Part shown: in pieces, positions 1 through 32,077 of the stretch
Layout: each line of letters begins with the position of its first letter
How positions within the stretch are numbered: position 1 is the stretch's first letter
Virus record (IMG/VR): IMGVR_UViG_3300046836_000483
Span: 1-32,077 of that record
From: a virus
Strand: one strand, 5' to 3'
Length of the DNA: 32,077 bases
Notes under the pieces: model-generated
Databases searched by the model: none
The model's input: only the letters and a program-made list of their open reading frames with translations
Told to the model about the DNA's origin: nothing
Translations under genes and position numbers: made by a program

Positions 1-317
1 AGTGTTACCAGTGCGGCGTCCAGTTCGCCATGACCGAAGAGCATCAGCGGTATTTCCTGGCCAAGCGAGACAAGGCGACGTTCTACTGCCCGAACGGGCA
101 CAGCCAGTGCTACACCGGCCTGTCCGACAAGGAAAAGCTGGAGCAGGAGCGGGCGCGGCACCAGGAAACGCTGGCCCGTTTAAATGTCGCCGAAGCCAAG
201 CGCGTCCAGTTGGAGAAGCGGATCAAGCGCGGTGTCTGTCCCTGCTGCAAACGCTCGTTCACCGCACTGGCACGCCATATCAAGAGCAAGCATCCTGAGT
301 ATGCGGAGACGAAATGA
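1..317 (+). CDS. Zinc-finger protein, N-terminus outside window
   Basis: The reading frame is open from base 3 and its start lies upstream of the window; 104 residues are visible. It opens with CYQCG, followed by FYCPNGHSQCYTG, giving a CxxC plus CPNGH zinc-ribbon arrangement. A stretch rich in Lys, Glu and Arg follows and looks helical. Near the C-terminus GVCPCCKRSF and HIKSKHP form a C2H2-type finger. Small proteins with a CPNGH motif are common in phage early regions, but I know of no established function; nucleic-acid binding is an inference. The next gene starts inside its stop codon through an ATGA overlap, so the two are co-translated. An internal ATG at 30 would drop the first CxxC, which argues that the longer frame is the true one. 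Confidence 0.75.
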   Translation, partial: CYQCGVQFAMTEEHQRYFLAKRDKATFYCPNGHSQCYTGLSDKEKLEQERARHQETLARLNVAEAKRVQLEKRIKRGVCPCCKRSFTALARHIKSKHPEYAETK

Positions 318-592
318 GTGCCGCGCTTACCGCGCTTGACAATGTGGCGACACAAGTTCGGTGGCTGCGACTGGACGATCATCCGCGCATGAACGCTATC
401 GCCGATATGCTCGAATTTTTCAATAAGCGGTGCGAGAAATACGACGAATTGCTCTACGCGGTCGCGCGTAAGTATCCTGGCGAGACAAGGCATCAGACGG
501 CACTGCGCTACATCATGGAACGTGAGCAAGAACCGCATGGCGACACCGGAGCGAAAGCGGCGGAGATTGGCCCCCGACCACAGGGGAGGTAG
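314..592 (+). CDS. Hypothetical phage protein, 92 aa
   Basis: The ATG overlaps the TGA of the preceding zinc-finger gene (ATGA), a typical coupled start. The protein has an amphipathic helical first half with acidic and basic residues (HPRMNAIADMLEFF, then RCEKYDELLYAVARKYPGE) and a polar, disordered-looking C-terminus rich in Gly, Pro and Arg. I see no catalytic motif, signal peptide or membrane segment and do not recognise the family. The tight operon position, GC-rich codon use and helical composition support a real gene rather than a chance frame. A 117-base gap without a gene follows. Confidence 0.6.
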   Translation: MSAALTALDNVATQVRWLRLDDHPRMNAIADMLEFFNKRCEKYDELLYAVARKYPGETRHQTALRYIMEREQEPHGDTGAKAAEIGPRPQGR

Positions 593-709
593 AAACCGAG
601 CGGTGGACGTTCGATCTGCGCCACACGATGTAACCCAAACCCGATTCGGGTCGCGGTGGAGGCGGGTCAGTGGACGGGTTCGGTGATCGTTTAAACAGGA
701 GTAGCGGTG
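593..709 (+). other. Short intergenic region with a GTTTAAAC site
   Basis: I see no open frame with a ribosome site here. The stretch contains a small perfect inverted repeat (ACCCGA/TCGGGT near 640-655) and the palindrome GTTTAAAC at 689-696, directly upstream of the AGGAGT ribosome-binding site of the next gene. No convincing -35/-10 pair is visible. Confidence 0.4.
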
Positions 710-877
710 ATGAAATGGTTTTCGCGGTCCTGGTGGGAATACTTGCTGACAGGCTGCTCCGGCCCGCGCAATTTTTGGTGCCGGGTTCGCGGCCATCCCA
801 ACGGTCCGATTTTCTATATCAGCAGCGGCCAGGAACCGGACTGGCGCTGCAAGGACTGCGGAGAAAAAATCGGTTGA
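710..877 (+). CDS. Small Cys-rich, zinc-ribbon-like protein, 55 aa
   Basis: The ATG at 710 sits behind AGGAGT and ends at a TGA before a second GTTTAAAT/CAGGAGT segment. The N-terminus is aromatic (MKWFSRSWWEYLL). Cys residues occur at 16 and 24 and in a C-terminal WRCKDCGEKIG, whose CxxC plus the earlier CRVRGH could coordinate zinc. A longer overlapping frame (670-915) covers the same DNA, but it lacks a ribosome site and reads as a composition artefact. No function is assigned. The run of small zinc-binding proteins in this operon suggests nucleic-acid binding or host-takeover factors, which is inference only. Confidence 0.65.
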   Translation: MKWFSRSWWEYLLTGCSGPRNFWCRVRGHPNGPIFYISSGQEPDWRCKDCGEKIG

Positions 878-898
878 CGTTTAAATCAGGAGTGCCAA

Positions 899-1225
899 GT
901 GAGCCATACGCCTGACCAGTTCGAGTTCATGCGCGCCCGATCGCGCAACAGCGACCCCGGCACTTCCCACGCCGCGGCCAGCGCAGCCAGCGAGTTCGAC
1001 AGCAAGCACTTCGATCGCATTGCCGTCGCGTTGTCGATCGGCGGCCTGACCGCCTACGAGGTCGCCGCCGTGTCCGGCCTGGAGTACGCCCAGGTCCACA
1101 AGCGGCTGCCGGAAATGGAGCGCATGGTCCCGCCCACGGCCGCGCTCGTCGTCGACGCCGAGGGCAACGTGCTCACCCGCAAAGGGCCGAAGGGCCGGGC
1201 CTGCCGGCTCTGGCGCAAACCCTAG
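899..1225 (+). CDS. Winged-helix-type DNA-binding phage protein
   Basis: The start is GTG, 5 bases after CAGGAGT. The N-terminal segment (RARSRNSDPGTSHAAA) followed by a helical region with GGLTAYEVAAVSGLEYAQVH matches the layout of a small phage winged-helix protein: an RxTDPxTSxxAA-like lead, then an HTH in which LTAYEVAAVSGL forms helices 2-3. A short beta-wing-like part ends in GPKGRACRLWRKP. These proteins are common in early operons of tailed phages and are assumed to bind DNA; the target is unknown. It lies 8 bases before the next gene, so it is operonic. Placement in the family is from pattern recall, not a search. Confidence 0.7.
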   Translation: MSHTPDQFEFMRARSRNSDPGTSHAAASAASEFDSKHFDRIAVALSIGGLTAYEVAAVSGLEYAQVHKRLPEMERMVPPTAALVVDAEGNVLTRKGPKGRACRLWRKP

Positions 1226-1233
1226 GAGGTCCC

Positions 1234-1446
1234 ATGCAAGAAACCAACTATCCCTGTTGGGTCTGCGGCAAACCGTTGATGGCGGTCAGCCATGCCGTCG
1301 GCGTGTTCGCCGGCAACCGGATCAAGCTGCACATCGCCTGCCAGCCCGGCCTCGTCCGGATGATCAACGAGTACCGCCAGCCGTCCGGCTTCCGCGATCG
1401 CGGGTTCGACCCCGAGGTCGGCTTTACCAGCGTGGACCAGCATTGA
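1234..1446 (+). CDS. Small zinc-binding protein, 70 aa
   Basis: A strong ribosome site (AGGAGGT) precedes the ATG. The N-terminal CWVCGKPL and the later LHIACQPG supply CxxC plus HxxC ligands about 27 residues apart, a plausible single zinc site. The rest is basic and aromatic with no membrane segment. I do not recognise a named family. The stop codon overlaps the TTG start of the HU-like gene (TTGA), so translation is probably coupled. Its neighbours are DNA-binding proteins, so a nucleic-acid role is possible but unproven. Confidence 0.7.
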   Translation: MQETNYPCWVCGKPLMAVSHAVGVFAGNRIKLHIACQPGLVRMINEYRQPSGFRDRGFDPEVGFTSVDQH

Positions 1447-1937
1447 GTTGGAAGCGGAGTAGCCGGCCCAAGCTGACCGAAAATGCGTCACTGCAACGCA
1501 AGGTCAAGGACCGCATCCGGGGCCTGACCGTGCGGCAGATCGGCACCGTCATGGACGTGATGATCGCCCAGATCATTACCGACTTGGCCAACGGCAAGGA
1601 AGTGCGGATCGGCCGCCTGGGCCGGCTCATGCAACAGCACCACAAGGCGTTTACCGCTTGGAGCGCCATGGCCGGCAAGGAGGTCTACCATCCCCCGCGG
1701 CGGGTGATTTTCTTCAAGGCCGCCAGCTACCTGAAAGGCTTGATGCTGGAGGTCGACAGCGGGGAGGAAGCGCCGGCCGAGGAAGCGCCGGTTGTGGAAA
1801 CCCCCAACCCGGACGCATTAACCTTTGCCGCTACACCAGAGGCGGAGCCTCCGGCAGAACCGGCTCCCGCAGCGCCCGCCGATAGCGACCCTGGTAGTAC
1901 GCCACCAGATCAAGCGCCTGCTCCACCGTCTCTATGA
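1443..1937 (+). CDS. HU/IHF-like DNA-bending protein with acidic-proline tail
   Basis: Residues about 10-105 fit the HU fold. A helical N-terminus (LTVRQIGTVMDVMIAQIITD) leads to GKEVRIGRLGRL, the equivalent of the KVRIxGFGxF strand of HU. A DNA-arm region (HKAFTAWSAMAGKEVYHPP) and RRVIFFKAASYLKGLM, matching the C-terminal FKPGKxLK segment, follow. HU homodimers bend and compact DNA. The NPxTG tip of classical HU arms is absent, so intercalation may differ. Residues about 105-164 form a low-complexity Glu/Ala/Pro tail unusual for HU. TTG at 1443 is chosen because it makes a TTGA overlap with the upstream stop and gives HU-like spacing; no in-frame ATG lies nearby. The tail region overlaps the oppositely oriented nuclease gene by 107 bases. 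Confidence 0.75.
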   Translation: MSWKRSSRPKLTENASLQRKVKDRIRGLTVRQIGTVMDVMIAQIITDLANGKEVRIGRLGRLMQQHHKAFTAWSAMAGKEVYHPPRRVIFFKAASYLKGLMLEVDSGEEAPAEEAPVVETPNPDALTFAATPEAEPPAEPAPAAPADSDPGSTPPDQAPAPPSL

Positions 1938-2187
1938 CGTGGGCCTTGCCCCGCCACGCCGCGTGCCATTCCTTTTGCCGCCGGTTAAGTAGGCGCTCGC
2001 TTGGCACTTTGCTGCCGTCCTTGATTTCGACCAGCGCGGACAAGCCCATCGGTGCTCCTGGGAAGGCCACTACGAGGTCCGGGAAGCCTTCGCCGACCGC
2101 GGAGGTATCCTGCACGCTGCACCCGCACTGGAGCAGCGCCTTGACGATTTCTGGCTGATTGGCATCGGTGCGCGCGGCTCGTCGCAT
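1831..2187 (-). CDS. VRR-NUC / PD-(D/E)XK-like small nuclease
   Basis: The protein has the layout of stand-alone phage VRR-NUC nucleases. Glu13 lies in the first helix (ANQPEIVKALLQCGCSV), Asp37 in VGEGFPDLVV, and the E-x-K pair Glu54/Lys56 in LVEIKDG, followed by SERLLNRRQKEWHAAWRG. At 118 aa it is of normal length. Such enzymes cut or resolve branched DNA, often near replication or recombination genes; the substrate here is unknown. The ATG at 2187 has only a weak ribosome site, with a strong hairpin (2203-2228) just upstream. The 3' 107 bases overlap antisense to the HU-like gene, so the last about 35 residues are encoded opposite the HU proline tail. Confidence 0.8.
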   Translation of the reverse strand: MRRAARTDANQPEIVKALLQCGCSVQDTSAVGEGFPDLVVAFPGAPMGLSALVEIKDGSKVPSERLLNRRQKEWHAAWRGKAHVIETVEQALDLVAYYQGRYRRALREPVLPEAPPLV

Positions 2188-2202
2188 GACCCGGAAATAC
2201 TA

Positions 2203-2228
2203 CGCCACCCCCGAACCGGCGGGTGGCG
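2203..2228 (-). terminator. Hairpin after the PEP-CTERM operon, possible weak terminator
   Basis: CGCCACCC (2203-2210) pairs with GGGTGGCG (2221-2228), eight perfect GC-rich base pairs with possible inner CCG/CGG pairing. It lies 22 bases past the stop of the PEP-CTERM gene at 2250 and 16 bases before the nuclease ATG. On the minus strand it is followed by TAGTATTT, not a clean T-run, so it could be a weak terminator or a 5' hairpin of the nuclease message. GTTTAAAC at 2230-2237 abuts it. Confidence 0.4.
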
Positions 2229-2249
2229 CGTTTAAACGACGGCTTGAGG

Positions 2250-3077
2250 CTATTTGCGGCGGCGCTGGAAGGCCAGACCGGCGACCAGCCCCGCGCCGAG
2301 CAGCGCGATCGGCAACGGTTCGGGTACGACACTGGCAACTCTCGGCTTGAAGGCCCATTCCTCGAAACCATCCTCGGCCAGATTGCCCGACAGCGTGCCG
2401 TACTGCACGGCAAAGACGATGCGCGAGTCGGGCACCAGCGGCGCGAACAGCGCGGTGGGCACCAGCAGGTTCATGTCGTAGCCCAGGCCGCTGCCGGCGA
2501 ACAGGTTGTAGTCGAGTTGCAGATCGTTGCCGACACCAAGGCGATACACCACCGTCAGGTTCGGGAACACATCGACATCGTCCAGCGAAGTGATGTTGGT
2601 GCTGTTCAGGTCGACCGGCGCGCCCGGCGTCGGCCCGGTCTGCCCGAAGATGGCGAGGCGATCGAGCGAGAGCAGGTTCTGCCCGTTGCCGTTCGGCTCG
2701 TTGATGTCGAGGAAGAACGAGTAGTAGTCGACCCCGCCGATGGTCGTGATGCCAAGATTACTCAACGACATGGTGTTGGTGAAGGTGTTGTTGTTGTCGC
2801 GCTTGTCGTTGAGCGGCAGCGTGTTCACGCTCGGGTCGTCGGTATTGACGCCCGATTCGATCCCGCCGTTGCCGCCGACTTGATCGCCGAGGAACGGATT
2901 GATTTCGCCGCTGCCGATGTTCGATAGGTTCGACGGGTTGGTGTAGAGCGCCGTGCCCCCGCTGGTATCGGAGGCAAAGGTACAGGTTAGGTTCTGCGAA
3001 CCGGCGAGGCTGCAAAACGTAGCCGACGCCGAGTTGGCGAGCAGCAACCCGAAAACCAGGACCAGTACCTTTTTCAT
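2250..3077 (-). CDS. Secreted PEP-CTERM sorting-domain protein (275 aa)
   Basis: A Sec signal peptide (MKKVLVLVFGLLLANSASA, cleavage after ASA) is followed by about 230 residues of Asn/Gly/Leu-rich, probably beta-rich ectodomain. The C-terminus is VVPEP, then a hydrophobic helix (LPIALLGAGLVAGLAF) and QRRRK, the three-part PEP-CTERM signal. In bacteria this signal is processed by exosortase (XrtA/EpsH) during export and is linked to exopolysaccharide and biofilm surfaces. The mid-region DINEPNGNGQNLLSLDRLAI resembles a segment shared by many bacterial PEP-CTERM proteins. The ATG follows TAGGAGGGGT and lies 10 bases after the upstream PEP-CTERM gene, so the two form one operon. No exosortase is in the window, so it must rely on the host. 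A phage origin is supported by flanking GTTTAAAC sites. Confidence 0.88.
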   Translation of the reverse strand: MKKVLVLVFGLLLANSASATFCSLAGSQNLTCTFASDTSGGTALYTNPSNLSNIGSGEINPFLGDQVGGNGGIESGVNTDDPSVNTLPLNDKRDNNNTFTNTMSLSNLGITTIGGVDYYSFFLDINEPNGNGQNLLSLDRLAIFGQTGPTPGAPVDLNSTNITSLDDVDVFPNLTVVYRLGVGNDLQLDYNLFAGSGLGYDMNLLVPTALFAPLVPDSRIVFAVQYGTLSGNLAEDGFEEWAFKPRVASVVPEPLPIALLGAGLVAGLAFQRRRK

Positions 3078-3087
3078 ACCCCTCCTA

Positions 3088-3732
3088 TTAGGCCCGTCGC
3101 CGGACCAAGGCCAGCGCGAGCAAGCTGATGCCGAACAGTAGCACCGATGCCGGCTCCGGTACGACTACCGGTGCGGCCGAGAACGTGCCGGACACCGAGG
3201 ATTGGAACGCGGCGATCGTGGTGCCGTCAACAGAAACCGGCGGGGCGACGTTGGCGAACGAGAACGACAGGCCACGCGGCAGACCCAATTCAGTGATGAC
3301 ATCGCTGGTAAAGGTCAGCGTGCCCGGCGGCATCGCGCCCGACAGGGTGAGCGAAGCGCCGCCGATAAAGCCGAAGGTCGCGCCGGTAAAGATGCCGGAC
3401 AGACAGTTACCTGCGCCGCACAGCGCGCTGGTGATCGAGAACGTGCCGGAAAACGGCTCGATAACGCCGAGCGGTCCGATCGTCGCCGGACCGGTACTGG
3501 TCGCGTCGAGATTGAGTAGGGCGGCGAACGGTACCGCAGGACTTCCGGCCTCGATTTCCGTCACCGTAACGTCGATGTCGGTGCCGTCGATGACAGTCGT
3601 GGTGCCGTCGTCGGTGGCGACGATCGTATTGCCGCGCAGGACTTGGCCGAAGGTCAGGATTACGTCGGCGCGAGCGGGTAGAGCGAGCGCGGTAGCGAAC
3701 AGGGCGAGAGCGAGTAGTCGAAGCGTTTTCAT
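3088..3732 (-). CDS. Secreted PEP-CTERM sorting-domain protein (214 aa)
   Basis: The chosen start is the ATG at 3732, behind GAGGGGACCACC. It gives a clean signal peptide (MKTLRLLALALFATALALPA, cleavage after ARA); a longer start at 3777 would put 15 polar residues in front. The mature part is Thr/Gly/Ala-rich and beta-strand-like, with one Cys pair around residues 118-123 (CGAGNC). The C-terminus has VVPEPAS, a hydrophobic helix (VLLFGISLLALALV) and RRRA, a canonical PEP-CTERM signal. It is first in a two-gene operon with the 275-aa PEP-CTERM protein; the pair share architecture but little obvious ectodomain sequence. It has its own candidate promoter overlapping the terminator at 3790-3822. 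Possible roles are remodelling the host surface or matrix, or excluding other phages; the function is unknown. Confidence 0.88.
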   Translation of the reverse strand: MKTLRLLALALFATALALPARADVILTFGQVLRGNTIVATDDGTTTVIDGTDIDVTVTEIEAGSPAVPFAALLNLDATSTGPATIGPLGVIEPFSGTFSITSALCGAGNCLSGIFTGATFGFIGGASLTLSGAMPPGTLTFTSDVITELGLPRGLSFSFANVAPPVSVDGTTIAAFQSSVSGTFSAAPVVVPEPASVLLFGISLLALALVRRRA

Positions 3733-3775
3733 GTGGTGGTCCCCTCTGATTGAGTGCTGCCCTCGACTACTAAGC

Positions 3776-3802
3776 AATATAGGGACCAGAAAAAAGCGGC
3801 AA
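3776..3802 (-). promoter_or_regulatory. Candidate promoter of the PEP-CTERM operon
   Basis: On the minus strand a TATATT -10 box (3776-3781) lies 15 bases from TTGCCG (3797-3802), a weak -35 at short spacing. The bases around the -10 (GGTCCC-TATATT-GC) nearly repeat those of the strong plus-strand promoter at 6067-6095 (GGTCCCC-TATATT-GC). An inverted pair TGGTCCC (3737-3743) / GGGACCA (3782-3788) brackets the start region and could be an operator. The -35 sits inside the terminator stem. Confidence 0.5.
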
Positions 3803-3822
3803 GGGAATCAACCCCTTACCGC
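3790..3822 (-). terminator. Rho-independent terminator after the proline-rich gene
   Basis: On the minus strand GCGGTAAGGG pairs with CCCTTGCCGC across a short loop (stem arms 3796-3805 and 3813-3822, one G-U pair), followed by six Ts (complement of 3790-3795). It lies 34 bases downstream of the stop of the 118-aa proline-rich gene and separates that operon from the PEP-CTERM pair. The plus strand beyond the stem (CCGTTTCTTTTT) is also T-rich, so it may act in both directions. Confidence 0.8.
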
Positions 3823-3855
3823 CCGTTTCTTTTTGACTGTAAAGCCGTTCGACAG

Positions 3856-4212
3856 TTATCGCTTGCTCGGTGCCGGGATCGGGACCAGCGAGACCAGCGT
3901 CCAGCCCGTCTCCGGCAGCCAGACGTAGCCGAACTTGCGCTCGCGCTCGGGCACTTCGGGGACTTCCGGCCACGCGCCGCCCGGTGGGACCACGATCGGG
4001 TGGAACGGGAACAGCGGCAGGCCGATGTCCGGGTGCTCGCCGCCACCTTCGGGCGGTGGAGTGACACCGGGCGGGTACGCGCCGCCGGGCGGGACCACGA
4101 CCGGGTGGAACGGGAACAGCGGCAGGCCGGCGTCGGGGTGCGGCGGCTCGGTGCCACCCTCGGGCGGTGCGGTGTCGGCGAGCGGGGTGATCATGGCCAG
4201 AAACGGTTTCAT
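3856..4212 (-). CDS. Proline-rich repeat protein, 118 aa
   Basis: The ATG at 4212 follows GGAGAGTCC. The protein is dominated by Pro and Gly and contains two 35-residue repeats, each with HPDxGLPLFPFHP(V/I)VVPPGGA. A non-repetitive C-terminus, FGYVWLPETGWTLVSLVPIP, probably forms beta strands. There is no signal peptide or membrane helix. Proline-rich proteins of this general style with an aromatic C-terminal strand occur in many uncultured podoviruses, but I know of no assigned function; an adhesive or virion-associated role is a guess. It is last in its operon, followed by a terminator. GTTTAAAC (4233-4240) lies just upstream of its ribosome site. The repeat is visible at DNA level, implying recent duplication or strong constraint. 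Confidence 0.75.
   Translation of the reverse strand: MKPFLAMITPLADTAPPEGGTEPPHPDAGLPLFPFHPVVVPPGGAYPPGVTPPPEGGGEHPDIGLPLFPFHPIVVPPGGAWPEVPEVPERERKFGYVWLPETGWTLVSLVPIPAPSKR
3972..4168 (-). repeat. Two-copy tandem repeat, 105-bp period, within the proline-rich gene
   Basis: Copies at about 3972-4058 and 4077-4168 match closely, including a long nearly identical block (complement of CGGGTGGAACGGGAACAGCG and neighbours). The period is 35 codons, so the frame is kept and the repeat appears in the protein. Confidence 0.85.
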
Positions 4213-4278
4213 GGACTCTCCTATGGGTTGGGGTTTAAACGACGCTGCCAGCGCCGACGCAGATGATACAACGCGGCG
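4213..4278 (-). other. Leader of the proline-rich gene with a GTTTAAAC site
   Basis: This short spacer on the minus strand carries GTTTAAAC at 4233-4240 and the GGAGAG ribosome site of the proline-rich gene. No clear promoter or terminator is visible. Confidence 0.4.
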
Positions 4279-4449
4279 CTATCCGTGAAGCGGTGCGCCA
4301 AAATCATGCCACCCCAACAGCAGGAGCAGCACGAACAGCAACAGGTTGCCGCCGATGATCGGGTAATTCGGCGTCGGTCCCCATGACTGCCAGAAGCCGA
4401 AAACGAGCCACAGCAACATCAGAATGTAGAACGCGATTCCGAGTGACAT
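4279..4449 (-). CDS. Small membrane protein with two transmembrane helices, 56 aa
   Basis: The ATG at 4449 is preceded by GGGAGTAATC. The first hydrophobic segment (IAFYILMLLWLVFGFW, residues 5-20) and the second (NLLLFVLLLLLGW, residues 35-47) are separated by a short polar loop, QSWGPTPNYPIIGG. This is the size and topology of a small two-helix holin, but similar small hydrophobic proteins of unknown role are also frequent in phages. It lies far from the endolysin and in a different operon, which weakens the holin reading. It sits between the 156-aa hypothetical and the proline-rich gene in the minus-strand operon. Confidence 0.7.
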   Translation of the reverse strand: MSLGIAFYILMLLWLVFGFWQSWGPTPNYPIIGGNLLLFVLLLLLGWHDFGAPLHG

Positions 4450-4466
4450 GATTACTCCCTTCGCGG

Positions 4467-4937
4467 TTACTTTTTCTCCGCCTTGACCGCGGCCTGGGCC
4501 GCCTTGTCGTCGGTGCCGTACTCGAAATCGTCCTCGTCGGCCTCGGTGCCGCCGACATCCTTACCCGGACGCTTGCCCGGACGCGGCGGGCGGATCGACT
4601 TCGCCACCAGCAGGTTGTCGTCGGTGCAGATCAGTTGCCCGGTCGGATGACCATCTGGGTACTGGCCGTAATCGTAATAGTACCCGGTGTGGAAGTTGTA
4701 CCGCGGCGGGCCGTTGCCGCCCATGACGTGATTGAATTCCTGCACGGTCATGAAGTCTTTGATTTCCAGCTTCAACTTGGTGAACGCCGCACAGACCGCG
4801 GCCTCCTGCCGTTTCGCGCCGTCTTGCGTGGTCGGCAGCACATTGCCCCAGGCGATCACTTTCTTGCCGTCGGGCGTGACAACGCGAACCTTGGGCTTGC
4901 CGACATACGTTGCCAGTGGGACATTCGGGTCAAGCAT
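4467..4937 (-). CDS. Hypothetical phage protein, 156 aa
   Basis: The start is taken at the ATG at 4937 (MLDPNVPLATYVG), preceded by GAGAGGATTC; a longer frame to 4991 lacks a ribosome site. The protein is mixed alpha/beta, with RVVTPDGKKVIAWGNVLP early, a Tyr-rich segment (GYYYDYGQYPDG) around residue 105, and a charged tail of Lys, Asp and Glu. There is no signal peptide, membrane helix or recognised catalytic motif. It overlaps the end of the upstream 80-aa gene by 8 bases, showing translational coupling within the operon that begins at the HTH regulator. Confidence 0.7.
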   Translation of the reverse strand: MLDPNVPLATYVGKPKVRVVTPDGKKVIAWGNVLPTTQDGAKRQEAAVCAAFTKLKLEIKDFMTVQEFNHVMGGNGPPRYNFHTGYYYDYGQYPDGHPTGQLICTDDNLLVAKSIRPPRPGKRPGKDVGGTEADEDDFEYGTDDKAAQAAVKAEKK

Positions 4938-5172
4938 GATCGAATCCTCTCTTGGGTTGGGGTGGGGCAACGTGTTTGCGGCGCGCGCCATGCTCGAAGT
5001 TATGCACCGCCTGCAAGGTCGCGTCCGGATAACCGCTCTTCTGGGCCAGGACCAGGAAATCTTCCGCCGCGGCGCGTGACGTGTAAACGCGGGACAGATA
5101 CTTCTCTCCGCCCTTGATCATAGCGACCACCATGAAACCGGTCACGACCAATTCGGATTCTTGTTCGGACAT
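4930..5172 (-). CDS. Hypothetical small protein, 80 aa
   Basis: The start at 5172 (MSEQESELVV) has a GAGAGACC ribosome site. The in-frame ATG at 5238 would add an odd Ser/Arg-rich stretch and has no ribosome site, so the shorter form is preferred. The core GFMVVAMIKGGEKYLSRVYT followed by an amphipathic helix (SRAAAEDFLVLAQKSGYPDA) suggests a small beta-alpha fold; the tail is basic. The family is not recognised. The 5' side is a gene-free stretch of about 300 bases, so this gene may have its own leader or promoter. Confidence 0.65.
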   Translation of the reverse strand: MSEQESELVVTGFMVVAMIKGGEKYLSRVYTSRAAAEDFLVLAQKSGYPDATLQAVHNFEHGARRKHVAPPQPKRGFDHA

Positions 5173-5477
5173 AGGTCTCTCTATTCTATTTGACACCGCT
5201 TCCGGTTTTGATCTTGTTCTTGACCTTGACCTACTCATTTGTTCCAGAGGTCTCCGGATTCAGGAGCGGGGTCGGCCCTCCCAAGACCAAGGGATAAACC
5301 GCCCCCGCTTTATGACTTGTCCCGTCGGAAACCTGGACCGATCACAGGGTCACCAGACTTGCCACGTCCCGGCTCTGGTTCAGCCACCGGTACTGCTATC
5401 GCAACGTGTAATCCCTATCCAGTAGCAGATCAACGACCAGTCCCTGCTGCGTAGGCGGCGAACTGGTCTGGTAAAAC
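5173..5477. other. Gene-free region with inverted repeats
   Basis: No convincing ORF or tRNA is visible over about 305 bases. Two long-range perfect stems can be drawn: AGCGGGG (5265-5271) with CCCCGCT (5303-5309) around a 31-base loop, and GACCAGT (5435-5441) with ACTGGTC (5462-5468) around a 20-base loop. It could be a leader, an RNA gene or decayed sequence. It lies between the 48-aa basic protein gene and the 80-aa gene, within the minus-strand operon. Confidence 0.45.
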
Positions 5478-5624
5478 TTACTTTCGCTTTTTCCGTTTGC
5501 TCCGGTGTACGCCCTCGATCGTACCCTTGTTGGCCGAGGCATAGAACACTTCCTCGCCTTTCTTTTTGCCGTACTGACCGGCCATGGCGCGTTTGATCTT
5601 CTTGCCCTTCTTGGTCAGTGGCAT
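5478..5624 (-). CDS. Small basic phage protein (MPLTKKGKKI family), 48 aa
   Basis: The ATG at 5624 follows GGGAGCAAGACC. The N-terminus MPLTKKGKKIKRAM, the middle GQYGKKKGEEVFYASANKG and the end TIEGVHRSKRKKRK match a very widespread, conserved small phage protein that usually reads MPLxKKGKKI...VFYASxNKGTIxGV. Its role is unknown; the high Lys/Arg content suggests binding to nucleic acid. Family recognition is from pattern recall and is strong because both ends match. It lies 89 bases downstream of the HTH regulator and is presumably transcribed with it. Confidence 0.85.
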   Translation of the reverse strand: MPLTKKGKKIKRAMAGQYGKKKGEEVFYASANKGTIEGVHRSKRKKRK

Positions 5625-5713
5625 CGGTCTTGCTCCCTGCCTAAAGGGTCCCGCCGACGCCGACGCCTTCCGGCCGCATAGGGGTACGGCAAGACAAAGG
5701 TCCGGTGGGGGTC

Positions 5714-6022
5714 CTAGGCATCGGCGCGGCGGGTTTGAGCGGTGATCTTACGCTTACGCAGCGGACCGGGCTGACCGCGCTTGACCTTGCGCGGCCGGCG
5801 CTGGAGGCGGTTGACCGCCAGATCGTCGCGGCTGATGTGGGTCCGGCGGCTCTCGTAATACTTGATCAGCCGGACCGCGGTGTCGTAGGAGGGCGCTTGG
5901 GTGTAACCGCGCACGATCTTGCGCAGCGTGTAATAGGGCACGCCGGAGTCGGCGGCCACCTTGCGCAGATAGGCGTGATTCTTGTCGCCCAGGTGCAGTC
6001 GAACAGTGCGGAGTAGGTCCAT
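5714..6022 (-). CDS. HTH (Cro/XRE-like) phage transcription regulator
   Basis: Residues about 17-40 (AYLRKVAADSGVPYYTLRKIVRGY) form a helix-turn-helix of the phage Cro/repressor type. It continues with the short TQAPSYDTAVRLIKYYES helix typical of these small regulators. The C-terminal 40 residues are strongly basic. It is first in the minus-strand operon. Its ATG lies 8 bases past a TATAGT -10 box, so the message is predicted to start within 1-3 bases of the ATG, with no room for a ribosome site (leaderless translation, as for lambda cI from PRM). It faces a divergent strong promoter, the classic layout of a regulator acting on both directions. No integrase is visible, so it may control lytic timing rather than lysogeny. 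Confidence 0.8.
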   Translation of the reverse strand: MDLLRTVRLHLGDKNHAYLRKVAADSGVPYYTLRKIVRGYTQAPSYDTAVRLIKYYESRRTHISRDDLAVNRLQRRPRKVKRGQPGPLRKRKITAQTRRADA

Positions 6023-6030
6023 AGATGGTT

Positions 6031-6059
6031 ACTATATCCGAGTCGAAAATAAATTGCAA
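6031..6059 (-). promoter_or_regulatory. Sigma70-type promoter for the HTH regulator
   Basis: On the minus strand the -35 is TTGCAA (6054-6059), the spacer is 17 bases and the -10 is TATAGT (6031-6036). The expected start, 6-8 bases beyond, falls at about 6023-6025, next to the ATG at 6022. It is back to back with the plus-strand promoter, with only 7 bases between the two -35 boxes. Confidence 0.75.
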
Positions 6060-6066
6060 CGGCCTA

Positions 6067-6095
6067 TTGACAGACCATGCGCGGTCCCCTATATT
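6067..6095 (+). promoter_or_regulatory. Strong sigma70 promoter for the 6103-9685 operon
   Basis: TTGACA (6067-6072) is a consensus -35, followed by a 17-base spacer and TATATT (6090-6095). The expected start is 6101-6103, coinciding with an ATG at 6103. The quality of the match suggests recognition by host RNA polymerase early in infection. Confidence 0.85.
6073..6086. promoter_or_regulatory. Candidate operator GACC-N6-GGTC in the promoter spacer
   Basis: GACC (6073-6076) and GGTC (6083-6086) form an inverted repeat around ATGCGC, lying wholly between the -35 and -10 of the plus-strand promoter, where a bound dimer would block polymerase. GGTCC-type boxes also occur at the HTH gene start and in the PEP-CTERM promoter. 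Binding by the adjacent HTH protein is inferred. Confidence 0.4.
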
Positions 6096-6102
6096 GCCAC
6101 AG

Positions 6103-6282
6103 ATGATACACGATATGCCAGAGATTGACGAGCGCGCCAGAGAGGAAAGCGAGGCCGAGTTGTACGCGGACCGGCGGAGGGCGCTGTTGTGGTGTTTCGG
6201 CCACAACATACCACACGAAATGTTGCAGACCTTGAGCCACGCCTGCGGCATCCCGCTGCCGGCCATTGGCCTGGAAGGATGA
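6103..6282 (+). CDS. Small hypothetical protein, first gene of the early operon
   Basis: The ATG at 6103 coincides with the predicted transcription start, so translation may be leaderless; ATG at 6115 (MPEIDERA) is the alternative, also without a ribosome site. The 59-residue product has an acidic, charged N-terminal helix (EIDERAREESEAELYADRRR) and a C-terminal helix with HNIPHEMLQTLSHACG. The family is not recognised. Its TGA overlaps ATG at 6279, and the next gene probably starts at 6285. Confidence 0.6.
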   Translation: MIHDMPEIDERAREESEAELYADRRRALLWCFGHNIPHEMLQTLSHACGIPLPAIGLEG

Positions 6283-6284
6283 CG

Positions 6285-6905
6285 ATGCTGGACAGCGAAC
6301 TGTTGAACACGGCCGGCGACCTGCTGCGCGACAACCCTTGGGGTCAGGGCGGTGGTTATTTCCACGCCCGCAAAGGTCTTTGCGCGCTCGACTTCATCGC
6401 TGTCGTGCAGGGCGGCGCATCGTGGAGTGACGCGCTCCCGCCGCAGCGGCTGGTCCAGGTTTGTGCCGACTGGTGTTTAAACAACATCCCGGAGCACTAT
6501 CGCCGGGGTTGGGACCTGTATGGCCGGGATTGGGTCTACGCCGCGAACGACTGGCACGTCACGGTCAACCCGATGACCAAGGAAAAGATGCTCGGCCTGT
6601 TCCGCTTCGCCGCGGTGCTGGCGCGGGTCGATGAAGTGACCGGTCACGTCTATCGCCACGTCAGCCCGCTGCCGATCGTGGATGAAGAGGGGTATGGCGA
6701 CGAGACCGACCATGGGGTGCTGTATGGCGTTGCGCTGACCGACCTGATCGACCTCGGTGAGCCGCCGGTCCCGCAGTTTGTCGAGGACGAGGACGAGCGG
6801 CAGGAGGCGGAACGCATCGAGTTGGACCCGATGATTCGGGAAGTGCATGATGAAGAGGACGATGATTGTCTGGTCCAGGAACGGCTGGTCCCCGCAACAA
6901 CTTAA
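6285..6905 (+). CDS. Hypothetical phage protein, DUF6197-like
   Basis: The start at 6285 is preferred because GGAAGG (6273-6278) is 6 bases upstream; an ATG at 6279 overlaps the preceding stop and is possible. The first about 110 residues, with ARKGLCALDFIAVVQGG, a middle helix, AANDWH and TKEKMLGLFRFAA, resemble the CALGAL...WND...T..ev..L pattern of DUF6197-type phage proteins; the resemblance is moderate. The C-terminal 60 residues are very acidic (EDEDERQEAE, HDEEDDD). The function is unknown. It contains an exact GTTTAAAC (6475-6482) read as Leu-Asn with a rare TTA codon. Confidence 0.65.
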   Translation: MLDSELLNTAGDLLRDNPWGQGGGYFHARKGLCALDFIAVVQGGASWSDALPPQRLVQVCADWCLNNIPEHYRRGWDLYGRDWVYAANDWHVTVNPMTKEKMLGLFRFAAVLARVDEVTGHVYRHVSPLPIVDEEGYGDETDHGVLYGVALTDLIDLGEPPVPQFVEDEDERQEAERIELDPMIREVHDEEDDDCLVQERLVPATT

Positions 6906-6919
6906 TCAGGAGCAGAAAC

Positions 6920-7366
6920 ATGGCGCAGGATATGCGGCTCGACGAAATGATCGAGTCCAAGTATTTCAAGAAAGAGGACTTGGAATTCGCGCCGATCGTC
7001 GGCGTGATCAGCGGGTTTTCCAAAGAAAATCTGGCGCTCGAGGGTCAGCCGGTGCAGTGGAAGTGGCTGATGCACTTCTCCAATCAGGACAAGTCGATGG
7101 TCATGGGCGTGACCGTGATCGACCAGTTGAAGGAAGCGTTGCAGGCCGAAACGCAAGCCGACTGTATCGGCCAGCGGATCGAAATGTATTGCGACCCGAA
7201 CGTGATGATGAAGGGCAAGAAAGTGGGCGGGGTGCGTCTGCGCGCTGCGCCGGCTCGCGCGGCTCGGCGGCCTATCCCGGCACCGGAACCGCCGGAGGAA
7301 GAGACACCGCCGCCGGCCCGGAGACGCGACAATGACGACGACCTGCCCTCGGATATCCCCTTCTAG
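6920..7366 (+). CDS. Single-stranded-DNA-binding-like protein
   Basis: The ATG at 6920 follows CAGGAG. The core, from SKYFKKEDLEFAPIVGVISG through QRIEMYCDPNVMMKGKKVGG to VRLRAA, has the strand pattern of a common phage OB-fold-like protein found beside replication genes (KYLKxxDL...WiGkxIxLyxdxVxxxGkxvxxiRvr). The last residues, RDNDDDLPSDIPF, match the acidic DDDIPF tip of bacterial SSB that recruits partner proteins. A Pro-rich, basic linker separates core and tip, as in SSB. Its location in the early operon with a RecB/Cas4-type nuclease fits a role in replication or recombination. The fold is inferred from pattern. Confidence 0.75.
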   Translation: MAQDMRLDEMIESKYFKKEDLEFAPIVGVISGFSKENLALEGQPVQWKWLMHFSNQDKSMVMGVTVIDQLKEALQAETQADCIGQRIEMYCDPNVMMKGKKVGGVRLRAAPARAARRPIPAPEPPEEETPPPARRRDNDDDLPSDIPF

Positions 7367-7655
7367 GGAGCCGCCGGTATGCGCCATTCGGTTCTGCTCG
7401 CGCCGGCCACATCCTACTCGCCCGGTCTATGGCGGTCCGGAGGATGTGATCTGGCTTTGCCGAAAGCATCGCCAGCAGGCGCGAGAATTAGCGTTTAAAC
7501 CAAGGGAGGCTTCACCGTGGCAGACAAGTCAAGGCTCTACCGCACGACCGGCGACCGATTGGTCCGTGCCCAGAACAGCGCGCAAGCGCGGCACTTCGTC
7601 TCGCGCAGCACGATCGTTGTCGCGGTCGCAACGCAAGACGACATCGTCGAGTTGA
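7332..7655 (+). CDS. Possible small zinc-binding protein (doubtful)
   Basis: The ATG at 7332 lies behind GGAG within the SSB-like tail. The central part VCAIRFCSRRPHP and VIWLCRKHRQQAREL carry CxxxxC plus CxxH, a pattern seen in small phage zinc proteins. The last about 45 residues overlap the next gene in another frame and look like out-of-frame sequence, so the annotated end is suspect. A competing 39-aa frame (7379-7498) has a well-spaced GGGAG but no motif. GTTTAAAC at 7493-7500 lies within it. If neither is real, this is a 150-base spacer. Confidence 0.35.
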   Translation: MTTTCPRISPSREPPVCAIRFCSRRPHPTRPVYGGPEDVIWLCRKHRQQARELAFKPREASPWQTSQGSTARPATDWSVPRTARKRGTSSRAARSLSRSQRKTTSSS

Positions 7656-7723
7656 TCGGCAAGGGGGTTATGGTGGAGGACGCCAGCCCCGAGTCGGACA
7701 AACAGTTGGACCTGACGGCGTGA
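7517..7723 (+). CDS. Hypothetical phage protein, 68 aa
   Basis: The GTG start at 7517 follows GGGAGG with good spacing; GTTTAAAC lies just upstream of that site. The product has a basic N-terminus (ADKSRLYRTTGDRLVRAQ), a central beta-like STIVVAVATQDDIVELIGKG and an acidic end. There is no membrane helix or known motif. The stop overlaps the GTG of the next gene (GTGA), so the genes are coupled. Confidence 0.65.
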   Translation: MADKSRLYRTTGDRLVRAQNSAQARHFVSRSTIVVAVATQDDIVELIGKGVMVEDASPESDKQLDLTA

Positions 7724-7917
7724 TCCCACCGATCGAGAACAAGCACGTCGCAAGCCTCGTCGAAGCCTTGGTCGCGGCACCGCACCCGACCGTGGCGGAC
7801 ATCCGCGAGGCCATGGCGATCGCCTACGCTGCCGGCCGGGCGGACGGCTCGCTCGAATCGTGCGGCAAGTGGGCGGACAGCCTCGACCAAATCTACGGGT
7901 CCAGGGTTCGCGCATGA
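7720..7917 (+). CDS. Hypothetical phage protein, 65 aa
   Basis: The GTG overlaps the previous TGA and the TGA overlaps the ATG of the nuclease, so it is embedded in a coupled chain. The sequence is mostly helical: VASLVEALVAAPHPTVADIREAM followed by a second helix AIAYAAGRADGSL. No catalytic or metal-binding motif is visible. Proteins of this size next to Cas4/RecB-like nucleases may be accessory factors, but I cannot support a function. Confidence 0.6.
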   Translation: MIPPIENKHVASLVEALVAAPHPTVADIREAMAIAYAAGRADGSLESCGKWADSLDQIYGSRVRA

Positions 7918-8723
7918 GCGCCGTGGTCGCAGAACGGATCACCACCACCGGTCGGGCCGGCGAAGCCGGGCACTGGTATGACCGGCGCGGGCAGCCGGTG
8001 TACGACATCGAGCGGTCCGACGGCAAGGGTATGCGCCCGGTCACCTTGCGCGATGCCCGCAAGCTGCGCCTGTTGCCCGGTGTGTCCTCGATCGTGCGCT
8101 GCGCGGCGGCTCCGGGCCTGGAGAAGTGGAAGCAGAATCAGGTCCTGCTCGCCGCGCTCACTCTGCCCAAGCTGCCTGACGAAAAAGAGACCGACTGGAT
8201 CGAGCGGGTGTGGGTGGACTCGAAGGCGCAAGCGGCAGCCGCGGCGGAAAAGGGCAAGGCGGTCCACGCCGCGATCGAGGACCACTTTAAAGGCATAGCC
8301 CCGCCTGACCATTTGTGGGTAATCGTCAAGTCGGTGCGCGATGCCCTGTACGACAAATTCGGCTTGGTCGAGTGGGAGGCGGAAAAGAGTTTCGCCCATT
8401 CGCTCGGCTACGGCGGCAAGCGCGACCTGCGCAGCAAGACCGGCCTGATCACGCTCGACTTCAAGACCAAGGAATTCGGTCTGGACAGCAAGGGCAAGAT
8501 TGACAAGGAACTGGCCTGGGACGAGAATTTGATCCAGTTGTGCGGCTATACAATGGACGACGAACCCGAGGCGGTTCTGGCCAACGTGTTCGTTTCGGTC
8601 TCGACACCGGGACTGGTCTACATTCACACCTGGGACATCATGGATCGCGGACGCGGCAACCGGATGTTCAAGGGTCTACTCCACTACTGGCAGGCCAAGA
8701 ACAACTACGATTCGGGTTGGTAA
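7914..8723 (+). CDS. PD-(D/E)XK exonuclease, RecB/Cas4-like
   Basis: The ATG overlaps the upstream TGA (ATGA). The motifs of the RecB/Cas4-type PD-(D/E)XK fold appear in order: KGKAVHAAIEDHF with His118, WEAEKSF with Glu157, LGYGGKRDL with Asp171, LITLDFKTKEF with Asp182 and Lys184, and NLIQLCGY with Gln208 and Tyr212. The 269-aa length fits phage single-domain exonucleases. Such enzymes degrade or resect linear DNA during replication and recombination. It lacks the four Cys residues of a Cas4 iron-sulfur cluster in the expected places, so a plain exonuclease is more likely. The SSB-like protein upstream is a plausible partner. Confidence 0.85.
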   Translation: MSAVVAERITTTGRAGEAGHWYDRRGQPVYDIERSDGKGMRPVTLRDARKLRLLPGVSSIVRCAAAPGLEKWKQNQVLLAALTLPKLPDEKETDWIERVWVDSKAQAAAAAEKGKAVHAAIEDHFKGIAPPDHLWVIVKSVRDALYDKFGLVEWEAEKSFAHSLGYGGKRDLRSKTGLITLDFKTKEFGLDSKGKIDKELAWDENLIQLCGYTMDDEPEAVLANVFVSVSTPGLVYIHTWDIMDRGRGNRMFKGLLHYWQAKNNYDSGW

Positions 8724-8917
8724 TGGCGCTGCGCATATTCAAGGCGCTACGATGCAAGTACAAGCTGACCGTGACCACGCCCGGCGGGCTGATCTGCCTG
8801 GACGAGAAACGGTGCGGCTTGAAGATGGATCACGAAGGCCCGCACCAAGCGCAAGACGGGACGGTGTGGATGGACGATCCAGACCTGATTGAAAAACTGA
8901 TGGAAAGGAAAAAATAA
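8723..8917 (+). CDS. Small Cys-containing hypothetical protein, 64 aa
   Basis: The ATG shares its A with the nuclease stop (TAATG). Two Cys-containing stretches, LRCKYK and LICLDEKRCGLKMDHEGPH, offer three to four Cys/His ligands, suggesting one zinc site. The C-terminus is acidic then lysine-rich (DDPDLIEKLMERKK). The family is not recognised. It also overlaps the next gene by one base (TAATG), so three successive genes are coupled. Confidence 0.65.
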   Translation: MALRIFKALRCKYKLTVTTPGGLICLDEKRCGLKMDHEGPHQAQDGTVWMDDPDLIEKLMERKK

Positions 8918-9498
8918 TGCAACCCACCGAGCACACGCCTCCGATGGACCCGAGACAGAAAATGGTCCCACCGCTCGCGCCGTCGACCCCCGGACACCCG
9001 GCCGAGACTGTCGAGCCGCCGTCCAAGCACGTCATGCCGACCTACCTGATGCCGCACCCGGCGTTCGGCGCGGCCGGTGCGATGGAAATCTACCGCTTCG
9101 ACAACGACCTGGGTCTGGTCGCCGAGCGCCACCTGATGCGCGATGTCGGCTGGCTGGTCACGCCGGTCCGCTTCACCGGGGTCGAAGTCACCAGCTACGT
9201 CCCCGACGGCGACCCGGTGCCCAACGTCTCCCGCGGCGACCTGGACAAGATGGCGATGTCCCGCGGCCACGCCGGGAAGCGCGGCAAGCACGATGACGAC
9301 AGGCTAATCCATCACGGCCAGATGGAATCGCCGGTCGCGCCGGTCGCGCCGAAGCCGACCGACAAGGACATCAAAGAGGCGGGAGACCGGAAGGTGGCCG
9401 AGCAAGCGTTGAAGGAAGAGCAGGAAGCCGAAGAGCGTTACCGCAGGGAACAGGCAGCGAAAGATGTCGGCGTACCTCCTAAGTCGACCAAGGCTTAA
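8917..9498 (+). CDS. Hypothetical protein with charged coiled-coil tail, 193 aa
   Basis: The ATG is preceded by GGAAAGGAAAA. Residues 1-40 are Pro-rich and probably disordered. Residues about 42-100 include a compact beta-rich part (PTYLMPHPAFGAAGAMEIYR; VTPVRFTGVEVTSYVPDG). The last about 50 residues, roughly DIKEAGDRKVAEQALKEEQE onward, are a highly charged helix with coiled-coil character. No enzyme motif is seen. It is the penultimate gene of the plus operon; its role is unknown. Confidence 0.65.
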   Translation: MQPTEHTPPMDPRQKMVPPLAPSTPGHPAETVEPPSKHVMPTYLMPHPAFGAAGAMEIYRFDNDLGLVAERHLMRDVGWLVTPVRFTGVEVTSYVPDGDPVPNVSRGDLDKMAMSRGHAGKRGKHDDDRLIHHGQMESPVAPVAPKPTDKDIKEAGDRKVAEQALKEEQEAEERYRREQAAKDVGVPPKSTKA

Positions 9499-9685
9499 CC
9501 GGTCGGGGTTGGAACGCCTGTTTAAACGCCACTGGATCAGCAAGTCCCGGTTCTGCCTACTGGTCGGGTGTTCGAGGATGTCACTCGACCGGTGGCTGGA
9601 CGGGTCCGAGCCGCTTTCGGTGGCGATGACCAAGGCGGTCAACGACGTGGTCGAGACCGTTACCGCCGGGCACCGCGGGGCATAG
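9464..9685 (+). CDS. Small HTH-like protein, end of the early operon
   Basis: The ATG at 9464 overlaps the previous gene by 35 bases and has no strong ribosome site; a TTG near 9509 behind GGTCGGGG is an alternative start. The core KSRFCLLVGCSRMSLDRWL followed by SEPLSVAMTKAVNDVVETV reads like an HTH with a support helix, as in small Cro-like or excisionase-like proteins. It contains GTTTAAAC read as Phe-Lys. Its 3' end overlaps the endolysin gene on the opposite strand by 26 bases, marking a convergent operon boundary. Confidence 0.55.
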   Translation: MSAYLLSRPRLNRSGLERLFKRHWISKSRFCLLVGCSRMSLDRWLDGSEPLSVAMTKAVNDVVETVTAGHRGA

Positions 9686-10142
9686 GGATGTGGCTGATCG
9701 GCAGCAGCCGGTGACCCGACCCAAGAGCCGGGAGCGGTTCGTTTTCACCGCACTCCATCAGCGCCTGATCCACCCGCCGGCTCGCCCGGCTCCAGGCCCG
9801 CATTTCATCAGCCGAGGCTGGAAGCTGCCCCTGGTTGAGCAGGACCAGCAGGCGCGACCGTTTAAACGATCGCTCGCCGATCGCACACGCCACGTCGACC
9901 AGAGCGTCGAAAAGGTCTTGCGGCAGGCAGGTTTTGACCAGCCGATTTACAGCCACCTGCGCCCAGAGGGTGTCATCGCGCAGCAGCCGGTCGGCGGTAG
10001 CTTGGTCAATCCCGTCCAGCAGGTAGTCCTCATGTGGCTGGATAAAATGCCCGTAGCCGATTGACTGGCCGACCGCGTCCGGGTAGGGAACGAACGAGCA
10101 GGCTTCGGCGCGTTTCAGCAGGGCCAAGCCGGCGGCCGACAA
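9660..10142 (-). CDS. Endolysin, GH24 lysozyme (muramidase)
   Basis: The GH24 pattern is clear: LLKRAEACSFVPYPDAVG with catalytic-type Glu13 and Asp22 nine residues apart, then SIGYGHFI, DALVDVACAIG, FKRSRLLVLLNQGQ and RRVDQALM. It cleaves the glycan strands of peptidoglycan to release progeny. The active-site position usually filled by Thr appears as Ser27, with one residue fewer between it and Asp22. There is no signal peptide or signal-anchor, so a holin is needed. The start is uncertain: TTG at 10142 gives this length, with no good ribosome site; a more upstream non-ATG start overlapping the PurD-like stop is possible. It is the last gene of the late operon and converges on the plus-strand early operon. 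Confidence 0.88.
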   Translation of the reverse strand: MSAAGLALLKRAEACSFVPYPDAVGQSIGYGHFIQPHEDYLLDGIDQATADRLLRDDTLWAQVAVNRLVKTCLPQDLFDALVDVACAIGERSFKRSRLLVLLNQGQLPASADEMRAWSRASRRVDQALMECGENEPLPALGSGHRLLPISHIPMPRGARR

Positions 10143-10149
10143 ATCCAGA

Positions 10150-11481
10150 TCAATACTCCCAGCCCTCGGCGAAGCCGGCCTCTTGCAGCTTGGGCAGTTC
10201 GCCCTTGAGCCGATCGCCGATGTCGGTGCGGTAGAGCAGGTTGTTCGGTACGCTCACGCTGTCGACCGCCTTGTAGGCGTCGTCCTTGGCCTCGCGGATG
10301 GTGGGCGCGCAGCCGGAGCAGATCATCAGGTAGTCGCCGGCCGAGACCATCAGCTTTTTCTCGACCACTTCATCACCCTCCATCGCCGGGCAGACGCCGT
10401 GCATCAGTTCAGCCGGATGCAGGTAATGGCGCAGCGGGTTGTCATCGTCCAGGCCGTAGACCGGGATGCCGCAGGTCTCGCGTTGGGTCAGTGTTGAGTA
10501 GGGAAAATCGGGAATGGCCAGAACGACGCCAACGGCCACGTCGAGGTTGGGTTGGAATTCGTCCCGACCGTCCAGCAGAGCCAGCATCCATTCCACAGGA
10601 TCGGGGTGTAGCACTTGTTGAATAAAGAACAAGGGCCAAGCGAGTCGGCAGGTGAATTCGAGCGGGCGGGGGAGTCCATCCTTGTCGATGATGACCGAGA
10701 CATCAATGAATCCGGTGTGGCCCATCTTGATCAAATCCCGCTCCATCGGCAGCAACACCTGCCGGGCCAGTTCGGAGTCGTTGGTGTAGCGTAACACCGT
10801 CCCCATTTCCCCGGTGTTCGGACCGAGGTCGTCATTCATCAGCTTCTTGTGCTCGAAGTTCTCGACCACATACTCGGCGAATCCCTCCGGCCCGAGCCAG
10901 CCGCCGACGGCCATTTCGATCCCCGGCACAAACTCCTGGAGCAGAAATTCCTTTTTCAGCTTGTTCAATTCATCCCACCGCCGCAGCATGAAGATCATGT
11001 CGGCCGGCGACTGGCTGACGTAGGACAGCGCCTTGTCGGCGTCCCCGGTCGGTTTGCTCACATACCGCGCCGGGTTAGTGAGGACGTACTTTTCGGCCTT
11101 GGCCTCGTCGGTGAAACACTCGTAGGGGATGATGTCGATGCCGTGCTTGTCGAACAAAGCCTGTCCGACACCGCGGTCCAGTTCCAACCGGGATGATTCG
11201 GCGCTCGGTGCGAACACCGGGAAGCCTCGACGTTTAAACACGTCCAGTTGTGGAATCCATCGCGCGTTGTCGGAGCAGATGATCAAGTCAGCCCACTCGG
11301 CGTGCTTGGGCCACTCGTCGAGCGTGATCTTCTCGATCAAGCCATCGCCGCCGCGGTGCGGCATACCGGTCAACTTCTCGATGTGCGGCACCAGCTTTGG
11401 GTAGTGTCCGGCCGCTTTCAACCGCAGGGCGAAGTCCAGCATCAGACCGCCCTGGTCGAGAATGATGACGTTGAGGCCCAT
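10150..11481 (-). CDS. PurD-like ATP-grasp ligase (GAR synthetase homologue)
   Basis: The ATG shares bases with the upstream stop (TGATG), giving 443 residues. The N-terminal domain, from MGLNVIILDQGG to FPVFAPSAESSRLELDRG, corresponds to the PurD N-domain. Next come KYVLTNPARYVSKPTGDADK and FLLQEFVPGIEMAVGGW (ATP-grasp), then FEHKKLMNDDLGPNTGEMG, close to the DHKRxxDGDxGPNTGGMG of PurD. GFIDVSVIIDKDGLPRPLEF fits the metal-binding strand, but the following CRLAWP replaces the usual NxRFGDPE. PurD joins glycine to phosphoribosylamine in purine synthesis. The altered metal loop and late-operon position suggest a changed substrate, perhaps amide-bond formation on a nucleotide or peptide; this is inference. 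It contains GTTTAAAC read as Phe-Lys-Arg. Confidence 0.8.
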   Translation of the reverse strand: MGLNVIILDQGGLMLDFALRLKAAGHYPKLVPHIEKLTGMPHRGGDGLIEKITLDEWPKHAEWADLIICSDNARWIPQLDVFKRRGFPVFAPSAESSRLELDRGVGQALFDKHGIDIIPYECFTDEAKAEKYVLTNPARYVSKPTGDADKALSYVSQSPADMIFMLRRWDELNKLKKEFLLQEFVPGIEMAVGGWLGPEGFAEYVVENFEHKKLMNDDLGPNTGEMGTVLRYTNDSELARQVLLPMERDLIKMGHTGFIDVSVIIDKDGLPRPLEFTCRLAWPLFFIQQVLHPDPVEWMLALLDGRDEFQPNLDVAVGVVLAIPDFPYSTLTQRETCGIPVYGLDDDNPLRHYLHPAELMHGVCPAMEGDEVVEKKLMVSAGDYLMICSGCAPTIREAKDDAYKAVDSVSVPNNLLYRTDIGDRLKGELPKLQEAGFAEGWEY

Positions 11482-11603
11482 CAGCGCGGGTAGGCTTTGG
11501 CGTAGGCTTTCGGCCCCGGACGCTTGGCCTTTTTCACCTTCTTGGGCAGCTTCTTTTTCCGGCCGCCGGAGAGCATTTTCGGGTTGTTCGCGGTGCTGAT
11601 CAT
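11481..11603 (-). CDS. Lysine-rich microprotein, 40 aa
   Basis: The ATG at 11603 overlaps the stop of the 1416-aa ejection protein (ATGA), with GGAGAACCA ahead of it, and the stop overlaps the PurD-like start (TGATG). The product starts MISTANNPKML, then runs through GGRKKKLPKKVKKAKRPGPK to a Tyr/Ala end. This pattern of basic residues is similar to the 26-aa peptide after the capsid gene. Such peptides may bind DNA or RNA or be packaged with the genome; no family is recognised. The double coupling makes it likely to be real despite its size. Confidence 0.65.
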   Translation of the reverse strand: MISTANNPKMLSGGRKKKLPKKVKKAKRPGPKAYAKAYPR

Positions 11604-14600
11604 TGGTTCTCCTTTTCCAGTTCGCGCTTGCGCTTGGCGCGCTCGATACGCAACCGAGTGCGGTGCGCCGCCGCCTCTTCATCCCGGCCGGTCGCCCTGG
11701 CCGTCTCGCGGGCCTTGGTCTCGGCTTGTTCCTCGGTCTTGCCGTAGATCGGGAAGCCGAAGAACCCGGCGATCCCCGGAATCGACCCCTGGGTGAACGC
11801 CTGCTGCCCGGTGATCGGGGTCAGCCCGGCGAGCGCGTGCCCCAGACGGCTGCCGGCGGTCTTGGGTTTGGCTCCCGGCTCGGTCGGTGGCGCGGTAGTG
11901 GTGATGGGCGGTGAACCTTTGGGCGACAGAAACTGCTTGTTCAGCCACTGCTCGGCGATTTCCTTCGGCACATAGCCCAACTTGTTCAGCGCCTGCTGCG
12001 ACGGGTTCATCAGCCAGTGGATCGGCTCCATAAAGTGCTTCGACAATTGCAGCTTGCGCCCATCGCCTAAGTCGACCATGGTCGGGTCCTCGTTCTCCCA
12101 GAAGTGGTGCCCCGAGTAATACTGATTCAACCCGTCCGCCATGACCGCATACATCAGCGCCGACCGGACCACATAACCCTGGTGCAGCGCGCTGATTTCG
12201 CGCCGCGATACGCCCGGAATCGCTTTCACCATGGCGCGCGTGGTCGCCACGGTCCAGTCGGGGGCGAGCATCATGATCTGCATGAATTGCCGGCCCTTGG
12301 CGGAGGTCACCGCCAGCGCCAGATCGCGCCCGAGTTTGTTCTGCACGCCGTCGGCAATGCGGAACCAGTCGAGACCGCCGAAGATGTCGTTGGTCGCGGA
12401 CGCCGCGATCTTGGCCGCCTCGGCCCGACTCAAGTTGGACGATCGCTTGCCGAGCACCTTGTCCGCGCCGCGGATAAACCCGCCCGGCCGGGACGAATCC
12501 TTCAACACCTTCTCGAACGAGGCCATCGCGGTGGCGACCTTGAAGGTCGGATGCACGACGCTCCACAGGAACGTGTCGAGCGCCTTGCCGATCATGCGCG
12601 CACCCTTGACCGGCGCACCGATCACCGGGAATTTTTCCTCGATCAGCTTCAACGTGTTGGTGAACGGCGTGACATCGCCCTCCATCGGCCGCTCGACCAC
12701 GTTTAAACCGCCCCGCACCAGTTCATCCAGCACGTCGCCCGCGCGGCCGTGCTTGAGCGTGCGGTAGGCGTTGCCGTTGAGCACGTTGACCCACCCGCGC
12801 GCACTGGTGCCCAACATGGCGTCGGTCAGGCTCTTGACGTGGAACAGCGAGTAGGAAAAGATGCCGCGCTTGGCCGCGATCGACAGGCCATAGGCCAGTT
12901 TCACCGCGGCGTTGGTCGAGGGCGCGTTGAACAGGTTTTCCATGACCGGTGCGATGTCCTCATGGACCTTGTAGCCGCGCATCTGCGGGTGATTGATGAC
13001 GACGTACTCCTTGGGCGCTTTCTTGATCGCCTGATCGCGGATGTCCTTGGCCAGCGCGCCGCCGCCCTGCCACTGCCGGTCGACGATCGCCGCCGCCTGC
13101 ACCGTGGTCTTGACCTGGGCGTCGGGGGTGTCGCGGATGATCAACGCGCGTTGGAACGGTGTGCCGTCGGCACCGATGAACACGTCCGGATGCTTGGCCC
13201 GCTCCAGCGCGGCGACCAGATTCTTGTTGGCGATCGCGCGGCTGATGTTGTCGCCGTAGATTCGCACGATGTCGGCGATGTCCATGGTGGCCGGGATCAG
13301 CCCCTGCTTGATGCCCTCGGCGTAGTTCGGGATCACCCGCTCCATCGAGAACCGGCTGCGCGGTGACATCCCCGGCGAATTGTTGTTGCGCTTGCCCAGC
13401 GACTGCGTGAGGTTGCGCCAGAGCGAATCGTTCTTGTTTAAACCGGTCCACAGGTTCGTGACGTAGTTGTCCAGCAAATCTTCCGGCAGGATGCCGGCCT
13501 GCTGACCCTTCTCCCCGTAGGTCTCGAAAAAGTCGCGCACCGCGGCCACCACCTGCTGCGCTTCCGGCGACAGCGGTTTGTTGGTCGGCGTGCCCTGCAA
13601 TGCTCGGGTGATGTCCTCGCGGTCGGCTTTGCTGGTGACCAGGGTCTTGACCATTTCGGCGAAGCGGAAGTTGGCCAGTTCCGCGCCCTTGATCGACCCG
13701 CTCCAGGCGTCGGTGAATTCGGTCATGCGATAGCGGGTGTCTTTCAGGTGTTGGGCCACCTGCCCGATACTGCGCACCCCGCCGCGCAGCACCTTGCCGG
13801 CCGCGAGCACCCCGCCGGTGGCGAGCGCACCCCAGATCGCATCCTTCGGGTCCTTGGTGTAGATCGCTGCGCCCACCGCGCCCAGGCTGATCAGGCCCAA
13901 CGCGCGCAGGATCACCGGGTCGACCGATCCACGCTCCAGACCCCCGATCTTGTTGTCGAGCACCGCATCGCGCACCGCCGCGTCGGCCGCGTCCGCGCCC
14001 TTCTCGGCCTTGACCGCCTGATGCACTTCCTGGGCCGTCGGCTCGCCCGACAACGCAGTGTCCTTGGGGTCGACGCCGGCCCGCTGCACCGTCTCGTTCG
14101 CCTTCTCGACCGTGCGCACCGGGGTCCCCGGATCACCCTTGATCGCGTCCAACCCTTTCTTGACCTGCTCCAGCGTTCCCGACGTGATGTGGTGCCCGCC
14201 GTCGCTGGCGTGCCACTCCCCGTCGATACCGCGGATCAGGCTGTAGCCGCGATAGGCCATCCGATCCTTGACCGGCGGCAGCGCCGACTTGTCCTTGACC
14301 TTGGCCGCCTTGGTCTTACCCGGCTTGGCTGCCGGCGCGGCCGGCGCTTCCGGCGGCGGCTCTCCCGGCGCACCCGCTTCCGCCGGCTTCGCTGCCTCGG
14401 CCGGCTTCGCCTTACCCTTCTTGCCTTTGGTCTTGACCGGCGGCTCTTCCGGCTTCGGCGTCTCGGCCGGCTTCTCGCCCATCGCCGGCATTTCCTCGGT
14501 CCGCTTGGCCCCGACCAGTTCGCCGGCCTCGTCGCGGGTGATGACCTTGCCCTCGTTGGTCTTGAACAGGTTGATCGTGTCGCCCGCTTCCTGATTCAAC

Positions 14601-15850
14601 ACCGGGGTCTTGCCGTCCGGGCGCAGCGGGACGCCATCGGCGACCGCCTTCTTGATCGCCTCGATGTGGGTGGTGCCCTCGTAGTCCTTGCCGCCAAAGC
14701 GGACCACCGCGGCCACGATCGGATTGGCCGGCTCGACCGGCTTCAACACCGACGAGACTTCTTTGGCCACGTCCGGGTCGACCTTGATCGCCTCCAGGGC
14801 TTCCCGCAGCGCGTCGTCGATGCTATAGCCGGACGCGACCCGCGCCTCGACATCGGCCATCGCCGCCTTGACCAGTTCGGGCGAGGTCTCGATCTTGCCG
14901 TTCTTGAGGTTCCTGGCCACGGCATAGTCGATCGCCATGGCCACGCTGGTCTTGCCGGCCTGGGTCAGCATCCGGCCCGCGACGACCGGTGTGGTCGCCA
15001 TGATGGTGTCCATCGCGGTCTGGCTCGCGCTGGTGGTGCCCTTCTTGTTCAGTTGAGACAGGACACTTTCGCCGCCCGCCGCCGCGCCGATCTGGGCTGC
15101 CTCGGTCCCGACCTTGGCCGCACCCGCGGCGAGCCGGGTGGTCCGCGCCGACGCCTCCACGGTCTTGGCCACTCGCGCGGTAAACTGCGCCGCGCGCATC
15201 GGCAACAATTCCGGCGTGGTCAGCAATTCCGGATGCACGATAAAGCCGCGCGCCAGTTGGCCCATGAAGCCGCCGGGGTCGTCCACCGCCGACTTCTTGA
15301 TGCTGTTCCAGGTCTCCGCCATCGACATCGGCTTCTCTTGCGGCTTGGTCTCCTGGACGATTTCGTTTAAACGCCGCAGCTTCCAGTTCTCCATCCCGTT
15401 CAGCGATTCGCCGGCCGCGGTCCGCCGCGCCCGCTCGCGGTCCCACTCCCGGTTTTTCTGGAATTTGGCGTTGGCCTCGCGCACATCCTTGACCCGATCG
15501 GCCAGTTCGGACGGCAGACTTTCCTTGGCCAACCCCTCCAGCCCGCCCTCGGCGATCTTGCCCCAGAAATTGTCGAGTACCTTGTCGCGGGCGGCCAGCG
15601 CGTACTTCGCCCGCCCGATCAGGTCGGTCGGCGGCTTGTCCGGAGCGACATCTTCCCACCCATCCTTGTCCGGACCCTTGGGCGCAGCCGGCGCAGCGGT
15701 CTTGCCCTCCGGCGGAGCCATGTAGGGGATGCCCTCGGCGGTGGTCTTGATGCTCGACCCCTCCGGAGCATCCGGCGGCATCGGATCACCCGGCTGCCAG
15801 CCGCCGCCCTTGCCGGCCGGGGCTTCGCCGATCGTTTCCCACCCGCTCAT
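11600..15850 (-). CDS. Giant internal virion (ejection) protein, 1416 aa
   Basis: The ATG at 15850 overlaps the stop of the 451-aa protein (ATGA). It is the largest gene in the window and sits with three other putative ejection proteins after the tail hub. Residues about 1-80 are disordered; a helical domain with many Ala follows. Residues about 450-530 are a Pro/Ala/Lys-rich linker. A hydrophobic stretch around residues 650-690 (LGLISLGAVGAAIYT and WGALATGGVLAAG) could insert in a membrane. The C-terminal half is helical, with a membrane-prone segment and an EPIHWLMNPSQQALNKLGY motif typical of large phage internal proteins. It probably forms part of the DNA-translocation channel, like T7 gp16, though no lytic transglycosylase motif is visible. 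It carries three exact GTTTAAAC sites. Confidence 0.75.
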   Translation of the reverse strand: MSGWETIGEAPAGKGGGWQPGDPMPPDAPEGSSIKTTAEGIPYMAPPEGKTAAPAAPKGPDKDGWEDVAPDKPPTDLIGRAKYALAARDKVLDNFWGKIAEGGLEGLAKESLPSELADRVKDVREANAKFQKNREWDRERARRTAAGESLNGMENWKLRRLNEIVQETKPQEKPMSMAETWNSIKKSAVDDPGGFMGQLARGFIVHPELLTTPELLPMRAAQFTARVAKTVEASARTTRLAAGAAKVGTEAAQIGAAAGGESVLSQLNKKGTTSASQTAMDTIMATTPVVAGRMLTQAGKTSVAMAIDYAVARNLKNGKIETSPELVKAAMADVEARVASGYSIDDALREALEAIKVDPDVAKEVSSVLKPVEPANPIVAAVVRFGGKDYEGTTHIEAIKKAVADGVPLRPDGKTPVLNQEAGDTINLFKTNEGKVITRDEAGELVGAKRTEEMPAMGEKPAETPKPEEPPVKTKGKKGKAKPAEAAKPAEAGAPGEPPPEAPAAPAAKPGKTKAAKVKDKSALPPVKDRMAYRGYSLIRGIDGEWHASDGGHHITSGTLEQVKKGLDAIKGDPGTPVRTVEKANETVQRAGVDPKDTALSGEPTAQEVHQAVKAEKGADAADAAVRDAVLDNKIGGLERGSVDPVILRALGLISLGAVGAAIYTKDPKDAIWGALATGGVLAAGKVLRGGVRSIGQVAQHLKDTRYRMTEFTDAWSGSIKGAELANFRFAEMVKTLVTSKADREDITRALQGTPTNKPLSPEAQQVVAAVRDFFETYGEKGQQAGILPEDLLDNYVTNLWTGLNKNDSLWRNLTQSLGKRNNNSPGMSPRSRFSMERVIPNYAEGIKQGLIPATMDIADIVRIYGDNISRAIANKNLVAALERAKHPDVFIGADGTPFQRALIIRDTPDAQVKTTVQAAAIVDRQWQGGGALAKDIRDQAIKKAPKEYVVINHPQMRGYKVHEDIAPVMENLFNAPSTNAAVKLAYGLSIAAKRGIFSYSLFHVKSLTDAMLGTSARGWVNVLNGNAYRTLKHGRAGDVLDELVRGGLNVVERPMEGDVTPFTNTLKLIEEKFPVIGAPVKGARMIGKALDTFLWSVVHPTFKVATAMASFEKVLKDSSRPGGFIRGADKVLGKRSSNLSRAEAAKIAASATNDIFGGLDWFRIADGVQNKLGRDLALAVTSAKGRQFMQIMMLAPDWTVATTRAMVKAIPGVSRREISALHQGYVVRSALMYAVMADGLNQYYSGHHFWENEDPTMVDLGDGRKLQLSKHFMEPIHWLMNPSQQALNKLGYVPKEIAEQWLNKQFLSPKGSPPITTTAPPTEPGAKPKTAGSRLGHALAGLTPITGQQAFTQGSIPGIAGFFGFPIYGKTEEQAETKARETARATGRDEEAAAHRTRLRIERAKRKRELEKENQ

Positions 15851-17202
15851 GGTGCCGTTGCCTTCTCTTTCAGCTTGCGCTGGACCTTGCCGTCGACCAC
15901 CCGGTAGTCGTACTTGTCCGGCTCGTAGGTAGCACCCGATTCGGTCACCGCCTTGGCCATTTTCATGTCAAACCCGCCCGATTCGGCCTTTTTCCCGGCT
16001 GCCGGCGGGGTCGTGCCCCCCTCTTCGCCCGCTTTTGCTCCGCCCGGACGCCGGTAGGCGCTGCGCTGCTCGCCGCCAAAGGTCATGCCGGCAAAATGGC
16101 TCTCGCCGACCATTTCCTTTTTCACGAACGGCCGCAATTCGTCCAGCGCCTGCTGGCGAGCCTCGTCCAGACCCATATCCTCGCCGCCGCGGGCCGCGTC
16201 CGCTCGAATCTTGTTCGCCCGATCGGCCACATCGGCGGCAAAGGCATCCAGGGTTCCCCCCATCGGCGCATCCTTGAACGCCGGGTCGCTCTTGATCACG
16301 TCGCGGGCCGACGCCTTCATCACCGCGGTCGCCGGCTTCGAGGAAATCGCCGTCAGCCGGGTCTCGCGCGCCGCGCGGTGGCTTTCGACATCACTGGCTT
16401 TCTTTTCTTCGAGATTGAGCCGATCGCGGGCCAGCACCGCGGACCGATCCTGGTTCAGCTTGTTCTGGTCGTCGCGCGCCTTGGTCTCGATCCGGGTCGC
16501 TTCCCGGTCTTTCGAGGCTTGTTCGGCCTCCTTGCGACGGAATTGATCGCCCATCGCGGCAAAACGGTTGGCGATCGGCGCGATCGCGGTCTTGATCTGG
16601 GCCGGCGTAGCCTTGTCCAGATCGGGAATCGACTGCGCGATCTGGCGCGAGACGGCTTCCGCGGCCTGCGGGCTGATGTTGTCCCGCACCCAGTTGATCG
16701 CTTGCTTGACATCGTCGATCGTTTCCACGCTGCCGAAGGTTTGCGCCGCTTCCTTGTTGATTCCGGTCTGAAACTTGACCATTTCCATCTGTTGCTGGCG
16801 CATTTCCTGCCGCGCCTTGGTTAAATCCTCGTTCGCCTTCTCGAAACCGGCCACATTTCCGGCCTGCTGCGCGATATTGGCCAGTTGGGTCAGGCTTTCC
16901 ACCTGTTTGGCCGCCGCTTTCACCCCTTGGGCGAACGGATTTGACGTGTTGGTCGGCACCATCGAGCCATCCTCGTTGGTGGTCATTTCTTGCGACTTGT
17001 CTTTCGGGTCCTTGGGCGGCTCCAGCGCCGCGCCCTGCAAGAGTTCGGCCGTGCGCTGGTCGATCCCGGCTTTCTGCTGCAATTGGATGTTCTGCAACAG
17101 GCGGGTCTGGGTCTCGGCCTGGGTCTTGTCGACGTTGGCCTTGCCCTGGTCGACCGAGGTCCAGCCGTTGATGATGTCGATGACGCCTTGCGATAGGGAC
17201 AT
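15847..17202 (-). CDS. Internal virion protein, coiled-coil, 451 aa
   Basis: The ATG follows TAGGAGACGACC. The protein is almost entirely charged/Gln-rich helix: TQAETQTRLLQNIQLQQKAG near the start, a long KARQEMRQQQMEMVKFQ segment, and a highly charged stretch with RRKEAEQASKDREATRIET. The C-terminus is Gly/Lys-rich and ends KLKEKATAP. No catalytic motif, signal or membrane helix is visible. Its length, composition and position between the 266-aa structural protein and the 1416-aa ejection protein fit a podovirus ejection protein such as T7 gp15 or P22 gp20; the assignment rests on context. Confidence 0.65.
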   Translation of the reverse strand: MSLSQGVIDIINGWTSVDQGKANVDKTQAETQTRLLQNIQLQQKAGIDQRTAELLQGAALEPPKDPKDKSQEMTTNEDGSMVPTNTSNPFAQGVKAAAKQVESLTQLANIAQQAGNVAGFEKANEDLTKARQEMRQQQMEMVKFQTGINKEAAQTFGSVETIDDVKQAINWVRDNISPQAAEAVSRQIAQSIPDLDKATPAQIKTAIAPIANRFAAMGDQFRRKEAEQASKDREATRIETKARDDQNKLNQDRSAVLARDRLNLEEKKASDVESHRAARETRLTAISSKPATAVMKASARDVIKSDPAFKDAPMGGTLDAFAADVADRANKIRADAARGGEDMGLDEARQQALDELRPFVKKEMVGESHFAGMTFGGEQRSAYRRPGGAKAGEEGGTTPPAAGKKAESGGFDMKMAKAVTESGATYEPDKYDYRVVDGKVQRKLKEKATAP

Positions 17203-17211
17203 GGTCGTCTC

Positions 17212-18012
17212 CTACGGAGAAAAAATATCTTCGACGTAGGACGGGTCGAATTGGCCGGTCACGCCAACATTGAGGATCGGTTCGGTGCCGGTGTCGGTGA
17301 TGAACGGAACGTCCGGGTTGACTTCGCCCGCCGTGTCGCCAAACAGCCCTTCCGTCCCACCCGGCGTGTAGCCAGAATCGTTGAAATTGTCCAGACCGCC
17401 GCCGACGTTGAACAGGTCGTGCAATTGCTTGAGCGCCTCCGGACTCATGTCGCCGCTGCCTGAAATCAGCTTGAACAGTTGGGCCGCACCCGACCCAAGG
17501 CTCTTGATCAGTTGGACCCCCGCGGGCGAGGACAGGAACGAGGTCAGCGACCCGACGCCGCCGGCTGTATTCTGCTCGTCCAGCGTGTTACCGATCAGGT
17601 AGTCCTTGGACGCCGCAGTCGGATCACCCAACGCCAACTTCGATAGCTGGCCAAACTTGGTGTCGTAGGCGCTGGCCGCGTACCGCTGGCCGATATCGGC
17701 TTGGGACAGGATGTTGTTGCCGGCATTGCCCTGGCCCATCGCCGCGCTCGACCGGTTGCCGGCGTCGAGGGCATGGGTCAGGCCGTACTGGAATCCGGGG
17801 TCCTTTTCGATCGAGGACGGGTCGTTGACCAAGGTGTGCAGTTGATCGGCGGCCTCGCCCCGGTACTTGTTGTACGGGTCGGCCATCGACGCTGCGGTCG
17901 CGCCCTGATTCTTGCCCTGACCGCGCACGCCGTTGATCAAGTCGACGATGCCGGGGACCAGCTTGGCAAAATCGGACAGATTGAGGCTGCCGCTGTCGGT
18001 GGATTCAGGCAT
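17212..18012 (-). CDS. Internal virion/DNA-injection protein, 266 aa
   Basis: The ATG has GGAGACGACC upstream. A characteristic block, DPYNKYRGEAADQLHTLVND then DPGFQYGLTHALDAGNR, SSAAMGQGNAGNNILSQADI and GQRYAASAYDTKFGQLSKLA, matches a widespread podovirus virion protein pattern (DPgyxf...G..a..R..AA.G...SG....l..yGq..As..y). The function is unproven; it is usually grouped with DNA-injection proteins. The rest is Gly/Asp-rich, with a moderately hydrophobic VGSLTSFLSSPAGVQLIKSL. It is followed 10 bases later by the 451-aa gene. Confidence 0.7.
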   Translation of the reverse strand: MPESTDSGSLNLSDFAKLVPGIVDLINGVRGQGKNQGATAASMADPYNKYRGEAADQLHTLVNDPSSIEKDPGFQYGLTHALDAGNRSSAAMGQGNAGNNILSQADIGQRYAASAYDTKFGQLSKLALGDPTAASKDYLIGNTLDEQNTAGGVGSLTSFLSSPAGVQLIKSLGSGAAQLFKLISGSGDMSPEALKQLHDLFNVGGGLDNFNDSGYTPGGTEGLFGDTAGEVNPDVPFITDTGTEPILNVGVTGQFDPSYVEDIFSP

Positions 18013-18047
18013 GGTCGTCTCCGTGCTGCACTGTAGTCGTCATTGGG

Positions 18048-18941
18048 TCAGTCGAGCAAATTGAACATCCGGGACAGGTTTTGCAGCTTGTCGCCCGGCC
18101 TGCCGCCGGCACCAGTCATGGTCACCGGCTTGCCTTCGAGCAGGTTCATGACTTCCAGCGCGCGATTCGGTTGCGCCGCCCCTGCCGGCGTGGTCGACGG
18201 CGCGGCCCCGGATGTGCCGGGCGGACCCGATGTGGTCGCCCCCGGCTTGCTGCCCGCGGGTGTTCCGGTCGCCGCCGACGATCCCGGACCCGTCCAGGCC
18301 AGATCATACTCGCTGCCGCCGGCCTCACCCGTACCGCCCGGACCCTCGATCAGCCCGACCACCGTGGGGATCGCCTTCATTCCGGCCAAAACCGCGCTCT
18401 GCATCGGTGTGAGCGCGCCGCCGGACAGCGCGTTGGCCGCGGTGGTGAGGATCAACGGCGCGTACTGCCAGAGCGCGTCCTGCCAGCCGTACTTGGGCGC
18501 TTTGACGTTGCCCATCATGGTCAGCGTGCCCCAAGGCGTTTTCTCGGTGAAGTCCGGGTTGATCAGCCGGTCCCTATTAGACCCGTTGACCGGGACCAGC
18601 CGCTGTCCCAACGCCGCGGTATCGCCCGACAGATCGTAGCTGGCAAAGTTGTGCGGCGCGTTCGGGCCAACGTGATAGCGGTTCTCGGTGTTGCCCTCAC
18701 TGCCGCCGCCGCCGCCCCCTCCAGACGTGATGTAACCATTGTTGAGTAGGTAGTCGCGCGCCTCGGTCAGATTCGGATCGTAATTCGGGTTGGCGATCAT
18801 CTGCCCCGACGAATTGCCATCGCTGTCGGTGTAGGGGATGGTCGCCTTGAACCGGTTGTCGTCCGGCGAAATCTGCATCACATCCCAGATTTGCCCGGCA
18901 AACTTCGGGTCCGGTGACGATGTGGTGGTCGAGGCCGCCAT
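18048..18941 (-). CDS. Putative internal virion protein, 297 aa
   Basis: It starts at a TGATG overlap with the tail-hub gene. Residues 1-75 include a mixed fold (QIWDVMQISPDDNRFKATIP) and a poly-Gly run (GGGGGGGS). A helical, Ala-rich hydrophobic segment (PLILTTAANALSGGALTPMQ, then SAVLAGMKAIPTVVGLIEG) may be membrane-active. A Gly/Pro/Ala/Thr-rich disordered region follows, then a short terminal helix (QNLSRMFNLLD). No recognised domain is seen. Its position between the tail hub and the ejection proteins suggests a virion role. Confidence 0.6.
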   Translation of the reverse strand: MAASTTTSSPDPKFAGQIWDVMQISPDDNRFKATIPYTDSDGNSSGQMIANPNYDPNLTEARDYLLNNGYITSGGGGGGGSEGNTENRYHVGPNAPHNFASYDLSGDTAALGQRLVPVNGSNRDRLINPDFTEKTPWGTLTMMGNVKAPKYGWQDALWQYAPLILTTAANALSGGALTPMQSAVLAGMKAIPTVVGLIEGPGGTGEAGGSEYDLAWTGPGSSAATGTPAGSKPGATTSGPPGTSGAAPSTTPAGAAQPNRALEVMNLLEGKPVTMTGAGGRPGDKLQNLSRMFNLLD

Positions 18942-21307
18942 CAGGATTCACCGTTGCTGTACTGCACTTCGAGGTAGCGCCATTGCAGCGGCCAAGCGTC
19001 CTGCCGGCCGAAATACCACGCCCGCCGCCGCGAGGCTCCCTGCCGGGTCAGGTTCGGTCGCGGCAGGGCTTCGTTGACGCTGCCGCGAAAGGTGATGTCG
19101 AGGTAATCGTTGTCGCGGGTATTGATCGAGGTCGACGTGTTGACCAGCGACGGCTGACAGACCAGCGTGACCCGGCCCCAGAATTTGTTGAACATGGTGC
19201 CGGCATCGAACGACTCGGTCTGCACCGCGGTCAGGAACGCATTGCCGAAGGGATCGGTAGCGTGCTGCGCGTCGATAAACTTCACGTTGTTGTCGCTCTG
19301 GTCGATCATGTAATTCTGCTGCTGACCAAAGCCGCTGGTGACATAGACCGGCGGGACCAATTGATTGAACTGCCAGAAGTACCACAGCCCGTTCTCGTAG
19401 GCATACGAGATATTCGGCCCGGAAAGGTTGGTCGACGACAGGACGTAGATCATGTGACCGCCCGCGGTCCAGGCCCAAGCGCAAAGCGTGGTCGGGTCCT
19501 GCGCCATCAGCCACAGGTCGATCGACTCGTTCGACACCGGCTGCGCAACCATACCGTTCAAGGTGTAGACGTGACGCTGCCCCTTCTCGGTCTGGCCCAC
19601 CCAGAACAAGGTGTTGTTCATGTTGACGATGGTGGACGCATTGACGCAGCCGACCCGCATATTGGCCGAAATGTAGGGCAGCAATTCGCTGGCTTCCGGC
19701 TGCGCGGCATCGTAGAAAAATTGCCCGGTCCACTGCCCGAACGCGACGATGTAGTTGAGGTACTTGGCCAGCGCGACTCCGGGATCGTCCTCGTAATCGG
19801 CGGTGATGAAATTGAGCGCCGGCCACTCCGTTGGCACATCCAGCGTGCAGTTGTGGATGTCCCCGCCCGGACTCATGACGTGGAGGAAGGCGTCGAGCGT
19901 GATCAGGCCGGGTACCGTCACCGCCGGGTAATTCGGGTCCGCCACTTTGGTCAAGGCCGCGCCGGACAAGACCCACATATTCGACTGATTCTTGAGGACG
20001 ATCTTGGTCCCGTTGATGTAGGTCGTAAACTGGTAGGACTGACCGGGTGTGGTCGGATTGAGGGCGTAGGTATTGCTGATCTGGGTGTTTAAATTGCCGC
20101 GCCAGACTTCGTTATAGAGCGTTGCCCCACTCTGTCCCGCCATGACCCAGAGGGTTTCGTACCGGTACGGACTGACCGTGTATGGCACACGGAAGGCGAC
20201 CGCGCTCATGCCGGCTTTGCCGCTCCACCCCGGCACAGTCGTCACCAGGGTCCAGGTGATGCCGTCGATGCTGTTGTAGACGTTGGCATCCGCCGTCAGG
20301 CTGACCGTGCCACCGAGCAGCCACATCTTGCCGGCATAGATCGCACCCGCCATCTGGCTGCGGCCTTGAGCAAACGCCGAAGCGGTCCTTTGCACCCAAT
20401 TCAGGCCGTCATACGAGAACCAGCAATCGTTCTTTGCTATCCCGCCAGCGTCGGCACCGCCGATTACCCACAAGCCGGCGAATTCCGGGAACGGCTGAAA
20501 GAAAAAGCAGGAGAAGTTGGTGCGGGCACCCCAGGGCGACGTTGCCGCAATCCGGGTCCAGTTCATGCCGTCGGACGAGAACCAGACATCACTTAACAAA
20601 TTGACCGAGATTTCCGATTGATTGCCGCCCAGAATGTAGATGCCGTTGTTGCCGGCAACGCAACCAAAGTCCCGGCGCGGTGCCCAGGTGGTCGATCCTT
20701 GCTGTAGCTGTGTCCAGTTGGTACCGTCCGGCGACGACCACACATCATTCATGCACGTCAGCGACGTGGCAGTGCGTAGGTTTCCCCCGATCAGGAACAG
20801 CTTGTTGTTGAACACCACCAAGCGGTGCCCGATCCGCGAGCCGAACGGCGCGGCCCCGGCATTAACCGCCCAGCTAACCCCGTCCTGGCTCTGTGTCACA
20901 TCCGGATAGCCAACCCCGCCCGCGCCGCCGCCACCGCCGATGATGAAGATTCGATCCTGGAACACCACCGCGGGCGCGAACGAGCGCGTGCCCCATTGCG
21001 GCACCGCCGATTGGGTGAACGCCGCGCCGTTGGTGCCGCCGAAATTGCTTCCGGTCGATCGGGTCAGGACATCGTTGCTGACGACGTAGACGAAACCGTT
21101 GAAGTAGAAGATGCCCTGCTGCGGCAGGTTGCCGACGGTGACCCCGGAGTTTTCATAACCAGCCCGCCGCCGGACATACGGGCCTTGCGCGTCCTTCTGC
21201 ACAACGCCGTTCAGAATGAAGGCATCGTTGGGGATAGAATTGTTGTTGGGGTTCCCGTCCCGACACGAAAACGTGTTGGCGACCGAGACCCGGACGGATT
21301 CGGTCAT
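18941..21307 (-). CDS. P22 gp10-like tail hub/nozzle with inserted kelch propeller
   Basis: The ATG overlaps the gp4-like stop (ATGA). Residues 1-100 (AFILNGVVQKDAQGPYVRRR; GIFYFNGFVYVVSND) and about 410-788 (for example VALAKYLNYIVAFGQWTGQF; GCVNASTIVNMNNTLFWVGQ; DLWLMAQDPTTLCAW) resemble gp10-type DNA-stabilisation/tail-hub proteins. Between them, about residues 105-405 hold six kelch-like units: FIIGG, FLIGG, YILGG, WVIGG, WLLGG and WVMAG at about 50-residue spacing, each with a DGxxW or DVW strand (SSPDGTNW, SSDGMNW, SYDGLNW, SIDGITW). Without this insertion the length, about 490, is close to that of P22 gp10 (472). The hub closes the channel and anchors fibres. The insertion probably adds a six-bladed outward-facing propeller for binding. 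Confidence 0.75.
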   Translation of the reverse strand: MTESVRVSVANTFSCRDGNPNNNSIPNDAFILNGVVQKDAQGPYVRRRAGYENSGVTVGNLPQQGIFYFNGFVYVVSNDVLTRSTGSNFGGTNGAAFTQSAVPQWGTRSFAPAVVFQDRIFIIGGGGGAGGVGYPDVTQSQDGVSWAVNAGAAPFGSRIGHRLVVFNNKLFLIGGNLRTATSLTCMNDVWSSPDGTNWTQLQQGSTTWAPRRDFGCVAGNNGIYILGGNQSEISVNLLSDVWFSSDGMNWTRIAATSPWGARTNFSCFFFQPFPEFAGLWVIGGADAGGIAKNDCWFSYDGLNWVQRTASAFAQGRSQMAGAIYAGKMWLLGGTVSLTADANVYNSIDGITWTLVTTVPGWSGKAGMSAVAFRVPYTVSPYRYETLWVMAGQSGATLYNEVWRGNLNTQISNTYALNPTTPGQSYQFTTYINGTKIVLKNQSNMWVLSGAALTKVADPNYPAVTVPGLITLDAFLHVMSPGGDIHNCTLDVPTEWPALNFITADYEDDPGVALAKYLNYIVAFGQWTGQFFYDAAQPEASELLPYISANMRVGCVNASTIVNMNNTLFWVGQTEKGQRHVYTLNGMVAQPVSNESIDLWLMAQDPTTLCAWAWTAGGHMIYVLSSTNLSGPNISYAYENGLWYFWQFNQLVPPVYVTSGFGQQQNYMIDQSDNNVKFIDAQHATDPFGNAFLTAVQTESFDAGTMFNKFWGRVTLVCQPSLVNTSTSINTRDNDYLDITFRGSVNEALPRPNLTRQGASRRRAWYFGRQDAWPLQWRYLEVQYSNGES

Positions 21308-22077
21308 CGCTGCCAGCCGCCCATCATCATGGTGTCGGGTTGGAACCAGAACGGCGCATCTTCGGTCGCGCTGTAGTCGGTGATTTCGTCGACCAGCGCC
21401 TTGGCTTCCTGCTTGATCCGAATCAGCCGCTGCTCCGGGATTTCATAGACATCGCCCATCGCCGCGCCGATGCTCTTGACGATCGCCTCGTACCACTCGA
21501 CCGGGAAATCGAGCGCGTCGTTGGCGGCAAGAACATCCTGGATCGGCCGCTGCACTTCGAGGTAGATGGTGCGGGTCGTATCCTGGGCGGTGGTGTAGAC
21601 ATAGAGCGTGCCGGGCGAATTGGCCGGGTTGTACGCGGACGCACCGCCCATGGTCGGCTGATAGTAAAAGCAATTCATCACGCCGAGTGCCGCCTTGTTG
21701 CCCAACTGCTGATACTCGACCCGCGACATCATGGTCAGCGGGGTGTCGAACGGCTGGCCGCCAGTGATGATCCGGAGGAACGAACCCTCCACTGCGCGCA
21801 ACGGCCGGTAGCTGGTGAAGTCCGCACCCACCGGGCCGATGGTGTAGCTGATCTTGCCGACCTGCATGGGGATGACCAGCGTGTCCCGACACCATTGCAG
21901 CAAACCCTTGGTCTGCCACTTCTTGATCAGCATATTCAGCTTCAACGCCGCCTTGGTCATGTCGGCGGCAGGGATCGTATCGACCGTGCCAAACTGACGG
22001 ATGTCCTGCAACGCTTCCGTGATCAGTTGGTCTCGGGTGATGATGATGGTGTTGATTGAGCCGCTTGTGTTAGCCAT
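21304..22077 (-). CDS. P22 gp4-like head-tail adaptor (tail accessory factor)
   Basis: The ATG follows GAGAGGGAACA. The N-terminus, ITRDQLITEALQDIRQFGTV followed by ADMTKAALKLNMLIKKWQTK and GLLQWC, is the helical pattern of gp4-type adaptors (D.li..ALr.ig.........a...LN.mik.wq..G..lW). Later parts, PLTMMSRVEYQQLGNKAALG and ALDFPVEWYEAIVKSIGAAM, followed by YEIPEQRLIRIKQEA, also fit. The protein forms a ring under the portal and joins the tail hub. At 257 aa it is longer than P22 gp4 (166 aa) but within the range of related podovirus adaptors. Gene order adaptor then hub matches the family. Confidence 0.82.
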   Translation of the reverse strand: MANTSGSINTIIITRDQLITEALQDIRQFGTVDTIPAADMTKAALKLNMLIKKWQTKGLLQWCRDTLVIPMQVGKISYTIGPVGADFTSYRPLRAVEGSFLRIITGGQPFDTPLTMMSRVEYQQLGNKAALGVMNCFYYQPTMGGASAYNPANSPGTLYVYTTAQDTTRTIYLEVQRPIQDVLAANDALDFPVEWYEAIVKSIGAAMGDVYEIPEQRLIRIKQEAKALVDEITDYSATEDAPFWFQPDTMMMGGWQR

Positions 22078-22205
22078 TGTTCCCTCTCGGCGATCTGCGC
22101 CAGCAACCGCTCACCTTTCATGGTCGATACGATGACGAGTTGTTGTAGAAGCTGCACCTGGGTTTTCCACAACTCCAGTTCCAATTCCTCATAGGACATA
22201 TTCAT
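22023..22205 (-). CDS. Small helical protein, 60 aa
   Basis: The ATG overlaps the stop of the fibre-like gene (ATGA). The product (MNMSYEELELELWKTQVQLL, then a further helix with KGERLLAQIAEREQWL) is a charged amphipathic helix with heptad-like Leu spacing and a Ser/Pro tail. Its 3' end overlaps the adaptor start by 55 bases in another frame, which is long but seen in compact phages. A second ATG at 22199 is possible. No function is assigned; the coiled-coil pattern suggests self-association or a chaperone for the tail. Confidence 0.6.
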   Translation of the reverse strand: MNMSYEELELELWKTQVQLLQQLVIVSTMKGERLLAQIAEREQWLTQAAQSTPSSSPETN

Positions 22206-22960
22206 AGGTACAACGGGATACGATACAGTCCCGGCGCACCCGCGCCCGACCCGATCAAGCCGAACGACAGGTAGCGGTCTGGTGTTGCTGGCAGCGGACT
22301 CGCGCCACCGGCTGTTGCGGCCTGGAACGTCGCTGCCGCGATCTGTAACCCTTGTGAATCGAGCAACTTCATGATCATCCCGGTTGAACCCCAAAACTCC
22401 ATCCCGCTTGCGTTGTGCCGGATGAACGACGAGTTGCCACTATTGTTGTTGAAGATGATGCCCTGGGTATCCTTGACGGTGAGGTTGCCCTGTTGACTCA
22501 CAATGTCATTTTTTGCCGTGATGCTGCTGGAACCCGTTATCGCCCCGGTAATCGCCGCGCCGCCGCTGGTCACGGTCAGCCCACCCGTAATCGTGGCACC
22601 CCCGGCGAGGACGTTTAAACCCCCGGTATTGATGGTCAGGTTGCCGCCAAACACCCCTCCGGCAGCGAACGTCGCCAGCTTGGTGACGACATTGATCGCC
22701 AACAGGTCGACCAGACCATTGGCCAGGGTCAGGCTTTTGGTCGCACTGCGGTAGACCAGTTGCGCCTGGGTCGTGTCCGACATGACCAGCGGCACATCGT
22801 CGGAAAAGCTGATCGTCGGCGGATTGACGATCGAAATGAACGACGACGACTCGCTGGTGCCGATACCGGCAACGGCCTTACCCAACCGATACAGCCAATC
22901 CCGAGTGTTGGTCGACTCCAGCGGACCCGGCGGCATCGGGTCGGTGAATTGCTGGCCCAT
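22202..22960 (-). CDS. Tail-fibre-like protein, 252 aa
   Basis: The ATG directly follows the stop of the 42-aa membrane gene. The N-terminus MGQQFTDPMPPGPLESTNTR resembles attachment tails of phage fibres. The centre is built of short Gly/Thr/Ile-rich strands (GGLNVLAGGATITGGLTVTS; GGAAITGAITGSSSITA), as in trimeric beta-helical or triple-spiral fibre shafts. The last about 70 residues are less repetitive and may be the tip. It has no peptidase or lyase motif. It lies next to the adaptor and the tailspike genes. GTTTAAAC at 22613-22620 is read as Leu-Asn. Confidence 0.7.
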   Translation of the reverse strand: MGQQFTDPMPPGPLESTNTRDWLYRLGKAVAGIGTSESSSFISIVNPPTISFSDDVPLVMSDTTQAQLVYRSATKSLTLANGLVDLLAINVVTKLATFAAGGVFGGNLTINTGGLNVLAGGATITGGLTVTSGGAAITGAITGSSSITAKNDIVSQQGNLTVKDTQGIIFNNNSGNSSFIRHNASGMEFWGSTGMIMKLLDSQGLQIAAATFQAATAGGASPLPATPDRYLSFGLIGSGAGAPGLYRIPLYL

Positions 22961-23089
22961 CTACATCATCCAGCGCGCGACCAGGACAAACACGATCGCC
23001 GCGGCGAAGGCGGCGAAGATGATCCAGTGCTGCCGGACAAAAGCCATGTACCGGACCAGTTCCTGTTTGTCATGCTGCCAGTTCGGCAT
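22961..23089 (-). CDS. Single-helix membrane protein, 42 aa (holin or spanin candidate)
   Basis: The ATG at 23089 has AGGAGGCGCT upstream; a longer in-frame start at 23146 lacks a ribosome site. A polar, charged N-terminus (MPNWQHDKQELVRYMAFVRQ) is followed by one helix (WIIFAAFAAAIVFVLVARW). This N-out or N-in single-pass form fits pinholins or other lysis-associated small proteins, but also many unrelated membrane peptides. It sits with a 24-aa membrane peptide between the tailspike and fibre genes, far upstream of the endolysin. The function is inferred only from size and topology. Confidence 0.65.
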   Translation of the reverse strand: MPNWQHDKQELVRYMAFVRQHWIIFAAFAAAIVFVLVARWMM

Positions 23090-23097
23090 AGCGCCTC

Positions 23098-23172
23098 CTA
23101 TTTGTGCGGCCGGACAACGATAACCCAAAGCACGAAGGCGAGCCAACCCACCGCCAGCAGGACAATCTCCAT
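23098..23172 (-). CDS. 24-residue transmembrane micropeptide
   Basis: The ATG shares its A with the tailspike TGA (TGATG), and the TAG stop lies within the AGGAGG ribosome site of the next gene. The product is MEIVLLAVGWLAFVLWVIVV followed by RPHK: one helix with a basic end. Such a precise fit between two coupled genes supports translation. With the 42-aa neighbour it could be a holin/antiholin-like pair; nothing more can be said from sequence. Confidence 0.6.
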   Translation of the reverse strand: MEIVLLAVGWLAFVLWVIVVRPHK

Positions 23173-25982
23173 CAGCTACCGATCTTGATCCACTTGGTCA
23201 GCGACAGGACGTAGATATACGACGCCGGGGCCGTCGCGCTCAAGGTGGTCACATTGCCGCTGATGGTCTGACCCGCGTTAGCGTTGAGCGTCAGCGCCGT
23301 CACCGTTTGCGTCGTGGCGAGCCGAACGATCTGACCATCAACCGGGGCGGCAGGCATCGTGATTGTGAGCGTAGCCAGCACACCGGCAGGATTGAGCAAC
23401 AGGCTGGAGCAGCCGTTTGGAATGGTAAGCGAGCCGCCACTGGCCGGAACCTGGAGCGAGTAACCCTGGTCGGCGATAGCAAACTTGTGCGCCATGTTGC
23501 CCAGGATGTCCCACCGTGTCGCTTCGCCAAGGGCGGCAAAGAAAATGGCAATCGGCATCAACGACGCGCCGAAAAGCGCGTTGGACCGAATGGTATGCAC
23601 CCCCGCCGTCGCGTCTGTACGCAACTCCAACAACGGCATTGGCAGATTTAGGTTCGATCCGCCATAGAGCCGCATACTCGCCAACGTACTAGTGCCATTC
23701 GGCGCGACACCGAAAGCGCCTTGACCATTAACTACCGAACTGGTGAAGTAAAAACGCAGCGCGTCGGTCGCGTTGCTGGTGTCCGACACCAGCGAATTGC
23801 CCCGGAAGAACGGCTTGCCAACGTCGCCAAGATTCTGCCCGGTGATCCAATTCAGCGTGGTCGCCGCATTGTTCAGACCACTGATCGAATTACCACTCAA
23901 GTCGTTGGCGGTGACGACAAACCGATCACACGTCGTCTGATTGACGTTGACACCGTAGCCGGTGTTGCCACCAGCGGCCATCGTATTGCCCGAGCGCACA
24001 CCGATCACGGCGAAGTCGGTGGTGTTGAATTGCAAGCCGTCGCCGGTATTCTGCGCGAATTGCCCGCCGATGAAACGGATGTTGAGCGCGCCCGCATCGA
24101 CTTGAACGCCATGCGAGCCGTTGACGATGCACTGGCAGTCGATGAAGTCGATGCCATTCACTGTCGTCGCGCCGCCGCCGATAATACGGATACCCTGTGC
24201 CGCGCTGCTGGCAAACCAGCAACCGATAAAATTGCAGCGATACACCTGCCCCGATCCGGTCGGCTGAATCGTCACGCCAGTCGTGCCGGTGTCGAACATA
24301 CAGTTGGTCACATAGACGGCGGTAGCGAACTGCCCGGTCGTCGGCGTGATCAACAAATTCTGGCCGTGATGGATGATCTGGAGCGCATGGAGCGTCACAT
24401 CACCGCACTGATTGATCTGGACGCCCGCCTTGGGCTGCGCACCGACCGGCGCGTCAAACAGGCAATTCTCGATGACAATCGACGATCCGTTGGTGTTGAC
24501 CAGGACGCCGATGCCGGTCGCTGGCGTTTCATACAGGAAAATGCAGGTGTCGATCCAGACCTGACCGACCGTGCCCTCCATGTCGATGTCGCAAAACGCC
24601 CCGGCAAAGATGCAGTTGTCGATAGCGACCTGTTGGCCGGTCGTGATCTTGATTTCGTTGCCCGCCGTGCGCGCCACCGACGGCGCAAAGCGCAGATTGG
24701 TGATATGTACGCTGTTGGTAACGGTGACGACATCGAGTACGCTGGAATTGGTGGCGATGTTCGATGCGTTCCAACCATCGCCCATCACGGTCATCACCTT
24801 CGACCACGGCGTCAGCGCGGCGGTGACCTTGTACGTTCCTGCCGGGAAATACAGCACGCCGCCCGCAGTCGGCATCGCGGCGAAGGCAGCATTGATCGCG
24901 GCGGTATCATCTGCCGAACCGTTGCCGAGCGCGCCATAATCCTTGACGCTGTAGAACGCGCCGTAGGGCACTGCCCAGGATTGATCCTCGCGCAAAAACA
25001 TCCGCTGACCAGCCACCGCACCCGGCGCGGGCACGATGCCTTTGCTCGGCGCACCGGATGGGCCGAACACCGGCAATAAATTGACCGCGACCGCTCCTGC
25101 CATGTCCTGCGCGTCCGCTGTCGAGCCAAGGGGGTTGCCCTTGAACGTCGCACCCGGCACTTGCGCCAGCTTGGCGTTGGTGACGGCGTGCGCAGCGATC
25201 GTGGTCGCCGACAATCCTGCCGTGCTGGTCACGTCGCCGGTCAGCGCCGGCTCCAGCACGAACCAGGACGCGCCGTTGTCGCGCGAAATGGTGCCGTCGT
25301 CGGTAGCAAGCCACACCCGTCCATTCACGCCCGGCGCGGGCCGCGCTGAAATCAGTCCGGCGCTGATCGAGATAACGCCGTTGCCGGAAATCGCGCCGAT
25401 CAGGATCGCGGCCTGGGCCGGTGTCAGGTCGATCGGGTTGGCGGGTGCCGCGGTGTTGTTGCCCTTGATCGTGTTCGCCGGCATCAGCGACAGCTTGGTA
25501 TTGTCGGTGCCGCTCGCCACCAGATCGAGCGTGATCGGATTGGTCGCGCCGCCATCGACCACCGAGACCCGACCGCTGCCGGTCAGGATGCGCCGGTTGG
25601 GCAGGCCGGCATCGGGTGCGGCCAGGACGTAGGCCGACGTAGTCGGCGCACCGCCCGAGACGATCGCCGCAAGATCGTCGGCGTAGGCTTTGCACCAGCG
25701 CAGTTCGACGAAGTCTCCGGGCGAGAATTGGGTCGGACTGGTCCCGCCTTGCCCGCGCACCACAGTCCAGCTACTGCCCGCGATCGCAATGACCTTGACC
25801 ACTTCGCGCCGCTGTTGTCCGGCACTGCCGGAGTCGGCCAGGGTGGCGTAGAAGTATTGCGGGTTGACCGGGTTGGGAAATCCCGCGGACGAGACGACGA
25901 TGATGGTCGTCTGCGCGCCGCTGGCAGCGACGTTGGCGGCTAACTGTGTTGCCGCATAGTCCGCGAAGATAAGGTTGGCCAT
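23172..25982 (-). CDS. Tailspike with pectate-lyase-like beta-helix, 936 aa
   Basis: The ATG lies one base after the stop of the zinc-protein gene (TGACATG). Residues 1-110 form an N-terminal attachment domain (FADYAATQLAANVAASGAQT; VVRGQGGTSPTQFSPGDFVE), and residues about 150-335 are collar-like with repeats (TPAQAAILIGAISGNGVISI). At 345-385 SVKDYGALGNGSADDTAAIN and GGVLYFPAGTYKV mark the start of a Pectate_lyase_3-type right-handed beta-helix that continues through Asn/Gly-rich coils to about residue 730. A distinct C-terminal part ends in ASYIYVLSLTKWIKIGS. The family binds and often depolymerises capsule or exopolysaccharide. Catalytic residues cannot be assigned by eye. With the PEP-CTERM genes this hints at a polysaccharide-coated host. 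Confidence 0.88.
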   Translation of the reverse strand: MANLIFADYAATQLAANVAASGAQTTIIVVSSAGFPNPVNPQYFYATLADSGSAGQQRREVVKVIAIAGSSWTVVRGQGGTSPTQFSPGDFVELRWCKAYADDLAAIVSGGAPTTSAYVLAAPDAGLPNRRILTGSGRVSVVDGGATNPITLDLVASGTDNTKLSLMPANTIKGNNTAAPANPIDLTPAQAAILIGAISGNGVISISAGLISARPAPGVNGRVWLATDDGTISRDNGASWFVLEPALTGDVTSTAGLSATTIAAHAVTNAKLAQVPGATFKGNPLGSTADAQDMAGAVAVNLLPVFGPSGAPSKGIVPAPGAVAGQRMFLREDQSWAVPYGAFYSVKDYGALGNGSADDTAAINAAFAAMPTAGGVLYFPAGTYKVTAALTPWSKVMTVMGDGWNASNIATNSSVLDVVTVTNSVHITNLRFAPSVARTAGNEIKITTGQQVAIDNCIFAGAFCDIDMEGTVGQVWIDTCIFLYETPATGIGVLVNTNGSSIVIENCLFDAPVGAQPKAGVQINQCGDVTLHALQIIHHGQNLLITPTTGQFATAVYVTNCMFDTGTTGVTIQPTGSGQVYRCNFIGCWFASSAAQGIRIIGGGATTVNGIDFIDCQCIVNGSHGVQVDAGALNIRFIGGQFAQNTGDGLQFNTTDFAVIGVRSGNTMAAGGNTGYGVNVNQTTCDRFVVTANDLSGNSISGLNNAATTLNWITGQNLGDVGKPFFRGNSLVSDTSNATDALRFYFTSSVVNGQGAFGVAPNGTSTLASMRLYGGSNLNLPMPLLELRTDATAGVHTIRSNALFGASLMPIAIFFAALGEATRWDILGNMAHKFAIADQGYSLQVPASGGSLTIPNGCSSLLLNPAGVLATLTITMPAAPVDGQIVRLATTQTVTALTLNANAGQTISGNVTTLSATAPASYIYVLSLTKWIKIGS

Positions 25983-25983
25983 G

Positions 25984-26274
25984 TCATCCCATCGTCAGCC
26001 GGTCGAGGATCGAAGCGCCGAGCACGCGAATCCCCGGCTCTTCAAACACCTTGACAAAAACGGGTGGCGGGTCCGGACGCGACCACGGCACCGATTGATT
26101 GTCCGGTACCCCGCGCACGAATTCCTGAACATTGCGCCCCTGCCAGCATTTCCGGCACAGCTTGGCCGGGCCGTTGAGCCAGCCGGTGCGCAATTCCTCG
26201 GCCTTGTACTTGGTGCCGCAACACTCGCACCGAACATTCCAGGAGTCGCGCTTGTAGTAATCGGCGCGACCCAT
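25984..26274 (-). CDS. Zinc-ribbon structural-region protein, 96 aa
   Basis: The ATG overlaps the preceding stop (TGATG). Two CxxC pairs, VRCECCGTKYKAEEL and AKLCRKCWQGRN, followed by VQEFVRGVPDNQSVPW and RPDP, match a very common phage protein (CDxCGFKYKxSEL...vCxxCW..RhPqdfvrg..DnqxvpWxRP). It is found in structural modules of diverse tailed phages; its exact role is unknown. The tailspike gene follows immediately. Confidence 0.8.
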   Translation of the reverse strand: MGRADYYKRDSWNVRCECCGTKYKAEELRTGWLNGPAKLCRKCWQGRNVQEFVRGVPDNQSVPWSRPDPPPVFVKVFEEPGIRVLGASILDRLTMG

Positions 26275-26603
26275 CAGGCATTACCAAGACCCGAGCCTTG
26301 CAGCACCGTGACCTGGGCCGATCCGCCGCCGCTGGCGGTGAAGCGCAACGCGCGCAGCGGGAACAACGGAACATTGCCGATCGCGCCGCCGGCCGCCGAA
26401 ATCGCCGCATTGAACGGCGCGGCCATCGGGAACCATGTGGTCGTCACCACCCGGTCGGTATTGTTCGGGTCGTTCAAGGTCATTTCCGCCAGCACGCTAC
26501 AGCCGCCGGAAGGCACGATCTGGAGGCTCAAGGTCGGATTCAGATAGTCGACCGGAAAGACGACTACCGACCCGGAGTTGATGATGAAGGTATTGGCCCG
26601 CAT
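26274..26603 (-). CDS. Hypothetical structural-region protein, 109 aa
   Basis: The ATG at 26603 is behind AAAGGACC; a start at 26639 overlaps the upstream gene and lacks a site. The sequence is beta-rich and hydrophobic/Thr/Gly/Ala-rich (FIINSGSVVVFPVDYLNPTL; SCFAL-like strands are absent; RVVTTTWFPMAAPFNAAISA), ending in VTVLQGSGLGNA. There is no helix-rich or catalytic motif. Its position between small structural genes suggests a virion decoration or head-tail part, but I do not recognise the family. Confidence 0.65.
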   Translation of the reverse strand: MRANTFIINSGSVVVFPVDYLNPTLSLQIVPSGGCSVLAEMTLNDPNNTDRVVTTTWFPMAAPFNAAISAAGGAIGNVPLFPLRALRFTASGGGSAQVTVLQGSGLGNA

Positions 26604-26613
26604 GGTCGGTCCT

Positions 26614-27012
26614 TTAGGTGAACTGCTTGACCAATTCAAGGGCGATCGAGAACGATTTGCGCTCGCCGAACCAGCCCTTTGTGCAGAGCATCAGGTTGCC
26701 GGTGAAACCGGGTGTGGTGTTCTGCCGGCCACCGGCCCGCTCGAAGTTGGACTGACCCTTGCCGGACATACTCATGACGTGCATCGGCGGGTCGGCTTCC
26801 CAGAGGAATTCGACGGTCAGGCCCGCCTCGATGAAATACTCGGACGTGTCCAGCCGCAAGCGAGTGATCTTGTAATTCGGCTCGACATACAACCGCTCGA
26901 TGTCGACCACGACGGTCGGCGGCAGATCACCATCATCCAGCACCCCGATGATGTTGAACACCGCATTGCGCGGCCCGTCGTGGGTGACCTCGGCGTGGAG
27001 CGAGTTGGGCAC
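26614..27012 (-). CDS. Conserved structural-region protein, 132 aa
   Basis: The start is GTG at 27012 behind TAGGAGCGGGC. The product has alternating strands (NAVFNIIGVLDDGDLPPTVV; RLYVEPNYKITRLRLD), then IEAGLTVEFLWEADPPMHVM and GKGQSNFERAGG. Proteins with this pattern (rl..i.y.i..g..v.llWda..p..i..lsGrg) occur after the capsid gene in several podoviruses, but without a known role. No membrane helix is present. It is likely a minor head or head-tail component. Confidence 0.65.
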   Translation of the reverse strand: MPNSLHAEVTHDGPRNAVFNIIGVLDDGDLPPTVVVDIERLYVEPNYKITRLRLDTSEYFIEAGLTVEFLWEADPPMHVMSMSGKGQSNFERAGGRQNTTPGFTGNLMLCTKGWFGERKSFSIALELVKQFT

Positions 27013-27020
27013 GCCCGCTC

Positions 27021-27806
27021 CTAGAACCGGAGGATTTCGTTGCCCGCGTAGAAGTAATCGACCGTCATCGTCTTGGCTGCCGCCGCCGCCGCCTTGATGC
27101 CGAAGCCCGCGACCAGATTCGTTGCCGGCACCGGCAGGTTGACCAGCGAATTCGGGTTGGCACCATCGGCGCTGGCCGAGACCGCGATCCCCGCGCCGCC
27201 CGGATAGTACGGCTGCGCTTGCGCCAGCGGCGTGGCCAGCCCGAGCGTGGAGAACACATACAGGTTCGGCGTCGGCTTGCCGTCCAAGTAGAAGCCGAAC
27301 GTGCGCGGGTCGTTGGCCGAAATCAGACCGACCGGCAGCACGGTCTTGACGCCGCCGTTGTTGATCACGAAATTCAGTTGGGCCGCACCGGACGCCTTCT
27401 CGAAATACAGGCCGGATGTCGGCGCGAAGCCGGCAAAGGTGTTGGCGAAGCCGGCGTAGAGGATGTCGGCGCTGGCGTCATTGGTCTGCATATTGAGCGC
27501 GTACCACAGCCGCGCGCCCGCGATGACGTTGAAGTCCGCCACCAGCGTTTGCAGCGCCGCGGTGTCGGCACCGGTCGCCGCGGTGGTCAGCAGCAGTTGA
27601 CCGCCATTGCCCGGTGTGAGCGCGATCGCGCCGCCGGCCGACAGCGTCTGCACCCAATCGGCCGCCTGGAAATTGTCGAAGTCGGAAAAGACTTCGTGAA
27701 TCCGGAACGGTGACGGTCCGGGATAGTCGCCGAACAGGTAGCCTTGCGGCGACGTTGCAATACCTGCGGGCGACCGCTGCGGGGGTGAACCGGTGGGGAA
27801 ACCCAT
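27021..27806 (-). CDS. Putative virion structural protein, 261 aa
   Basis: The ATG follows TAGGAGAACGAC. After a Pro/Gly-rich lead, residues about 35-250 alternate strands and loops rich in Ala, Gly and Asn (IHEVFSDFDNFQAADWVQTL; SGLYFEKASGAAQLNFVINN; KTMTVDYFYAGNEILRF), like a jelly-roll or lectin-type domain. It lies downstream of the capsid gene and two RNA hairpins. A head-fibre or decoration role is plausible, unproven. Confidence 0.65.
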   Translation of the reverse strand: MGFPTGSPPQRSPAGIATSPQGYLFGDYPGPSPFRIHEVFSDFDNFQAADWVQTLSAGGAIALTPGNGGQLLLTTAATGADTAALQTLVADFNVIAGARLWYALNMQTNDASADILYAGFANTFAGFAPTSGLYFEKASGAAQLNFVINNGGVKTVLPVGLISANDPRTFGFYLDGKPTPNLYVFSTLGLATPLAQAQPYYPGGAGIAVSASADGANPNSLVNLPVPATNLVAGFGIKAAAAAAKTMTVDYFYAGNEILRF

Positions 27807-27821
27807 GTCGTTCTCCTATCG

Positions 27822-27851
27822 AGCGCCAAAATGGCGCGGGCGAACCCGCGC
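27822..27851 (-). promoter_or_regulatory. Two overlapping, mutually exclusive hairpins in a leader
   Basis: On the minus strand GCGCGGG-TTCG-CCCGCGC (27834-27851) is a 7-bp stem with a UUCG tetraloop. The 3' arm can instead pair in GCGCCA-TTT-TGGCGC (27822-27836). They share bases, so only one can form at a time. They lie between the Lys-rich micropeptide stop (27872) and the ribosome site of the 261-aa gene, and could tune processing or translation of the message. Confidence 0.6.
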
Positions 27852-27871
27852 TCTACGGAGAAAGCCGAAAG

Positions 27872-27952
27872 CTACTTCGGCTTCTTGATCTTTTTCGGCT
27901 TCGGCTGCTTCTTTCCTTTGCCGGTGCCGGCGCGACGTTGCTTGTTCATCAT
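27872..27952 (-). CDS. Lysine-rich micropeptide, 26 aa
   Basis: ATG-ATG at 27952 follows GGAGG with close spacing (GGAGGCATGATG). The product begins MMNKQRRAGTGKGKKQPKPK and ends KIKKPK: half of the residues are basic. It starts directly after the T-run of the capsid terminator, so it is translated only on read-through or if the terminator leaks. It resembles the 40-aa basic peptide after the large ejection protein. No family is known; it may bind nucleic acid. Confidence 0.55.
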   Translation of the reverse strand: MMNKQRRAGTGKGKKQPKPKKIKKPK

Positions 27953-27958
27953 GCCTCC

Positions 27959-27995
27959 AAAAAATCCGGAGCCGAGTGGCAGATTCGGCCCCGGA
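27959..27995 (-). terminator. Strong rho-independent terminator after the major capsid gene
   Basis: On the minus strand TCCGGGGCCGA pairs with TCGGCTCCGGA (arms 27985-27995 and 27965-27975, one G-U) around a 9-base loop, followed by TTTTTT (27959-27964). It is 40 bases past the capsid stop and directly ahead of the ribosome site of the 26-aa peptide. It should lower transcription of all later tail genes relative to capsid. Confidence 0.85.
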
Positions 27996-28034
27996 CAGGT
28001 CCGCACCGGGGAGGCCGGCGCGGGTGGCAGAGTG

Positions 28035-28964
28035 CTATGGCCCGTTGACTGCCCAGAGCGCCCGCGGGTCGTCCCAGAGGAAGCAGTACCGCTCCCACGC
28101 CATCGCCTTGAAATTGCGCGTGTCGAAGTCGTTGTCCTGCTCGAACTGGATTGCGGTGCGCTCCTGGAAGATCATGCCGGTGCCGCCGCCGTCGACATCA
28201 TTGCGCACGAACCACGCATGAGGCGCGGTCAGGTACACGTTCATCTTGATGCCGTCCGGCAGAGCATTGGTGGCACGCAGGATGTTGAGGTCGTTGTTGG
28301 CAGTACCCGCTTGATAGACCGATTTCAGGATACGGTTCGCGTTGAACCATTCCTGCCGTGGCACGATCAGGCACTTCGGGATCACCTGACAGAACAGGCC
28401 GCGATCGTTCTGGAAGCCGAAGATGTTGATCATCGCATCTTCCAGGGACGCCTCCGACAAGTCGGCCGAGACTGCCGGCGTGTTGGCGAAGGACCCACCC
28501 GAGATATTCGGGTGCGCCGTCGAGGCCAGGGTGACACCGTCCGCGCCGACGAAGCCGGCGGTAAAGGCACGGTTGTAGACCAGCGCGCCGTTCTGCTCTT
28601 TCGCTTGCCGCATCGACCACCCGAGCATGGCAGTGCGCCGCTTGGCGACCGCAGCGTACAGATTGTCCGCCTGCTCTTCCATGGTCACGATGTAGCCCAG
28701 ACCATAGGTGATGTTGGTGCCGCGAGCGATCCAGCCTTGCGATTCGCTGTCGTACTGGACCGATCCGCCCTGGGATTTCACTAAGCCCAGGCCGAAGCCA
28801 GTGACCGAAACATACTCTTCGTAGTTTTTGTCGCTGTCGACCTTGTTGAACAGATCGGTGTATTGCGGTTTCCACTCCTTGTACTGCCGACCCCAGATGC
28901 CCTTGAGTCCCGGCCACAGGAATTTGAGTGAAGAACCGGTGGTGATGACGCCGCCGATAGGCAT
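28035..28964 (-). CDS. Major capsid protein
   Basis: The ATG has TAGGAGACCACC upstream. The N-terminus ITTGSSLKFLWPGLKGIWGR followed by QYTDLFNKVDSDKNYEEYVS fits capsid proteins of the LWPGl-type HK97-fold group. Later features are GLGYIVTMEEQADNLY, AKRRTAMLGWSMRQAKEQ, PKCLIVPRQEWFNANRILKS and the C-terminal WERYCFLWDDPRALWAVNG, as in many MCPs lacking an N-terminal delta domain. At 309 aa it has normal length. Its position after scaffold and a decoration-like gene supports the assignment, and a terminator follows immediately. The GroES-like protein encoded upstream may assist its folding. Confidence 0.88.
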   Translation of the reverse strand: MPIGGVITTGSSLKFLWPGLKGIWGRQYKEWKPQYTDLFNKVDSDKNYEEYVSVTGFGLGLVKSQGGSVQYDSESQGWIARGTNITYGLGYIVTMEEQADNLYAAVAKRRTAMLGWSMRQAKEQNGALVYNRAFTAGFVGADGVTLASTAHPNISGGSFANTPAVSADLSEASLEDAMINIFGFQNDRGLFCQVIPKCLIVPRQEWFNANRILKSVYQAGTANNDLNILRATNALPDGIKMNVYLTAPHAWFVRNDVDGGGTGMIFQERTAIQFEQDNDFDTRNFKAMAWERYCFLWDDPRALWAVNGP

Positions 28965-28973
28965 GGTGGTCTC

Positions 28974-29582
28974 CTATACGCCGGCCGACTGACCGTTCCA
29001 CTCATGCGCATTGATCGTGCAGAGCCAGACCGCGAAAGCACCAAAGGTGTTTCCGGGTTGCTGGAGCAGACCAAACAGCTTGACGAGGAAGGTAGCGGTG
29101 ACAGCGATTGACGACGAAAGGATAACCGTGCCCGAAAACTGTTGCGCAAGGGACGGCGCGGCGATGGTCAGGTTGGCGTTCTTGTTCGCGCTTGCTGCGA
29201 CCAGATTCGCCGTCGTGATGCCATCGTCCTGGACGCAGAACACAACATCGGGATCGTCGACAACGAGGATGTAGTAATTCACACCCGCCTTTGCCGCCGG
29301 GATGCTGGTCTGCACGTTGTTGAGCAAGGTGCCCTGGATCGACGGTTGGTTCGTCGCCGGGTTTTCCTGCCCGATAAACACGCCGCGGATGATGTCGGTG
29401 CCGTTGCTTTTCTGCAAGGCAGGAACCCCGTTCGCGTCCGCATTGGCCACCGATTTCACCGGGTCGCCAATGTAGTACGCCGAGCCATCAGTTGACGGTA
29501 CAAAGTACCGCGACACCTGCTGGTTGAACTGGTTTCCGCTCCGAGTCCTCACCACAGCGAGTCCGAATGGCCGATTGACCAT
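28974..29582 (-). CDS. Putative head decoration/structural protein, 202 aa
   Basis: The ATG follows AGGAGCGACCCC. The sequence starts MVNRPFGLAVVRTRSGNQFN and contains SRYFVPSTDGSAYYIGDPVK, then IIRGVFIGQENPATNQP and YILVVDDPDVVFCVQDDG. This set of motifs (yyiGDpV ... vvD.p...f.vQ.dg) is typical of beta-rich proteins encoded next to podovirus and Mu-like capsid genes that are thought to decorate the head. No enzymatic motif is seen. It lies 9 bases before the capsid gene in the same operon. Confidence 0.7.
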   Translation of the reverse strand: MVNRPFGLAVVRTRSGNQFNQQVSRYFVPSTDGSAYYIGDPVKSVANADANGVPALQKSNGTDIIRGVFIGQENPATNQPSIQGTLLNNVQTSIPAAKAGVNYYILVVDDPDVVFCVQDDGITTANLVAASANKNANLTIAAPSLAQQFSGTVILSSSIAVTATFLVKLFGLLQQPGNTFGAFAVWLCTINAHEWNGQSAGV

Positions 29583-29594
29583 GTGGGGTCGCTC

Positions 29595-30287
29595 CTATCG
29601 AGTAGAGGGTCGCAGGGTTTGCACGTCGTATCTGATTTTGGGCAGGGCTGATTGGGTTGGTGCTGATTCGGCCGTGTAGCGGCCGTCGCCGGATTGACGG
29701 TTGGCGTCACCGGCTCCGAGCGCATCGGCGATAAGCTGCACGCGGGCGGCGTATTCCGCTTGGTGCGCTTGGTGGATGTGCATCGGCTTTTTCATGAGGT
29801 ACGCATACATCGGATGGCCGCGCACGTTGCTGCCGACATACTTGCGCACGCGCAGCCCAGGATCGTTGTTACTGTCGCTGGCTTCGTACAGGTCGCCGAC
29901 GATTTCATCGCGGTCGACAAAGATGAATCCGGACGACTGCGCCATCGACAGGCGCGGGCCGTCCTCGTTGAACCAGTGCGGATGCCAATTCAGAAAAAAA
30001 CTCTCCGGGTCGCGGAAGGCGATTTCCATCTTGGTGGTGAACCCGTCCAGCATATTGCGCGGGATGGGCTTACGCTCGTCCAGCGACGTGTTCGGGTACG
30101 CCTGCTCGGCAGCGACTTCCTTCAATTCCTCGACCGGACCCGCAGCGGCTGGCTCGGGCTGGATCGGCACATCGTCGATCGAGGCATAGCCGGCAGTGGC
30201 CGCGGCAGCATCCTTGTCGGTCTGGGTGAAGCGCGGGATCGGCTCGCTCGGCTTGTCGCCGGTATTGACCTTGATGTCTTTGGCCAC
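29595..30287 (-). CDS. Hypothetical head-region protein, 230 aa
   Basis: GTG at 30287 is chosen: it lies 2 bases after the scaffold stop with GGAG just upstream, and gives a start at VAKDIKVNTGDKPSEP; an ATG at 30317 would overlap the scaffold. The N-terminal 90 residues are disordered and acidic (ASIDDVPIQPEPAAAGPVEE). The C-terminal part has KPIPRNMLDGFTTKMEIAF, ESFFLNWHPHWFNEDG, SGFIFVDRDEIVGD and MKKPMHIHQAHQAEYA, an alpha/beta fold seen in podovirus proteins between scaffold and capsid. The function is unknown; it may be a minor head protein. Confidence 0.65.
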   Translation of the reverse strand: MAKDIKVNTGDKPSEPIPRFTQTDKDAAAATAGYASIDDVPIQPEPAAAGPVEELKEVAAEQAYPNTSLDERKPIPRNMLDGFTTKMEIAFRDPESFFLNWHPHWFNEDGPRLSMAQSSGFIFVDRDEIVGDLYEASDSNNDPGLRVRKYVGSNVRGHPMYAYLMKKPMHIHQAHQAEYAARVQLIADALGAGDANRQSGDGRYTAESAPTQSALPKIRYDVQTLRPSTR

Positions 30288-30289
30288 GC

Positions 30290-31243
30290 TTAGTCTCCGA
30301 AACACTCGGGGCCGCACTCGGCCAGGAATTCGGCTCGGCTCATACCGATCTTCTTGCCGTTCTTGGCGAATTCGCGCTGGTATTCAGGCAAAAGGTCCGC
30401 GAAGGTATGCGAACCGCCAGCGCCGTTGCCACCAGAAGGCGAACCGCCACCCTCGACCATCGCGTGCCGTCTTGTCGTGAAGTGTTCGGGATACAGGCGG
30501 CGCATCCGGTCGTTGACGCGGGCAATGAAGGCTTCGCCGACATCCCGATTTCCGGCCATGCGCAAGGCGATGCCCTCGGCGTGCCAATCCTCTTCCGCCC
30601 TTTTGTCGGCGAGGAACGGGTACTTTTGCACGTTGGCGTTCCATTGCGCTTGCGTCTTGGGGTCGGGGGTTTCTGCCCTGGCCGGCGTGGTCGGCGTGTT
30701 CGGAGCCGGCTTGGCATTGAGTTCGATCAGCTTGATGTCGATGTCATTGACCGCGTCCATGTCCTGATTTTCCAGCGCGGTCTTGCGCTGGTTCTTCAGG
30801 TTGGCCAACTCGAACTTGCGCTGCGCGTCGGCCCGGCGCTGCTTGTCCTCCTGGTACTCCTTTTGCCCCTCGCGCAACTCGGCCAGTTGGCGCTTTAAGT
30901 CCTCGTTCTCGGCTCGGGTCTTTTCCTCCCGGCTCTTGATGATCGGCAGGACTTCCTTGGCCCGGCGGACATAGGTGCCGGCATCAACCCAACGCGCCTT
31001 GTCGCCGCGGAAAGCGGCCCGCGGAATCCAGCCCATGTCGCGCGCTTCCGCCTCGATCGCGGCGGTGTCCGGCCGGGACTGCACAACCGGTTCGTCACCG
31101 CCGCCGCCGTCGAGGCCGCTGTCCGCGTGCTGCCCACCCTCTCCTGGCAGATCACCCGGTTCGAGGTCGGCGTCGAAGTTCGGCGGCCGGCTCGGATCGT
31201 CGGGCATCTGGTCGGTAGGTTGGTGCTCACTCATGGGCGGCAT
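30290..31243 (-). CDS. Scaffolding protein, 317 aa
   Basis: The ATG at 31243 follows AAGGGTGTAACT. Residues 1-60 are acidic, Gly/Pro/Asp-rich and disordered. EAEARDMGWIPRAAFRGDKA followed by RWVDAGTYVRRAKEVLPIIK is the signature of podovirus scaffolds (A..mGW.p...w.Gd...WvdA..f..r...vlPil). A long charged coiled coil (REEKTRAENEDLKRQLAELR, then EYQEDKQRRADAQRKFELA) follows. A helical C-terminus (ARVNDRMRRLYPEHF; LLPEYQREFAKNGKKIG; SRAEFLAECG) probably binds capsid. It guides procapsid assembly and leaves before or during packaging. Confidence 0.85.
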   Translation of the reverse strand: MPPMSEHQPTDQMPDDPSRPPNFDADLEPGDLPGEGGQHADSGLDGGGGDEPVVQSRPDTAAIEAEARDMGWIPRAAFRGDKARWVDAGTYVRRAKEVLPIIKSREEKTRAENEDLKRQLAELREGQKEYQEDKQRRADAQRKFELANLKNQRKTALENQDMDAVNDIDIKLIELNAKPAPNTPTTPARAETPDPKTQAQWNANVQKYPFLADKRAEEDWHAEGIALRMAGNRDVGEAFIARVNDRMRRLYPEHFTTRRHAMVEGGGSPSGGNGAGGSHTFADLLPEYQREFAKNGKKIGMSRAEFLAECGPECFGD

Positions 31244-31254
31244 AGTTACACCCT

Positions 31255-31707
31255 TTACTCTTTGATGTCAAAAACATGGCTGCTGCTCATGACCGCGGTC
31301 GGTCGGTTCACCGGGGCGCGATCGCGCTTGGCCAGCAAGTCCTCGGGCCGGATCAGCCGGTACTCTTTGCCGTCGTCGCCCGTTTGCAGGGACCCCGCAT
31401 ACTTGGCGAACACCACCAGATCGCCTTCGTTTAAACAGCGCGCCCGCGGATGTAGCTGTGCGGTATTGCCGAAGGCAACCACCTGCGCGGTCTGGATCGA
31501 CAACGCCTCCTTGCGCGCGGTCTCGTCGACCACGATGATCCCGCCGGAGGTTTTCTTTTCCAGCGTGAGCAGGGCGACCAGGATCAGGTCGCCGATCGGC
31601 TCCAGGCCGGAGTCATTGGCGACGGAACGGACTGTATTCAGCACCGTCGTCCGGTCCCTCGTCATCGCTTCCATCTTCGCTGCCGCTTCCTCGAACTGCC
31701 CCATCAC
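31255..31707 (-). CDS. GroES-like (Cpn10) co-chaperonin
   Basis: Residues about 35-128 follow the Cpn10 fold: GLEPIGDLILVALLTLEKKT (first strands), SGGIIVVDE (end of the GroEL-binding mobile loop with the hydrophobic IIV tripeptide), QTAQVVAFGN, LNEGDLVVFAKYAG (strands 5-6) and DGKEYRLIRPEDLLAK (the C-terminal Ylimre-DILA strand). Cpn10 forms a heptameric lid on host GroEL; phage versions such as T4 gp31 widen the cage for the capsid protein. An extra 30 residues precede the core and 20 follow it. The start is uncertain: ATG at 31707 overlaps the upstream gene by 95 bases; in-frame ATGs at 31674 or 31665 reduce that. GTTTAAAC at 31429-31436 encodes Leu-Asn in the CLNEGDLVVF motif. Position next to scaffold and capsid supports a role in capsid folding. 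Confidence 0.85.
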   Translation of the reverse strand: MMGQFEEAAAKMEAMTRDRTTVLNTVRSVANDSGLEPIGDLILVALLTLEKKTSGGIIVVDETARKEALSIQTAQVVAFGNTAQLHPRARCLNEGDLVVFAKYAGSLQTGDDGKEYRLIRPEDLLAKRDRAPVNRPTAVMSSSHVFDIKE

Positions 31708-31951
31708 CGTTGCTCCTGGCTGGTTGAATATCCTCGATGCTCTCGATCAGGCGCATATACGCCTGGGCCGCACCGCGCGCTTCGGCGTCGTTGACGATCG
31801 CAACGTGCGGATTGTCCGACGTGTAATGGCCCTGACCCCAACCGACTGTGGTGTCATAGGCCGAATCCTTGAGCATTTGCACGAACTTCTGGGTCTGCGG
31901 GTGGGCCAGCCACGCTTCCCAATCCGGACCCTGCATCGCCGGGGGCGTCAT
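31613..31951 (-). CDS. Hypothetical small acidic protein, 112 aa
   Basis: The ATG overlaps the stop of the portal-like tail (ATGA). The N-terminal part, PDWEAWLAHPQTQKFVQMLK followed by WGQGHYTSDNPHVAIVNDAE and YMRLIESIED, is a compact alpha-rich domain. The last about 35 residues are acidic, Gly/Ser/Asp-rich and disordered. The family is not recognised. The overlap of up to 95 bases with the GroES-like gene is in a different frame and may be shorter if the downstream gene starts later. Confidence 0.6.
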   Translation of the reverse strand: MTPPAMQGPDWEAWLAHPQTQKFVQMLKDSAYDTTVGWGQGHYTSDNPHVAIVNDAEARGAAQAYMRLIESIEDIQPARSNGDGAVRGSGSEDGSDDEGPDDGAEYSPFRRQ

Positions 31952-32077
31952 TGCGGCATCGCCGCGCCGTTACCGCTCGGGGCCGGCAATTGCGGCTGGC
32001 CGCCGGGGGCGGAAGTCTGGCCCGGCCCGGCCGGCGGCACCGGCCCACGCCCCTCACCGCCTTCCTCACTCGGGTCG
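31948..32077 (-). CDS. C-terminal end of an upstream late gene, probably portal
   Basis: A minus-strand frame open from base 32076 reads 42 residues and stops at 31948. It is a Gly/Pro/Gln/Ala-rich tail (PSEEGGEGRGPVPPAGPG, then QPQLPAPSGNGAAMPQ), disordered in appearance. Such tails are common at the C-terminus of podovirus portal proteins, and portal typically precedes scaffold and capsid. Identity is inferred from gene order only, since the body lies outside the window. The ATGA overlap with the next gene supports real coding. Confidence 0.55.
   Translation of the reverse strand, partial: DPSEEGGEGRGPVPPAGPGQTSAPGGQPQLPAPSGNGAAMPQ

Follow-up and report, generated by a model that had tools for sequence, protein, structure and literature searches.

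Octamer sites in the window

The window, that is, the whole stretch of 32,077 nucleotides that was analysed, is an incomplete linear virus record. This 32 kb carries 13 exact copies of the octamer GTTTAAAC, compared with a mean of 0.18 and a maximum of 2 in dinucleotide shuffles and with 0.05-0.25 expected under Markov models of order 1-3, an enrichment of 50-fold or more; it heads the Markov ranking of over-represented 8-mers in the window. The TTTAAA core occurs 17 times against 1.45 expected, and these cores split into 13 full GTTTAAAC, three GTTTAAAT and one CTTTAAAG. Since only four one-mismatch copies are present, the octamer is sharply defined. A previous sequence-only reading had given the same numbers of GTTTAAAC and GTTTAAAT among 17 cores, which our recount reproduced exactly, and the comparison with Markov expectation that it proposed bears out its claim of over-representation. 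The sites, listed without strand, are as follows.

178..185, GTTTAAAT, putative weak or decayed site
689..696, GTTTAAAC, AGGAG...ATG leader directly after
879..886, GTTTAAAT, closely upstream of the GTG start at 899, putative weak or decayed site
2230..2237, GTTTAAAC, exact match
4233..4240, GTTTAAAC, exact match
6475..6482, GTTTAAAC, within gene 6189-6905, codon phase 1, Leu-Asn
7493..7500, GTTTAAAC, upstream of the GTG start at 7517
8285, CTTTAAAG, remaining TTTAAA core
9520..9527, GTTTAAAC, within 9464-9685, phase 2, Phe-Lys
9860..9867, GTTTAAAC, within the minus-strand gene 9660-10142, Phe-Lys
11232..11239, GTTTAAAC, within 10150-11682, Phe-Lys
12701..12708, GTTTAAAC, within 11600-15850, Leu-Asn
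13436..13443, GTTTAAAC, within 11600-15850, Leu-Asn
15365..15372, GTTTAAAC, within 11600-15850, Leu-Asn
20087..20094, GTTTAAAT, putative weak or decayed site
22613..22620, GTTTAAAC, within 22202-22960, Leu-Asn
31429..31436, GTTTAAAC, within the GroES-like gene 31255-31707, Leu-Asn; kept in contig L005 (3290)

The three GTTTAAAT copies are likely weak or decayed sites. Most window sites are intragenic, and the gene-by-gene listing agrees with the two codon phases, Leu-Asn and Phe-Lys, and the use of the rare TTA codon described earlier; the listed genes contain 19 TTA codons, 8 of which fall within GTTTAAAC. Spacing had been called irregular and sparse in the structural region. The sparseness of the structural half holds, whereas the irregularity does not, as the sites of the first 16 kb, a cut picked after the data were seen, are spaced more evenly than by chance (CV 0.40 vs 0.88, P 0.004). 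The contig L005, which is 98.5% identical to the window and extends it by 2.6 kb, adds one further GTTTAAAC.

Association of the octamer with a SprT-like gene

When viral loci were fetched solely by SprT protein similarity, all 80 loci of a first sample were enriched (839 GTTTAAAC against 14.8 expected), while eight control palindromes together gave 85 copies in the same loci. A second sample of 74 loci contained 337 copies for 11.7 expected; 69 of them were significant and five showed no significant enrichment. Sixty copies, with 2.1 expected, were found at 24 SprT loci from bacterial genomes. As controls, 45 loci fetched with another window protein held 6 copies (3.9 expected), and the capsid kin of the window held none (2.9 expected). 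Unrelated isolates also carry the motif: Methylophilales phage Venkman has 34 GTTTAAAC, and every TTTAAA is part of the full octamer in Dinoroseobacter phage R26L (20/20) and Pseudanabaena phage Pan1 (16/16). Among 24 diverse genomes compared, the SprT-like family, phrog_6361, was the sole one present in all 24, the next real family reaching 8. The occurrence of the same motif in many unrelated phages strengthens the previous suggestion of an undescribed genome-wide signal.

In actinophages with the SprT gene, GTTTAAAC is missing and the top over-represented octamer is GTTTACAC, with 20 copies in Yang, 16 in GardenState, 40 in Intolerant and 13 in 4A; some other phages use this one-letter variant too. 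At one position of the C-terminal zinc ribbon of the SprT-like protein, most GTTTAAAC genomes encode Ala or Cys and most GTTTACAC genomes Val, a correlation found post hoc, with exceptions and on a poorly resolved tree. The gene family and the motif, including its two letter variants, are associated.

Several other carriers of the trait were rejected. Capsid relatives hold 0-3 copies, and the terminase is common to only part of the carriers. An 86-aa LexA-like family is frequent in motif-rich contigs, and its isolate match Ssp-JY39 has 0 copies. The HU-like, HTH and other window genes are matched rarely or not at all in other motif-rich phages; the HU-like gene, a type put forward before as a possible cognate, found no counterpart in those tested. 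The most likely cognate is the phrog_6361 SprT/SPRTN-like protein instead. Absence of the sites from close relatives, which the sequence-only reading would have counted against a signal, was formally seen in the motif-free capsid relatives, yet the trait tracks the SprT-like gene and not the capsid lineage.

The association has exceptions on both sides. G031 carries 14 copies in 46.5 kb with no family member detected, and the SprT-bearing phages ep3, Mano and Persinger have only 4 copies each. Epa43 is motif-free even though its phrog_6361 match spans almost the entire profile, so that the presence of a detectable family member does not suffice for the motif. Neither the window record nor L005, the genome being incomplete beside the terminase, yielded a phrog_6361 member, and none was detected in the motif-rich fragments L126, L098, L076, L106 and G026; all of these records are, or may be, incomplete. 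No overlapping contig for the missing part was obtained via the terminase or the window's first gene. The phage of the window very probably encodes the gene in the unsequenced stretch between the terminase and window base 1.

GTTTAAAC is also the recognition sequence of PmeI. A restriction-modification or methylation target, or the site of a host factor, would fit the exactness of the octamer, given that L126, like the window, has almost no one-mismatch copies. Nevertheless, we regard this explanation as highly improbable: a restriction target should be avoided and is here enriched, no methyltransferase is common to the 24 genomes, flanks are lineage-specific, such as TTTCCGTTTAAACGGAAA in G026, and the same motif occurs across very different hosts and 32-66% GC. 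The methylation target proposed previously accordingly lost ground, only the SprT-like gene being common to the motif-rich genomes.

Site placement compared with known systems

The arrangement of sites differs between phages. Over whole genomes, spacing is even in R26L (CV 0.36), Yang (0.44) and Intolerant (0.54), and in Intolerant GTTTACAC lies 19 times on the plus and 21 times on the minus strand although nearly all genes are on the plus strand. The use of both strands and of several codon phases, together with the even spacing in several phages, indicates a signal at the DNA level; an RNA-level signal was rejected, as both strands are used. Selection on DNA, with a DNA-binding protein as reader, had been suspected before and gains from these observations and from the spread of the motif over many unrelated phages. 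In the L126/L098 pair, 19 of 19 aligned sites are kept, which is modest support given the high background identity.

Some placements recall operators. In four proteobacterial phages, sites lie 18-20 bp upstream of sprT, directly after -10-like boxes; in Venkman, 14 of 34 sites fall within 60 bp of a start against 4.2 expected, several of them in the SD-ATG spacer, and 31 of 34 are in the first 17 kb; paired and triple sites occur 19-46 bp apart. The SprT-like protein or a partner could then be a transcription regulator, promoter and leader sites could stop transcription, and the protease domain could be a remnant or act on a repressor, a reading with which the retention of the ribbon in dead proteases also agrees. 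We hold it to be doubtful in view of the balanced strands of Intolerant, the mostly intragenic sites of the window and the even spacing over whole genomes. In the aquatic group, only 6 of 68 have a site within 100 bp before sprT, so that the octamer is not a universal promoter element of this gene; many sprT genes of the group carry a site within the coding sequence instead.

The even spacing and freedom of orientation could reflect a role of the sites in replicating, recombining, condensing or packaging phage DNA, in which the SprT-like protein would act as an architectural or loading factor. Such a role in genome maintenance seems unlikely, since density varies between about one site in 0.4 kb and one in 10 kb, sites are concentrated in one genome part in Venkman, G027 and the window, and no replication or packaging gene is common to the 24 genomes.

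Chi sites and DNA uptake sequences also combine a genome-wide short motif with one reader protein; they differ in motif, reader and carrier, and the phage octamer is orientation-free. The stoperators of Cluster A mycobacteriophages, the sites of the L5 repressor, are likewise short, phage-specific and numerous (more than 20 genome-wide), and are read by one phage protein (PMC9283540). Stoperators, however, have 13 bp, are asymmetric, run in line with transcription and are recognised by an HTH repressor, whereas the octamer has 8 bp, is palindromic or present in both orientations, is often intragenic and is tied to a SPRTN-like ribbon protein across unrelated phages. Its orientation does not follow transcription, GTTTAAAC being palindromic and GTTTACAC of Intolerant balanced, and no HTH immunity repressor family is present in all 24 genomes. 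The start-associated sequences of Cluster K, repeated short sequences of unknown function (PMC3203893), adjoin start codons as some octamer sites do, but they are one-directional, lie 3-7 bp before starts and are typical of one phage cluster. Octamer sites are mostly not start-linked: besides those of Venkman, 6 of 13 sites of R26L lie within 60 bp of a start. Neither GTTTAAAC nor GTTTACAC was found described as a phage signal in the open-access literature, a coverage outside which most subscription journals lie.

The SprT-like protein and its possible role

phrog_6361, listed in PHROG under "unknown function", is present in 163 isolate phage records. Its members consist of a SPRTN-type metalloprotease domain followed by the C-terminal zinc ribbon KxQxTRMLKxxCxxCGYTxRxTxKWxxxGxPxCP. 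Among solved structures, the AF2 model of the protein (pLDDT 91.7) is closest in fold to human SPRTN (6mdw; Z 8.2 across 102 residues, about the level that the tool calls common), and yeast Wss1 matches with Z 7.5; Foldseek by itself found nothing at an E value of 0.001 or below, and a sequence search of solved structures no significant match. The Pfam SprT-like profile scores above cut-off in Venkman and L362 and below it in others. The HExxH zinc site is present in 97 of 101 members; of the remaining four, two have HQxxH (L368, L369) and the other two carry a frameshift within the matched region. In single cases it is the ribbon, and not the active site, on which the motif depends: L024, whose HExxH is degenerate or lost, keeps an intact ribbon and 19 sites, while Bordetella phage FP1 keeps HEMIH, has lost the ribbon and carries neither motif.

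That the phrog_6361 protein recognises the octamer, GTTTAAAC or, in actinophages and some others, GTTTACAC, is the best explanation overall and, on balance, a probable one. The reader would most likely be the zinc ribbon, and there is a good likelihood that it binds the octamer directly; the palindromic site suggests a dimeric reader. SPRTN cuts DNA-bound proteins and has a DNA-binding region directly after its protease domain (PMC5128726). Like SPRTN and Wss1, the phage protein has the protease fold and HExxH, and the part directly behind its protease domain, the ribbon, would bind DNA. That ribbon is a distinct conserved module compared with SPRTN, for which PMC5128726 mentions no sequence-specific site, whereas the phage genomes carry a dedicated octamer.

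By analogy with SPRTN, octamers scattered across the genome, whether intragenic or intergenic and irrespective of strand, would recruit many protein copies to phage DNA, where the protease domain could cut silencers, nucleoid proteins, roadblocks or defence proteins bound to it; the octamer would mark "self" DNA for protein clearance, and a copy in or before sprT could provide self-control. We put forward this clearance only tentatively. With similar caution, one may imagine a sequence-addressed protease, in which an 8-bp tag that phages of many hosts place on their own DNA docks a Spartan-like protease that strips host proteins, tag and reader co-evolving (GTTTAAAC with Ala/Cys, GTTTACAC with Val) and moving as one module between unrelated phages.

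Collectively, phrog_6361, a family of unknown function, gains a testable DNA target and a link to a signal common to unrelated phages, and the known isolates R26L, Venkman, Yang and Intolerant have both gene and octamer. If the SprT-like protein is the reader, these phages would possess a metalloprotease that is targeted through DNA sequence.

Over-representation of the octamer in the window and in unrelated phages

The palindromic octamer GTTTAAAC occurs 13 times in the window, against a mean of 0.18 in shuffled sequences and 0.05-0.25 copies expected from Markov models. Both flanking bases are present at 13 of the 17 TTTAAA cores, and three more (GTTTAAAT) keep the 5' G. The strong over-representation was described correctly in the sequence-only reading. 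The sites are both intergenic and intragenic, the latter in two codon phases, and 8 of the 19 TTA codons in the genes listed for the window lie within GTTTAAAC. The window record is a linear, incomplete contig; L005, a contig 98.5% identical to it, extends it by 2.6 kb comprising the portal, part of the terminase and one further GTTTAAAC.

Other features of the window are as follows:
2250-3077 and 3088-3777, minus strand: two proteins of secreted type that bear PEP-CTERM sorting motifs, an unusual find for a phage contig that hints at a PEP-CTERM host
10150-11682, minus strand: GARS-type ATP-grasp protein
18941-21307, minus strand: Kelch beta-propeller repeats fused to a head-closure Hc3-like region
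31255-31707, minus strand: phage GroES co-chaperonin

Several palindromes are strongly avoided over the whole window, as if under restriction pressure, being absent where 37 (GGCGCC), 22 (TCGCGA), 16 (ATCGAT), 14 (CCCGGG) and 13.5 (GGATCC) copies are expected.

The major capsid protein relatives of the window are devoid of GTTTAAAC (0 copies vs 2.9 expected). When viral contigs were scanned for paired copies, the matches listed included many unrelated contigs of 31-58% GC with enrichment far above that of the window, among them L126 (28 copies in 14 kb) and L024 (19 in 12 kb). The trait is not bound to capsid lineage. The eight-base core is exact across contigs and the flanking bases vary with lineage, enlarging the octamer in contig G026 to the 18-bp palindrome TTTCCGTTTAAACGGAAA. 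Tight pairs or triplets, 19-46 bp apart, are present in L126 (1994-2083), L024 (4130-4209) and the contig L048 (8142-8168), and possibly mark a promoter or origin.

Association with a SprT-like protein

One family is common to motif-rich contigs of differing backbones, a SprT-like protein near Pfam PF10263 and assigned to phrog_6361, annotated as of unknown function. Across 24 diverse sprT-bearing genomes every other real family is found in at most 8; two larger families overlap sprT and were read as its shadow frames. Isolates found through this protein include Methylophilales phage Venkman (34 GTTTAAAC), Dinoroseobacter phage R26L (20, accounting for 20/20 TTTAAA) and Pseudanabaena phage Pan1 (16/16). 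Four proteobacterial phages with sprT have 4-6 copies each, including one that lies 18-20 bp upstream of the sprT start. In the Nanhaivirus genomes of R26L (L140, L179, L180) and Pan1 (L183), a second repeated element, CTATAACTCGCTTATA-like, has one copy beside GTTTAAAC upstream of or near sprT.

Since the first loci had been picked by the motif, the test was reversed and loci were fetched by the SprT-like protein alone. All 80 viral loci were enriched, with 839 GTTTAAAC vs 14.8 expected; eight control palindromes totalled 85 copies in the same loci. A second SprT profile yielded 74 further loci, 69 of them significant (337 GTTTAAAC vs 11.7 expected; 97 GTTTACAC vs 17.1), and 24 loci from bacterial genomes gave 60 vs 2.1 and 16 vs 3.2, respectively. 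In 45 control loci fetched with another window protein, one of which has sprT, 6 GTTTAAAC were counted vs 3.9 expected.

Arthrobacter Yang, Microbacterium GardenState, Streptomyces Intolerant and phage 4A possess sprT and only 0-1 GTTTAAAC. In these four the octamer with the greatest over-representation is the variant GTTTACAC (20, 16, 40 and 13 copies, respectively; expected at most 0.4). Pseudomonas Epa43, also with a phrog_6361 match, has neither octamer. Four near-identical cassettes of GardenState (41978-44070; L197-L198) bear one GTTTACAC apiece, and in two Streptomyces genomes (L373, L374) strongly over-represented AATACTAG/AGTATTTG octamers adjoin a sprT-like gene.

phrog_6361 was not found in the 32-kb window record or L005, from an incomplete genome, nor in several motif-rich fragments; in motif-rich kin sprT lies near the terminase, the region missing from the window's genome. 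G031, the contig of L069, with 14 GTTTAAAC in 46.5 kb and no phrog_6361 gene detected, may be a true exception to the association.

The zinc ribbon, site placement and a possible role

The SprT protein of L024 lacks the HExxH protease motif and keeps an intact C-terminal zinc ribbon, with 19 sites in its contig, and those of loci L368 and L369 have HQxxH; these sequences suggest that, within the protein, it is the ribbon that is linked to the octamer. Bordetella FP1, whose SprT protein has HEMIH and no ribbon, contains neither GTTTAAAC nor GTTTACAC. At one ribbon position (residue 156 of the L230 protein), Ala/Cys occupies 38 of 47 GTTTAAAC proteins and Val 7 of 8 GTTTACAC proteins, a correlation with exceptions in a column chosen post hoc. 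The protein tree, poorly resolved, requires several changes of the GTTTACAC label.

Many sprT genes contain the octamer within the coding sequence, at varied places and codon phases (encoding HARLN, AFKLN, GHGKAFKR or LFKQ, and RLH for GTTTACAC). Site density in the 24 bacterial loci is about one per 5 kb, from which about 4 of them are estimated to have a site in sprT or within 100 bp upstream; 16 do. The asymmetric GTTTACAC is split 19/21 between the strands of Intolerant despite nearly all genes running in one direction, and the signal thus appears to act as DNA, not RNA. Sites are spaced more regularly than expected at random in R26L, Yang and Intolerant (P < 2e-4), Pan1 (P 0.003), contig L106 (P 0.0007) and, with a cut set post hoc, the first 16 kb of the window (P 0.004); they are clustered in Venkman and G023. 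The leader sites of Venkman and the promoter sites before sprT lend support to the main rival explanation, in which the protein is a regulator with the octamers as its operators.

Our preferred reading is that the octamers are recognition sites of the SprT-like protein. In its predicted structure (pLDDT 91.7), the ribbon belongs to a C-terminal part that is separate from the protease domain; the solved structures matching the fold best are those of human SPRTN (Z 8.2) and yeast Wss1 (Z 7.5), a level flagged by the tool as possibly common. Cleavage of DNA-bound proteins by SPRTN depends on a DNA-binding region that directly follows the protease domain (PMC5128726). By analogy with SPRTN, GTTTAAAC would dock the SprT-like protein on phage DNA, which the docked protein may then clear of proteins.
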